Shown: positions 1 to 64,000 of the stretch, piece by piece | How the letters are laid out: every line of letters begins with the position of its first letter | Numbering within the stretch: the first letter of the stretch is position 1 | NCBI GenBank assembly: GCA_015179025.1 | Contig: WHUX01000001.1 | Span: 62,001-126,000, forward strand | Length of the DNA stretch: 64,000 nucleotides | Source of the DNA: Terfezia claveryi | Taxonomy: Eukaryota > Ascomycota > Pezizomycetes > Pezizales > Pezizaceae | Direction of reading: 5' to 3' | Program-made: the position numbers and the translations under genes | The notes under the pieces: model-generated | Told to the model about the DNA's origin: nothing | Seen by the model: only the letters and a program-made list of their open reading frames with translations | Databases searched by the model: none

Positions 1-316
1 AGTTCGTTGTACTCCTACTAGTATCGACTCCAGTAATATAAACTGTGTTGCCATTATAGGTTACAGCAAAGCATTTTCCGCAGTTAGGGCTATTCCATCC
101 GGCAATGGTTGGTGCAGCACCAACCAGTGGAAAATTTGGAACTGTGCTGAGTGTTGGGTATCCCTTGGTGTAGAGTCCGTTTGGGCCGTCAGAACACGCA
201 ACAGAGAGAGTACTGAGGGATCCATTGTCATAGGTTGAGTCCCAGGCTGCTGTGTCTGCAGAGACGAGGGGAGTGATGACGGAGAGGAGGGTAGCAGCAA
301 TGGTAATGAACTTCAT
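1..316 (-). CDS. Cerato-platanin family secreted protein (3' part beyond window)
   Basis: The reverse strand from the ATG at 316 reads openly to the window edge (105 codons). A hydrophobic signal peptide, about residues 1-20 ending LVSA, is followed by the family core: WDSTYDNGS, then SVACSDGPNG, YTKGYPT, AGWNSPNCGKCF and VTYNG. Cerato-platanins are small secreted double-psi beta-barrel proteins with four cysteines in two disulphides; they bind chitin oligomers, loosen surfaces and often act as elicitors in plant interactions. Three cysteines are visible here and the last should lie beyond the window. The usual length is about 135-140 residues, so roughly 30 residues are missing. No intron is seen in the visible part. 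The family call rests on recognised motifs; a virulence role is not shown. Confidence 0.93.
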   Translation of the reverse strand, partial: MKFITIAATLLSVITPLVSADTAAWDSTYDNGSLSTLSVACSDGPNGLYTKGYPTLSTVPNFPLVGAAPTIAGWNSPNCGKCFAVTYNGNTVYITGVDTSRSTTN

Positions 317-394
317 TTTGGCTGTTTTGTAGAAACAAAAGGTGTTTTCTGAAAATGAGGAAGCGAGTGGAAGTCACTTTTCTCTTCACGAATG

Positions 395-410
395 CAAAAT
401 ATATATATAG
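395..410 (-). promoter_or_regulatory. TATA-like element of the cerato-platanin gene
   Basis: On the reverse strand an alternating TA run lies about 80-95 bases upstream of the ATG at 316, a plausible core promoter with a 5' UTR of about 50-60 bases. Position is the only support. Confidence 0.4.
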
Positions 411-3169
411 GATAGCTAGATGAGCGAGAAGCTTTTGAGTAAGACGGGATATCACTGGGATGTGTGTGATGAGGAGGGAAGGGAACAATGTGGGCATTAC
501 GAGCATCTTTATACCCGCTCATCACTAACTACGTTAATAGAACTGAGCTCCCTTTCGGCTTCACAGCCACTGATGGGGGATTTCGATACTTAATTAGGTT
601 GTGATCGATATATTCTCAAGGTACGGATAGATGAGGTAAAGTGGGTCCAACGACTTCAATAACATGCCCGGATTAGGTCAAAATTCATGCGGGGTGTGCA
701 GGGACAGGGGAGATGAATATTCTACTATATAGGGGGTTCGATTCAATTTTGGTCGGAGCGGCGTAACTATCTTTAGTCACACGATGTCAGCTGGGGCGTA
801 CGACAGATAGTTGTGAGTAAATACTTCGATAGTGTCGACTAACGGCAGGTGAGTTCATACCTAGTCTCGCGCTATCCACACCTATTACTCAATTTATTTA
901 GGGAGTATAAACAAGCACAATCCGCCAAACTTCAAGGCACGACATATCTTCCCGGGTGAAAGTTAAAGTTGAAACACTCCATATATTTTGATTCGTTCCC
1001 CCATCTGTTGTGATATCGGTTCCTGCTATCTTGATACCAAAAGCACACTTCCTTGATGGTTTGGTGAGAGCTCCAGTAGGGTGAAGTTCTCCGAATTGAG
1101 TGGATACTGATGATCATCACAAATCCATAAAAAATAATGACCACCACCGGAATACTCGGCTGGACAATTTGAGGCCAAGCGGGAAAACATTCTATTGTGT
1201 GCCTTGGTTACACATATGAATTGTTAAAGTTAACTATACATAGGTGTCAACAAGTTCCAAATGTTTGCCTTGAAGTTTAAGCATACTCCATAAACATGGA
1301 TGACAGAATCAAGTGTATATATGATCCAGCCTGTGTCTATCCATGACCATATATATGCTGTTACCCTCTGTCAAAATGTCATCGAACCCCCTTTAGGCAT
1401 GAATCGTGACCACCAACACTATCCAACGTCACCTTCAGTTAGATTCTGTTCTACTTGTGCAAAATTATTGATACTTGACTATTGGCAGTGAGTGGCACTC
1501 TCATTTTGGTCGTTTTGAGCATCCTACAACTAACCTTACTTAACACCATTTGATGTATTCTATTGCAATGATGAGAGTTCTCACTGTGTCACCTGCCAAA
1601 CGTCATCCGATGTGCATTTCCCGGGTACCGAGGGTGTTGTGCCAACCAGACTATGCACTTCAGAAGTAACAATTTACCCGTTTAAGCTTGGCGCGGGAAC
1701 TAATCAGGCATCCTGCGGACGCTATACCATAGAAGGAATCATCCTCGGGAAATAGTGGCTATTATTAGACAACTTGAGAGCCTCGGCAGCTTACCCCGGC
1801 ACCGAATGACTTCGAGCGGCGAGCGAACTTTGTAGGTCATGGGGACCGGGCCTTGAAGGGTGAGATAAATCAATCGCAAAGTGTAAATTTGAGTGAATTC
1901 ATCTACATAGGGAGCGAATTGTACTACTATTCAAAGCGCAAGCTTGAGTTGTTGGTGTGAAGGAGCGAAAACAGGACCCCTGGCAACACATTAAGCAGTG
2001 CTGTACCACTGATGTCTTATGGAGGCATCTATTTATTCTTACATTCTTTTGATATTCAATAATCGATATTGATTGGTTTCATAGTTGGCGATCCTATCAA
2101 ATTAATATATGTATATGCGAAAGCGTTCAAGAAGAGAGGCTTCTAGATGCAACTCAAATGAAAAGGAGTGCAATTGAGAATTCATGATTATATCATATAT
2201 CTAGTATTGGAGCCATATCGGCCTCGAGCGGTGATACGGCATCAATACTCCGTACACAATATTACCTTCCAAGTTTTATGATCTCGTTATATTATGATCA
2301 GTAACTATGATTAGTAGATCGCCAGCTAGTGCCGCTGCAAAGATAAGGTTTGTTCAATTATGCATGTAGAGAAGTCAAACAGGTTCAGTACACGATCAGC
2401 GCGATTTGCACAGCTCTTTCTGAGAGGACAGGATGTCTCCTTTGGCAGGTATAGTGTGAAAGCCTGCTCCAGCTTCGTGTATCACGTGGACCCTGTTAAA
2501 AAATAGTATGTCCTCTTAGATGACACGTTACGGTAGGCCAGCTGCAAGCTTCACTAGCTCCCTAAGATAAGCTGATAAACGAGATACATAGATCATGGAT
2601 TGTTTGAATAGCTGCCTTTGTATTCCCATGACATATTGTTATCGTCCTTGAGCTCCCTCACACTGCTAAACAACCCACCCTATAGACTGTATTCTAGGCC
2701 ATCCTTGTTCGCTATACGCAAAACACCGCAAAAATGGCCAAAAGTGCCCTCTTATGGAAAAGTCCTCAGCTGTGCTCGCTACTTAAGACCATCATAGAGA
2801 ATTAACAGCTTAACTCACTCCCATATATTGATCTGAATATGTATTCCGCTATTCAAACTCGTCAATTTCCATTCATAAATTGAATCGCCGACAATGTAAT
2901 TTGAGTGAGAACATTATTACCTGTAAAATATATAAAAATATATATATCCATATTATATGTTCTTGTAATGGATATATGCATTCTAAGTATAGCTCACCGA
3001 GTACAGGTAATATATTGGAGCTCAAGGGTCGAGCGCCAGGTCCAGTTAGTCTCATGGACCAGTAAAATAATTCACCGTGGCATGCAGGGGTTACATAAGC
3101 TAAAAATGTGGGATTTGACATGTGCACCACCTAGTCTCATGCCAAGACCCTCCTGCCAAGGGGTTCTTC
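411..3169. other. Gene-poor stretch upstream of the cerato-platanin gene
   Basis: No gene can be supported here. On the reverse strand around 960-1200 a short open stretch has protein-like composition (phrases such as TDITTDGG), but it is interrupted by stops and has no clear start or splice sites. One micro-insertion lies at 1613-1661. Otherwise the DNA is AT-rich and unstructured. Confidence 0.5.
1613..1661 (+). repeat. Micro-insertion of the TAGTCTGGTTGGCA family (33 bp, 8-bp direct repeats)
   Basis: Flanks TGCATTTC (1613-1620) and TGCACTTC (1654-1661) match at 7 of 8 bases. The 33 bases between them end in GTTGTGCCAACCAGACTA and share 24 terminal bases with the copy at 3869-3902. Confidence 0.65.
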
Positions 3170-4166
3170 GCTAAGCTTGGCGTCTTCAATAGTTCTCTTT
3201 TAAGACCAGTCAAAAATAATAGCAAAGAACAATGGGGTTTGTGAACGTTTTGTTTTGTTCACACACGCATATATGTATTTATACCTCGAAGATTTCTTCC
3301 ATCTTGGTGAAGATGAAGATGGAATCTGATAAGATTCTGCCTATAATAGAGTCACGTGTGCCATCTTAAACTGGCTGATTTAAGACGCTGCCACGTCCAG
3401 CCTCTGTTGTATTTATTACCCTGAACACTTCTGAGATAGCTCGATTGATAATAACTGAATATACACCAAGTGTGCCAACCAGACTACAAGTTTACTACAA
3501 GTGACGTTTTATGGATATTAACTGGTTAGTTAGCTATTGTTGTTTATGGCGCAGTGGGTTGGGTTGGGTTCAACTTTATTATATTGGGATATCAAAGTTC
3601 CTATTCATACTTAAGAAGGTTGAGTCTTATTCCTCTTCTATCTACTACATCATCTCTCGGTATTATCTTCCTTTTGCCAAGATACTAGATACTAGCCTCT
3701 TTTACTAGTCTTTACTAGCCTCCCCGTATGCCAAGCTCGAGGGTCGGGTGCCGAGACTATCCCGTTCCCAGTCCATCTTCTTTTCCTTCACATACTTATC
3801 ATATTTCAATGCCAAGCTCGTCAGTGCCAAGCCCGCGCAGGTTCATGGTAATAAATACAACAGAGGCTCCTCCAACAGGAGGGTGTTGTGCCAACCAGAC
3901 TAACAGAGGCTGGACGTGGCGTCTTAAATCAGCAGTTTAAGACGGCACACTGACTTTATCATAGGCAGAATCTTATCAGATTCCATCTTCCATCTTCACC
4001 AAAGATGCAAGATTTCGAGAAGTCTAATACTATTGCTATATGAGCTGGTATGAATACATATATGCGCGTGTGAACAAAGCGTTCATAAACGCCATTGCTC
4101 TTTGCTACATTTTTTTGACTGGACGCGGAACGTCTTAAAGGCGACGTTGAAGATGCCAAGTTTAGC
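3170..4166. mobile_element. Non-autonomous DNA element with ~260-320 bp terminal inverted repeats
   Basis: The left arm (3170 to about 3425) begins GCTAAGCTTGGC. The right arm (about 3841-4166) is its reverse complement, beginning GCTAAACTTGGC. Similarity runs through the whole arm, including matching TTTAAGAC, AGCAAAGA and GGAATCTGATAAGATTCTGCC-type blocks. The ~415 bp interior has no coding potential. No convincing target duplication was found, so the superfamily is open. The right arm carries a 43 bp insertion absent from the left arm (see 3860-3911), so that event is younger than this element. Confidence 0.8.
3860..3911 (+). repeat. Micro-insertion, 34 bp, perfect 9-bp target duplication, empty site known
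   Basis: ACAGAGGCT at 3860-3868 is repeated exactly at 3903-3911. The 34 bases between them consist of a small hairpin (CCTCC, AACA, GGAGG) followed by GTGTTGTGCCAACCAGACTA. The opposite arm of the host element has the uninterrupted sequence (AGCCTCTGT once, at 3399-3407), which identifies the pre-insertion state. Confidence 0.85.
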
Positions 4167-4194
4167 TAGAAAATTTGCGGTTGGGGAATCCCCT

Positions 4195-4234
4195 GGCGTG
4201 CACCTCTCTACGAGAGGCTTGTACTAGGCGTGCA
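4195..4234 (+). repeat. Micro-insertion, 24 bp, perfect 8-bp duplication
   Basis: GGCGTGCA occurs at 4195-4202 and again at 4227-4234. The 24 bases between them form the hairpin CCTCT-CTAC-GAGAGG followed by CTTGTACTA. This has the same layout as the 3869 copy, with the CCAACCAG part of the tail missing. Confidence 0.75.
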
Positions 4235-4637
4235 TATGCCACGGTGAAATAATTAGCCTTACTTGGAAATTCCTTAGAAGGTAGTCGTACAAAGTCACTA
4301 TGTGAAGTTGAATATGTGAAATGGTTTGGCAAGATAGCCTCCACCTACCTCGTCACTCATCAAGCTCATACTATCTACGTGAGTACTGTATTGTACAGGC
4401 AGAGGAAAAAGTTCTCGATTAATATATATATCCCCTACGGAGATTTGACTACTTCCGTCCTATATATCACCCATCACGACGGCTAGCTGAGGCCGACAGA
4501 CCATTTTCCCAAAACCCAACTTTCACCATCGAAGTTTGACCCTCAGAATCAAAGAGCACTTCTCCAACCGAGAGGTAGATACTACGAGAACCCCCTCGCT
4601 TATCAGCTGGTACCAGCATCAGGCATCAATATACACA

Positions 4638-5564
4638 ATGGCAACAGCCACATCGTTACTACTGCCGAGGGACAGAGGTGTCCCTGGCTGCTCTTACCAT
4701 CACTTCATAGAGAAGGAGTATTCAGTAATCTCGACGGAAAACAAGGGAGATGTGTCTGAGGTTCAGGGGAAAGTAGAAGCACAACAAGAAGAGAATATTA
4801 CCCTTGCAATGAGGGGGCTCTTACTCCAACCACAACTGATCGAGACTCATGAGGATGATTCCAACTCTCCTTCCTCCATGTCAGATATGCACATCTCCAA
4901 CCTTTCTGCTGCTCTTTCTAGATGCAGTGATCTACCGAAGACCCGTATTACGATACGACTGCCAGGAGTGAAGGCTCTCCGAGAGGCACAACAGCAAACC
5001 TGGAAAAAGAGGTCCAACAAAAAGAAGCCAACGTCGAGAGACGCCTATATAGATGGACTGCACAAGCACCTCACACGGTCAGCACTGGATGGAACTTTGA
5101 GCAAAGAATTACTGTCACACGTACTTCTCGCTAGTTACGATAATCAAGAAATCGTCCGAAAGCAAATGGCCGCTCTCAGGGCGAATGTGGAAAGCCATAA
5201 GGAGAAGCAGGAAGAATGGGCGAGGGAATTCAAAGCATATCATGAAGAGAATCATCGTCTGAGGAGGCTTTTAGAAATCTCTCAGAGAAACAACAAGTGG
5301 TTGGAGGCTGAATACGAAAAGGGCAAAGGAGTGCAAGAGAAAGAGAGTTTCTGGATTTTGTATAGGGATGCTATGGAGACAATAGTGGAGTTGGACAAAG
5401 CGCATGTCGGGTTGGAAAGGGAGCTTAAAGAGTTTATTGAGCTTGCTGAGTATCAACTCAGCATTTTGGAGCATTTGGGGGCTGAAACAGAGAGGGAGCT
5501 GTTAATGCAGAGGATGCATCAGATACATGAGGACAAGCACAGACGAAGCCAAGGTGGCACTTGA
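4638..5564 (+). CDS. Hypothetical coiled-coil protein, 308 aa
   Basis: A single open exon. I start it at the ATG at 4638 (context ACACAATGG); the frame is open a little further upstream but has no other ATG. The first ~140 residues are low in order and Ser/Glu-rich. A basic patch (WKKRSNKKK, around residues 147-157) follows. From about residue 175 to the end the sequence is highly charged and helical with heptad-like spacing (for example QMAALRANVESHKEKQEEW and YHEENHRLRRLLEIS), predicting a long coiled coil. There is no signal peptide or membrane segment, so it is probably cytosolic or nuclear. I do not recognise a family. Intactness and good codon structure among decayed DNA argue that it is a real gene. 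Confidence 0.75.
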   Translation: MATATSLLLPRDRGVPGCSYHHFIEKEYSVISTENKGDVSEVQGKVEAQQEENITLAMRGLLLQPQLIETHEDDSNSPSSMSDMHISNLSAALSRCSDLPKTRITIRLPGVKALREAQQQTWKKRSNKKKPTSRDAYIDGLHKHLTRSALDGTLSKELLSHVLLASYDNQEIVRKQMAALRANVESHKEKQEEWAREFKAYHEENHRLRRLLEISQRNNKWLEAEYEKGKGVQEKESFWILYRDAMETIVELDKAHVGLERELKEFIELAEYQLSILEHLGAETERELLMQRMHQIHEDKHRRSQGGT

Positions 5565-6890
5565 GGTTAGGTAGTGACTGACAAGTGATCATGCTTCCGG
5601 CCCGTACGGCTTTAGCAGATTTATGTTTGAGGGCTGCTGAAAGTTAGATGTTCCAATTCACTTATGTCTGGGATTCTGGCCAGAGCTCAATTGAAGATTC
5701 ATTTAGTACTGGTTTTATTGTAATTCATTCATTCATTCACCACTTTTATTGTGAAAATATGGGCATGCCATAAATGAGAGAGACAGAGTTGTGAGTGACT
5801 CTATATAGCTGTTACCCCGATATTGATTGACCATAAGCCCCATCGACTCTCCCGAAATTTGGACTATGCATATGTGATGTCATGTCTTTGTCTGGGGTCA
5901 ATTTACTGCTAAAATTCTAGCCATTCCCAAAATATTAATAAATCCTTAGAACCCCGGAATTCAGAGATTATCAAAAATCTCCAACTTTACAGGTTATAAT
6001 ATATTCAGCTCAACGAGTGTAGTACGCAGGCAATGCAAAACTCACAAGAGGTCAGGGTACATCACGCTACCATAGAAATTTGTATTAGAAGGTAATTTTT
6101 CTCCTAATCTCAACCATCTCTATAATCCAAATATTGATGCCTTTGCCCGACGCCTCAATTTTTAAAAGGAATAAGTATTTTGAAGGGAACTCCAAGGAAC
6201 AGCTTCTGTCGTTCTGGCTTTGGTTTCATTCGATGACCTTGGAAGGTCCACTCCTTCCTTCCCCCAAATTTCCCCCATTATTCAATTGCAGGCTTTATAC
6301 GAACACTGGTTAGGAGTTGGAATTTCTGGTTTTGTGTGAAAGGTTAGGAGGGGAATGGGACTAGGATTGGAGTTTTTAAGAGGCCTCAATGGTGAACAGT
6401 TAGGATGGGGGCGTGTAATAAACTATGCTATCCTACCCGATCGTCCAATTATTACTCGTACAACCGCTTGGCATGGGTGGAATATCCTGAACCCGTGCTC
6501 AGGCGACCTACTTACTGGAATTGTTTAGCTTGATTCGGAAATCAACATCTAAGTCAGTTGGTCTTGTGGACCTTCGCGTGGAATCACTTCTGAAGTTCTC
6601 AATGATTGTTCTTACTAGTACCTTTTTAGTGTCATAGGTAAAACAGGGTGCTCCCTCAATCCACTATAAAGGTAAGCTGTACGTTCAAAAGATTCTGCAG
6701 CGCGAGGTTATTCAAGCACAGTTCTCAAAACCCCAAGCTGTGACAGTTAATTAGCTCTTTAAAGCACGATGATTTTCCTACCACCTAAGAACTAATCATT
6801 CAGATACCATCTCCTGGCAACAGTCATTCCTCCTCTTTTCCATGATGTATCTCCACCTCCTTTCCACTTCCCCCTCCTCGCCATGCTGAT
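5565..6890. other. Intergenic, no feature seen
   Basis: This holds the presumed 3' UTR of the coiled-coil gene, including a short ATTC tandem near 5720, then unstructured DNA with no open frame of note. A LINE 3' tail follows at 6891. Confidence 0.5.
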
Positions 6891-7000
6891 TAACTTGCCT
6901 GGTCCGAATTCACCCGGGTTTCCAGGTGGCTCCTCATAGTCCCCTTACTGGGACCGAATAGGAGTAACGAGTATTTAAAAAAAAAAAAAAAAAAAAGAAA
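6891..7000 (+). repeat. Tad1-like LINE 3'-end fragment with poly-A
   Basis: TAACTTGCCT, a conserved CACCCGGGTTTCCAGGTGG block, GGTCCCC-type palindrome, ACTGGGACCG and GAGTA are followed by a ~20-base A-run. The same block ends the LINE copies at 62335 and 63455, so this is a severely 5'-truncated insertion. Confidence 0.65.
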
Positions 7001-7599
7001 CTCCCCCCTCTTCTTCACAATCCCGCAACAATTACACCTAGGCCATAGTCGCAAGGCTGTATGCCACTCATGTATTTAATAATAAATACGAAAGGATTTT
7101 TTTTTAAAAAAAAAATTTACACCTCACCCTAGCACAAAAATACATCGCATCCTCAACAGCCACCTGCGATCCTAGACTGGTTGCCGCGATCCCTTAATTC
7201 GATCATCCTCCCAAAGACACCTGCGGTTGTTCCGGCACCTGTATTATCCCCTCCGTGACTGCGTCTAGTCTGCATGGGGGGCTTTACTTAAGTCACGTTG
7301 CCCCTCTACCCATCTTAAGTGGTGTCTTTGTGTATGGGAGAGTATGAGGTGTTTCTTCTATACACCATATAGATAGGGTAATGATATATGGTTGGGGGGA
7401 ATCTATATCCGAATCTTTGCAGCGGACAGCTTAGTCTGGCGGGCACCGCCTCTCGTAGAGGGACAGCTGCCAACCAGAGCTTAGCTATGTGACCCGGAAA
7501 GGAAGTAAGCGAGAAACATAAATATTAGTCACGAGATCGTAGAAAGCCTTGACCAGGTGGTTACCAGTATCAGTGGAGATCTATATATAAGCTTATGGG
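7001..7599. other. Intergenic, one micro-insertion
   Basis: A T-then-A homopolymer patch lies at 7098-7116. The only other structured item is the micro-insertion at 7424-7468. No coding region is supported. Confidence 0.5.
7424..7468 (-). repeat. Micro-insertion, 29 bp, perfect 8-bp duplication
   Basis: GGACAGCT at 7424-7431 is repeated at 7461-7468. The 29 bases between them begin TAGTCTGGCGGGCACC and end GCCTCTCGTAGAG, the reverse-complement orientation of the 4203 copy, with which it shares GCCTCTCGTAGAG. A further partial motif (GCCAACCAGAG) follows directly at 7469. Confidence 0.75.
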
Positions 7600-7611
7600 A
7601 AAAAAAAAAAA
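7600..7611 (-). terminator. Pol III T-run after the tRNA gene
   Basis: Twelve consecutive A on the plus strand (T on the coding strand) lie four bases past the tRNA 3' end, which suits RNA polymerase III termination. Confidence 0.75.
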
Positions 7612-7614
7612 TTT

Positions 7615-7696
7615 GGCTGTGCACGGAATCGAACCGCGATTGTATCGGACCATCTGCAATCCACAACGATACGTGCTACCATTACACCACACAACC
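7615..7696 (-). tRNA. tRNA-His (GTG) with a ~12-nt intron
   Basis: The reverse strand folds as a cloverleaf. Acceptor GGTTGTG pairs with CACAGCC (one G-U). The D arm is GTG...CAC around AATGGTAG-type loop bases. The anticodon stem is TATCG/CGATA. The T arm is CGCGG-TTCGATT-CCGTG, containing the B-box consensus GGTTCGATTCC. The anticodon loop is 19 nt instead of 7, which is explained by a 12-nt intron at the canonical site one base 3' of the anticodon. The loop then starts TTGTGG, giving anticodon GTG (His). CCA is not encoded, as expected. The intron position is inferred from the fold; a different anticodon would need a non-standard loop. Confidence 0.8.
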
Positions 7697-8222
7697 TTGT
7701 GATTTGATATTTGCCAAATCAAACAAATGAACACTCAGAAAATTGCCACTAAAATAGTTCCAAAGTTATATTAAAACAAAATCGTGACGCTTTTCTGCCT
7801 AAATTCATAAACATATTTACAGTAAGTCCCAGAAAATAAAAAAGGACAGCTTCTGTATAGTATTTTATCTATGCTGACCAACTTGCTTATTGCCGATGAA
7901 TGCCACTCCCAGCTCTCCAAACGAGGTTGGTCTCCTCCGCTATCGAAATAGATATAAAGAGACACACTCAGAATAAAGCATCTCTAGCAGCATTGGTCAA
8001 ATTGTGCTTCAAATGCGAGTGTTATAGTCAATGGGGTAATGTTCAATTCCTACTCCGAATATATTTGGAAAAAAGTAAAATATTGATATTCCTACCATAC
8101 TTATTATACTTATATCTATTCCATCTACCTTCGAATATACTACCAGAGTTCAATTTTGTTTTGGAACTAGCCAAGTCTACTTGTATATATATATACTATA
8201 TTAATGGCTCAAGCTTGAGGAG
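7697..8222. other. Intergenic, no gene supported
   Basis: AT-rich; short open frames lack any recognisable domain or splice structure. Confidence 0.5.
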
Positions 8223-8483
8223 GTAACGTAGGAAACACTCTCACGTAACACAAGGATCACGAGGAATGGAGGCTAAGCATAAAATGGCTAATTGGAGATA
8301 CCTCGAGGAAGGATAAAAGAGCTGGAATTTGTCTACCGGAATATTTTCTCTTTTCTATAGCGTACTAGGACCATAAGCAATAAGCCTTATAGCGATATCT
8401 AGATAGCTCTCTCTACTTTGAATATACACACGCAATTCTCTTCAAGATCCCTCACCTACATAACCTCGTAATCTTACAGTAAC
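8223..8483 (+). repeat. Solo LTR, family B (251 bp, 5-bp target duplication GTAAC)
   Basis: GTAAC at 8223-8227 and 8479-8483 brackets a 251 bp unit ending TAATCTTACA, with a TATA-like GGATAAAAGAGC at about 8313. The 3' half is repeated in inverted orientation at 9683-9751 (ACTTTGAATATACAC, GCAATTCTCTTCA, CATAACCTCGTAATCTTACA shared). The middle part is repeated inverted at 10472-10520. The first base of the expected TG start seems lost. LTR identity is inferred from termini, TATA position and the target duplication. Confidence 0.7.
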
Positions 8484-8924
8484 ATATATTATTGTTTAGG
8501 CCTATAGATATAGATACTAGGTTAGCACAGACAGCATAGATGCCGACCTCCCGCATTGCTATTACCGTGGTATCAAATAGATAGAGCCGACGTCTGCGCC
8601 GCCGGGAGAGTGTATCTACCGGTAGCGTTGGTATGGAAAGGGCTCTTAATTGATTCGACGGCAGGAACTTAGCGCATACTATTCTATGTCTATGCTACGT
8701 GCTCTTCATACATTTCTTGTCTGGTATTAAGTAGAGAGTAGGACCCTTTGGAGATCTTAACCTGTGATTTTAATTAGGGAAGGCAAGAGTCTAGGCAGCA
8801 GAACTAGAGGCGTAGGTAGGCATTTGTATGTATATACTGTACATATATAAGGGATCCGAACGGAAGGGAGAACACTGCTCCGAGTCGTGGAGAAAAATAG
8901 CAACCAAACCGAATGGGGAATAAA

Positions 8925-9340
8925 CTAGGTGAGCTTATGATAGAAGTAGTTAAAGAAGGCCTCCGTGGCCTCAAAGGATTCCTCCCCCTCTTTCCTCCAT
9001 TCCGGTTTGTCGAGCTCCTCCCAACTGCTCTTGAATCCCAGAAGGCTGGCCCTCGCATTTCTGAACCTAACTAATCAAAGGTGATGTTCTGTCCGTTCTG
9101 CACCGGGTGTCCACATTCGCATGCCTTGGACTCCGCTTTGCCCATGTGGTGCAGCCAGCTTTTCTGGGGCCCTCGATCTGTCCGCATCCAAGTGTAAGCT
9201 GAGAGTGCCTGTCGTCCCCATTCGCACGCGAATTGTGATTCTTGCTCTTGAAATTCCCACACGTGGTAAACACATAGGTACCCGGGGGACAGGCCCTCCC
9301 AAGAACGATTATTGTATTCCCGGGCAGGCCAGAACAGCAC
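8925..9340 (-). pseudogene. Tad1-like LINE, C-terminal fragment
   Basis: The reverse strand encodes ALSAYTWMRTDRGPQ then a Cys-rich CECGHP patch and, after a stop and frameshift near 9065, SSWEELDKPEWRKEGEES and EATEAFFNYFYHKLT before a TAG at 8925. The same phrases occur in order in the two LINE copies at 61.9 and 62.7-63.1 kb. This is the zinc-knuckle and tail that follow the RNase H domain in fungal Tad1-clade non-LTR elements. It is inactive. Confidence 0.75.
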
Positions 9341-9677
9341 TCCAAAAGCAATGTTGGAACTACTTGTGGGGCATGATCCATGATCATTGTATTGCCCCCC
9401 TTCTTTCCAGTTATTCCAAGTAGCACCCTTAGCGTGCTTGAAGATTCGAGCAGCTATGATAGTATGAGCCCTAGGGACAAAGCCAGTGGATTTATATAGC
9501 TCAGTCCCCCTCTCTGTCCTCTGAACCGTGCCTATCAGTTACGCCGTCGACGCCAGAAGAATAAAGTGCTTATATTTCAATTTTCAGGATCGCAATTATC
9601 AGATACAACCAACTGGAAACAACAATCATATATATACCAACTTGAGGACTATAGGCAAGAATGAGTCTTCTAGGCTC

Positions 9678-10693
9678 ACACCTGTAAGATTACGAGGTTA
9701 TGCAGCGGAGGAATCGTGAAGAGAATTGCTCGTGTATATTCAAAGTAGAGAGTTATTGTTATGAATCTCACGTGAGGGTGGTCTACGCAGAGGCGGAAAA
9801 CCGAAGCCGACAGCCGCTGAGGCCAACGACGTGGATTGATCACCCACAGCAGGTCTAGCAATGGGCCCTCTAGCTCATACCTATGGGTTGAGTAGAGAGA
9901 CTGGCCGGGACAAGGAAGTGTGTGCACCGTTCTAGCGATGACCAAGAGGGTTGGGGCTAGGTCGTATTGGCTTATGGGATAACTGCTTCTTACGGAGGAC
10001 CGGTTCAAGGCATATTCGATTTCCAATCATTGATTTCCAAGCCGCTGATGTCTACGTTGTTGATTTGCAAGCATGTCTCCGTTTCCCTTATTTCCAATCA
10101 ATGATTTGCAATCATTGATTTTCAAGCTGCTCCGTCATTGATTCCTAAGCTGCTTATATCTCCGTCATTGATTTGCAATCATGTCTCCGAGGTTTAGGAA
10201 GCTCATGCCGTGAGCATGTGGGGGGGGTCAGGACAATCCCCGAGATGTCTATATAAGGGGCCTCTGCCACCTAGATAGAAAGGGCAGAACCCAAGCACTG
10301 TCTTGTATACTTCTTCGAAAGCCTAAGCACTATATCTCCTTGATCTCTACACTTTCGTCACCCTCGCACACCCGTCCCTGTTGTGCTAGCTCCACTAAAT
10401 GCCACTAGAAGCTCGCTAAGCTCTTTACCTCATAATTGGCCCGGACTAGACTGTCCGCCCCTAACAGTTATCTAGATATCGCTATAGGCTTATTGCTATG
10501 GTTCTAGTGCTCTGTATATCCCAAGAGATGTTTTTCCTGCGTACTTTCCGGCTCTTTTATCCTTTGCAGCACTTTTCCCAATTGCCTTAATGCGGAATCC
10601 CGGTATCTCCTTGCATTCCCAATTGCCTTCTTTTGGTTGCTTACTTCCCGTGACCCTTCATGGGTACTAGCGAGAGTTATTCACAACAACACC
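9678..10693 (-). repeat. Solo LTR, family B, interrupted by a second LTR (target duplication ACACC)
   Basis: In the reverse orientation this LTR starts TGTTGTGAATAAC (10688) and ends TCTTACA (9683). It is flanked by ACACC at 9678-9682 and at 10689-10693. Removing the inserted 9757-10471 leaves about 291 bp that aligns with the solo LTR at 8228-8478. Confidence 0.8.
9757..10466 (+). repeat. Solo LTR, family A, nested in a family B LTR (target duplication GTTAT)
   Basis: A 710 bp unit starts TGTTATGAATC and ends CCCCTAACA, with GTTAT on both sides (9752-9756, 10467-10471). It contains a TATA box (TCTATATAAGG, about 10249). Between 10010 and 10195 it carries four or five imperfect direct repeats of an element like TCATTGATTTGCAA. 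The matching duplication and the intact family B sequence on either side show that this is a complete insertion. Confidence 0.85.
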
Positions 10694-11344
10694 AGGATAC
10701 ATTCACCAGTGTATACCTTCAGGGACGTGTTTTCATGCTACGCGCCCTGAGTGGGGAAAAACCTCTCGCCAGTCAAGCCTAAAGAGGCAAGTGATGTGAC
10801 CATTTCTTTACGCATACAGTCAAGTCTCTCCGCTATGTATTGCTGATACCTATTGCGAGCACTTGTTACCCTGCTAACGGATCTCTGCGTTATTTCTTCT
10901 TCTTCACGTGTGTTCATACTTGCTGTTCACATGTATTCACTCATACTTGCTGTTCACATTGTATTCACTAGCTTCGCTTACTATACTAGCCTACATACCA
11001 ATACTAGTTAATGCTCTTCATTGCTTCAAGTTAATGCTCTCGCACTTGGTTTACTGCTTCCACATCAATCCAATGCTTACGCATTCACTCATTCATCTGG
11101 CATAACTGCTTGCGCGTACTCATGGTATTACTGCTCTTAGGATAGCTAGCTTAGACTGCTTCGTTGAACGTTTTACCCTGATCTCGTCTCTACATATACG
11201 AGCTCTCAGGACACTCATGTACTGATATGCTTCTCGAGATAGACTCAATAAGACTGTCTACTCTTGACCGAACGTCCTATGTGTGATGGGAAATGCACAC
11301 AGGCCTGCTCTGACCTTTCCGGCCTCGCAGGGTTCGTGCTTTAG
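10694..11344. other. Intergenic
   Basis: Contains short imperfect repeats around 10905-10970 (TACTTGCTGTTCACAT twice). No gene is supported. Confidence 0.45.
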
Positions 11345-11944
11345 TTAATGCCCCCGTTGTTGAATCGCAAGAATTGCGCCAAACTTCAATAACAATTGCG
11401 TTTCCATCTGGAAGTGTGTTGCTCGCTTCCCCTGAGTTTGGTGCTTCTGGTCTGAGTTGATGTGGCGGAATTTCTGACAGTACGCTCCTAGTCTTTTGCT
11501 AACTTTCAAAAGTATAACGCATTGAGCGGCATGGTCCTCCAATTCAGCCACCCCATCCCTAATGGAGCGCACTAACCAAGTTTTGGCATCGTTATGCAAA
11601 TTACTCCCAGATTCACTATACCCGGTTTCAAGGACCAAAGTGGGCAGAGCTTGGTCAGCGGGACCAAGGGAACAATCTGGCGACTTGATGCGTTTGCCTC
11701 CAGTGCTGACGGGGGGGAGGGCAGTGTCGGCTTGACCTTTACTCCAGGTGATGAGCTTGCGTAAAAAAGAGGGCATGTCCATTTGTGAGAGTAGCGGAGT
11801 AAGTTCAGCCCACCAAACCACGCCAAATTCATGTGTTTCTATAGGTCGTTTGAGGATGAAACGGGTATTTTGGAAATCGATCTTGATAAGCAGGTTCGTG
11901 ATCTCGCAACTCCCCCCATAGACAACAGACTGGTTTGGACGAGG
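11345..11944 (-). CDS. Hypothetical protein, main 3' exon (LETGYSES motif family)
   Basis: A 200-codon exon opens after a clear intron end (branch CCCTAACTG, acceptor TTTCCTAG) whose last base is 11945, and runs to a TAA. It contains LPTLVLETGYSESGSN followed by LHNDAKTWLV and later QCVILLKVSKR. From memory, the spacing E-x-G-x-S-E-S, then LHxDxxxWL, then a hydrophobic VILLK strand is typical of a large, uncharacterised fungal family that may have a PD-(D/E)XK nuclease-like fold. That fold is inference only. The start lies upstream: a frame with an ATG at 12140 (MARSPSTYFGKTRLVN) probably encodes exon 1, but I could not find a donor in the right phase, so a small middle exon or a disabling change is possible. 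Confidence 0.6.
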   Translation of the reverse strand, partial: PRPNQSVVYGGSCEITNLLIKIDFQNTRFILKRPIETHEFGVVWWAELTPLLSQMDMPSFLRKLITWSKGQADTALPPVSTGGKRIKSPDCSLGPADQALPTLVLETGYSESGSNLHNDAKTWLVRSIRDGVAELEDHAAQCVILLKVSKRLGAYCQKFRHINSDQKHQTQGKRATHFQMETQLLLKFGAILAIQQRGH

Positions 11945-12140
11945 CTAGGAAAGTATTACAGTTAGGGAAGCGGTCACAATTTCTGAAGGTGATATTAATA
12001 CTTCGGTTCAACTGAGCCTGAAATATAGAGAAACTTAGAAAGAGCCTTTCATGAGTTGATGTTGGAGACAGTTTATGAGGTTCGGGGTTCAGGTTGACTA
12101 GCCTAGTCTTTCCAAAGTATGTGGAAGGAGATCTTGCCAT

Positions 12141-12861
12141 CCGTTGATGATTTATGCCTATTGCTGGTGATAGACAATAGACGAACTATCACTACTATCC
12201 TTCTAAATCTCTGCAACAAATAGCGATTCGCCGCAGAGGTGTGGGTGTTATGTATATACGGGTAGAACCGTTAGCCACGTTAGAGCCACTGCCATGTGTT
12301 ACCACGGGAAAGCCACCGGACTTTGGTGTGGGAAAGCTTGCTTGTGGTGGATATCCGTGATCTTAGCCGCCAAACAATCATGGCTCGAGTCAGACGAGGA
12401 TGCATAGAGGTAAACAAAACAGCTAAAAAAATTGGAAACCCAGCCAGGGCGGTACTGCAGATGCGTACCTTGACACTTTGAGGGCGACATTTATTTGTCG
12501 ACGGCGTTATCGATAGTTAGATCAGAGGAATAGTGTAAAGGGAATGTGGGGCGTGCTTGCCACCACAGTTACATACAGCTGAAATTCCCATACCAAAAAT
12601 TTTTCCTCAGGCGCAATGATACAACCACATGTCAAAATGCGACAGGAGAATTACAGTATATAGCAGTAAGCATTCCTGATGTGTCATGGTACCTAGTCTT
12701 GAAAAAAGTTACCTTAGAATAGGTTTACCTTTTGTTTTTTTGATTCCATACCTCTGCACATCAGATATTTATATTATCTATTCACTACCCTGAACTCAAA
12801 CTGAATATTAGATTCGATCCACTGAGATATCGCTAAACTGGGGTTAAAACGAGACATCCAG
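12141..12861. other. Intergenic
   Basis: Separates the head of the LETGYSES gene from the next gene on the plus strand. A branch-like CGCTAAACTG at about 12833 and a CAG at 12861 define the first acceptor of that next gene. No upstream exon could be identified. Confidence 0.4.
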
Positions 12862-13518
12862 CACGCTGGAAGCGCTCAGGTTCACTATTACCGTAAGGCA
12901 AACAAAAGCCCTTCTAGGCGTTGGAGACAACGACAAAATTGAAGAAATGGGTCTCCCAGCTAGTTGCCCTCCTCACTTGTACATGGAAGGTGAAGATAAC
13001 CTGTTTGATGGTCTGGAAGATTTCAACTGCAATGGTAATGAACTGCTGACAGGTAAGCGACAGTGACTGCCGTAAAAGGGCGAATTCTTACACCTACTAC
13101 CTTATGTAGAATATATGGATGCATTATATGTTCGTTTTTTGGCCATCTATATGAACAAACACCTCGTGGAACAGATGGCAAGTTACGCACAGGTGTAATA
13201 TAAGCTAGATTAAGACTTTTTCTCGGGGATAATTATTCTGAGCCTCAGTGCAACTTTTGTACTAGAGTCAGGGAAATTCTCCGTGAAATGGATTGGCTCA
13301 AGGCTGAAGATTATGTCTTCAGTTCACGTAGCACCGTTCCTTTTGCACCGATTGAATACAATCAGCCTCTATGGATCACCACAACTAGTCTCATGCCAAG
13401 CCCCTCTTTCTCTATGTATCACGAGGGTCTTGGTGATGAGGTAATGAGGAGTAAATGCTCGTATTCGAGCCACACCCTCATAACATTTTCCAAGGGCAAT
13501 TCAACAGATTCCGGTTGA
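12862..13518 (+). CDS. Hypothetical multi-exon protein (partial model)
   Basis: Three consecutive open exons can be read: 12862-13052, 13110-13192 and 13249 to about 13518. The two introns between them are 57 and 56 bases (GTAAGC...TATGTAG and GTGTAA...CCTCAG) and the frames join correctly. The joined reading includes LEALRFTITVRQTKALLG, LPASCPPHLYMEGEDN, FDGLEDFNCNGNELL, LYVRFLAIYMNKHLVEQ and, in the third exon, CNFCTRVREILREMDWLK. The first acceptor follows a CTAAAC branch, so at least one upstream exon is missing from the model. If the second intron is not removed, the protein stops at 13198. The end of the third exon is reached through a TAGTCTCATGCCAAG repeat fragment at 13386, so the 3' end may be damaged. 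I do not recognise the family. Confidence 0.45.
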
Positions 13519-14799
13519 GGTTTCTGAATCCTTGCAGAGGGCTCGGATCCTACGGATAGGTGTCGGTTGAGAACACACAAAACACATACAAATATGTTGG
13601 GTATAAACACTGATGCCAGGTGTGAAGGGTCACTCTGATCATGCCTACGTCTAAGAGACCTTCCCGGACGAATTCTAGTTGCGAATCATGGATACAGTAA
13701 TTAGCAGGACCATCGCTAGTTTACTCTAAGCAGAACACAAACTTCTTGATCTACCCTAACCTATTTGATATTGACTGCCTAATCAGGCAGTACAACGAGT
13801 TTGGGCTTAGTCTTGGCACACGAGACTGATACTACCTGGCTGCTTAATATTGAGTGACCAGTCTCATTCATACATGATGATTTGTATAGCTAACTAGACT
13901 ATTGTCTCACGGCTCATGATTCCGATCTGATATCACCAAAAGGGTCAACATCAACCTGGGTATTATATGTGAGGGAGTGTTAGCCGGTGGAGGAGCGTCT
14001 TGGTCTAGTTCGCATATGTAACAAAGGAGTAAGGGAAAGGCAAGATACGCCAAATCAGCCTTTGCATTTTCAGCGCAGGATCCGCATGTTCGGAGTGGTT
14101 GCAATAATAAATGGGGGATGTTCTGTGGATAGGAGCTTCGGCTGATCTATTACACACAGTTCTAGCTATATATACAACCTAATCGGCCATGTTAAATTCC
14201 CCCGACTAAGTATATAGCAATCTCTGTCCCAGCCGGAGAGTTGATGGTATATGGTACGAAAAGCGCTGAGGAGGTAATACTTTCCTCGTATACCAAGTCC
14301 TTTCAGAGAGTGAAGGTAGCTGTACTGTTGCATTCTTGTTGCGAAACAACTTTTGTCTCCTAATATTGAAGGTTATTGAACCTATAAGGTAGAGATTAAG
14401 CTTCAGGTAAATTAGGGCCTTCTGAATTTGGTGTGTCTTTCGATCTGTTTAGAAACATTGACAGCTGCGAAATATATTGAGATACGACACAAGTGAGGGT
14501 CTAAGAATTCAATCCTATTGCAGCAGATAAGTAAAAATTGAAGAAACAATGTGGCAATGTGGCAATGTGCGAGAATTCAGAAATGCATCAACAGAGATCG
14601 ATGCTACGGCGAGAAGCGTGCACTGGTGACCCCTGCTTTCTACACTTTTTCTGTCCACTATCATCACTATTTTGTTCGCCACTGTAGTTGCCAGCAATCT
14701 GTGGCCATTCCGCCACTCGATGTTCCCAATCAGAGCCCAGTTGATTGAGTGATCGTCATAGGCCCCTACGATCCCAGCAGTCCTCACCTCTTGCCTCTC
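13519..14799. other. Intergenic with probable LINE debris
   Basis: Carries fragments of the repeat motif (TAGTCTTGGCACAC at about 13809). No intact gene. The reverse strand from 14515 to 14800 stays open but shows no recognisable domain and probably continues the LINE remnant that follows. Confidence 0.4.
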
Positions 14800-15030
14800 T
14801 CCCCATATTGTCCTCCGCCATAAGGCCCCAATGGTGATTGGGTCCCTCATCATTTTTGCCACCAGTCTAGCCTCCCTGGCTATCTATGAAAGCCCCACTC
14901 CCACAATTCATCTGACTAGTTCCCTCCTCGAACCCTCACTGCCCGCCATCTGCGGAGTGCCCGATACTGGAGCTTCTCTAGCTCTCCAAGCCCGTCCCTC
15001 CACTCCAGTTCTGCTCTCCACATGCAGATA
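14800..15030 (-). pseudogene. LINE reverse-transcriptase C-terminal fragment
   Basis: The reverse strand reads, with stops, LEKLQYRALRR, then GRLVAKMMRDP-like and ALWRRTIWGER phrases. This matches the KLQYxALRKxxGA...MxxDP layout between the RT and RNase H domains of fungal Tad1-type LINEs. It is short, interrupted and 5'-truncated. The call is from motif memory and is tentative. Confidence 0.4.
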
Positions 15031-16329
15031 GCTGTTCATGCCAGGGTAGAGTCGCCTCCAGCTTCATGTACTGATCCGGTTTTAGTTTCTTGCATGCTCC
15101 TTGCCTTTGTCATCCTGCACCTCCAGTGTTTGCGAAGTTTACGTTTTCATTAAGAACGATACCTAGCCACTTCACCTACTTACTTCCTTTTTATGTATTA
15201 ATCTCTCATGCCCCATCCCCTCTATTGATAGATTGTGTTTCCCCACCAACAGCATAATCCCCCTTTTGCCTTTCCAACTCCTGACCCTTATTCACCTCCT
15301 AAAGTCACTATCGGGTCCCACTTACATATCCCAAGGTAGGTGTTGACATACTTGGTATAAAGGTAGCTCTGTGTCACGATCCATCTTTTCCCTAATCTTC
15401 CCGCCATATCGGTCAGGATTAGAGCCATCCAAATGAGGAGTATTACTACTGATAGTGGCGACCTCTATGGTGCTCTGATGTTTGTCCTCATCCGAAAGCG
15501 TACACACAACACACCGACGTCAGATCCATACTAACCAGACTTCAATTAGAGAAGCTCAAGGATAGCTTGGTTGTTCAATTGTTTGAAACTATTTAACGGT
15601 CGGCCATCCTTGTAACCGAACACTCCAATTTGGAGAAGAGATTCCTCTAATCATGGTCACATGAAGTGTCTGAAAGCACTGTGGAATAATGGCGAAGACG
15701 TCGACCAAACAGTCAGCACCTCTATAATTACTTTCCCTCAGGTTTTACATTAATCCAGCAGTGAGGCGTGAACATGCCCATGACTATGATGTTCCTTTCT
15801 GAAATGAGTAATTTGTTATCTCCGCAACAATTGTCCTCAGAAATAAAAAAGAGACAAAAAGATACGATTCGTATTTATCTACAAACCATGTGCGTAGTAT
15901 TTCCCCCCAACCGGGAATATTCCGTTGGTGGGAGATACAAAAGCTTGAGGAGACTCATGGTTTATTCAACCCTAAGATCCTAAACTTGAGCCTTACCTGG
16001 AAGCTTACATAAAGAAGCATTGGCTTTTATTGGAGTAACATCATTAATGCGCGGGTAATTTAAGTATCAATCCTTTCTGTCTAATACGAACTATGTCTTG
16101 ATTGAGCTGAAGGCTTGAAGGCATGTAACCGTCGGTAAGGATTTTAGTAAATCTGGGGTAATTTCAGTTTGGTTTCAGTAATACCTAGGAGTTTACAAAG
16201 TTGACTGCCGATATTAGACCAAAAAAAAGAGTTGGAGGCTCTCGATTATGACAGATAAGAGTTGCAATGTAAGACTAGGACTAGGCAATCCATGTCATCC
16301 ACACACCGGTTCAACCGTTCGTTAGAGAG
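15031..16329. other. Intergenic, no gene supported
   Basis: Only short open frames without domains. One imperfect motif copy (CTAACCAGACTT) at about 15530. Confidence 0.45.
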
Positions 16330-17060
16330 TCATTTTTTTTTTTTTAAAAGACTATTCCCGCGATGGACCTAAGGTCATGACGGGGTCCCGAAGCCTCCCC
16401 TTAAAAGGTTCGACCTATGCTTTCGGTACCAGAAGCGGGTCCAGCCTCCCGAACCTAAGAAACAACAGACGAAAATCGCACTACAGCCAAACAAAACCTC
16501 CGCCACCAGCTCCCATTCCCTTATCTCAGGTTGAAGTTTCCACAGGTCCTCGAAAACCTCCTTGTGTCCCTGTCCTTTCTTTTCCACCACTCTTCCCCTA
16601 TCGTCTGCCTGCTCCCATGAGCTCCATCTTCGACCAATCCATTGCCCGGCAATGCAGGATAAAGCGACATGCTTGCCTGTTTCCGGCCTGTTCTGCATTT
16701 TGTATAGTTGACACGTGCCTTCCTGTTCCACTTTAGCACCCGTTCCCACTACATACCTTCCAACTTGCCTGCCTCTTCTTGTTCCAGGCTTGCCTAACGC
16801 CTCCCTCCGTGATCACGCCCCTGAATAGTTCCTCCGCTCCCTGCTTAGCCAGTCTCTCTGCCTATGTACATTACATGAGCTTTAACCCAGCCGAACCTGA
16901 CTGCCTCTTCTCCGATTTTTCGCTCTTGCCCTTCCCCAATCTCCTCAACTACCCACTTTAGATCCCCAGTCCTACCTTCTCCAGACTTTCCTGCTGCCGC
17001 GATCGCCAAAATTGCTGCCTGCGAGTCTGCATAAGTAAGACCGTTTCCTCTGCTTTTGAG
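16330..17060 (-). pseudogene. LINE RNase H domain and 3' end with poly-A
   Basis: The reverse strand encodes YADSQAAILAIAAAGKSG, then RFGWVKAHVMYIGRE, then, shifted, KQGAEELFRGVITEGG and AWNKKRQASW. These are the D-S-Q-A and the HxxxxGxE blocks of an RNase H domain with the following linker of a fungal non-LTR element. The 3' end reads VEPFKGRLRDPVMT and stops just before a 13-base A-run (T-run on the plus strand, 16332-16344), the expected LINE tail. Several frameshifts and stops make it inactive. Weak RNase H sequence may extend to about 17200. Confidence 0.7.
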
Positions 17061-17279
17061 GCCCCTCTATATCTAACCCCTGCAATCTCTCCACCCCACA
17101 CCCTTCAAAAATCTGAGACACTGTTAGCAAACAACCGAAAAATGTACGTGGATTTACAGGCCTTGCAGAAGAATTTTTTTCTTTAATTTCCTTATGCATT
17201 CTCGAATCACCTAGACCAGCGCGTACTCTGGCTAGGCATGCGCGGAATACTTGATCGAGAAGTACCCCATGCATACCCA

Positions 17280-18245
17280 GGAGAGACTATATACATAGCC
17301 CTCTTTCTACTAATAGTGAATTGAACCTTTTGTTACATGATTAGAGTAGGATATGCACGAATTGGTCCCTACAAATTTCCCCATACCTTTTTGTTTAGTA
17401 TGTGTTTAGGGCCCTATTCGTCAGATTATTCGGTACATACCTGAGGAGCAATGATGTTCCTGCTTCATTTCCTCTGCATCGAATTTTCACGGCTCTCCAA
17501 ACTCGCATCACTTCGCCACAACTCCCGCAGATCATGGGGAGCAGGCCGTTGTACCACCATCGGTGGAACGATACTATGCCTAATATTCTTCACCTGAATT
17601 CTAAAGTGTCCGTTTTACTGCACCCATACAGGGCATACGTGAGGCCCTTCCGACTACCTCTCATGGTGGCTCTCTCCTACCTGTCCGTTATTGGTACAGA
17701 AGTGTCAAAAAAAGAAGCACATAGGAACAGATAAGGGCTTTCAATATGGATTTCTCTGCGCCTTACTTAAGTAGTACCGTTATTGAACGTTCACGCAGTA
17801 CTTGACCCATGTTCCGCTCCCTGCGGCGGGGAAGAGGCCAAATCTCGACTATTTTTGGTAAATCATTATGACGGCTATCTAGCCCAGGAGTACCAGGGCC
17901 TGGTAGAACAGACTAACTTGGTAGTAGGTACCGTAGGTACATATACCTGCGCCTCACCTGCCGACTAAATCGCAGAGGGCTTTTTTGTTGCATGGGACGT
18001 CAGGGATCCTTGGAACTGTGGCAATTTAACACAACTCCTGGCCAGCGATGAGTCTTGACTAAATCCAAGAGCGTTTTTACTGTAATTCAGGCCAGATTTT
18101 TTTTCCTTTTTTTAGAGTCAAGTGCTTAAGGCTCTAGTGTAGAGTAACGGTAATGTGAGTTGTTCGCAGTCAATTCTCCTTAGTTTATCTTCGTAATTTT
18201 CACCAGGTCTGGTTTACCTGTTTTCTTCCAGCCTCGCATCCACGG
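17280..18245. other. Intergenic upstream of the 18.3 kb gene
   Basis: A 110-codon open frame at 17402-17734 has no recognisable motif, unusual composition and no splice context, and is not called. Poly-T stretches lie at about 18097-18115. Confidence 0.45.
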
Positions 18246-18253
18246 TATATAAA
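18246..18253 (+). promoter_or_regulatory. TATA box of the 426-aa gene
   Basis: TATATAAA sits 41 bases before the ATG at 18294, implying a very short 5' UTR. Confidence 0.5.
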
Positions 18254-18293
18254 GCCCAAAGGATGGAGTCTATATTGCAGGTCCTCAGGTCCA

Positions 18294-19574
18294 ATGATGG
18301 TCTCTCCTGAGCAGCAGCGGGAGCTTCAACTCTTTTTGCTCGATGCATTCTCACCCAAAGATATCCAGCTTGGTCGTATGGTAGCTGACCCCGCCAACCC
18401 GCTTCTTAATTTCATTGACCCCGATATTCCTGCACAGAAAATCAGTCAGACAATAACAACAAAAGTCGTCGGCGATGTCAAGGCGTCCAACCATTCAACC
18501 AAGAAGACAAGATTATGTGGAGCTCTGGTCAAGATGTTTTCATCCACAAAATCAACTACCAGAGAGCATGAAGAGACTTTCCAGGGCACACATATGGAGA
18601 CCGTACGACTCCGCAACTATCCTTTACTGTTTGAAGAGACAATTGCGCAAGTTCAGGTCCAGAAGTGGATTGAGAAACTATGCAAAACGTCAGTGCAATC
18701 GTATACACAGATGTTTCTTGGTTTCACGACAACGGTATACATGATCATCGGTTATTCGACGGTTAAGGATCTGCAGGTTCAGATTTCCAGCAGCAAAGAA
18801 GCAACCTTGTCAGGAACCGTCGACATTGCAGCAGCTATTGCCTCTACGACGGGCCTCCCCGATATAGCACCAGTTTTAGGCAACGCAGCTAGCTCTAACA
18901 TCACCAGAACGTCATCCAGTACCACCATCCCCGGAGAGACGATTTGGGCAATCGCGTATCAAAAAATAAAAATTCGGACAAAATCCATGGAACCTTCCCT
19001 AGTCCCCACGAAACGTGGTAGCCAATGGAAAATAATGTTGCCGTCGTATATAAACAGTACGGACGTCATTGCTGGACCAGTGGACAACTACCTGCATGTC
19101 GGAGGGTTGGCGGAGAAACCAGATAACGACCGAAACGGCTGTATGAGAGTCACAAGGGAACTTATAGAGACTAACGATCGAGAAGTCGTGATAGTAGCAG
19201 AACTAGCGCCAGGAATGGGCCATCGAGGCATTGCTCGACGCTCGAGCCAGGTTGAAGCATCTTTGGCACTTCGGGAGATGCAAGGAAGACAGATTCGAAT
19301 TCCACATATACACGATGGTGAATTCACCATTCCCAAGGGCCCTGAAGGGAACTTGAGCAAAGGTTGTGAATGTATCTTCTGGTTCAACCCTCCTGAAGTG
19401 GGACTTTGTGTTGGCAAGCAACTGCCAGACTCCCATAAACGCAAAATAAGCCATCGGCGTCTTCGACACCTTCCCATAATTTCACAAATTTGGAGCCCGA
19501 AATGTACTGGAAACTTCACTGTTTTCAAGAATCAACCACACGAGATTCTAACTAACAGGGGCCCTCCCTCCTAG
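18294..19574 (+). CDS. Uncharacterised fungal protein, 426 aa (LGRxVxNP...VYMIxG family)
   Basis: A single intact exon starts with two ATGs. Its order of features is: an N-terminal helix with LGRMVADPANPLL (about residues 26-39); a basic variable region; VQKWIEKLC (about 122-130); a strand-like VYMIIGYSTVKDLQVQISSS (about 148-167); a Ser/Thr/Ala-rich segment; and ETIWAIAYQKIKIR (about 219-232). This order (LGRxV.NP.xP, then VYMxxG..T, an S/T/G-rich loop, then a final A.xxKIK strand) is one I recall from a large family of uncharacterised Pezizomycotina proteins. The beta-rich core and amphipathic S/T stretch are reminiscent of membrane-active proteins, but I cannot show such a function. The C-terminal ~190 residues look unconserved and include basic, poorly ordered sequence, so an undetected intron or late frameshift is possible. 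Confidence 0.7.
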   Translation: MMVSPEQQRELQLFLLDAFSPKDIQLGRMVADPANPLLNFIDPDIPAQKISQTITTKVVGDVKASNHSTKKTRLCGALVKMFSSTKSTTREHEETFQGTHMETVRLRNYPLLFEETIAQVQVQKWIEKLCKTSVQSYTQMFLGFTTTVYMIIGYSTVKDLQVQISSSKEATLSGTVDIAAAIASTTGLPDIAPVLGNAASSNITRTSSSTTIPGETIWAIAYQKIKIRTKSMEPSLVPTKRGSQWKIMLPSYINSTDVIAGPVDNYLHVGGLAEKPDNDRNGCMRVTRELIETNDREVVIVAELAPGMGHRGIARRSSQVEASLALREMQGRQIRIPHIHDGEFTIPKGPEGNLSKGCECIFWFNPPEVGLCVGKQLPDSHKRKISHRRLRHLPIISQIWSPKCTGNFTVFKNQPHEILTNRGPPS

Positions 19575-20431
19575 TCGAGACCTATTATTTCCAAAGTCAA
19601 TATTTCAGACCTACCTTCACCAAGCCAAGCCTTATATATTCAAATTTAATCCAAAATTACCCAATCTCCTTTTTTTCCTTCCTCCCTTCCTTACACTTTC
19701 CCTCTCGTTCCTGTTCTTCTTTTATTCTTCTCTTCCTCTATTCCAGTTGTAATCGAATCGATGGAAATTTTATACACCCATGGAAGATGGTACAGGTCAG
19801 CATCAATCCCTATTCCTCATATGCGCATTTAGAACCAAGCGGTTTTCCTGAGCTCTTCTATACTATATCCCACTCTTCAGTCATATCTAGGTTTCCCTGG
19901 TTCATATTGTAGACCAATTTTTTTCTTCACTCACAAAAATTATGTTATGTCGCTATGGAAAATTCCTACTTGTTGTTTTTGGTTAGGCGTTTGAAACTCC
20001 CAAAGTCACACTGGTGTATCATGGAACTTATGTATCATATAACTGCTGTCTAAAGTTAATATTAATACAAGATGTCTCATAACCAATCTACTGTTTATCC
20101 CTACACAATCATACTGGAGGAATGTAAGCATGAGATTATAATTCTAGTGGAAGGATGTTACTTATTATTTTGTCAAGATCACGAGATGGTAGCCTGGAAT
20201 CAAGAACTTCCTACAGGGCAGGAGCATATAGACGCAGCAGTTACTGGTCATACATCTGATGTGAGGCAAATATCTTTGATGTTGAAGACGTATTGAGCTT
20301 GAGCATAAATTTATTGGTCCTAGAAATGCTTAAGGCAATCATTGAACGTTTAAATCCAACCCACAACTTTATGGGTTAAAAGCGATTGTGGGGTTCTTTG
20401 AAAGTACCCTTGTCTCTCAGCATTTACTATT
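19575..20431. other. Intergenic
   Basis: Pyrimidine-rich around 19660-19745; no gene supported. Confidence 0.5.
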
Positions 20432-20527
20432 TTTTTTAAAAAAAAAAAAACCGGTACTCGTGTGCATCACCTTTCAGGGCGGTATGACGAGCCACCCTGA
20501 AGCCCGAATAGATTCAAGGGTCAAGCA
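20432..20527 (-). repeat. Tad1-like LINE 3'-end fragment
   Basis: The reverse complement carries the GGGTGGCTCGTCAT core and GAGTACCGG followed by a homopolymer T-then-A tract, the terminal block seen at the 3' end of the LINEs at 62.3 and 63.4 kb, more diverged here. Confidence 0.55.
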
Positions 20528-21723
20528 TGTTTATTCTGCCACCCGCACGTATTATGTACATGAATAAAATACTATAGAGAACGCAATTGTGGGAGAATTT
20601 TTGAATATGAAAAATGAAGCGGAATGGCCAACTGCTAAACCGGAAAAACCAAAGCGTTCTTCTCTGCATGAGACGTGATCATTACCAGTCACATGGAGAG
20701 GGTGAAGCTGAATAATATTCCACAAGTTTATGAAGAGGGTATGAAGCAGAAAGTTTATTCATGAATGGATCTAGGATATTTACAGAAGTCAGCATGAGAA
20801 GTATCGTGTGAAGGAAGCTCTCTATAAAATTGTTAACCATTACTAGCGCAATAGATATAATCTCCCCTTGATATCCTTCTGCCTGTTTATATTTATTCAT
20901 CTGGTAATCGCAACTTTGTTCTATATATATTTGAACATGCATATGTGTTACTGAACAATGGTGTGCATAAGTGATAATGATAGAAGTAGTATTCAGGGTA
21001 ACCACTCACTCCAACTAACCAAAATCACCACCACCTCGACTATATCCCCAGATACACAATCCTCTGTCATATACGATTTCCCCTGCTTTAAGTTACAATT
21101 TCCGTATATCTCCTACAACCACAATTCTATCCATCACATTTGAATCTGCACTGATACCTGATATAATCCAAATTTCATATCACAAGCATAGCACATAAAA
21201 GATTGTTCTCACATACATACAAATATATCCCACAACCCGAGATTTCTTGTTAAAACCAAAAGTTCCTCTGATAAACAGGATATATAACCTGAAAGCATGT
21301 AGGCCCAATGAGAAAGCGATGCCCTCACTACCTGCGGGTATAAGTAAAATACAATCTTATAAACTCTGATTAACTTAATCCCCCTCCCGAGCCCCCAATA
21401 TAACCCGCCAGGATCTCCCTCTCCAAGATTGCTGAGTTGTTCTAGGATTTATCCGAGTTGAATTCGTGAATGCAATATGTCGAAGTAAGTAGTACCTAGA
21501 GCCACCAATATCCAAATATCCAGACCCAGCTAACCAATGGTTTAGGAAGAACCTTTGACAAAACCACAGGCACACGTAATCCCTGCCGTCGAGTGCCCTC
21601 CCCATGGCTGCGTGCACACATTCGGTGAATAAACCTGTCTACACGTTCACCACCCCCGCTCCGCATTAACCTCACTCAAATTCCCCACCTTCACCTCCCT
21701 CGCCTAGAAGAAAAAGGAATAAC
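20528..21723. other. Intergenic
   Basis: AT-rich with no recognisable coding sequence; likely 3' flank of the next gene on the reverse strand. Confidence 0.45.
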
Positions 21724-23143
21724 TCACTCAACAAAGCCCGCTATAGCCTGTGTCCTGCCCAATAAAAACACCAAATCCACATCCACCTCACAACTATCCC
21801 CCGTCGTAAAAGGCGCCTGTTGTTTATACCGGACGTTGAACTTCCAAAACGGCGACTTGTTGTTGTCGCTATTTTCTCCGGTTGGAGGGGTACCCGATAC
21901 CCCACGCACGCGGGTGGGTGTGTCCATGTCGAGGAAGTAGCTGAGTTTGTTATTGGTGGAGTAGTCGTGGATGACGATTGTCTCGTTCTGGTTCTCGGGG
22001 CAGTACCAGACTTCTTTGTAGTTGGTGATGTTGGGGTTGTTGATACAGGTGCCGGTGGTGACGGTTAGGCCGCCTGTGATGGTCCAGGTGCCAGTGGGGA
22101 TTGGGTAGGCGTAGTTTGTGGTGCTAGTGCTGGTGGTTATGGTATCGGAGGTGGTTGTGGAGGTGATGGTGGTTGGTGTTGGTCCGCTGGTGGTTACTGG
22201 ACTGTTGATGTATTGTTAGATAGGGGAAGGTGTGCAGCAGCGTTCGGAAGAGGGAGTTGAGTCATCCATGACACTTACTCATTATTATTTTTCGGCAAGA
22301 CCCCGCTTCCAAAAACTCCACCCAGGATTGCACCCGCTATTACCAAAAACAGTATCACACACAAAACTAAAAATATAGTCATCCCCATTCCACATATCTT
22401 CTTCTTCTTCTTATCCCCATCCGGGGCCAGCGGGGGTGCCCCCTCATAGTAAGAATGCTCCGGCTTTAATGGAGGTGGCGATTGCGCCTGGGGATATGGA
22501 GCCGCCCCTACTCCATAAGAGTGATTTTCGTTATAGTGCACCCCCGGTACATAATATCCCGTCATAGGAACATTATAATGCGGCGCAGCCGCCGCGTTAG
22601 TAGGTTGTGCGGAGCCTGAATCTGGCCGGGTTTGGTAGCTTCCGGGGTATGAGTCAATAGGGGAGACAATTGAAGAAGCTGTTAGACTGAGATGTCTTCC
22701 CGATGGAAGAGTCTCCTGGGGAGGCTGCGGGGAGTGAGAGGTCCCTATTGGTAATTCGGGATTCGGGGCTATTTCACCAGGGGAATGTTGTTGCCGTTGT
22801 TGTTGATCAATGGTCTGTGGCGCATACCCTGATGGTGATCGAATAGGAAAGCTTCCAGTTTGCTGCTGGCACTGCTGTTGACCGTCATACCCATATGTAG
22901 TGTCATTCCCCGGCACAGCTGGGTCCGTCTCGGGTTGCTTTGGTGGAATGGGGGTTCTTTGCTATGGCTGAAGTTAGACTCGAAAAGGCATAATTTCCCG
23001 TAACTAGGAAGAAATGCATAAGGCATTACAAGAAAAGGTATCAAAAGTAAAAGAATCTAATGTTGATAACTTACCACTGGGTCATCAAACTCATATAGAT
23101 CATTCACAGGCCCCGCTTGAGCCGAAAACCTTTGCTCTGCCAT
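21724..23143 (-). CDS. Single-pass membrane protein with Pro/Gln-rich cytosolic arm, 409 aa
   Basis: Three exons on the reverse strand: 23143-23075, 22961-22279 and 22201-21724. Introns start GTAAGTTATC and GTAAGTGTCA; the second ends with branch CTAAC and CAACAG. Phases join exactly (69 + 683 + 478 = 1230 bases). The protein begins MAEQRFSAQAGPVNDLYEF, has no signal peptide, and continues with a Gln/Pro/Tyr-rich region to about residue 205. KKKKK and a strongly hydrophobic segment (TIFLVLCVILFLVIAGAILG) follow, then a Thr/Ser-rich stalk and a C-terminal domain with TGTWTITGG, CINNPNITNYKEVWYCP and PFTTGDSCEVDVDLVF. The lysines before the membrane segment suggest a type II topology with the C-terminal domain outside. 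Unknown family; possibly a cell-surface sensor or wall-associated protein. Confidence 0.8.
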
Positions 23144-24939
23144 ATCGATATCTACTTTCCCGTTTGCTCTAGGAACAGGAACACGGACGAAGCTGTAAGA
23201 GTATCCCAAGTTTGTAGCGGCCGAGGTGACCGTCTAGGAGACGAGCTTGCTCAATTGTTTCCCCAAATTCGCGACAGCGAAAACAAATGAGGGGAAACCC
23301 AGGACACTTGCAAAGAAGCTCCATTTTTATTTCACTATCTTTTAAAAAAAAAGAAAGGCAAAGTGATTAAAGCCATAATCTCCACTTGAGTTCGTGTCAC
23401 ACACCTACTTAAAGTTACAGTCAATTAACCCTATCTACCTGTGTAACCCTAGATGCAGATTGTGGACAAAGCAGGTCCGCAAATCCTTGTGACCTCGGTA
23501 GGTAACCAACCAGAGTGCTTGTGTTCGAGAGTGCTGACTACGGTAGGTATCGGTACGGTATTCTGGAGAAGTCATCCTTATTATGATTATCCACTTAGTC
23601 TACATACTTGACTAGGATTGCCCATAAGCGATTCTCTACTGTAATTCCGTAATTCCTAGTTAGGGCTTTTGATGCGTGGGTGGTACCGCATCAAAAGCCC
23701 TAGGAATGGGATAATCCCTGCCAAAACCCTCAAGTCAAACCCTCAAGTCACGCCAAGCTACTTACCCAAAGGCTCAACTTTAGTCCTGTAAGGAGGGACG
23801 AGTGATGCTTCTAGGTCTCGAGATAAGCGATAGATGTAGATTGGGAGCCGCCTTCCCGATTCGCTTGCAGGAACCGCATGGCTTTCAACTTTGCAATGGG
23901 CATTGCAGGATTGCATAACCATTAATGTGCACGTGCACGGTAGTTAAGTATTTGTATACCTAATTTTGACCGTATGTCGCTACAGTATGCGACCGATCAT
24001 ACATTCTAGTCTAAAATCCCCGGCCAATACCGGTATACCAAGCACCCAGTCTCAGGTAGTCTCGATCAAGTCTCAGGGCGTGGATTATGACGAGTAATGG
24101 GGAAACTACCCTATCACTAGGTACTGTAACTAGTGTTTCAAGCATAACTATTAGTGGGCCGAGTGGACTTAAACTATTGGGAAATATATTACAAGTGTAA
24201 TTATATTTTCTCAGGTGAAGTTAGCAAGGGCCCATGCATCTTGTTCCTGGTTTATCTCGGGGAGAGAGTAATATAAAGACTGTGAGCAGCCGAATGATTG
24301 CTTTGACTTGCTATTTGAGGTCTAAGCAAAGAATATCTAGAATATTCTTGCATACAAGCACTACAATCACTACTACCTCTAGGTGGGTTTCAGGGGTAGT
24401 TTTTGACTTATCAAGATCCCTATCAAGGATGGTATGCCAGATATCCTGAGAGTCAGTCGCACGACAGCTAGAATCACTAGGTAGATACCTATTGTATTTG
24501 GAAAGCTACAATAACTACCGTACTAGTACATGATGGAGCTACATGTAAGTAGTCTCGACTGCAGCCACAAATGGAAATTTTCCATTTGCTGCGGAGTAGA
24601 GTACCTGCATGTGCAGGCTTACGATTGTTAATTTCGACGTACATGACACGTGTATAGAGCACGCTTTTGACATTTTAAATTATTCATTTGACATCGTAGA
24701 GAACCGAGTTATTCGCTAGCGTTATTTCAATGTGAGCTACATAGCAAGAGTGTTTCTGTTGAGCTTAACTAAGGAACTTCACCAGAAGGATGCGATCTGC
24801 CTCTCCAACAGGTTTAGATTTGTCGAGCATCAGCTGCCATCAGGATTTGGCCATACAAATATACCTTGGCGCACTACCGGGTATGCAGCTCACATTGAAA
24901 TTACGCTAGCGAATAGCTCGAGTCTCTACGATACCTATA
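23144..24939. other. Intergenic
   Basis: Contains the hairpin at 23652-23707 and scattered AGTCT motifs near 24006-24072. No gene is supported; frames around 24732-25061 begin at a non-ATG and contain a micro-insertion. Confidence 0.45.
23652..23707. repeat. 21-bp perfect hairpin with a 4-bp indel in one arm
   Basis: ATTCCTAG and GGCTTTTGATGCG on the left pair perfectly with CGCATCAAAAGCCCTAGGAAT on the right around a 10-base loop. The left arm has four extra bases (TTAG). It is probably a tiny foldback element. Confidence 0.7.
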
Positions 24940-24969
24940 CCCTGGGTGCCAATCAGACTACCCTGGAGG
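24940..24969 (+). repeat. Micro-insertion, 12 bp, 7/9 flanking repeat
   Basis: CCCTGGGTG (24940-24948) and CCCTGGAGG (24961-24969) flank CCAATCAGACTA, a one-mismatch copy of the CCAACCAGACTA end. Confidence 0.55.
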
Positions 24970-25507
24970 TGAGAGCAGCGGTGGAGCAGCGGCACTCCCG
25001 CTCATGTAACTTACTTGTTACTGGGAGGGAGACGCCCGGTACTCGGTGTCTTGCGGACTGATCCGTCATAGAAGGTTACTTGATACATACATACCATACA
25101 TACCATACAGCTCCATCATATACGTTTTCCAAGGGTGAACATACCACGGTTGAGCTGGATTACCAAAGTGTTGCTTGGATGAAACCGGGATTCTACGGAT
25201 TTGAGCATTCATTGGACTTCATTTCTATGATGGTAATGGACAGGTCAGGTTGTAGTCTCGTGCCCAGTTGCATACCATTTTCTTATGATTAGCGTTGTCG
25301 AAGATCCCAGTACCAGAAACTAATGCACCACATACAGCCTGATCAGTACTTATTTAGCTAGTGTGTAGTCAGACTAAGTAGGTACAGCACCTCAAGGAAG
25401 ACGTCCAACCAGACTAACATGGTACTACCACCAGACTATATCCGTACTTATTTAGTTAACTAAATTTTTAGCGCAAGCCACAAAACTGGGTAACCTAATA
25501 AACATGG

Positions 25508-25539
25508 CGTGTGAAATAGTCTGGTTGGCACGTGTGAAA
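25508..25539 (-). repeat. Micro-insertion, 14 bp, perfect 9-bp duplication
   Basis: CGTGTGAAA at 25508-25516 and 25531-25539 is identical at all nine positions and brackets TAGTCTGGTTGGCA, the core motif alone. Confidence 0.85.
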
Positions 25540-25570
25540 GATAGGCAAGCCAACTAGACTAGCTAGGTAA
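25540..25570 (+). repeat. Second micro-insertion directly adjoining the first
   Basis: GATAGGCAA (25540-25548) and GCTAGGTAA (25562-25570) match at 7 of 9 positions and flank GCCAACTAGACTA, an inverted, one-mismatch copy of the core. Confidence 0.55.
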
Positions 25571-25884
25571 CTACTTAGGTAAACCTATAGTAACTTAGCT
25601 TTTATACATACCAGTGACGATGCAATATTGAAAATGCAGTATGTGACTATTTAATGGTATTAGATGAAGAGAATGAGAGGAACATATCCAGAACTCCTTG
25701 CGGAACGACAGATCATCCGGTATCTAAATATTCCCTGATGCTAGTTCTAGCAAACATGATATTAATAGGTAAAACCCACAAACAGTCTGATACTATGTCC
25801 TACATTCGTTCAGACGTATTATAATTAAAACTAGCAGACGCTATGGGAGCAATTGTCGGGAAAATGAGAAATACGGTAGAGGCA

Positions 25885-26612
25885 TAACTGGTGTAAATGT
25901 TGGCTACAAGTCAAGGTATAGCTATAGGAGCATGTAATTTATAGCATACCTCCATAGTGGAGTGCATAGAGCAGTTATACTTGTATGACTAGAGCCTAAG
26001 TATGTACAGTATATTAAACATAGAGAACAGGTCTACGGAAGCACGTGAGGTTTAGGTACCGGTATGAGCACGTAATGTAAAGCACAGGAGCGTACAGCGA
26101 TAGGTATATTTAGCGGAGCCTTTCCGGAAGCTTAAGTTTACTATATGATTACTGGAAGATATCGCATTGCGTAAAAGAAAGGAATGCGCCGGGTATGGTG
26201 GATATGCTAGGTATGCTGAATATGCTGGTATGCTGAAAAATGTGTAGCAAAGAGAATACACTGGATAGGCTGGCATATACTGCAATATCACATAGAAAAT
26301 AGGATATGCCGGGTATGGCGCTGGGAGATATCATATCGCGTATGGAAAGGAGTATATAGAGATATATCGGGTATGCAGAGTATCCTGGGTAGTGTATGAT
26401 GGGTATGCTGCGTGGAGTGAAGCGTGTATGCAAAGAATGCTGGGCACTGGCTATATGCTGGTTTCTGGGTATGTTGAGTATGCCGGATATGGTTGTGTGC
26501 GCATGATTAATGGGAGAGTTGTATTTAGTGTGTTGGCAAGACATGTTTAGTGTTGCTTTTAGTGCTGTCAGATGTGTCGAGACTGCATGATGTCTATTTC
26601 AAAGGTTTTCCC
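25885..26612 (+). repeat. Left arm of a large inverted repeat flanking the kelch gene
   Basis: About 730 bp match the reverse complement of 31735-32600 throughout, including AAGCACGTGAGGTTTAGGTA, TTTAGCGGAG, GGGAGATATC and a stretch rich in GGGTATGCTG repeats. Divergence is moderate and spread over the whole arm. Confidence 0.85.
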
Positions 26613-26838
26613 GATATTAATATTCCAGAGGTCTATATTCATGAAGAACTCCTCGTCCTTAACCTCGTTATTCCAACTTGCTTCACCTCCTCTCTAGCCA
26701 ATCGTTAATTGCTGTGTGAAGTAGACATCGATTTGGAATGTTTAAAATAGTTGTGTGGCTGATATAATGAATAAGCAACTTACTTGAAAAACAATCGATT
26801 TACTGTAGTTACCACACCTTTTTCTGTGGTACAAATTA

Positions 26839-26890
26839 CCGGTTACCTAGTCTGGTTGCACTACCCCTCGCAACCAGACTACCGGTTATC
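26839..26890. repeat. Micro-insertion, 34 bp, palindromic ends, 9-bp duplication
   Basis: CCGGTTACC (26839-26847) and CCGGTTATC (26882-26890) match at 8 of 9. The 34 bases between them start TAGTCTGGTTGC and end GCAACCAGACTA: perfect 12-bp inverted termini around ten bases. Confidence 0.85.
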
Positions 26891-27320
26891 CGTAGGTACT
26901 TGTGTCTGCCAAGAACTTGGTTTACAAACTTGAAAACTTGATAACCCCTAAGTACATACATACTTATGCCTACCGGTACATGATCATACGGCACATACAT
27001 TATTGTTAGCTATCTTAAGCGGTACCGGGAGTGCTAAATATTTACCCAGTCAATTGGTATTCTAATTTGAAGAGATGAACAGGGATTGCCCATTCCAATA
27101 AAAAGTCTCCTTACCTCAGCAAGATGAATAAAGTTGAGACACTCCGTGATTGGACCACGTCCTGGTAGCAAGAACTTGAAAAACGGTAGTGCTTACGAGG
27201 TTACATCAATTTAGGAAATATTATTAAGGCATACCATCCCCCATCTCGGGTGTACCAACCTTGGAACAGTTCCACGTTCCTACAGTGGTTTCGCGAACAC
27301 AACTCTTCCTCAGCACCCAA
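26891..27320. other. 5' flank of the kelch gene
   Basis: The frame upstream of the chosen ATG is open to about 27261 but without an ATG. No TATA box is obvious. Confidence 0.4.
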
Positions 27321-29455
27321 ATGCGCTTAGAACGCCCGGCAACGTCGTCTATGAGATATGTGGTACTCGCAGTTGTAATGCTTGTCATAATGGGTAGAGA
27401 GGTATCAGATCGGGCGGAACTGAAAATGCTCTTAGGAGGCGTGTCAGTGAGAGACACTGATGATCATATAAGCTTGAGGCAAGGGAGGACGCGCACGGAA
27501 GAGAAGAGACAATCGAAATCCAGCAATTCAACGAACTGGAATGATGTGCAGGCGAACCCAATTGCAGTGAACGAGGCACTAGGCTGGGACTATGACTTTT
27601 GCAGGATTGAGTGGCCGAGGAGTGAGTATTAAGCCTTGGGACAAACTGTTTTCGTATTGATTTCTTTAACTAACCGTTTTGGGAGTTAGCTGCTGTGGTT
27701 GTTGATAAACTTTATATCGACGGAGGAACCTTGTGGCTGTCACCAAAGGGAAAGGGATTGAAAAGCATTCGGGAAATCAGTATGTTTACTCACCACAAAT
27801 TGCTATAGTTGTTACATTTACTGGCTGTAATTGACATATTTGTACGACCAGATACTCGGCTCATCGAAATCGACATAAGTTCACTCGTCAACCAGGATAA
27901 CTATACCGTCCGCGTAATATCGAAGCCCACTTCAGTATCAAATGTTGGCGCCGGACAGGTTTTTCTTCCACCACCTTGGCCCTCTCCCAATAATGGGAGA
28001 TTCTACACCTTCGGTGGGTACTTCCCTAGTTTCAATACCTCACTAGACACCTACGTCCAACCTCCGAAAGACCCTCAAGGGGAACTCGTTTCGTACGACA
28101 TAAAATCAGATAAATGGGAGAAAGTGTCGATGGCAAAGGATAGTAATCAAGTCATTTGGCCACAGGAGGGTACAAGCGTCAGTATTCCGGCACTTGGGCT
28201 GGGATTTTACCTTGGTGGTTTTCAAAATTCCAGTACAAATAGTGTCTTGGAGGTCAATGAATACCGTGCCGTACCCGGGTTTTTGCGACTAGAATGGGAT
28301 ATCAAAGATCCCACCGTGCCCCCGAAGTGGAAAAACGAATCGATACCATTCGATCAGACTATTGGGGGATCGTTGGTCCATATCCCTAATATTGGCGAGA
28401 AGGGGGTTCTTGTCAAGTTTGGTGGGTTCGGGGTGATTGCCGGAGATACTATTCCCATGACCGGAAATCCAATGGACCAAATTTATATATATGATATAGC
28501 CCAAGCAACTTGGCATTTGCAAACTGCATCAGTGGGTCTGGACGGAGATGCAATTCCTACCGCACGTGGGTATACATGCAATGTGATGGTGCCTGCAAAG
28601 GATAATTCGTCATATAACATATATGTGTATGGTGGTGGAGGGCGCGCTGGTGGGGATGGGCTTGACGATATGTGGGTGCTTTCGCTTCCATCATTTGTGT
28701 GGATTAAGGTCTGGGAGAAAGGGGGCTTTCGAACTACTGGAATGAGTTGCAACCTGTTCAATGAAAACCAAATTCTTCTGGTTGGACCGCGAGTGAAGCG
28801 CATTGGGGACGTTCCGGTTGCCGAGCAAGAGCAATGTAGGCCTTTGTGGAGTGTTTTTGATATTACCCAGTTCAAGTGGGTAACTGAGTTCAACCCGCTG
28901 GACACGGGGCTAGCGCCGGTTCACAGGACTATCAGCAGGGTTATTGGTGGTGGTGGGAATGGAAATGCGACTTTGACAAAGCCAAAGGCGGGGTGGAAAG
29001 ACTCTAGTTTGGAGGCGGTCTTTAAATACCAGACTTTGAGCGATAAAAATAATACTACTACTAATTCCAGCTTCAACCGGGCAGCATTAATCGGTGGACT
29101 TGCAAGTGGTCTCTTCGCGCTGCTCATACTTATAGCCTACTGTATCAGACGCCGAAGGCACGGTCAACGTACCGGTGGATTCACTATCTTCGGCAGCAGG
29201 AGAAAGTCCGGCGGAGACTCCACTCAAGAATTGGAAGCCCCACTTTCAACGTTCACTCCTCCAGGAGGATATTCCGGTCAAGACCCAACAAAAGCCTCCG
29301 CTGAGCAACAACCTCAAGAACTCCCTGCCCCGTACCCCTGGGCAGGAAGGGAAGGAATGGGGGAAAATCCACCTACGTCGAGAAGTGAAATGGAGGGGGA
29401 CTGGGAGCACCAATATGAGGGTGTTGTATCACGTCGCCAAAGTGGTGACCGATAA
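27321..29455 (+). CDS. Kelch-repeat single-pass cell-surface protein, 664 aa
   Basis: Three exons: 27321-27621, 27690-27779 and 27852-29455. Introns are GTGAGTATT...AACTAACCG...GTTAG and GTATGTTTA...GACCAG, and phases join exactly (1995 bases). A hydrophobic leader follows MRYVVLAVVMLVIM; the ATG at 27351 is an alternative start. The ectodomain has kelch-type beta-propeller blades: TAVVVDKLYIDGG (about residue 102), GGYFPSF, GFYLGGFQNSS, KFGGFGVI, and YGGGGRAGGDGLDDMWVLS with its GG...W signature. There are several NxS/T sites. A membrane segment (LIGGLASGLFALLILIAYC, about 542-562) is followed by RRRR and a ~95-residue Pro/Ser-rich cytosolic tail. Such proteins are common in filamentous ascomycetes and are mostly uncharacterised. 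The gene sits inside a pair of inverted repeats but shows no damage. Confidence 0.9.
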
Positions 29456-29898
29456 AAACTCGGCAGCAACGGCAGTCGGAATGGCAGCATTCCCATAGGA
29501 CTATTGTAACAAGGAGAATGCATAGGGATAGCAGGAGATCCCTGTCCATTATAATACAGCCGGAGGTTTATATGCTGCAAACACATCCGGAGAGTATGAG
29601 TCGCCCGGCTATGAAGGGGAAGTAGGCGGTGGGAGTGGTGGGAGGTGCAGGTGAGGGGAATGCATATAAAGTGGCCGAGTTTGATGTTCAGTAAGGACTT
29701 ATTAATGGAAGACAATGATTGGTGGACAGAAGTTGAAATGCCTTCATATTCAGAAGGCAACTGTTTGAATTCTTGTGATATAATCTCACTTGATTTAGCC
29801 GAGTTAGTATTTTACTTCTTCCTCTTTTTCTTTTTGAATTTTTATGTTCCTGGAGTCATTTTTTCCAATCAATTTTGGCGACCCTGGTGGAGTTGACT

Positions 29899-29936
29899 TA
29901 TAACTCCTTTCGCTGTCTATAACTCCTTTCGCTGTC
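29899..29936. repeat. 19-bp tandem duplication
   Basis: TATAACTCCTTTCGCTGTC occurs twice head to tail. Confidence 0.9.
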
Positions 29937-30423
29937 TATATAGGCTTTTGAAGTATGAGTTAAATTCTCTATTCCGGGACTCTCTGTCTCTGTGGGTGAT
30001 TAAGTATCTTGTAAGTTTGTGGTTAATTAGAAAATCATTATATCAGTGGGAGTTGGCATTACCCTGAGCAAGAGGCCATAGGGTGTGATATGATTCTGCA
30101 GCTAACTTCTGACGATTGAAGCGCCCAAAACCCATTTTCGTGACGAGCCTGGCGATAAAGCTTAGAAATATTATCTCGGTTCCCGGTTCCAGGTAATGAA
30201 TCGACCCATTAGAAGACAAACACATCAACGTACGTGACCCCCACCTCCGCGTCCGCCACCATCTGCATGCGAGATAAAGCCTCCAAGAACGCAAGATAGT
30301 TGAAATGATGCTGTAGAGCTGGTGGTCTTGGAGGGTCAAGAAGAATTGCTTGTTACCGTTAGGGTATCTCTAGTAAACGACATCCTATCTCAGGCCGCTT
30401 GACTCTTTACAAACCTTAATCTA

Positions 30424-30451
30424 TCCCCCTTGAACCAGACTACCCACCTTG
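30424..30451 (+). repeat. Possible micro-insertion, 10 bp, 7/9 flanking repeat
   Basis: TCCCCCTTG and CCCACCTTG flank AACCAGACTA. The flanks are low-complexity, so support is weak. Confidence 0.4.
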
Positions 30452-30636
30452 ATGCCTTTTGGTTCGCCTCCAGCTATCCCATGTGAAGGATTAGGCATTG
30501 AAAATGCCATGGGCGTCTTCTGGTTCTTATCATCTTATGATTGATTACGCATCAGATCATCATGATAATAATAATTAAAACTTACTAATTCATACTTTGG
30601 CCAAGGAATTGGCTTCGTGTTGATGACCCCATCAAT

Positions 30637-30668
30637 ACACCACGCTACAACCAGACTAACACCACGCT
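30637..30668 (+). repeat. Micro-insertion, 12-13 bp, perfect 10-bp flanking repeat
   Basis: ACACCACGCT at 30637-30646 and 30659-30668 is identical and brackets ACAACCAGACTA. If the duplication is 9 bp the insert is TACAACCAGACTA. Confidence 0.8.
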
Positions 30669-31105
30669 TATGAAAAAGAACTATAATCCGGTGGGCAAAC
30701 ACAACTAAAAGTTAGCTAGAAATGGAGTATGGCTCTAGTAATACCTCTCCATGAATTCGAAGTCCTCTGCGGTCCTCTCTTTCAGTTCTTACAACCTCAG
30801 GATTGTAATTGCTGTATTCGCAGAGATGAGGTCTAGATCAATATAGGTCGTCGAGGAATTATCTATAAGGAATAAGGGAAACCATCTTGAGCATATATCT
30901 ATTGAATTAGGCTATATATGTAGCTGCAAGCTAGCCTTGATCTTAGGTTATCTGATGCTCGAACGTCCCTACAAGTGTTGGAAACCGTTATGATTTTATG
31001 CCAGATACCAATTTTAGTAATAGTTGATTGGCGTTGGAAAACTCACTCAACCAACCTAATTCAGTCCCCCATTCGTGCCACCCACTCTTGTTAATGGTAT
31101 ACCTT

Positions 31106-31442
31106 GCTTTAGATACCTGGTGGAATTCGATTGTTCACGCAGGTAGGCATATTAGATTCTCCATCTGACCGGTAGGCAAGAAACTCGTGCTGAGATGGTA
31201 TTGCAATGGATTTGACTTCCTCTTCACTAGTAGTAAGCAGTTGTTGTGTTTCCCAAGCCTTTAGTTCTGGATGCTTGCGTACTTCTTGCAATCTCCGCCG
31301 GGAGGTTGTAGGGTTGAAACTAAATGCTTTCGCTTTTGACTCTTTAGGGTGCTTGCGGGCGTAGTCTACTGTTCTTGACTACTGCTTATCATGCAGCTCG
31401 AGCTCAAGTTGTAACTCTTTTAGCTTTGACGTTCTTGGTAGC
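31106..31442 (-). pseudogene. Pogo-like (Tc1/mariner) transposase N-terminal remnant
   Basis: The reverse strand from the ATG at 31442 reads MLPRTSKLKELQLELELHDK, an in-frame stop, then TVDYARKHPKESKAKAF, TTSRRRLQEVRKHPE and WETQQLLTTSEEE. This follows the layout of the psq-type helix-turn-helix start of fungal pogo/Fot-like transposases, with a leading MPRT-type start, an IxxNPxxSxxxAAxxF-like helix, TLRRRLxG, then a QQLLSxxEE phrase. The catalytic DDE domain is absent. Inactive. The family call is from motif memory. Confidence 0.5.
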
Positions 31443-31626
31443 ATGGTGCTGATGTATTACTAGCAGTGATATAAAAATCGCCATGGATGTCGATCGATAC
31501 GCTATTTGGTATAATTGCTTGACGTTGTTATGAGAGCTAGTACTGAAACGGGGGCACACCAACCTCACCTGCAACGTCTACTAATTACCGGCGAGTTAAA
31601 GAATCAGATAAGCATTTAGTTAGATC

Positions 31627-31678
31627 AGACTATGTCCTGTTTGGCGTGGGGCTTGTGCCAACCAGACTAAACATATGT
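31627..31678 (+). repeat. Probable 34-bp micro-insertion with eroded flanks
   Basis: GGGGCTTGTGCCAACCAGAC followed by TA ends at 31669. Counting 34 bases back gives flanks AGACTATGT and AACATATGT, which agree at only 6 of 9, though the last five bases are identical. Confidence 0.45.
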
Positions 31679-31734
31679 GGCAACCAGCTGCTCGTACAGG
31701 GTTATCTGATTCTTAAGGTTGCAAATGTGATAGA

Positions 31735-32600
31735 AGAAAACCTTTCAAATAGACATCAAACTAGCAAATAACCTTGAAATAGACATGCAACCTCGTCACA
31801 TCCGAAAGCACCAAAAGCAACATTACCTGTCATAACACAGCAAATCCTACCCAGCATATTCGACACTCAACATACCCAGGTAGACTATGTGAGCGTACAA
31901 TATACTATCGGTTTTTGGGCAAACCTAGCACCCAGTGATCACGTTTTGTCCTACCTAGCGGTTACACTCTCCAACAGACTACACCAGCGCCGCATATTTT
32001 GCATACACGCGTCACTCCATGCAGCATACCCAGCATACAGTACCCAAGGATACTCACGATATTTTCCTATACACTTGTTTCCCTACGCGATACGATATCT
32101 CCCAATGCCATACCAAGCATATTTCCTTTCTATGTAATATTCCAGCATACACCAGCCTATCCAGCGTATTCCCTTTGCTTAGGCCTGGGCACGAGCTGAG
32201 CCGGCTCGAGCCGAAATCTTGAGCCACGAGCCCGAGCCGGTAGGGAAAAAGGTTCGAGCCCCAAAATATAAGGTGATCGTGCCCAGTTCTACCTTTGCTA
32301 CGTATACCCAGCATACCCAGCATATCCGGTGCCTTTCTTCACACCATGCAGGGTAGACTTGAGCTTCCGGAAAGACTCCGCTAAATATATCCATCGCTGT
32401 ACACTCTCATGTGCTTTACATTAGGCTTGTACCTAAACCTCACGTGCTTCCGTCTGTTTTCTATGTTTAACATACTGAACATACCTATTTAACTGCTCTA
32501 TGGAAGCATGCTATAAATTACTTAACGTGCTCCAATTATACCTTGGCTTGATATGCTTCCGGAGTCACAGTTACGCTTCAGGGTAATCCGGTTATGGCCT
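31735..32600 (-). repeat. Right arm of the inverted repeat flanking the kelch gene
   Basis: Reverse-complement partner of 25885-26612. It is longer by a 112 bp hAT-like element plus its 8-bp target duplication (32172-32299). Outside that insertion the two arms align end to end. Confidence 0.85.
32172..32299. mobile_element. 112-bp hAT-like MITE with perfect 8-bp target duplication
   Basis: CCTTTGCT at 32172-32179 and 32292-32299 flanks a unit starting TAGGCCTGGGCACGA and ending TCGTGCCCAGTTCTA: 10 bp of perfect inverted terminus, with further GAGC/GCTC inner palindromes. An 8-bp duplication and a TA(G)GG...GGGCACG terminus are typical of hAT elements. The other arm of the large repeat, near 26240, has the unoccupied site. 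Confidence 0.9.
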
Positions 32601-33231
32601 AAACCCATAAGCCACGTGATGCACTTGTCTCTTGGGCTTTGGCTATAAGGTTTGGATATGGCACCGAAATTTAATACGCCGATTTTTCTTATAGTCAGAT
32701 TCATACGGTATCATCCATGTGGTATCACAACCTCAATACATCTCGTCATGAATTATATAGTTTAAATGCGAGTACTGATTCACACAACAAAAAAAAGCCT
32801 CAACACATGCCGCAGCATAAGCTTTAGGAATAGTAACTGGGGAGCTGGGGTGACTGTTGGACTCGGTGGCCCTCCATACAGAGAAGCATGCTAGTGGGGT
32901 CAATAAACAGTTAAAGAAAAATAAAAGAGGTGACTCTCTCCTCCAGAGTCCTCCGTCCCCTTCGAAGTCAGTTGACGATGTTCCAGTTCAGGATAGTCAC
33001 TTCACAGCTGGCTAGATGTTATCCTCCGAGTATCTGGACCTTTGTATGCCGAGAAAGAGAGCACGTGTCACATAAAAACAAATCATGGGTATATTGAGCT
33101 CAACAAGCCTAAATAAAAATATCTGCTTGAAATTTCGCAAGTGAATCCTAAGTACCAAAACCACATGTTAAACTTAACACCCTCCAGACATGGTATCCTC
33201 AAGACTCTATAGCATGACCTCAGCAAACGTC
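32601..33231. other. Intergenic
   Basis: No gene; 5' flank of the PIR-like gene. Confidence 0.5.
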
Positions 33232-33238
33232 TATAAAG
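33232..33238 (+). promoter_or_regulatory. TATA box of the PIR-like gene
   Basis: TATAAAG lies 105 bases before the ATG at 33337, preceded by CACGTG-free AT-moderate DNA and followed by a pyrimidine-rich leader; a 5' UTR of about 70 bases is implied. Confidence 0.5.
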
Positions 33239-33336
33239 CCCTCCCGTCTCATCACCACCCAACCGCCGTTGCACTCTAGGCTTGCTCTGAATTACCAATT
33301 GCCCAACTTTCGTACTCCTTAATCCCATCTACCGAA

Positions 33337-34356
33337 ATGAAGTTCTCCAAGTTTACCTTAGCCCTCGGGCTCGGGTTGGCCAACTCCGTGTTCGCCATTC
33401 CCCATAGCACTGCTGTCCAGATTGACAGTAGTAGCACCACTTCCCCCTCCTCCCCCTCTGGATCCACTGGTGCCGCCAGCGGTGCCACTTCCAACTCCAG
33501 ATCCACCTCCAGCAGTAATACCTACACCAGCAGCAGCACCTCGAACGACAAAAGTACAAGCGACAGCAGTGATAGCGAGGGCGAGGATGGATCTTTGGTA
33601 TTATCCTACTACGTCTCTCCCCAAGGAAACGCAAACGCCATGACGGTAAACCAGATCCCCGATGGACAAGTCCAGGCTCCCGGTTCTGGAAGCTCTAGTG
33701 GAAGCGGCAAAAGCAGCGGGGTCAGCCCTCTCAGCTTAGCCGGGGGTGAAAACCTCAACACCTACTCCTACGAGACCGGGCAGGGAAGCCCTTACGCAAA
33801 CATCGTCAGTCAGGTCCCCGATGGCCAAGTTCAGGCCTCAGGTAGTACTTCTGGCCAGGCCCAGGCCCCAGTTGCATATAGCGTTCTCAGCGCCCCAAGC
33901 ACCTCCTCCTTCGCCTCCTCCGAGGGACCTGGCTCTTACAGCGCTCAGAGTGCAGTGTCCGGAACCCCCCTCCAACAATACTACAGCCCCCTCGACCTCG
34001 GAGCCGAGAGCTACGACGCCTCCGACTACGAGGCCCTTCAGGATATGTACGGCCTCTCGAGCTATAGCTATCCTGGGTCTACATCTGGATCAACTGGATC
34101 CTATAGTGCTAGCAGCACAAATGCCTACGGAGAGGGGCAGCCTCAGTCGTTGACAGATACTACGCATGCAGTTGGTGCAGTGCCGCATGAGTATACTGCT
34201 ACTTCGACCCCAGATGACGACGATACGCCTACTGCTTCCTCCCAGGGGGGCGCACTAGTGTCCACTGAGCCGGCGTTGTATGAGGGTAGTGCGGCGGGGC
34301 TTAAGGTTGCGAAGGTGGGGATTGTGGTTGCTCTCTTTGCGGCGTTGATGGGTTAA
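33337..34356 (+). CDS. PIR-motif, GPI-anchored cell-wall protein, 339 aa
   Basis: An intact single exon. The signal peptide MKFSKFTLALGLGLANSVFA would be cleaved after residue 20. Most of the rest is Ser/Thr/Gly-rich and expected to be O-glycosylated. Two units, NQIPDGQVQAP (about residue 105) and SQVPDGQVQAS (about 157), closely match the PIR repeat (S-Q-I/V-x-D-G-Q-I/V-Q-A), whose central glutamine can form an ester link to beta-1,3-glucan; here x is Pro in both. A Tyr/Asp-rich middle (about 215-245) and an acidic DDDDT patch follow. The C-terminus ends in a small-residue site (EGSAAG) and a hydrophobic tail (VGIVVALFAALMG) with no charge after it, a standard GPI-addition signal. The protein could therefore be attached to the wall in two ways. 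Codon use is more GC-rich than its surroundings, suggesting high expression. Confidence 0.85.
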   Translation: MKFSKFTLALGLGLANSVFAIPHSTAVQIDSSSTTSPSSPSGSTGAASGATSNSRSTSSSNTYTSSSTSNDKSTSDSSDSEGEDGSLVLSYYVSPQGNANAMTVNQIPDGQVQAPGSGSSSGSGKSSGVSPLSLAGGENLNTYSYETGQGSPYANIVSQVPDGQVQASGSTSGQAQAPVAYSVLSAPSTSSFASSEGPGSYSAQSAVSGTPLQQYYSPLDLGAESYDASDYEALQDMYGLSSYSYPGSTSGSTGSYSASSTNAYGEGQPQSLTDTTHAVGAVPHEYTATSTPDDDDTPTASSQGGALVSTEPALYEGSAAGLKVAKVGIVVALFAALMG

Positions 34357-34956
34357 CTTGCTGTCATGGAGATGTTACCATTTTGTTTTACCATCTGGAC
34401 ACACGTTCGTTAGGGATAGCGAACCCGATACTACAGCTAGCAGCGTCGGTAGTGTTTGGTGAGGTACATTTTGTTTCTTATGCGGCGTTCAGTTCAGGTC
34501 TTTTGATGAGTTCTGGAAAATTGTTTATAGCAGAACTCAAAATTACATAAGCTTCATGGTCACTAGATGCCAAAACTTTCGTATCATGCATAAAGATGCA
34601 ATGTCCTTCTCAAATATTGCAGAGTTTACGCCTTCTTATGCAGGGGGTGAGCACGAAACTTTTTGCCGCCTAGCTGTATTATGGCTAGTGGCATGAGAAC
34701 ACTCACAGTAGGCTTTCACCAAATCGATCTCAAGTGTAGCGTGCTGTTCATCTTTTGGGATCTCCTGTCCTAGGTAAATTAGTTGTATCCGTACTTAAAC
34801 AGTGAGAAACAAGAACGGGATAGATGTCCGAAGTAGATCTAGAAAATTGTCGAGCAACTATATTTTAAAATCTCACACGCGTACCGTATACCGTTCTCAT
34901 AAAATAATTCCAGAAAAAAACACCGATTCATGACCTCGTGAATACAGAGAGAAAAA
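34357..34956. other. Convergent intergenic region
   Basis: Lies between the stops of two convergent genes. No RNA gene or repeat seen. Confidence 0.5.
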
Positions 34957-37002
34957 TTAAGCAGAACCATTAACCTTGACCACATCCCTTGAAACCCCAC
35001 CAACCATCTTCTCATTTATACTACTCGCTGTGCCATTAGCACTGTCTCCATTAGTCAACGAATACACCACCTGCTTATCGCCCTCCTTTTTCGCCCCCTC
35101 CTTCTCATCTTCCATATCCGTATCATCATCACTCGACCCCTTCCCCTCCCGTCTGTTTTCTCGCTTCGCTCTCTTCTCCCTCTCCTCCTTTGCCCTCTTT
35201 CTCCTCTCCTTCCTCTCCCCCTTCTCCTTCTCCTCTTGTTCTTTCTCCTCCTTCTCCTTCTCCTTCCTCTCTTTCTCCTTCTTCTCCAACAACTCCTGTT
35301 CCGCCCAAGCCACTACTTCCGCAGTCGCCCTCCTTGGGTTCTTCTTATGCCTCAATAAAAACCCTTGCACCTCCGCAGGACTAAAAACATGCTCTGGAAC
35401 CTTCTCTGCAAACACATTTGCCAAATCCGCGATCTCATCATCGTCGGGAAAATCGTTCGGGAATTTCAGTATCCGCTTGTCACTCTCGTTGACCTCGTAA
35501 ATAGCCCGGAACAACCCGTGAATAATTTTCTTGTCCGCATAGGTGAATTTAATTTGTAAATCGACACGACCGGGACGAATAAGTGCCTCGTCAAGTCGCT
35601 CACGGTGGTTGGTGGTCATGATAAGTGCTCGGCCTTCTTTAGAGGCCACGCCGTCTATAGCATTAAGTAGACCAGAAAATGATACCTGTACGCCGGGCTT
35701 TGTGTTGGAATTGTTGTTCTTATCTTTGTCATCGAGGGGCTTGGGAGGAGCAGCGGCCTTACCCGCCTCACCCTTTTCACGAGTAACCCCGCATGCATCA
35801 ATATCCTCTAAAAGTACTATACAGTTCTTTGGCAGCGAGGAAAAGAGAAGCGCAAGGGTATCATCGTTCATCCAAGCAACTGAAAGGGAAAGAGCATAAA
35901 CTGAAAGTCCAAATTTCCCAGCAAGTGCAACACTAAGTGATGTCTTACCAGTACCTGGTGGTCCATAGAGGAGATACCCGCGTCGGTATGGTAGACCACG
36001 GTTGGAATACCATTTATTGGTAGCAGGCAAAAGGAACTCCTTCAAATCTTCAGAGATTTCCTCCTTCTGTTTGTCATCTAAGATCACGGTGTCAAGGGAT
36101 CGCACTGGCTTCGAGAAACATCGCATCCACTCTGCACCAGTACCACCACCCTCCGAACCCTGGCGAGCCTTATATACAGCCGTTCTCCCATGATCCTTAT
36201 TGTTTTGCCGCTCAACGACCTCCTCGAAGAGCATCTTGAGAGGTGTAGGATCTTTGCCGTAAACTGAGAGCTGAACTTGCTGCTTTGGCCTTGGGTTCCA
36301 CCAACCCGACTGCGAATTTGGTATTTCTTCTCGAATAATCGTAATCGTGGTCCCGGTGGGTTTATAGTAGAAAAAGTCCTCACAGGACGACGCAGGGGCG
36401 TACTTGATTTTCTTTCGGTTACGGATGATTTCGTTATCCTCGACTTCCGCCTCGGAGCTCTCTGAGTCTGAATGGTAATCATCGAAAATGTCGTAACTGT
36501 AGTCATCCCAATTGTTGAGATTGGCTTCCATGTGGCGAGTGGTATGTTGAAATAAGGATGACAATGCCCAATCCCTGCCTCCTGGTCGAACATTACTCTG
36601 CTTCGATCTGGCGGCCTCCATCATTTGTCCCCAACCTTTCTCTGTAACTTCAATGTTTTGCTCCCCAATCTGAGATTGCTGTGATTCCACCTTGGACGTA
36701 TTGAATGCCCCCTCCTCCTCGAGGAACGTCATCAGAGCAGAAAATAAAGGGTCTTGGGACATCACTTTCACCGTGCATGAGTAATAATCGTACAGAAGAG
36801 TTTTCACCCCATCCCGAAAATAAATGGCACTAGTGAAGAGAGCAAAGCAGAGGACAGCAAACGTCACCAGAAAGTTGATATCGAGTCCGAGGGTAGACAT
36901 CAACCTGGGTCCGGCATATTCCAATATTTTACTGTAAATAGTTGTAAAAGACAGAGTCCCCAAGAAGACCCCTGCCATTGATGAAGCTTCAGCGTCGCCC
37001 AT
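34957..37002 (-). CDS. BCS1-like AAA ATPase, 681 aa
   Basis: An intact single exon, with the start at the ATG at 37002 (context TACCATGGG). An N-terminal membrane segment lies at about 43-62 (INFLVTFAVLCFALFTSAIYF). A BCS1-type N-domain follows, with FFYYKPTGTTITI and an acidic DDYHSDSESSEAEVED insert (about 172-189). The AAA domain has Walker A GPPGTGKTS (347-355), Walker B NCIVLLEDIDA (393-403) and the arginine-finger region RPGRVD (476-481). A Gly/Asn/Lys insert (about 405-435) separates Walker B from SFSGLLNAIDG, as in other fungal members. The tail (about 565-640) is a Lys/Glu-rich, very probably helical stretch. Yeast Bcs1 moves the Rieske protein across the inner mitochondrial membrane, but filamentous fungi have many divergent paralogues of unknown role. 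The long tail and acidic insert mark this as one of those, not the conserved orthologue. Confidence 0.92.
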   Translation of the reverse strand: MGDAEASSMAGVFLGTLSFTTIYSKILEYAGPRLMSTLGLDINFLVTFAVLCFALFTSAIYFRDGVKTLLYDYYSCTVKVMSQDPLFSALMTFLEEEGAFNTSKVESQQSQIGEQNIEVTEKGWGQMMEAARSKQSNVRPGGRDWALSSLFQHTTRHMEANLNNWDDYSYDIFDDYHSDSESSEAEVEDNEIIRNRKKIKYAPASSCEDFFYYKPTGTTITIIREEIPNSQSGWWNPRPKQQVQLSVYGKDPTPLKMLFEEVVERQNNKDHGRTAVYKARQGSEGGGTGAEWMRCFSKPVRSLDTVILDDKQKEEISEDLKEFLLPATNKWYSNRGLPYRRGYLLYGPPGTGKTSLSVALAGKFGLSVYALSLSVAWMNDDTLALLFSSLPKNCIVLLEDIDACGVTREKGEAGKAAAPPKPLDDKDKNNNSNTKPGVQVSFSGLLNAIDGVASKEGRALIMTTNHRERLDEALIRPGRVDLQIKFTYADKKIIHGLFRAIYEVNESDKRILKFPNDFPDDDEIADLANVFAEKVPEHVFSPAEVQGFLLRHKKNPRRATAEVVAWAEQELLEKKEKERKEKEKEEKEQEEKEKGERKERRKRAKEEREKRAKRENRREGKGSSDDDTDMEDEKEGAKKEGDKQVVYSLTNGDSANGTASSINEKMVGGVSRDVVKVNGSA

Positions 37003-37933
37003 GGTAGCCGTTTGATCACCAAAGGATGCTAGATTAAGAAATGTCTACACACGGAAAGGGAGTGCAGCAATCAGACAACACAGCTCTATTGTGTATTAAT
37101 GGGAGGGCAGTTAACGTCCCCGTATCCTTATTGATATGGTTTCCAGGGTCTGGTGTATATATCCTCTGAGTATTAACAGGATTGATTGATGGTGTTCTTG
37201 TACTGGATTAATAGCTATGGAACTACTGCTTGGTTGGTAATGACTAAGAATTAGCTATATATTCCAAATTCAACTCTTGAATAGAACAAACCTTCTTGTA
37301 TGATGTATCAGAGTGGTGTTTCTATTGATGAATTTGGGGAATAAAATTTGTGGAGGATTGTTGGACTCTTTATAGATGTAATCAAGTGCCACAAATGCCT
37401 TAAATTCCTCTCATCCCATCTCTGATTACCGTCCCTCCTAGCGCAAATGTAGCATCAAGCATTGATATCCCAGCTGCTGGAGGGCGCATAGGTAAGGCTG
37501 AAGATGTACAGTATATGAGACACAGCCCTCTGACGGCGATGGGGCCCTAAGCTAAAGCACAAAGGGCATATGTAGTGAACTGGGGCATCTAACCTAATGT
37601 GGCTGTCCAACACCCGATTGAGTGAGTGCATGCTCAGCGAGGGTTAACACCAATGAGGCTGAAAATTATCACGTCAGTACTATAGCATACTAAACAAATT
37701 CCGTGACTGAGCCGAGGCTTACCGATTTAAATTGATAGATATACATTCGGCGCTTCCCGTTCGCGATCGGCTCTGCAGCTGACCCTATCTTTTATGACTC
37801 AGGTGTGGCCTGTAGTCTAAACCAAACTAGGAATGGACGTTCTGGTGTGGCTTTTAGTTGGATGGCTCCCTAGTTTTCACAATATGACGTAGGTTGTTGA
37901 CATATGGCGAAGTGGTCACCTCGTACCCATCAG
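37003..37933. other. Intergenic
   Basis: No gene supported between the ATPase start and the inverted-repeat element. Confidence 0.5.
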
Positions 37934-38993
37934 TACCCTTGCAAGCCTACTAGTGAGCAGCCACCGTCTAGTGCACATCCCTGCAAACCCCCTTGCAATA
38001 GCGTTTCCAGCCACACTTGTGATATATCATGAGTATAGTGATTCCGGCTAAATGCATAGCCATGAAAAAGAGTACGCTCTACAACATGGTTATGCTCATA
38101 TCCCACCAAGGTCAACTGAAGACTCAATATTCCCCTTTCCAATATGACCTCCCCAAAGAGCTACCCCCACCCCCTCAATGCCTGTTATAGGCTAGATATC
38201 CAGCAGGAGAACTTATGATGACTAGAAGGCCATTTCCTGGTATCTATATTCATGTCAAAATAGCCTCTAGGGCAGCAGCCCCTAATATGACTAAACGGTA
38301 TACAAGCAACAACAATGCTCTAAAATGAATATTTTCAGAATTAACTAATTTACTTTATTTATGATAGTCTAAACTCTCAACCCCCTCCCCTCTGCAACCT
38401 TTCCCTCTATAGCATTCTCAATCACTATAGATAGGTTTTCAATAGTTTTGGAACCTCTAATACCCCTCTTCAAGGACCCCCCCCCCCAATATCTATGCTC
38501 TCTCTCTACTCCCTCTATAGGCCGAATATTGCACGAATAGGCCCATAACTACTAGGAGACCTCTACCTAGCATCTGTTGCTGCTAGTGCTGAAGGTGGAA
38601 TGTGCAAAATGGCAAAACTAGAGGTCTTAATTTATAGTACTAATTTCCCCAAATAATTACTTCTGAGAGCTTTATTATGCCTCTCCTCTATCTACCTCGA
38701 TCTAACTTGAAGCTCTCCTCTAGAGCATCTTCAGTACCACTGCTCTGCTAGTACCCTACACTAAGTGCACAGTTACTATAAGGATTTAAAATGCCTCAAG
38801 AAAGGCCAGTATCAAAGCGACCATAATATAATTTCTCGATTGAGACCAATAATGTAAAGGTAGAAATTATAGTACAATTAGAGGCCTTTTCACAAGTTAA
38901 GTACTAGATTAGATACTAGGTTGAGTATAAGGTTGGACTGCATACTAGGTTGGATACTAGGTTGGATATTAAATGAGATGCTAGGCTAGATCT

Positions 38994-39568
38994 TGTAACG
39001 TGGGCCTTGGGAACAAGGCGACCAAAGGGTACGCCGGGAAGAGGGCAGGGGCTAGGGCAAGATACACGTAGGAACGCTACGTGTGTGACTAGGGGAAGGC
39101 TGAGATGGGAGGTAAGGGCAAGAGGCAAGAGGGGCAGAGGGCAAGGGGCACGAGACACGCGGAAGCAGTTGCCGCGTGTATCAAGAGAGGCAGCTGGGCT
39201 GCAAACACAAGGCGAGGCAAGGCAAGGACAGGAGGTTCGCGGGGTGGGCAGCAGGGCTGCAGAGTCGAGGCGAGACAAGGAGGTGCACAAGGGAGATGCA
39301 CCAATGTGGAGAGAAGCAAGGCCCTGTATTGGATATACAAGACGTTGGATGGGGATCCAACGAGAGGGCGGAGAAACGAAGATATATATACATGATTCCA
39401 GGCCAAGGCCATGGAAGGAATAAGCTTCCCGAGATTCCTATCTCGGAAGCTAAGATAACAATCACCCATCGACGACACCCGAACAAGCCTGTTCGAGTGT
39501 CAGAATAGCACGACACCCGAACAAGCCTGTTCGAGTGTCAAATCAAGACGAAGGACACGGTTGTGATA
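38994..39568 (-). repeat. 3' LTR of the chromovirus
   Basis: Near-identical to 44697-45270. Contains a 30-odd-base tandem near its 5' coordinate-high end (CGACACCCGAACAAGCCTGT twice at 39471-39540). Confidence 0.93.
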
Positions 39569-39768
39569 CTATTTCCCCTTTAGGCTGGAGCTCCAGCGAC
39601 GGAGACCTGGGCACAGCAACCGGCAAAATCAACACAGGAAACAACAACAAGTACAAGAACGAGAACCCCAACTCCAAACAACAAAGACCCACCACATGTG
39701 TCACAAGTGACAACAGAGACAACAACAACAAGAACAAGGACAGGAACCCCAACTCAGACATGGGGAGA

Positions 39769-39969
39769 TCACTCAACCGGACGGGGCTTCCTCGAGTATC
39801 GCTGATGGAACAGGGAGACCAGATCCTGAGCATTTTCCAGGTCCTCAGCGGGTTGCCAGGTAGCCTCCTCGTCCCCTACCCATTTAACCTTGTACTGCAG
39901 ATGCCCATACCTCTTTCGCGAGTCCAGCACTTCCTCCACCTCCCATTCCTCTTCACCTTCAATAACCAC
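39769..39969 (-). pseudogene. Chromodomain at the integrase C-terminus
   Basis: EEEWEVEEVLDSRKR, then LQYKVKWVGDEEATWQPAEDL and VSLFHQRY. The aromatic residues of the chromodomain cage region (W in EEW, W in VKW, W in ATW) are visible. Such domains steer integration to modified chromatin. It is separated from the upstream integrase by a TGA at 40078-40080 where the alternative reading continues LRFPKDIKCHPVVYVSEIEP. Confidence 0.88.
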
Positions 39970-40077
39970 TGGAGGGGGTGGGGGGTGTTTCTGCCCTGGG
40001 AGGGGATCGTCAGCCGCTGGCTCAATTTCCGATACGTATACAACCGGGTGGCATTTGATGTCCTTGGGGAACCTCAG

Positions 40078-41846
40078 TCAATAGGCATGAGTGCCCACAG
40101 CGGCCACCACCTCGAATGGACCCAGAAACTTATGATCGAGCTTGCGAAATGGCCGTTCCATCTGGAAGTGCCTGCTGGAGAGCCACACCTTATCTCCTGG
40201 CTGATACTTAGGGGCTAGCAACCGTAATCCATTAGCATATTCGGCTTGCCTGGCTTGCGCATATCCCAGCTCGGCTTTCAGGGTAGAGTGAAGTTCAGAA
40301 ATCTGCGTGGCGAACTCCTTAGCTGGGGCGTTCTCCCTGGCCTTGCGCAGAGGTGCCAGGGAGTCTACGAACCGAGGGTGCCAGCCATAATTGGCCAGGA
40401 ATGGGGAGGTCTTCAGGGTCTCTGAGAAGTGGTTGTTGGCGGAGAATTCGCAAGTGGCCAGCAATGAAACCCAGTTATTCTGCTGGTAATTGATGTACGC
40501 CCTCAGATATTGTTCCATGATGGCGTTCATACGTTCTAACTGGCCATCAGTCTGAGGGTGGTATGCCGTAGACAGGTGTATTTCGATACCCAACAGCTTA
40601 CAGAATGTTTTCCAGAAGTCGGCGACGAACTGAGGGCCACGGTCTGAGACAATCGACGCTGGGAGGCCATGGTAATGGAAAACATTATCCAGGTAGAGGG
40701 ATGCCAATTCGGGGCCGAGCAGGTGTCTCGACAGGGTATCACATGCCTCATTTTCGTTAACCGATCCACTACCATCAAGATGGCGTTGAATCCCGAGTCT
40801 TCCAGCAATCCGGTGACGAAGTCCATAGTCAGGTGTTGCCAGGGTTGTTCTGGGACTTCCAGAGGCTTCAGGGTACCATAAGGAGCATGACGGGTGGGTT
40901 TGGCACGCTTGCAGATATGGCAATTCTGTATATACCGCTCCACTTCCTTCCATTAGTCAATCCACGTATATTGCCTGGACAGCAACTCTAACATCTTAGC
41001 CACTCCAGGGTGACCCGCTGCCAGTGTGTCGTGGTGTTTCTTGATCAATCGCAGGCATAGCTCATCGTCTGCAGGCACGTAGAGGCGGTCCAGGTGATAG
41101 AGAAGGCCGTCCTGAGTCGTACACTCGGCTAGGGAAATCTTGGTGTGGCGGCGCTGGCCAGAATCCACTGCGGCGATAATGTCTTTGGCCAGTGGGTCCT
41201 CCGCGTATGCCCTTTTTACCTGTTGTCGGAGATCACTTCCAGCATCTGCATCATCCTCGACATCCATGATCTCAGCTTCAGCCTCAGCCTCAGCCAGAAC
41301 GTTGGCGGCCAGGTCAAGATTTTCCGGCTTCAGTACCACCTGGTTCTGGTATTTTAGCCTTTCATCCCCCCCCTTAGGGAGATCTCCTGATCTCCTGGTC
41401 AGTGCGTCTGGTTTCCTACCAGCCTTTCCAGGCCGATACTTGATCTTGAAGTTGAATCGAGATAAGAACTCCGACCACCTAGCCTGCCGTCGGTTCAGCA
41501 GCTTAGTGGTGGTGAAGTACTCAAGATTCTTATGATCGGATAGTACCTCAATAATCCCCTTGGCTGACTCCAGGTGTGGCCTCCACTCCTCGAATGCTCG
41601 CACAATGGCCATTAACTCCTTATCATAGATTTCATAATTACACTCCGCCGGAGAGTGCTTTTTTGAGAAGTATGCCACTGGGTGGAGGATGCCGTTCACA
41701 TGCTGGGACAGGATTCTGGCGGACACATAGTCGGAGGCATCTGTTTCTATGATACACTCGCTGTCGGGGTCGAAGTGGGCCAGGATCGGGGCTGAGCAGA
41801 AGGCTTCCTTGAGTTTCTCGAAGGCAGATTGGGCTTCCAGACCCAC
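40078..41846 (-). pseudogene. Gypsy RNase H and integrase, frameshifted
   Basis: RNase [46 protein letters not shown]. Integrase: the H..H..C..C zinc region (HHDTLAAGHPGVAKML, then CHICKRAK), catalytic blocks TMDFVTGLLED and IVSDRGPQFVADFW, and STAYHPQTDGQLERMN. A frameshift or stop lies near 40945 and another near 40700, between the first and second catalytic aspartates. Confidence 0.92.
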
Positions 41847-43497
41847 TGGAAGCGTTGGCCCTTTTCCATGCCCTTGGTCTTGGTTAATGCTGTCAGTGGT
41901 GCCACGATCTTCGAATATCCCAGAATGAACCGGCGATAGAAGTTAGCAAAACCCAGGAAGGCCTGAACGTCCTTGAGATTGGCGGGGATTTCCCATTCCT
42001 GGATTGCCGCAACTTTGGCAGGATCCATTCTGATGCCTTCTGTTGTTATTATCAAGCCCAGATACTTCACCTCTTGGACGTGGAATTCGCATTTTTCGGG
42101 CTTTAAGTACAACCCTGCTTGTTCCAGCTTTTCCAGGACTCGTCGGACGTGGATTTTGTGCTCCGCCAGGGTATCCGAATAGATTAGGATATCGTCTAGG
42201 TACGCCGTGCAGAACACATCAGGAAGTCTCGTAGGGTGTCATTAATAAAGTGTTGGAAGGAGGCCGGGGCGTTAGTTAGGCCGAAGGGCATCACATTGTA
42301 CTCGAAATGGCCATATCGTGTCCGGAAGGCAGTTTTCCACTCCTCTCCCTCGGCGATCCGTACTAGGTTGTAAGCCCCCCTCAGATCCAATTTGGTGAAC
42401 CACTTTGCTTTGGAAAGCCTGGCTAATGTCTCCTGGATCAGGGGTAAGGGATACCTGTTTTTGACCGTTATCTCGTTCAGGCCACGATAATCAACACATA
42501 ACCGAAGGGAGCCATCCGACTTCTTCACGAATAGCACGGGGGCACCTGCTGGGGAGGAGCTGTGGCGAATGAAGCTCTTGTTGAGGTTTTCCTCCAAGTA
42601 TTTTTTCAGAGCTTCCAGTTCCACCCGGGACATCCCGTAGAGAGGTCCATAAGGGGGGGTCTTACCTTCTACCAGCGGGATTGTGTGGTCGTATGGTCGG
42701 TGGGGGGCGAGCTTTTCCGCAGCTTTTTCCGAGAACAGGTCAATGAATTCGTGGTATTCGTCTGGAACCATGGATTTCCACTCCCCCTTAGACCTTGTCT
42801 TGTTGATTTCCAGGTTTACGTCATGTATGGAGAGGGCATGCGCCTTCAGCTTGTGCCTCCTAGTGAGGTAGGCGAAAGCCCCGGCTCCAATGAAGTTGAT
42901 ATTCAGGGGTTTTTGGGGTGCGAGAGGGACATCGGGAGCAGGGGAAACAAGGGAAACCGGGGGATTGGTGGCATCGATGTACGCGGCCTGGTGTACCACC
43001 TGAGTTGGGTGGATTACGGGGGGCGGTAATGCACACAGACCAGCGATGGTGGCCTTCGGCTCTCCGCAGTATTTTCGGCAGTAAGGGCTATTAAAATGCA
43101 GGGTATAGGAGCCAAAGCTGACCGATACATCGTGCATCCTAAGCCATGGGATTCCGAGGACAATTGGATACTTGAGCTTTGTAACGAACATAGGGAGGCT
43201 TTCGGAGTGGTCCCCAATCTGGGCAGGAGTACATGCGATATCGGTAATGGCTCCAGAAGAGATAGGTCGGCCATCAATGACATCGAGGAGGCGGGGGGTT
43301 TTGAGCTTAGAGGTGGGTATGGCATGTTTACTGACAAAGGCCTGGTCGATGAAGGCAATTCCTGAGGCTCCACAGTCTACGAGAGCTGATGTGACGAGTG
43401 TTTTACCATTGAAGGATATCGTGATAGGTACAACAAAATGCTCACCAAACAGGTGAGACTCGTCAACAGACATAGAAGGAACAGAAAAAGACGACAA
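41747..43497 (-). pseudogene. Gypsy protease and reverse transcriptase, frameshifted
   Basis: The protease region has ALVDCGASGIAFID, where the usual DS/TGA catalytic triplet is DCG. RT blocks include VKKSDGSLRLCVDYRGLN, FTKLDLRGAYN, FRTRYGHFEYNVMPFGLTN and, after a single-base deletion near 42217, [14 protein letters not shown] with the YLDD active site. A second shift follows near 41846. The enzyme cannot be made from this copy as it stands. Confidence 0.93.
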
Positions 43498-43537
43498 AGA
43501 CAGGTGACCTAGTGCAGGTCCTTGCTAGTGTCAGTGA

Positions 43538-44665
43538 CTATGCAAGGGACAGGGCTTTTCCCGACTCATCCACCTCTTCAATCCTAGATTCGGAGATGGC
43601 GTGGGCGGCCATCGAGCGGTTTTTGCGGAGGGGACATGCCGCGATAAAATGGTCCCCCTTTCCGCATGCAATGCACAAACCCTGAGTGCGGCGACGGTCC
43701 CTTTCCTCCTGGGTAAGACGAGGTCTACCTGCTGACAGGTCCATGGGGGCAGCCCCACCCGCTACCAGGGAGGGGTGTGCAGGCTTGTTGACCGGTGTGG
43801 GTTGTTGTTGGGTGCGTGCTATCGGGAAGGAGGTACGGGAGTCGAGGTCGGGAGTGTCTTTTGGGGGGCTCTTAGTGCCGCTGTCTGCTGTTCCACCCAG
43901 CTAGCTTGCTCAATAAGTTCCTCCAGGGTCTTGGTCGGTGGGCAGTAGACCAGAGCCTTTTTCAGCTCGAAGGTAAGCCCGTCTTTGAACTGGTCGAGCT
44001 TGGCTTCGTCATTCCAATTGAGCTCTGCTGCCAGCCTGGAGAACTCGGCGACATAGGTTGACAGTTCATTGTGTTTTTGCTTGAGGTCTCGCAGGGCCCT
44101 GCTGGCGGTTCCTTTAGGATCCGGGTCCCCGAAGGCTCGGTCCAAGATTGCCATTAGTGCCGGATGTCTACCAGATCAATCCCCGTTGCCTTGACGAAGG
44201 GCTGTACCTGGTCCATGGCCTTACCCTCCAGGAGGCCATAGACGTATGAGAGCTGTGGTGGACAGTGGGGAACTTCGCCGAGTCCCCAGAGAGTTTTATT
44301 TGTACAGAGTTCTTCCATGCTCGTAACCGGCCCCGGTCCCCATTAAACTTGGGTGGGGTTGGTAGGTCTTGTGTTTTCTGGTTCTTTGGACCGTCGGCCA
44401 GGTCCAAGGCACGAGTCAGTCTCCGGATGGTTATCCTGTCCTCTGCTGCATCTTCTCGAAGGAGGGTTATTTCGTCTTCGGCTTCTCGGATTCGCTTTTC
44501 GGCTTTCTGAAGGTCCGCTCCTTGTTGTTCGCCAATGGCATAAGTCTCTGTGAATATTTCGATCACAGTTCTTCGGTATGCTGATAGTTCTGTCGGGTCT
44601 GATGGAATCGGAGTTGCCCTCCAGGCTGCGAATCTATCGGTGGGTAGTGGAATATTCGCGGACAT
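43538..44665 (-). pseudogene. Gypsy gag, frameshifted
   Basis: The start MSANIPLPTDRF is at 44665. A coiled-coil stretch (QKAEKRIREAEDEITLLRED) and LPTPPKFNGDRGRLRAWKN follow. A frameshift near 44240 precedes the capsid part (LDRAFGDPDPKGTASRAL, FSRLAAELNWNDEAKLDQF). Another shift near 43820 precedes the CCHC zinc knuckle CIACGKGDHFIAAC. A stop ends gag before the protease frame. Confidence 0.9.
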
Positions 44666-44696
44666 CGTACCGGTTGGTCTGAAAGATCCAACGTAG

Positions 44697-45270
44697 TGTA
44701 ACGTGGGCCCTGGGAACAAGGCGACCAAGGGGTACGCCGGGAAGAGGGCAGGGGCTAGGGCGAGACACACGTAGGAACGCTACGTGTGTGACTAGGGGAA
44801 GGCTGAGACGGGAGGCAAGGGCAAGAGGCAAGAGGGGTAGAGGGCAAGGGGCACGAGACACGCGGAAGCAGTTGCCGCGTGTGTCAAGGGAGGCAGCTGG
44901 GCTGCAAACACAAGGCGAGGCAAGGCAAGGACAGGAGGTTCGCGGGGTGGGCAGCAGGGCTGCAGAGTCGAGGCGAGACAAGGAGGTGCACAAGGGAGAT
45001 GCACCAACGTGGAGAGAAGCAAGGCCCTGTATTGGATATACAAGACGTTGGATGGGGATCCAATGAGAGGGCGGAGAAACGAAGATATATATACATGATT
45101 CCAGGCCAAGGCCGTGGAAGGAATAAGCTTCCCGAGATTCCTATCTCGGAAGCTAAGATAACAATCACCATCGACGACACCCGAACAAGCCTGTTCGAGT
45201 GTCAGAACAGCACGACACCCGAACAAGCCTGTTCAAGTGTCAAATCAAGACGAAGGACACGGTTATGACA
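44697..45270 (-). repeat. 5' LTR of the chromovirus
   Basis: Upstream LTR for the reverse-strand element; ends in TGACA next to the GATCT target duplication. Confidence 0.93.
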
Positions 45271-46004
45271 GATCTTTAGACTGACACTAGACTGACGCTG
45301 GAGTAGATATTGGAAATCTAGAGCAGCTAGGTTAGAAAGGTTGGAATCTAGGTCGATCATGAACATATAGTTGCTGTAAGCAGGTTAAAACAACCCTAGA
45401 GGAAGCCGGCAAACCCTCTAGATCGAAGTGATTTATGAAGGCTAAAGGTGGGTATTGGTAGTCTGAATATATAAATATTGGAGCTTCTAAAGCTATTGGT
45501 GACCTCCCCGTAGTGCTTGAGAATGCTATAGAGGGAAATTTGCAGAGAGAGGGGGGGTTGAGAATTCAGCCTACTATAAATAAAGTAAATTAGTTAATTC
45601 TGAAAATGTTCATTTAGGAGCATTATTGTTGCCTGTATACCGTTTAGTCATATTAGAGGCTGCTGCCCTAGAGGCTGTTTTGACATGAATATAGGTACCA
45701 GGAAATAGCCTTCTAGTTGTTATAGGCTCTCCTGCTGGATACCCGGCCTATAACAGGTGTTAAGGGGGTGGGGGTGGCTCTTTGGGGAGGTCATATTGGA
45801 AAGGGGAATATTGAGTCTTCGGTTGACCTTGGTGGAATATAAGCATAACCATGTTGTAGAGCGTACTCTCTTCTATGGCTATGCATTTAGCCGGAATCAC
45901 TATGCTCATGATATATCACGAGTGTGGCTGGAAACGCTGTTGCAAGGGGGTTTGCAGGGATATGCACTAGACGGTGGCTGCTCACTAGTAGGCTTGCAAG
46001 GGTA

Positions 46005-49000
46005 TTGACATTAGCTTGGCTGCCTGGAATTTCTTCAAGCAGACTTAGCCGGAAAAAAAACACAGAAGAGCGGGGCTCTGGGAAAAGAGCCTCAGGCACC
46101 CAAATCGTCGAGATGGGGAATCCTTGCTTTCATCCATGTGACAAATGACTGCCTGCTGCAGTAAACGGTTTGAGATTCTGAATGCCGGTACCAGTATCAG
46201 ACCAGAAGTCTTAGATTGCAAGACTCATAACTTTCAGCCATTCACGTATCATTCTTCCCCTTGCAAAGCCCTATGCTTCAGCCCTGCATACATGGGGGAA
46301 ATCGATCTCGGATGACGTCGATTCTAGCCCAATCATAGAATATCCCGCGGAAAGAATCAGAATTTGACAGAGTCAGCTGGAAGCTGAAATTAAAACTGCA
46401 TTGCAGTGACTCAGCCATGCACAGGCCGCTCGAATATGCACTTGAATAATTTCTCATCATGCAACGTTTAACTCCGGAAGATAGCCTTAGGCTGACCTCC
46501 ATTTACAAAAACCCGGAAGTTGCCATCCTTACATTGCCACACATAGTACAAACCCTTGGAACAAAAAAAATTCTGCGGAGAAACGACAAGCTAGAATGAA
46601 GTTGCAGAAATGCGGCTCTGTGACTCTGAAACTCTGGTATAGGTGATAGCTGTTGCCAGTTGGCGCTCGCCATAACATGATCATGGGCCTGGGAAGTTGC
46701 GGGCATACCATCGGTGCCGGATTGATATCTGGAATTCATGTTAGTTCTCGGGGGTATAATCTCCACTTTCTAAGAATCTTGGAATTAGGTTATGTTCAGT
46801 ATAGTATGGTGACATTGCTTGTACAACTGTAGTTTACATATTGGGATATTAAGTTGTCTAGGTCATTAGCGTCCGACTCCCACAAAAAAAATTATGGAAG
46901 GATCACAGGAAGCAAGGAGAAAGCTCTACTCTTGGAACTGATAGGACTTAACAAAATTTGCATTTTAGAGATAGTTAAGAATATAGGTGATTTCACTCCA
47001 TACCTCCGCATACAAATTTATATGGCAACGGCATATACCCATGCTCTCCTTGCAGCATGTTTTGACTGGAGAAGGGGAAAATATCAGGTGAGGTATATAT
47101 TCATATCAGGTGAGGTATATATTCTAACATTGTTCCAGACAGAGTAAACAATTGGCGGCATTGACGGATTTCGACGATTAAAACTGACGACAGCCGGACA
47201 CTAATTGTCACGGAACTATACCTATCTAGACCTGAATCAGGTTCCGGCACACTTAGACAGCTGCTCCGCCTAATGGCACACCATTATGCCACGGTAGGTA
47301 AATTTTGACCTCACTCGTACCTAGAACTTGACTAAACTGCAGTAATTACTTTGAATTGGTATGTTCTTGTAATCCGGAGATAACAATGCCATTACTTGAC
47401 ATAAATGCAATGGAACCTTGGAATTTTCGTTGCCAGCTGTTGATTAAAGTGAAATTATATGGCTCGAGGTAGAAAAGAGCAGAAGGCGATGTATATACCG
47501 GCCATGTCCCTCTTTCCCCTCTGAATATATTGTACGGGATTCCTGGTCACACGGTGTTGGCTACCTTTGCTGGTCACCACAATGTTGTCGTCACGCTAAT
47601 CGTTCTATCTATTGATCAGTTGGAAATACATGTTCTAGAGGCATAGGCGTTCCCAATACACTTTTTAAACTATTATATAGGTATAACTGATCTTCAGGTG
47701 TCTGCCTGCATAACTTTTCGTACACATACCCTGCCCTCCCCAGGTGGCTCGTCATGTGTTAAGTAAAAGTTTTTCTATCTTACCCCTTCCTAATGATTAC
47801 TAATCTAGCAAAGCAAGAGATAAAAATTGCTGACGAAACTTCATCTCCTTACCACTCTTGCCTTGCTTCCTCCACTGTGATCTCACGAGCGCTATCTTAG
47901 CCACGAATTTTATAGGTACCTCGGGCTCTTGAACCTATATTGGCTCTGAGAGAGCTCGAATTGCAGGTTCTTTTGTGAGAGGGGGAGCTGTCATCGAGCT
48001 TGACCAAAGAGCGGAAGTAGGTAGAGGCTCCAAAGATTATGAAGTGGTGCTTGGAGACTTCAAACTGGTCAAGGTTCTTACATTGTAGAAAATATTATAC
48101 TGAGTTAGAAGTTCAAGTGTATGATGTTTTTGATTTTTTGTGATGCATAAAGTACATCCATGAACTACAATGCTTATGGCGGTGGTTAATAGCTCTATTC
48201 ATGATTTTAACAGCCATATACGAGCGGGGTGGTCGAGAACAGGTTTAAGGCCTGTTGGGGTTGTGAATTCTACAGCAAGTTCAGGACAACTTTGAGCTTG
48301 AGTATAGAGGTGATTGTAGACTGTCATTCCATGATATCATTGTATAGCGTGAATAAGTCACCTTACCGGTAAGTCATGGTTGATCGTTACCCAATACGTG
48401 ATACTACGCCACCTATACAGTAGAAACATGGTAAAAATAGGTAATCTACTCAATGCATGAGCCACTGATTGGCACTGGGCAATGATTTATAAGTACTGTG
48501 TACATCTTAGTATGTACACAAAATCTTCGCAATACAGCAAAAGTGCCCTCCATAAACACCTGCATGATTGAATTTACCTTATGAATTTGAGGCGCTTTTG
48601 TTAATTTGAATTTGAGCTTGATATAATGCTCCTAAGTCCACGTTTATAGAGCTGAGGTACTCCTTCAGCTGCACTGAAACCTTAAAAGTTGGAGACATAC
48701 AAAAATTCCATACTTATACAATTTAGCGCCCTCTGCGCCCTGTGTGCGTTTCTCGAAATGACTTCTATTCTACTACGTAGCCACTTTGCCTACCTATGGC
48801 GCCGCACGTAACTGCAAAAATAGGAGGAGACTTTATACGTTTCGCTTAAATTGAATATATTTTAGGCATATAGATGACAAACTTGATTTTAACATTTTTC
48901 ACACGAGGGCGCTTTTGGTGTGATTTCGGTGGACTGCGAGGACGTCTGCACACATATCGATTACCAATTCTGTCTCATTGATCAGTTGCTATGTACATAA

Positions 49001-49149
49001 TACCTCACCTGCAATAATGTTTCTGAACTTCTTGTAGTACATGTTGATCTGTACTTACTGGTTCCTATACATTCGAAATCTTGCATTTTCACATTAACCT
49101 CTATAGCTATACCATTAATGTAGTCTGTTGTTAATCTACGTCAGGATCC
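46005..49149. other. 3.1 kb with no gene supported
   Basis: Several open frames of 60-97 codons (around 46300-47150) have no recognisable motifs. A tandem of about 21 bp (ATCAGGTGAGGTATATATTC twice) lies at 47082-47122. The DNA is AT-rich and resembles relic repeat sequence. Confidence 0.5.
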
Positions 49150-49480
49150 AGATACGTATCTACATATCTACCATACGACTATTGTCAATTGTCTAAGCGG
49201 TATTTACCTAGTTGCTAAATCTGCCCTTTCTAAGAAGCTGCGCGATTCCGCAAGGGACGCACCAGCATTCATGGCACAGATCCAACAAGATATACAATTT
49301 TCGTGTAGGTGCGGTCATTCATACGACGCACCACGAAGAAAGAGACTACCAAGAGAGGGTTGACTATGATCCACCTACATCATTTGAGGACTACTTTGAC
49401 TGGCTTTGTTTAATACAGTATCCTGAAAGCTGGAGAAGAAACTGAATTAGGTTGTTGGTTAAGGAAATCATGGTGGATTT
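49150..49480 (+). pseudogene. Decayed copy of exon 1 of the HeLo-like/ankyrin gene
   Basis: It aligns with 51535-51870: ATTGTCAATTGTCT, GACGCACCAG, ACAGATCCAACA, GAAGAAAGAGACTA and ACTACTTTGACTGGCT are shared in order. Stops, indels and many G-to-A or C-to-T differences abolish the frame. It ends before the ankyrin part. It is about 2.4 kb upstream of, and in the same orientation as, the intact gene. Confidence 0.85.
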
Positions 49481-49859
49481 GGTTGAGACTTTCTTCACTA
49501 ATCTCAACCTCACCTGAGGCTGGCAGCGGAAGCTTTGGGCGGTGAGTCTCTGGTTGTGTGTGTTAGCCTCGATCAGATCGTGTGTGTTTGCTTTCCTTTG
49601 TTTTCTCCTAGGTTTGGGAGGTTCTGTGGTACATATGCGATACGCTGTTTGGTTGAACATGATTAAGCTAAGTAGCTTAGTCAAGGGTTTCCAGTAGTAA
49701 CGTGACCTGAAAGGTTACCGAGAGAACCAGACTATTAACGCTCCTACATATTTCATGTTGGGATGAGTTTAGGTTAGCTTAGGGAGGGGTAGTAAAGGTA
49801 CAGGCGGAAGCAGCAATACAGACGGAGGCCGAAGTTGAAAAGGAAGGAGGAGGGGATGT

Positions 49860-50360
49860 GGTGATGGCAGATAGGTCAAACATGCATGTACGAAGACTTA
49901 TCCGGGTACGAGGATGAGGACGAGGCCATGGTAGCAGCGGCACCTCCAAGGAAATCTTTCATATGCTCACCTTTTGTCTGGAATTCTTGCTGCAGGGAGA
50001 CCTTTGCATCTCGCTTTTCATGCTGATTCTGATGGGCATTAATGAATTCACGCTTGAAAACATTAAAGGTATCCCACTCGACCCATCCAGAGTTAGCATC
50101 TGGTGTTCGCTTGTGCTGGTTTGCATAATACTAAGTGCTACGTCCGGCAGCAAGAGCTGGATCAAGCTTAGCGAAGGCAATTGTGGTCCCTGCCAGAGAC
50201 CCATGGCAGATATTATACAGGATATGGGAGTGAGGGAGATTATGGGGGCATGTTGGCTCCTGGGGGGTAACCGGAGTTTTAGTAAAGCCACCAGCTCCGT
50301 TGTAGTATTTTTTGACAGGAGTTAGCCATTGGGAGTCATCTGAAGAGAGGGGCAACTGAA
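49860..50360 (-). pseudogene. LTR-retrotransposon gag fragment
   Basis: The reverse strand reads SGWVEWDTFNVFKREFINAH, QHEKRDAKVSLQQEFQTKGE and MKDFLGGAAA. This is the W..F...F...F.....A...L....Q....V..Y/F pattern of retrotransposon gag capsid domains. It is flanked by stops, with no LTRs found nearby. Confidence 0.5.
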
Positions 50361-50759
50361 TTTTGACTTTGAGAGAGGAAGGAAGAGGGTGGATTTGCGC
50401 GGTGACCGGTAACGGATTTCTTTATGAGGGCCTTTATAATGTGTCTCTTACCTTGTCTTGCATTTCGCACCCCCATACAGAACTTACAGAGGGCGAGTCA
50501 TTCACTGTACCAGGATAGTTGATCGGCGTACCGAGGTTTTTAAGATGAGGGAACGGGGCCGTCTTATATTCTACCGCTCCATAGACGTATATCCAAAAAA
50601 AAAAAAGAAAAAGAAGAAGGTTAGCTTAGGAGGATTTAGAAAATACAAGCTTCTTATACACACCGCGTCAGCCTACGGCTCAAAAGCTTAGGTTGAACCT
50701 CTAAAGGGGAAGCTATGGGACGCCGTCAAGTCAATAGCGGGTATAGACTAAAAAATAAC

Positions 50760-51060
50760 TCTTCTAATTACTTTCAAGTACGGATAAGCTTTATTAAATT
50801 ACTACCTTAACCTATCTTGTACTTAATTATCTTAGTCCTCTACTTTACTGCATTATAACAACAGAAGCAAAAACAGTAGTAGTAGAATTATGCTGTTACA
50901 ATGAGAGATCTTAAAGTAGATATTTTTATATATAATAATTTTCTTTATATCAGTTACATTTTATTATTTATTATAAATGAATTAATTAATTAATATAATT
51001 CAGATTAAATTATATTTATATTATAACTTCGATACTAAAAATATGATCCATGACAATCCA
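50760..51060. other. Very AT-rich block
   Basis: More than three-quarters A+T by eye, with ATTAATTAATTAAT-type runs and no coding potential. Possibly a RIP-degraded repeat. Confidence 0.6.
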
Positions 51061-51566
51061 TAGTGTTAACAATTTGAAACCCTCTACTGTACAGCTACCG
51101 ATTTGTTATGTATTTACTCTATAAGGAGTATGTCGATCGTAGGTACATAGTTGTCAATCACACTAGGCATGTTGTTGTACAACCAGAAATTAACACCCCC
51201 TGCTCGAATATAACCCATATTTAGAGAGAGATCTTGACTTAAAACCTCCGTGTTTCACAACATCTGTTACTTTAGTCGGGTTTGCAACTTCCCAGTCACA
51301 CTTGACTATATCAAGCTGTTGATCTACTACTTAAACAGCCGCGAGATTTTTGTCATCTTGGACGCAAGATCTCTTAATATAGGGTGTCGGGTAGCGGTGT
51401 TAATTGCCCAATTTTTACAGTAACTTTCTCGCACATATGGACCTACCGGTATCAACTCGTGATATCGCACGCTCACATCCCCACTCGAGTGCGACAACAC
51501 AATATATACTATACTATCAATCGATATCAGGACTAATCCAGATACGGTATATGCGACAATACGACA

Positions 51567-53995
51567 ATGTCTGACCCACTGTCAATTGTCTCGGCGGTAT
51601 TTGGCCTAGTAGCGATATCTGCCCAGCTTGGTGTCCTTTCCAAGCAGCTATGCAACTCCGCAAAAGACGCACCGGTATCCATGGTACAGATCCAACAGGA
51701 AATAGACGATCTACACCCAATTTTCATAGAGGTGGGGTCATTCATACGAGGCACCACGAAGAAAGAGACTAGTAAGAGGGGGCTGTCTATGGTCAGCTTG
51801 CATCATTTGATGACTATTTTGACTGGCTGTGTTTTGGTATTCTCGAAGCTCGAGAAGAAATTAAATGAGGTTGCCGGGTTGGTGGATCCCGCTACACAAA
51901 AGCCTGCACGGGGATTACAATGCACTGTGGATCGAATCAAGTGGGCCTTGTGGAAAGAAGCAGAGGTTGGCGTGATTCTCGGAGACTTACAGAGGCATAA
52001 ATCAAGCTTGCAGCTCATGTTGTCTATGATTCAATGGTACCTATCCCTGTTTCCAACCACGATGAACGTCGCTTGTTGAGTCGATCTAGAGTATTAATGA
52101 ATTAATCCAGCAATACTGCATCCGAGGCAAACGAGCGTTTGGAGAAGCTACAAGGGCTCGTCGAAAAGATATTAGAATCCAACGTCGAAACCTCCATCCA
52201 GTTGCGGGCACTTATCAGTCGACAGTCAAATGAACCGCCAGCTCACGGCACTGCAGGGTCGGAGCGCAATATTGGCCCCAGCACTATTCCAACTAGCGAC
52301 GCTTCTTCATCAAGATCTGTATCTGGACGCGTTTCGCGTCTCTCGGTTGATCAAAATGACGGGGCCTCTTTCCGAACGACCAAAACATCATTCTCTTCAC
52401 AATCCGTGCAATCCTTCACCCGGGAGCTCTTCCGTTCAAGAGCCTACAAACGCCTTAACTCTCGTAGAGCTGGCGCTGGTTCTAGTGCTGAGTCTATCTA
52501 CTCCAAGAGTAGTAGTGCAACCAAGGGAGACCGATGGTCAATGCTATCGGACATTTCTCTGGGTGCCCTGGCAATATCTGAGATTTCCGTTCTGGAGCTG
52601 CCGATTTGCGGATCTGACTTGTATGATTCACAGCCCTATGATTTAGCTGAGGAAGCTACATCAGCCAGAAGGCCCAACGGTATTCATGCTCAGCGTAGGG
52701 GGGTGTTACCATGGCCTTCCCGTGGCAGGATTCATACTGCTATTAGGACGAATGACGAATTCGTATTACGTACCTTAATCACTCTGGGAGCTGACCTTGA
52801 AGAGAAAGATTTGAAAGGACATACACCTTTGATTATGGCGATCCGCAACAGCAATCTTAAGGTTTGTAGAACCCTATTAGATATAGGTGTAGAAGTGGAC
52901 ACTCCTGACTCTTCTGGCATCACGCCACTGATACATGCTATAACGTTCCGTGATGACGACCCTGACGACGTCCTTTATATAAACCAGGGCTTGCAACTGA
53001 GGCTCTGTGAATTGCTGGTGGATGCAGGCGCGGCGGTTGATACACCCGATTCCTCTGGTCGTACACCGCTGTCGCATGCTGCAGGTTGCCAGACTTGGGG
53101 TGAGCTGCGCCTCTGCGAATTTCTGATAAATAGAGGCGCTGTGGTCGATACACCCGATTCCACTGGCCGTACACCACTATCGTATGCTGTGTGTAGCCAG
53201 TCCTTGGTCGGCCTCAGCCTCTGCAAGTTTCTTGTTGATAAAGGTGCAGTTGTCGATACACCCGATTCCTCCGGCCGTACACCGCTGTCATACGCTATGT
53301 GTGCCCGGGTTTTCGATAACCATGAGACTTGCAAACTTCTTGTTGATAAAGGCGCAGCAATCGATACGCCTGATTCTTCCGGTCGCACCCCGTTATCATA
53401 TGCTGCGGCTGCTGGTAACCAGTGGGGTAACTTTAAAATGCTGGTAGATAAAGGTGCAGAATTGGATAGGTCAGATTCCTCAGACCGCACGCCGCTCTCA
53501 TATGCTGCGGCCACCCCATTTGGAAGAACTACCGTCAAAATTGCCAAATTTTTGGTGGATCATGGAGCAGAAGTTGATAAACACGATTCCTCTGGCCGCA
53601 CACCGCTGTCGTATGCCGTCACAGCTCGAGGTTTAGCTGCCCTAGGTATTTCTAAAATGCTGGTGGGTGCAGGTGCAGCAGTGGATACACCCGATTTGTG
53701 TGGACGCACACCATTGTCATATGCAGCTGCAACAGGCCCATATGTCTTCAGAGAGATAATCCGTGCCAATGTTGGTCGTGAAGTGTCGAGCCGCCTTAAA
53801 GGGAGGGCGCCGCCTCTTACATCTCATATTTTCAATGACACCCGCATAGCGCTTTGCACACTACTCCTTGATAAAGGCGCGAAGATAGATACGACCGACA
53901 GCGCTGGTCACTCCCCCTATTGGTACGCTCATGATGCAAACAACAACGAGATTTGTCAGTTTCTTGCCAAAAGAGGTGCGAAGCAAGATATATAA
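51567..53995 (+). CDS. HeLo-like N-terminal domain + ankyrin-repeat protein, 784 aa
   Basis: Two exons: 51567-52036 and 52111-53995. The intron is GTACCTATCC...TTAATCCAG (74 bases) and the junction reads IQ-C-NTASEANERL, in phase. The N-terminus (MSDPLSIVSAVFGLVAISAQ, then LHPIFIEVGSFI and LMTILTGCVLVFSKLEKKL) has the MxPLSIxxxxxGLxxxxxxL pattern of the HeLo-like/fungal STAND N-terminal helical domain used as the signalling or death-inducing module of many fungal NLR-like proteins. A Ser-rich linker (about 200-330) follows. About ten ankyrin repeats then run to the end, many built on VDTPDSSGRTPLSYA. There is no NACHT/NB-ARC domain, so the effector-like domain is joined directly to the repeats. 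Function in heterokaryon incompatibility or immunity is inference from architecture. A TATA-like AATATATA lies at about 51501. Confidence 0.88.
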
Positions 53996-54492
53996 GCAAG
54001 CGGAGAATTCAACCAAGTTAGACATCAAGACAAAGCGCTGGCAGTGCTTGACCTTGGATATATATATGCGATTCCAGTGGGGGCATGGACCACAAGGGGA
54101 AATAGAATGTGAATCCCACACTCATTCAGTTGCCAATGTTGTATTCTATACCCCTTACTTTATTATAACTACCACTTACGTTCGAGTTATTTAATTTGTA
54201 GTATAATGGATGCATCCTATACCATACTTCAAGGGAAAGTGGACCATCACCGGGTAGTGGATCCAATGGTTGTTCTACGATTATCTTCCAACATCCAACC
54301 ATATGGGCATATATTTTTGGAATATTGATGTATGATAGTTTCTTGGATAAGATATGGGAGGGTGAAGGTGCAATACTGCTTGGAGGATCTAGGGAGGGTA
54401 GATGGGATAACGCCATTGGAAGACATGGGAATAGATAGGGACTATGAGGGCTTTACTTGGGATAGATTATTGTTCCTACTGGTACTTGAGGT

Positions 54493-54552
54493 TTGCACAA
54501 AATGTGTATGGAATGTATAGAATGTGCATGGAATGTATGGAATGTGCATATA
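54493..54552 (+). repeat. Short imperfect tandem (GGAATGTATAGAATGTGCAT)
   Basis: Units of about 20 bases with ATGGAATGTA and GAATGTGCAT repeated two to three times. Confidence 0.75.
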
Positions 54553-54747
54553 GAAGTCCTGATCCCGAAGGTTAGCTTAATCAGGGGCGCAGGTGGGATC
54601 GCTTGGAATACAATTATAGTCAAATTGAGTGGAATCTCCGTGATAATGTCTAGCTTTGTGCTTCCTCAAAAAAACAATATAGCGAAACATCTAGAGTTGG
54701 CAGTTGCCAGACTTGTAGTTAGCCGACTACTGCCGGATCACTAAGGA

Positions 54748-54780
54748 GCGCTTTCGATTCGGCGCTTTCGATTCGGCGCT
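54748..54780 (+). repeat. 14-bp tandem duplication
   Basis: GCGCTTTCGATTCG occurs twice head to tail, followed by GCGCT. Confidence 0.9.
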
Positions 54781-55403
54781 GAAGTTGGCGGGCTGGCTGG
54801 CCAGGCAATAGATGCACTCTGTCGGTCTATCTTCTGTTTGCCGGTAAACTGTGGGGGGGTTTGCTCGTGCCTGTACATATCCCCCGCTTACAGGGTATTC
54901 TTTTCCTTTTCTTGACTAGGTCAGACAGGGCATGAATAATATACAGGGTATAAGGTGCATAACCCTCGAATATGAAGCCTTCAAGAGCACCGAATTTCGG
55001 AGGAGAGGGGGATTGTTTCTCCAACTTTTGAGGCTGAAATCCAAGTACTATGCAAAGGTATAAAAGGGCTCCTTATTACATGAGCTATAGGCATGCATAT
55101 ATAGTGCATGCGTGCAGTCGGGAAGATGATGCAGAAGCCTGATATCAACACTGGCGGATCTCAGCACCCAGTGCACAGGAAGATTAAGTGCATGGGCTGG
55201 GGCCGGACGGCACTCGAGGGATGTTCTGGCCTGCCCGGGAAGCCACACGATTCTTGGGGGGGGCTGGCCTGCGCACGAATATACGCCTGCCCGGGAATAC
55301 ACAAACGAAATTCCTCCGGAGGCCAGAGCATGTGTTGGCCTCCCCGAAAATGTGATTACCAAATGTAGTAATTTAATGAAGGTACATGGGAGATGAAAAT
55401 ACA
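54781..55403. other. Intergenic with a small dispersed repeat
   Basis: The block TGTTCTGGCCTGCCCGGGAA (55222-55241) is also found at 9316-9336 and 59203-59223 in inverted orientation. A second, partial copy lies at about 55285. No gene. Confidence 0.5.
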
Positions 55404-56390
55404 TTAGCGCTGACGAACATGAATTGTACTCAATGAGATATCACTATGCTCCTCAATGCCTGCTTCCGAGGTGTTGGTAGACTCCTCCAGTTCCACTTCC
55501 AAGTCCAACTGCGACTGTGTTTCTTGTTCAATAGGAGTATTCAGGCAGCTATGTATGTGATGGGTGGCAGCAGCTACTGCAATGCATATCGGATTTAATA
55601 CACCTACATTGTCGGGTTTGGCATTTTTCCCCTTACACATGCAGGAATTCTATCATAAACTATCATAAACGTAAATCTAGGTAGAGAATGTAGAAAATAG
55701 ACTTCAGGATATAAACTAAGAGAAGTACGGCGAGCAGCTTCTCGAAGTGCAATATATTGTAGTCTAATACGAGGCCACGCATGCTCAGAAATAGACATCT
55801 AATAAGTCTAGAATGCCGTAGCAGCTCACGAGTTGCATAATGCCAATCTAATAAGCCATATGTAGTTGCTAAAGCATGACGATTAGGATGAGTTTTTCGT
55901 ACAATGAGGCAATAGAGATGTCGACGATCAGTACCATGTCTGTCATGTCCAGTTTTGTGTATACTGACAAGATCACCAAATAGAAAAGTTGTCAATTTGT
56001 CGTTGTTGTTGTTCAAACCGCTTCACCATATTCTGACGAGTTTTAGTAGTATTTTTTTAGACACATTGTAGTAGATTTTCATAGTCTGGTAACACCTAGT
56101 TGCAGATCTTTTCCATCGAACTGTGTATTATTATATGAAGAATGATGAGATTGGATATCTTGCGGTGCAGAATAATTAGATTCTTCATTTTCACATGAAG
56201 AATTTAATGACAGAGAAGAAGCTGGACCTGTAGTTCGGACTTGTCGAATACAATTGTGAGTTTGTAGTTCAGAATCGGGATATGGACGAGAAGAAGGAGT
56301 GTTTACATGAATATAGACTAGCAGTTCCTCTCCAATAGTAGCCATGCGTGGTAAAAGTAGGTAAAGGTACAGCTTCGCCATCCTCATTCA
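55404..56390 (-). pseudogene. Transposon protein C-terminal fragment (KRBA2/SCAND3-like tail)
   Basis: The reverse strand reads TRQNMVKRFEQQQRQIDNF, a frameshift, then GDLVSIHKTGHDRHGTDRR and YGLLDWHYATREL. Next come ALREAARRTSLSL and, after an indel, a Cys-rich end (CMCKGK, then KCQTRQCRCIKSDMHCSSCCH). The same order (a GDxVxIxxxxxDR module, LREAxxxxS, and a C-x-C...C-x-C-x-K...C..CH knuckle) is what I recall at the C-terminus of transposon-derived KRBA2/SCAND3-type proteins, where it follows an integrase core. No integrase core is visible here. At least two frameshifts, so inactive. Confidence 0.5.
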
Positions 56391-56725
56391 TAAGTATACA
56401 CTTAATCATTGTGTAAGTACAGTAAAGGCATACTACATACTATTTTTTTGGCGTAAAGACAATCTCATATGGTGTGAAGCCAGTTGCCGAGGGAACCTGA
56501 GTAAATGTCAATATGCAACTAATATTTAATTTAATATTCTACATCGTTACCTAAAAATTCATAGCCATAGTAATAGCAGGGAAACCACGTTTCTAAGTTA
56601 CAAATCCCGTTGAATGGCTGCCACTCTAACAGAGACAAGCATATACATGTTTAGCTGACTGGCAGGCATACACCCATTGAGTGGCCACCCTACCTTAACT
56701 GGCCGACATATATATCCTGTGGCGC

Positions 56726-56842
56726 GCGGGAGGCATTCAGGCAGAACACGCTAATAATTTTACTATCCTATAAAGGAAAAGCAGCAGCTTAGGCATCTAG
56801 GTAGCTGCTTTAGAATAGAGTAAAGGGGCTCGTCATGACGAG
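56726..56842 (+). repeat. Left terminal inverted repeat of the MULE
   Basis: About 95% identical by eye to the reverse complement of 59090-59200. Confidence 0.88.
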
Positions 56843-56852
56843 ATGTTCCTAT

Positions 56853-59013
56853 TTACAATTCCCACGGCCTATGTCTATTTACAATATCTTCAGCACGAAC
56901 ACTCGTCAAACTACCCAACGTGACTTGTACATGATTAGCCCATTCCTCCATTCGCTGACTTTGCACTGTATCGTCTAGATTAAGCTGATCCATCAACTCA
57001 TATGCTGTATAGAGCTGCTGTTGTACCTGCTCAAAGCTTTCCCGCACCCGACTAATAATATTTGCTCTCTCAGCATTCCAGCCACTACTCTCATTTTCAA
57101 CCCATACAGTACCCATGGTCTCATACACTTCCATACCACACTCTTCAAACATCATCAAGTACACCTTCTATTGCACTGTAGTCAACACTTTGATTGCAGT
57201 ATCAAGATGAAATATATGTCGGCATGGAAGTAAGTATTGTCTATGGAACTTGCAGTAACACTGTATATTCTCATCAAACCTAGGCAACTCCTTCCCCTTC
57301 GCTATTCGCTCCTCAACAGCATCAAGCTTACGAGCAAGTAATTTCTGAATAGGAACTGGCAGCTGATCTATTTCTGCATACTGTTTTGTACAAACAGCAA
57401 GTTTGCGATTTCGGAAGTGACTTTTAGCCACTTCAGCCCGATTGTCAACATCACTCGAGCATCTATAATATTCAAAATCATGCCATAAATTCACTTGCCC
57501 TTTAGACAGCCCTGCACCAGACTTCAGCTTGCGATGCCATGCCTCACAGGCATTTGTAGTAGTAGCTTGCAGGAGGAAAGGGCTATGCTGCCGAGCATAC
57601 ATTGCCCACTTGGGTGCAGTCTAAAGCTAGTAGGTACGAATGTATTTTGCGGTTTCTTCGTCAGCAGCTGCAATTGCCTGTTCATACAGCTCACGATTTT
57701 TGATCTCAGTAAAGCAGTACATGGCGTACTTGAGAAGCTGATATATAGGCTTATTGGCATTAGAGCCAAGTCATCGGAGGAGAGTTCAGTTGGAGTGAAC
57801 AGAGCAAAGAAGATGAGCTACCTCCTGCTCACCTGCATCAAGACCCTGGAAATACCAGGCGGATTGCACGCTGTTCAATTACAGAATCATCGGTCATGAT
57901 ATAACGTGGCTGCCATTTACCTAGAATATATGATATTAATATAGGGAGTTCATATGGCAAGCTCATATAGCGGGTTTCTATAGGAGATTCTGAAATTCAT
58001 ACATACCACTACACCTCTGCTGTATATGTCTTAATCTTTCAGCAATAATATCTCCATTCTCTTGCTCAACAACCAAGTGCGCAGTTGGAATCCATAGATT
58101 ATGCTTATTATGAAGAAATGAAAACATGTTATGACCCCACCGGTTGAGCTTATGCGTAGCATCAAATTGCGTAAACCAGCCTCGCCTTTGCAGTATCAGA
58201 AGCCTTATAGGATGAGCAAAAACCAATCCCCATCTTTGCTCCTTCTTACTATCGACTACATGCAGCTGTTCAAACAACCAGCCTCGTTCCGTTAACAACC
58301 TGCAAGCATGGAGAACATCATCCTCAAACAGTTTGCCATGTGGAAGCACCCGTAGGTCTGCTGAGCCTAATCCCCGCTTTAAATTCCTGATATCTTGTCT
58401 ATACACCGAATCCATTAGCTATATCTGAGTCATATCTCATTAGTGAACATAGTTATACGAATGTTTTTAAAGACGAGCCACCAAGCTCTTTCAACCGCTC
58501 AGAGCCTTCATGTGTACCTGCGCCATGGACAGCATGGTAAATCTGAGCAGCAGAGTAATTTTTAGCTGCTTCAGCCTTGATATACTCTACTAATATGCTT
58601 GGTTTTTTTACTCGGAAGCTCTCCTCAATATCACGGGTATGGGTATGTTCATCAAGGCGCTCAACCGTTACTGCTGTACCGTCAACTGGATGCGAGACCT
58701 TAATTCGGACGTTGCAAAGGTCGGCATTTCGAATACTGCTCTGCCGACGTTTAATAACCTTGCCATCGGTATCTGCAACTCGAGCGATGCTTGACTTCTT
58801 GCTTTTCCGAAGCCTGCACTCATATTTCTGAACACGTACTATACCATAAGCTTGCAGCAGCTCTTGCTGAAGCTTTGAATAAACCGAATCCACATACGGC
58901 CATATCTCATCAAATATTTGAGCGGATATAGTAACTGGTTTGCTGAGCTCGAACAATAGAGTGCGGTAGTGCAGAGCATCAGCAGAGATTGGCATCATGG
59001 CTTCAGCAGACAT
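56853..59013 (-). pseudogene. MULE transposase with SWIM zinc finger, inactivated
   Basis: The start MSAEAMMPISADALHYRTLL is at 59013. An N-terminal DNA-binding-like region ends GGSSLKTF. A possible 40-base intron (58458-58419, GTATAACTA...GATATAG) joins it to LMDSVYRQDIRNLKRG. The DDE core begins FTQFDATHKLNRWGHNM (first D) and TAHLVVEQENGD. A second intron (GTATGTATG...TTCTAG, about 58005-57917) leads to YIMTDDSVIEQRAIRLVFPG (second D region) and HLLCSVHSN. The core ends with a SWIM finger CYCKFHRQYLLPCRHIFHLD. A one-base shift after VFPG and stops near 57765, 57750, 57630 and 57168 disable it. Overall length (about 650 codons) and order match fungal Hop-like MULEs. Confidence 0.85.
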
Positions 59014-59089
59014 TTTGATTTGATCACGAATTTGCAGCGATATGGTATTTGCGGTAACATCGTATTTGCGGCGACCTCGTCAGGGCCCC

Positions 59090-59200
59090 CTCGTCATGAC
59101 CAGCCCCTTTACTCTATTCTAAAGCAGCTACATAGATGCCTAAGCTTTTCCTTTATAGGATAGTAAAATTATTAGCGTGTTCTGCCTGAATGCCTCCCGC
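59090..59200 (-). repeat. Right terminal inverted repeat of the MULE
   Basis: Partner of 56726-56842; directly followed outside by the 21-base ATTCCCGGGCAGGCCAGAAC-A repeat unit. Confidence 0.88.
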
Positions 59201-59749
59201 CGATTCCCGGGCAGGCCAGAACACTAAATATATCTAGGCACTAGTAAAGCCAGATCTAGTTTCGCTATCCCCACTCCTAACGGTACAGTATATACTCAGG
59301 TCCGGTCCCCTTTATCCTATTCCCCACAATAAGTTCTTAATATAAGTAATTATTATATGTCTGAACTCATGTAGGGTATAGTCTTCGATCGTTCGTCGGC
59401 TCAGGGTACTTATACGTGGTGTTCACATATTGAACCTCATAACGAGATCTACATATTTGCCTTGAACCATAATTACAAATTCCCTGTATGTACTGTACAT
59501 CCCCAGAAGTACAACTTGAGTTTAATATCAAAGATGGAGAGCCCATAAAATTATTTGTCTAAAGGTATAGTGCTTACAATAACTATCTCCAAATATTTTA
59601 TATATTACATATTTTGTTCTATGTGTATTCTACTATATTAGGCAATGTAACATTAGGAGTATGCTTGATCATGAGCCAAAAAGGGACCAGACAAGCAACC
59701 AGAGCGAGCTTACTCCGAAGTGTAACTCGATCTTTTCAATTTATAAAAA

Positions 59750-59845
59750 AAAACTCATTACTCATATGCCGTTAGGGGGGCCATGATGAGCCACCCGGAA
59801 GCCCGGGTGAAAACAAGGCAAGTTAATCTGCCAGGCCGCGCTATA
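59750..59845 (-). repeat. Tad1-like LINE 3'-end fragment
   Basis: The reverse complement reads CTGGCAGATTAACTTGCC, CACCCGGGCTTCCGGGTGG, CTCATCATGG and CATATGAGTAATGAG with a T-run, as in the other LINE tails. Confidence 0.7.
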
Positions 59846-59929
59846 CGTCGGGTGTGGTCGGGGTGTAACTCAAACGCAGCTGAAGCGCGGCCGGAACCAT
59901 TGAGACTTTTTATTCTTTTTATTCTTTTC

Positions 59930-60008
59930 TTTTTTAAAAAAAAAAATCAATACTCATATGCGGTCCCGTTGGAGGGACCATGATGATCCACCGGGAAATC
60001 TGGTGGAT
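59930..60008 (-). repeat. Tad1-like LINE 3'-end fragment
   Basis: The reverse complement carries GGTGGATCATCATGGTCCC, CAACGGGACCGCATATGAGT and a T10A6 homopolymer end. It lies ~85 bp from the previous tail in the same orientation. Confidence 0.7.
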
Positions 60009-60924
60009 TAAGGAACCATTGAGACAGGTCTACTGTAGCTACAGAAGGGTAAGAAGCCGGAATAGCTATTGGAGCGCGTTATTCAAAGCTCCCACAGTTG
60101 CACGACCAGAGCCCAGGTATACTTATTTAGCGGAACCTATTTGCAGCATGACCGGAGCCTATAGATACAAGCCTACCTACTGCCTATAGGAAGAAGGTCT
60201 ACCTGCTACGAGCGTGTAAAAGAGTATGAGAGGCAGAGCACTCACTATGCATAACACAGGAGTTCTTGCATAGACCCAGAACATGCCTAGCACATGTTCC
60301 ACTAAACGGAGGACAATTCACGGGAGTATCACTTAAGCGAAGGACATTTCAAAGGTTTTCTCGAAGGGCACATATAAGCGACTGGATCGCACCTATGTTA
60401 CATAGATTTTGCCTTAGAGAGCACTTGCACCGTAGCATATAGGCCTATAGTGATATGTAGCATCAATTGCTCCTACTGTACAATACATACATCAAGCCAT
60501 TTACCTGCAAAGATTCCTTCCCTCATAACCTCATAATCTCACGTATTCTACTTCACACATCAGACAATAGCCTTTTTATTTTGCTTGCTGAGTTGCTTGA
60601 ACCTATCCGACCTTAGGAGCATTTTCAATATACCCCATCAGCTGACCGATTTAGGAACTTTTTGATATTTGGCCAAGGACCACCAGAATCCTGTGAGATC
60701 AATGTCATTGAACATTGTAGATGTAAGAGAACAAGGATGATACCCCTCTCCAGCACTTTCGTCATTCGCACGTTGGGAGGATGTTATAGTTGCACCTTCG
60801 CTAGCGCTGATCGGCATGTTTCACTTTTGGGCAGGGATTGTACGAAGGCAAACTCAATGCATATCTAGACGTAATAAGATGATCTAGATTAAGATACTTG
60901 GTTATACCTCTATCTCCATTGCAT

Positions 60925-61848
60925 ATGGGGTACAAAACGGAAAGCGAATTTGAAGCTCACTCCAAATTATCCTTCCCAAGGCTCATATACGAAAAGTATC
61001 GATCCGACACTGCATTTGAAACGTTCCCAGCGCCACTTATGACCTTGGAAATCGATATCCAACTCCCATCTCCTTCACCCATTTCTCACTCCCCCCCTAC
61101 GACCTCTACCAGCCTAAAATGCACCGTCTACATCCCCAGCAAAACCGGCCCTCTCCCCGAGCCCGCTGCAGCCAGTCTTGTATCAGTAATAAACGACGCT
61201 TTCCGCTGCCTCTGTGATATACCTGGCGGTCTTGGCATGTTCCCCGCATGGCGCACCCGGCTGCCTGGTGGTATAAGCCAGCTTTACAACGAAGTTGGCA
61301 AGGGCTGGTTATTGGTGTGGACACTTGACGGTATGCCCGTTGGGACTGCGGCTATTCGCTCGATAGGGAGAGGGTGGGCCCGAGTGCCAACACAGGAAGA
61401 GGCACATGCAGAGCGGCTGCTTGACGTGCCAATGAATTGTGAGAATTACGTCATTACAGAGAAGGGGAAGACGTTTTTGAGTCAGTTAGAGCAGGAGGCT
61501 GGTATCATGTCATTGTATGAACTCTCGTTAGTGACTGTGGACCCGAGGTTGAAGGGTAAGGGCGTCGGGAGCTCTATGTTGCGAGCTGTGGAGGAGTTTG
61601 TGAACGCGATAGATCTGTCGAAAGGAAGCTTCTGGGTGGTGGAAGAGGAGAAGTTAGGGCGGACTGAGAAATTAGGGGGGACTGAAAAGAAGATGTTGGT
61701 TGCTTTTGTCGTTAATGGGACAGGAAATGAAACTTGGTATGGTAAGAGGGGGTATGAGAATGTTGCTATAGTGCATAAGGACTGTGGATACTGGGATTGT
61801 CGTTTGGAGAAGGGCTTCGACCTCCTTACTATGTTTAAAGAGTTGTAA
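60925..61848 (+). CDS. GNAT-family N-acetyltransferase, 307 aa
   Basis: A single intact exon; the first in-frame ATG is at 60925 (ATGGGGTACAAAACG). An upstream coding exon cannot be excluded because the frame is open for nine more codons. The N-terminal half is variable, with a Pro/Ser-rich loop (about 48-62). The acetyl-CoA-binding motif A is LVTVDPRLKGKGVGSSMLRA (about 202-221), with the R/K-x-x-G-x-G turn. A typical late strand-helix, WYGKRGYENV (about 271-280), follows a charged 20-residue insertion (EEKLGRTEKLGGTEKK). The enzyme should transfer acetyl from acetyl-CoA to an amine; the substrate cannot be told. A truncated LINE lies directly downstream, within about 25 bases of the stop. 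Confidence 0.85.
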   Translation: MGYKTESEFEAHSKLSFPRLIYEKYRSDTAFETFPAPLMTLEIDIQLPSPSPISHSPPTTSTSLKCTVYIPSKTGPLPEPAAASLVSVINDAFRCLCDIPGGLGMFPAWRTRLPGGISQLYNEVGKGWLLVWTLDGMPVGTAAIRSIGRGWARVPTQEEAHAERLLDVPMNCENYVITEKGKTFLSQLEQEAGIMSLYELSLVTVDPRLKGKGVGSSMLRAVEEFVNAIDLSKGSFWVVEEEKLGRTEKLGGTEKKMLVAFVVNGTGNETWYGKRGYENVAIVHKDCGYWDCRLEKGFDLLTMFKEL

Positions 61849-61864
61849 TATCTAGAGCGAAGGA

Positions 61865-62335
61865 AATATTGATGTTCAACAAGTTGAGGTTCGAATGCCC
61901 ACGGTTCGGACGGGAAAGAGCCCTCCTTTTAGGGGACAGGAGCACTTTGGAAGAGCTGGACGAGAAAGAGTGGAGGAAGGAGGGCGAGGAGAGTTTAGAG
62001 GCCACGGAGGCGTTCTTCAGCTATTTATATTATGAGCTCACCCGACCCTCCTACGGTTATTTTTTTAATTTTTTCTTTCTTTGGTTATTTATCTCGTTGT
62101 AGCTCCTCTTGTTCTGGTTGTGTCGCGTCGAGGTTCCTTGGGTTAACGAGCGCAAGCCTGTTACCGGTAATGACAGCACGGGAGCTCGTCGCTCTTTATG
62201 AGTTATTCTGTGTATTTAGTGTCGGACCTGGCAGTTTAACTTGCCTTGTCTCTGAATCCACCCGGGTTTCCGGATGGATCATCATGGTCCCCCTAACGGG
62301 ACCGTATATGAGTAATTAATTTTTTTTTAAAGAGA
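61865..62335 (+). mobile_element. 5'-truncated Tad1-like LINE copy
   Basis: It begins inside the LINE tail region: LRFECPRFGRERALLLGD, LEELDEKEWRKEGEESLEAT and AFFSYLYYELT, then a stop and a ~230 bp 3' UTR. The UTR ends in the shared block (CTGGCAGTTTAACTTGCC, CACCCGGGTTTCCGGATGG, GTATATGAGTAAT) and a T8A3 tract. Flanks near 61862 and 62330 resemble each other over 14 bases (11 matches), a possible target duplication. Confidence 0.75.
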
Positions 62336-62508
62336 AATTCATGTTGAGTATTGGATAAGGTAGGAACGCTATGGTGAAACTAGTTCTACAGTGAGGCTAT
62401 GCCCTGTTCAGGCGATTTATCTCTAACTTCATTTAGTCACTTCATTCGGCTAACCAGACTATTTTGATAAGGGCGATTTTGCTGTGTTTTATTAGTGTCA
62501 GTACGTTT

Positions 62509-62538
62509 TAGGATACTAGTCTGACTTGAGTAAGATAC
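62509..62538 (-). repeat. Micro-insertion, 14 bp, 7/8 flanking repeat
   Basis: TAGGATAC (62509-62516) and TAAGATAC (62531-62538) flank TAGTCTGACTTGAG, a diverged core motif of the same length as the 25517 copy. Confidence 0.5.
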
Positions 62539-62639
62539 CTAGATACCTGTTAGAATGTCGTGCATGTCATTCCGCCCATACCTTAGCTATACCTGCAAAT
62601 CCACATGACAGACGCATATGATGGATCCACATGCTCCAT

Positions 62640-63455
62640 ATGGAACGTCCACATAACAAACCCACTGACCCACCGAAGGAGGCATCAGACAAGCGTCAAA
62701 AGCCCGCAGGAGTGAGGCACGGTTTCGGCGTCAGGAGAGCAGAATGGAACCGCCATGCCCTCTCCGCCTATACTTTGCTACGCACGAACTGAGGCCTCCA
62801 AAGATTTTGGCTCCAACACATCAACAAATCTGACACCAGCGACTGCTGCTGCGGCCATGACACTCAACTCGGCTAACATATTGTCTTCCACTGCCCAGAT
62901 CACAACGAACAGAGGGCGCCCCTAGGCAGCATCAAAGACTGGGAAGATCTAGATCGGCCCATCTGGATCCGAGAGAATGGGGAGGAATGGGACGCGGTAG
63001 AGGCTTTCTTCAGCTTCCTTTATCGCCAACTGGCCGGGAGGGTCACATGATCGCTTAATTACATTAGGCTATTTCATTTGTGAGTGCTTTTATTTATGTT
63101 TGTGTTTTGCCAATTGGCACTTGAGTTTATCTAAGTCAGTTGTTGCTTTTGCTTTGCCGGGGGGGGAGGGTTGGGCTTCAGTCAGGCCCCCTGGGGTTCA
63201 TCTGACAAAAGGCCGGTTAATGCAGCAGGGAAGTTTTCTGATCCTTCACATCTTCTTTTGCATAATTGGCACTTGGGTTCATCTGCGCCTAACACTTGCT
63301 TTGCCGATTGGCACTTGAGCTTAATCTTTGTTTTTGTACATATCCGCCGGACCTGGCAGATAAACTTGCCTGTCCTTGAATCCAGCCGGGTTTCCGGGTG
63401 GCTCATCATGGTCCCCTTACTGGGACCGCATATTAGTACTAAGTATAAAAATAAA
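62640..63455 (+). mobile_element. Tad1-like LINE C-terminal and 3' UTR copy
   Basis: The reading frame contains RHGFGVRRAEWNRHALSAYT, FWLQHINKSDTSDCCCGHD (Cys/His knuckle), a stop, then HIVFHCPDHNEQRAPLGS, DWEDLDRPIWIRENGEEW and AFFSFLYRQLAGRVT with its TGA at 63048. The 3' UTR contains two copies of GCCAATTGGCACTTGAG-like units (63107, 63302) and ends in the common LINE tail. Two internal stops; inactive. Confidence 0.75.
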
Positions 63456-63629
63456 AAAGGATTAACTACCACATGGTTGTGCATTGTATGTACTGCACCT
63501 AGGCGGCTTAGGCTGTGCATATTTAGGCTGCTTATTCAGTGGCATCACCATCGCTTTCTTAGAAGTATGTCATATGTATGATCATAAGCTGCTATGATTA
63601 TGAAAGAAATTGGACCCTCCGTAGTCTTC

Positions 63630-63890
63630 ACTACCGCATCCACTGGTGAGAAAGAGACCTGGTCAGTTTAGAGACATAGGTCGAGCTTATGCAGTAAGTG
63701 ACACTACAACGGTCCATTTTTTGGGAAAAAGTGCACAAGGTATCCGAGCGCAAAAATAGGGTGGATGATACCGTACAATCTGAGCTACAAGAGACTTTTT
63801 TTTGGGACCGTTGTAGTGTCACTTACTGCATAAGCTCGACCTATGTCTCTAAACTGACCAGGTCTCTTGCTCACCAGTGGATGCGGTAGT
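63630..63890. mobile_element. 261-bp foldback element, ~87-bp nearly perfect arms
   Basis: Arms 63630-63717 and 63805-63890 are inverted copies starting ACTACCGCATCCACTGGTGA with only one or two mismatches, around an ~87 bp spacer. No coding capacity. No clear target duplication. The near-identity of the arms suggests a recent or conversion-maintained element. Confidence 0.85.
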
Positions 63891-64000
63891 AGGTATCTAT
63901 TCATCTTACCATTGTCCCATAGAAATGTCACGGGCCACCCCAACGTCTCTTTTTCCTATGTTGCGGACCCATACTGCGTACATAAGGATTAACTTGTATA

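Follow-up and report, generated by a model that had tools for sequence, protein, structure and literature searches.

The window, the whole stretch of 64,000 nucleotides analysed here (contig WHUX01000001.1 of the Terfezia claveryi assembly), carries a set of very short inserts that contain all or part of the motif TAGTCTGGTTGGCA or related termini, several of them between direct repeats of 9 bp. We call these inserts scars, one-armed or two-armed according to the number of element termini that they contain. The sites are as follows, in window coordinates and with repeat similarity given as matching positions.

1622..1653, minus strand: probable long-arm scar of 32-34 nt; repeats 7/9, not significant alone.
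3323..3426, minus strand: paralogous empty site that lacks the insert but has the sequences flanking 3869-3902, aligned at 91% over 104 bp.
3472..3486, minus strand: 15-nt arm TAGTCTGGTTGGCAC, then 5 bp (ACTTG) of the left flank; not significant alone.
3745..3759, minus strand: TAGTCTCGGCACCCG terminus, which the C127 element has at each of its ends; no repeat of 7/9 or better.
3869..3902, minus strand: one-armed scar of 34 bp, TAGTCTGGTTGGCACAACACCCTCCTGTTGGAGG; perfect 9-bp copies of AGCCTCTGT at 3860-3868 and 3903-3911.
4203..4226, minus strand: 24-bp form TAGTACAAGCCTCTCGTAGAGAGG that looks internally deleted; flanked by a perfect 8-bp repeat, TGCACGCC.
7173..7183, plus strand: short scar of 11 bp, TAGACTGGTTG; repeats CTGCGATCC/CCGCGATCC, 8/9.
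7432..7459, plus strand: one-armed scar of 28 bp, subtype TAGTCTGGCGGGCACC; repeats CGGACAGCT/GGGACAGCT, 8/9 (8 bp perfect).
24057..24068, plus strand: 12-bp scar TAGTCTCGATCA; perfect copies of AGTCTCAGG, 9/9.
24946..24960, minus strand: probable 15-nt scar TAGTCTGATTGGCAC; 7/9 at the best register, with the right-hand copy shrunk to CCAGGG; not significant alone.
25517..25530, plus strand: 14/15-nt scar TAGTCTGGTTGGCA(C); perfect CGTGTGAAA repeats at 25508-25516 and 25531-25539.
25549..25561, minus strand: weak candidate TAGTCTAGTTGGC; repeats 7/9, not significant alone.
26848..26881, no strand assigned: two-armed scar of 34 bp in which two arms of the TAGTCTGGTTGCACTACCCCTC subtype, about 24 nt and 10-12 nt long, are fused at their tails; flanking repeats CCGGTTACC/CCGGTTATC, 8/9.
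30646..30658, minus strand: 13-bp scar TAGTCTGGTTGTA; perfect 9-bp repeats GCGTGGTGT.
31636..31669, minus strand: long arm TAGTCTGGTTGGCACAAGCCCCACGCCAAACAGG; no recognisable duplication, best 6/9.
62517..62529, plus strand: weak candidate TAGTCTGACTTGA; repeats 7/9, not significant alone.

With up to three mismatches allowed, the motif has 23 matches in the window, compared to an average of 6.13 for 100 shuffles; not one shuffle had as many. An earlier note on this DNA had listed perfect repeats at 3860, 25508 and 30637, which are indeed perfect over 9 bp, and at 4195, where the repeat is perfect at a length of 8 bp; the repeat at 7424, also listed as perfect, matches at 8/9 (8 bp perfect), and the value of 8/9 at 26839 was reproduced. 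The repeats at 1613, 24940, 25540 and 62509 are at 7/9 (given there as 7 of 8 or 9), but this level is attained by 265 of 1,860 random anchors (about 14%), so that window sites with 7/9 alone are no proof. The site at 31636, suggested as a possible member, has no repeat of 7/9 or better, and the scars at 24057-24068 (12 bp, 9/9) and 7173-7183 (8/9) are additions to the earlier list.

The exact 14-mer TAGTCTGGTTGGCA is present in 3,193 copies in the 72.6-Mb assembly (1,580 on the plus strand and 1,613 on the minus strand), whereas the motif read backwards has no match on either strand of the whole assembly. Flanks were compared for 93 exact copies, all from contigs C1 and C2 (the window, 200 kb of C1 and 60 short stretches of C1 and C2). 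A 9-bp flanking repeat of at least 8/9 was present at 48 of the 93 copies as against 68 of 1,860 random anchors, an enrichment of about 14-fold, and a perfect one at 33 copies as against 22 anchors; of the 33 perfect repeats, 27 measured exactly 9 bp. The other 45 copies fell below 8/9, 12 of them at 7/9. Thus, the insertion phenomenon is confirmed as genuine and genome-wide. Dyad symmetry of the target sites about the centre of the duplication was weak (r 0.354, P 0.01, 82 sites), and weaker still over the central 15 columns (P 0.06). Anchors with a too-simple 9-mer or too near an end were left out of the dyad counts, and also of the 84-row scar table and the counts on A1/A2 arms, CGGCACCCG copies and one-mismatch repeat pairs described below.

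The inserts have one fixed terminus, and the other end mostly lies about 15 or 23-36 nt inside. The earlier note had seen size clusters at 12-14 and 33-34 bp; the existence of two classes holds, and among repeat-flanked copies they are better described as 14-15 nt and 23-36 nt. The mode of the longer class is 31 nt in one subtype and 33 nt in another. The 15-nt arm is a sharp mode (13 of 48 repeat-flanked copies). The long A1/A2 arms have their mode at 31 nt (15/29), at sites mostly picked by a 30-nt pattern; since 32 of the 41 A1/A2 sites came from stretches picked by exact 30- to 33-nt patterns (and another two are the parent's own ends), shorter arms are under-represented in that set. The CGGCACCCG subtype is unrelated to the others past the first bases, yet its arms are of similar length: among the top 16 of 62 copies, 13 had a duplication, one of them two-armed (L160), and the arm ended at 29-34 nt in 10 of these 13 (one of the 10 two-armed). 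Cutting at a hairpin tip was dropped as the setter of arm length because arms of this subtype end at a similar length although no such tip lies there in its TIR. This scar subtype, listed under the terminus TAGTCTCGGCACCCG, matches the C127 terminus; its 62 places are genome-wide, and the duplications of the 13 among the 16 fetched copies are at 8/9 or better.

A single terminus was found in 76 of the 84 rows of the scar table, the other 8 rows being 4 two-armed sites, which are counted once from each end both here and in the counts on A1/A2 arms, CGGCACCCG copies and one-mismatch pairs. Two-ended short copies exist at 178 places genome-wide; among nine such matches examined, five had a perfect duplication and four had none. 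Palindromic copies with perfect duplications measure 51 bp (L101) and 50 bp (L104, L105), with the inverted repeat CCCCTC-GTA-GAGGG(G) where two TIR ends would meet. Its polarity (99 GTA, 1 GTC and 0 TAC among the 100 listed of 127 places) is then trivial, because both TIRs read inward alike. We rejected the 50-51 bp palindromes as the full unit, since the TIR of the parent element shows that the palindrome is possibly two TIR ends meeting. A chimeric two-armed candidate at C57:257314 was likewise set aside; it has no duplication (2/9 match) and may thus be two neighbouring scars.

Among the 40 repeat pairs that differ at a single base, the mismatch fell within the first two bases next to the variable junction in 25 (control 254/1,000). 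The right-hand duplication at 15-nt arms was the full 9 in 11 cases, 8 in 4, 5 in 2 and 4 in 2 (132 sites in all); such shortened copies are few, suggesting that trimming is slight. At arms 12-14 the matches are longer. Across 264 kb there were 5 unfilled tandem duplications of 9 bp, 7 of 8 bp and 2 of 10 bp, and a Markov control had 0, 3 and 1, respectively; this is no clear excess.

A parent element, L132, was located at C135:449886-459000. It is 9,115 bp long, has TIRs of 120 bp that are 100% complementary and start with TAGTCTGGTTGGCACAAGCCCCTCGTAGAGG, and is flanked by a 9/9 target duplication, CGTTCTGGT. This supports the second of the two readings in the earlier note, by which the inserts are footprints or remnants left by one larger element that ends in TAGTCTGGTTGGCA. 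The inner TIR (nt 24-120) matches only its own two ends and two 53-nt partial sequences at 89%, as compared to 3,193 copies of the outer 14-mer; being almost confined to the parent's own ends, it indicates that the inserts are scars and not micro-transposons. Domain profiles, run on 8 of the 12 listed ORFs, identified RecQ-type helicase pieces and DUF6589. The helicase pieces lie in separate ORFs on one strand: DEAD (2.2e-10) and Helicase_C (7.8e-6) exceed the Pfam cut-off, and RecQ_Zn_bind (2.3e-4) falls short of it. DUF6589 matched at 2.7e-20 in one ORF and at 1.1e-4, below the cut-off, in the next. A second element, on C235, is 8,099 bp long and has a similar kind of termini and an 8/9 duplication, GGCGTTATG/GGCGTTGTG. 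The third, on C127, likewise has termini of this kind; it is 8,620 bp long with TAGTCTCGGCACCCG at both ends, and its flanks do not match, giving no target duplication. Thus, there are several parent families rather than the single larger element that had been envisaged. DUF6589 matches lie on 22 contigs, and three full elements were delimited; upstream of other DUF6589 genes, 5 of 8 stretches had no recognisable AcademH terminus. Among DUF6589 relatives D265 is conserved in 11 of 12 and D416 in 10 of 10, and the AlphaFold model of a relative (12 sequences) was too poor to reveal a transposase fold (mean pLDDT 51.8).

AcademH was reportedly defined by Kojima in 2020. AcademH elements are described with 9- or 10-bp target duplications (PMC10045372) and as low-copy in fungi (PMC10799480). 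They have TIRs, a helicase gene and a transposase-like gene. L132 fits this description because of its 9-bp duplication, and it also has the TIRs and a superfamily II helicase (DEAD, Helicase_C). The link of the inserts to AcademH-type elements is well supported; DUF6589 is a candidate for the transposase. MULEs share the 9-bp duplication length, but the MULE parentage suggested by the earlier note did not hold: the MULE domain PF10551, which has 21 matches in the genome, was absent from the 8 tested ORFs of L132, and three MULE-domain loci that we read were rejected. L090 resembles the scars in its perfect 9-bp duplication but has unrelated termini, CGGACTGACTCAGG, which occur at 3 places genome-wide (2 being its own ends; reversed control 1), and no scar cloud; L089 has the motif TAGTCTGGTTGG inside its inverted repeats and not at the end; and L091 has no duplication-flanked inverted repeat. 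The tested ORFs also contained no P-type and no hAT domain. Elements of the hAT type make 8-bp target duplications, and this reading was rejected on the 9-bp length of the perfect repeats and the missing domain. The genome as a whole has 150 hAT domain matches. LINE and SINE retroposons have duplications of variable length and a 3' tail; among the scars, most perfect repeats are of the single length noted above, with no tail apparent in the 84 rows.

We consider it probable that the inserts are scars of AcademH-type transposons, produced by staggered excision like that of the P element and by end joining of one tail. Their sequences correspond to the outermost 7-36 nt of AcademH-type TIRs, in most cases of a single end, and recognisable 9-bp target duplications flank about half of them. 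A transposon would insert, create the duplication and depart later. On excision, the transferred strand would be cut exactly at the boundary of element and duplication, and the cut on the other strand would lie about 15 or 31 nt within the element, as judged from the arm lengths of the products, so that both flanks would bear 3' tails of terminal sequence. End joining would connect one tail with the recessed 5' end of the opposite flank, and trimming of the other tail as a flap would leave a single arm plus the two duplications; if both tails were kept, the rarer two-armed products of 23-51 bp would arise. The mismatches at the variable junction are piled up as end joining would leave them. 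Loss of the tail on both sides would yield unfilled 9-bp tandem duplications, and that these are not clearly in excess speaks against excision.

Footprints of P elements can retain parts of the terminal repeat, flanked by 8-bp duplications. In Drosophila, the P element is cut at its end on the transferred strand and 17 nt inside its 31-bp inverted repeat on the other (PMC7776569). The staggered cut proposed here resembles this one, whereas the duplications are 9 bp long, the tails would be of about 15 or 31 nt, and one arm is retained instead of both.

The main alternative, which we regard as distinctly less probable, is abortive insertion, where the AcademH transposase would join one end to a staggered 9-bp target cut, the body would be severed about 15 or 31 nt from the bound terminus, and the gap would be closed by end joining, no established copy ever being excised. 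Such a process accounts for the obligatory single arm, for the unfilled duplications not being in clear excess and for terminal fragments numbering in the thousands when intact copies are very few, and arm sizes could equal protected footprints. It requires an additional, hypothetical step that destroys the body and spares a fixed stub, however, and two-armed scars with perfect duplications (5/9 of the two-ended copies, and others) fit excision at least equally well. Bacterial Tn3-family elements undergo one-ended transposition, which is replicative and gives long inserts; it shares with the scars one fixed end, one variable end and a target duplication.

It is very improbable that the inserts were copied, with truncation, from a short RNA or from single-stranded DNA, with ...GTGCCAACCAGACTA-3' at its end, at a primed target nick by target-primed reverse transcription. 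One constant and one variable end are reminiscent of 5'-truncated retroposons, but the exact 9-bp repeats, the missing tail and the similar arm lengths of subtypes with unrelated inner sequence argue against it, and the parent elements largely refute it, being DNA elements with inverted repeats whose terminus supplies the constant end. Equally improbable is the reading, a version of which the earlier note had entertained, that the inserts are true micro-transposons (micro-MITEs), 10-51 bp long and moved in trans by AcademH. MITEs bear both TIRs and are usually longer. The inserts are likewise short, non-coding, duplication-flanked and of high copy number, and the 50-51 bp palindromes suit this reading; however, most inserts are of 7-36 bp with a single terminus whereas a transposase needs two ends, the full unit is 8-9 kb, duplications were missing at 4 of 9 two-ended copies, and the palindromes can be read as two joined TIR tails. 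An artefact of sequence or assembly, or chance similarity, has no supporting point and is already refuted by the reversed control, the enrichment of duplications and the parent elements. Overall, the earlier interpretation is partly supported.

The tiny inserts far outnumber the intact elements found. As a tentative extension of the excision model, AcademH might follow a hit-and-run cycle, with an unusually long staggered excision cut permitted at two positions (about 15 and 31 nt), which unwinding of the end by the element's own helicase perhaps determines, and a one-armed scar of defined length left by host end joining at each departure, so that thousands of departures would be recorded, compared to a few dozen elements at most now. 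The portions of the AcademH literature covered gave no account of thousands of one-armed terminal scars, and a search of titles, abstract openings and a few passages, with subscription journals mostly outside it, returned no paper on the cutting and joining of DNA by Academ. The inserts may record how the little-studied AcademH elements cut DNA. If our reading is true, the scars are a genome-scale readout of Academ chemistry, comprising the 9-bp target stagger, the pair of preferred arm lengths and the second junction made by end joining, and a transposon lineage that is rare as intact copies may have hit the genome thousands of times. Being shorter than 40 bp, the scars are likely to be overlooked by repeat annotation; they are dense and directional, and could be used to date activity and to compare strains.

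In the earlier note, whole or partial copies of the motif TAGTCTGGTTGGCA had been placed between direct repeats of 8-10 bp at ten or more sites, and had been read either as a micro-transposon or as what is left of a larger element. Our analysis confirmed this observation and identified a source of the inserts. The window contained 23 matches to the motif (at most 3 mismatches), as compared to a shuffle mean of 6.13. The assembly comprises 72,558,070 bases in 794 contigs (denoted C plus number), with the window at C1:62001-126000. One of its strands carries 1,580 exact copies of the 14-mer and the other 1,613, and the pattern written backwards gave 0 occurrences in the whole assembly. We examined 93 exact copies drawn from three sources: the window, 200 kb of its contig and a set of 60 short stretches. 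In 33/93 copies, the TAG start was abutted by a perfect direct repeat of 9 bp, as compared to 22/1,860 random anchors. Repeats matching at 8/9 positions or better flanked 48/93 copies, as compared to 68/1,860 random anchors. Among the 33 perfect repeats, 27 were exactly 9 bp long, and with the anchor shifted by 1 base 7 or 9 perfect matches remained in place of 33. No flanking repeat reaching 8/9 was found for 45/93 copies. In two runs of C1 that were searched piecewise (60 kb and 204 kb, 264 kb together), 31/117 TAGTCT[GC] anchors had a repeat of at least 8/9. Extrapolated from this one contig, with the 3.7% random rate subtracted and sites retaining both transposon ends (two-armed) counted twice, the genome total is roughly 7,000 sites.

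Comparison with empty sites shows that the short inserts were inserted. For the filled site at position 3860 of the window, an empty paralogue lies at 3323-3426 (91% identity over 104 bp). In a stricter test, a non-self match across the joined flanks was obtained for 5/88 one-armed scars, which retain a single transposon end. Two of these matches, each with approximately 79% identity, were ungapped at the junction (L plus number denotes a fetched stretch with its own coordinates).

Ungapped empty-site matches
Scar L017:6612 (34 bp), matching L017:5680-5818
Scar L017:6134 (15 bp), matching L015:3389-3573

The remaining three were gapped at the junction or extended into other scar sequence, and scar L017:6612 had 3 gapped matches besides. 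The dispersed repeat beginning AATCTGATAAGATTCTGCC, with an empty copy at 3323-3426 and a scarred copy at 3870-3982 of the window, offers a useful natural comparison set; its copy in L097 appeared by eye to be scarred twice. A repeat family ending GCCCCCTATCAGGATCGAACT (L017:5308-5818 and 6490-6692, L015:2871-3027, L016:8745-8885) is tRNA-like by eye and possibly a SINE. At least 150 matches to the hAT dimerisation domain were present in the genome (scoring covered 150 of 182 candidates); internal stops interrupt many of them.

Other features of the window
40078-43497 (-), ORFs of a Ty3-type retrotransposon, matching protease, RT, RNase H and integrase
7614-7696 (-), tRNA-Thr (TGT) gene, approximately 155 bp away from scar 7432

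The constant end of a scar is the TAG at the repeat boundary, and the opposite end is variable. The two size classes proposed earlier were recovered among the 48 copies with a repeat, as 14-15 nt (14 nt, n=5; 15 nt, n=13) and 23-36 nt (n=26), with single inserts of 9, 16, 49 and 58 nt outside both classes. Inserts of 7-13 nt were seen too with shorter anchors. Two-armed sites, joined tail to tail, were a minority (4 sites, corresponding to 8/84 rows). The two-ended pattern TAGTCTGGTTN{0,30}AACCAGACTA matched at 178 places genome-wide and at 0 in the control; among nine matches checked in 8 fetched stretches, the duplication was 9/9 in 5 and at most 4/9 in 4. Arms of the CAAGCCYCTCGTA subtype had a duplication in 29/41 cases and were exactly 31 nt long in 15/29, a result that represents a sharp upper end, because 32/41 had been selected by a 30- to 33-nt pattern. 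The TAGTCTCGGCACCCG subtype, which is unrelated in sequence to CAAGCCYCTCGTA past the first bases, had a duplication in 13/16 cases, of which 10/13 measured 29-34 nt (mode 33; one of the 10 two-armed). The block GTCTGG follows just after nt 31 in the CAAGCCYCTCGTA subtype and at nt 46 in the TAGTCTCGGCACCCG subtype, and TAGTCTCGGCACCCG arms stop near 31-33 despite this later position. The arm lengths look as if measured from the transposon end.

The suggestion that the inserts are remnants of a larger element is supported by a parent on C135 with matching termini and a 9-bp duplication. On this contig, two long-arm forms in opposite orientation, separated by 9.1 kb, are both ends of one element. 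It is flanked on either side by CGTTCTGGT, a perfect duplication, and its two ends are identical beyond nt 31.

Elements with scar-like termini
L132:17-9131 (C135), parent element, 9,115 bp, 120-bp perfect inverted repeats
C235:51350-59448, second element, 8,099 bp, duplication 8/9
C127:52194-60813, third element, 8,620 bp, starting TAGTCTCGGCACCCG, flanks without match

Pfam domain tests covered 8 of the 12 ORFs of the parent. They gave matches to DEAD, Helicase_C and RecQ zinc-binding (the last below cut-off), to DUF6589 in two ORFs reading inward from the right end, and none for a 570-aa ORF. One ORF was 100% identical to BGX38DRAFT_1296301 of Terfezia claveryi over 87% of its length; two further relatives of this ORF were detected, at 48% and at 38% (Kalaharituber pfeilii), and a wider search returned 12 proteins, K. 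pfeilii and Terfezia boudieri among them. The predicted structure of a DUF6589 relative was of too low quality for use. Genome-wide, DUF6589 had 43 matches on 22 contigs, 41 of them above cut-off; a scar-like TAGTCT terminus lay upstream of other DUF6589 genes in 3/8 stretches and was not found in 5/8. According to PMC10045372, AcademH duplications are 9 or 10 bp and those of AcademX 3 or 4, lengths tied to the encoded helicase and nuclease, and AcademH is described as low-copy in fungi in PMC10799480. The parent itself carries one-armed scars of 12, 15 and 15/16 bp with 9-10 bp duplications, at L132:2745-2756 (+), L132:5911-5935 and L132:7019-7043. Two of the three lie within or adjoin its own reading frames; an insertion of 15 + 9 bp preserves the frame.

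The scars match AcademH-type ends, and the short copies comprise the outermost part of the TIR only. Nucleotides 24-120 of the parent TIR matched its own two ends (100%) and two 53-nt partial copies at 89%. The 37-nt terminus (at most 3 mismatches) was found at 17 places, of which 10 diverge after approximately nt 30-34 and 7 keep GTCTGG, namely the parent's 2 ends and 5 candidate ends of further elements. These 5 candidates, at C223:87528, C346:1683, C361:18349, C776:34947 and C785:204587, retain 37 nt of an AcademH end through GTCTGG and may be termini of additional full elements. L143 (C619) and L144 (C38) are letter-identical over the part seen and include an AcademH end with a partial tandem duplication of its outer part; the two stretches arose by recent duplication or are duplicates of the assembly. 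For comparison, a MULE in L090 served as control: its 14-nt terminus was present at 3 places genome-wide, 2 of them its own ends, and thus this other DNA transposon, at least, left no comparable cloud. This MULE (L090, C61:9500-15500; positions 1452-4105) is 2.65 kb long, is flanked by the perfect 9-bp duplication TTGTTGAGG and has inverted repeats, perfect over at least 20 bp, that begin CGGACTGACTCAGG. At another locus (L089, C773:254000-259500), a MULE gene is flanked by long inverted repeats rich in TAGTCCT motifs, with one TAGTCTGGTTGG motif within each arm; in the literature that string occurs in two papers, whose titles point to other topics.

According to PMC7776569, the transposase of the P element cleaves one strand at the transposon end, whereas its cut in the second strand lies 17 nt within the 31-bp repeats. 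An AcademH transposase cutting similarly, with the second strand cut approximately 15 or 31 nt inside, would leave terminal sequence on each flank as a 3' tail whose base is exactly at the duplication boundary. If one tail were ligated directly to the opposite flank at its recessed 5' end, one arm would be kept; the second tail would become a flap, and both duplications would survive. If the tails were instead lost independently, unfilled 9-bp tandem duplications would be common. In 264 kb, 5 were found, whereas tandem duplications of 8 bp numbered 7 and those of 10 bp numbered 2. This low count is explained by direct ligation and also by abortive insertion with one arm obligatory, in place of excision. 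The 45/93 copies whose flanks do not reach 8/9 likewise weigh against the model. We infer excision over failed insertion, with a staggered cut and ligation.

Under the staggered-cut model, scars should have one arm of discrete length between precise duplications, two-armed products should be rarer, and slight damage should be confined to the joined side. Such damage is supported, because single-base differences between the repeats fell in the first two bases beside the variable end in 25/40 cases, as compared to 254/1,000 in the control. A weak dyad symmetry centred on the duplication was seen among 82 target sites, as expected from paired strand transfer (r 0.354, as compared to -0.26 to 0.07 for other axes; column permutation gave P 0.01, and 0.06 with the central columns). 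The lineage is already known; the titles and abstract openings on tiny transposons, footprints and AcademH, with most subscription journals outside their range, described neither such scars nor their mechanistic implication. The best interpretation of the inserts is that they are one-armed scars left by AcademH-type transposons; such scars would most likely arise by a staggered, P-element-like cut followed by direct ligation.
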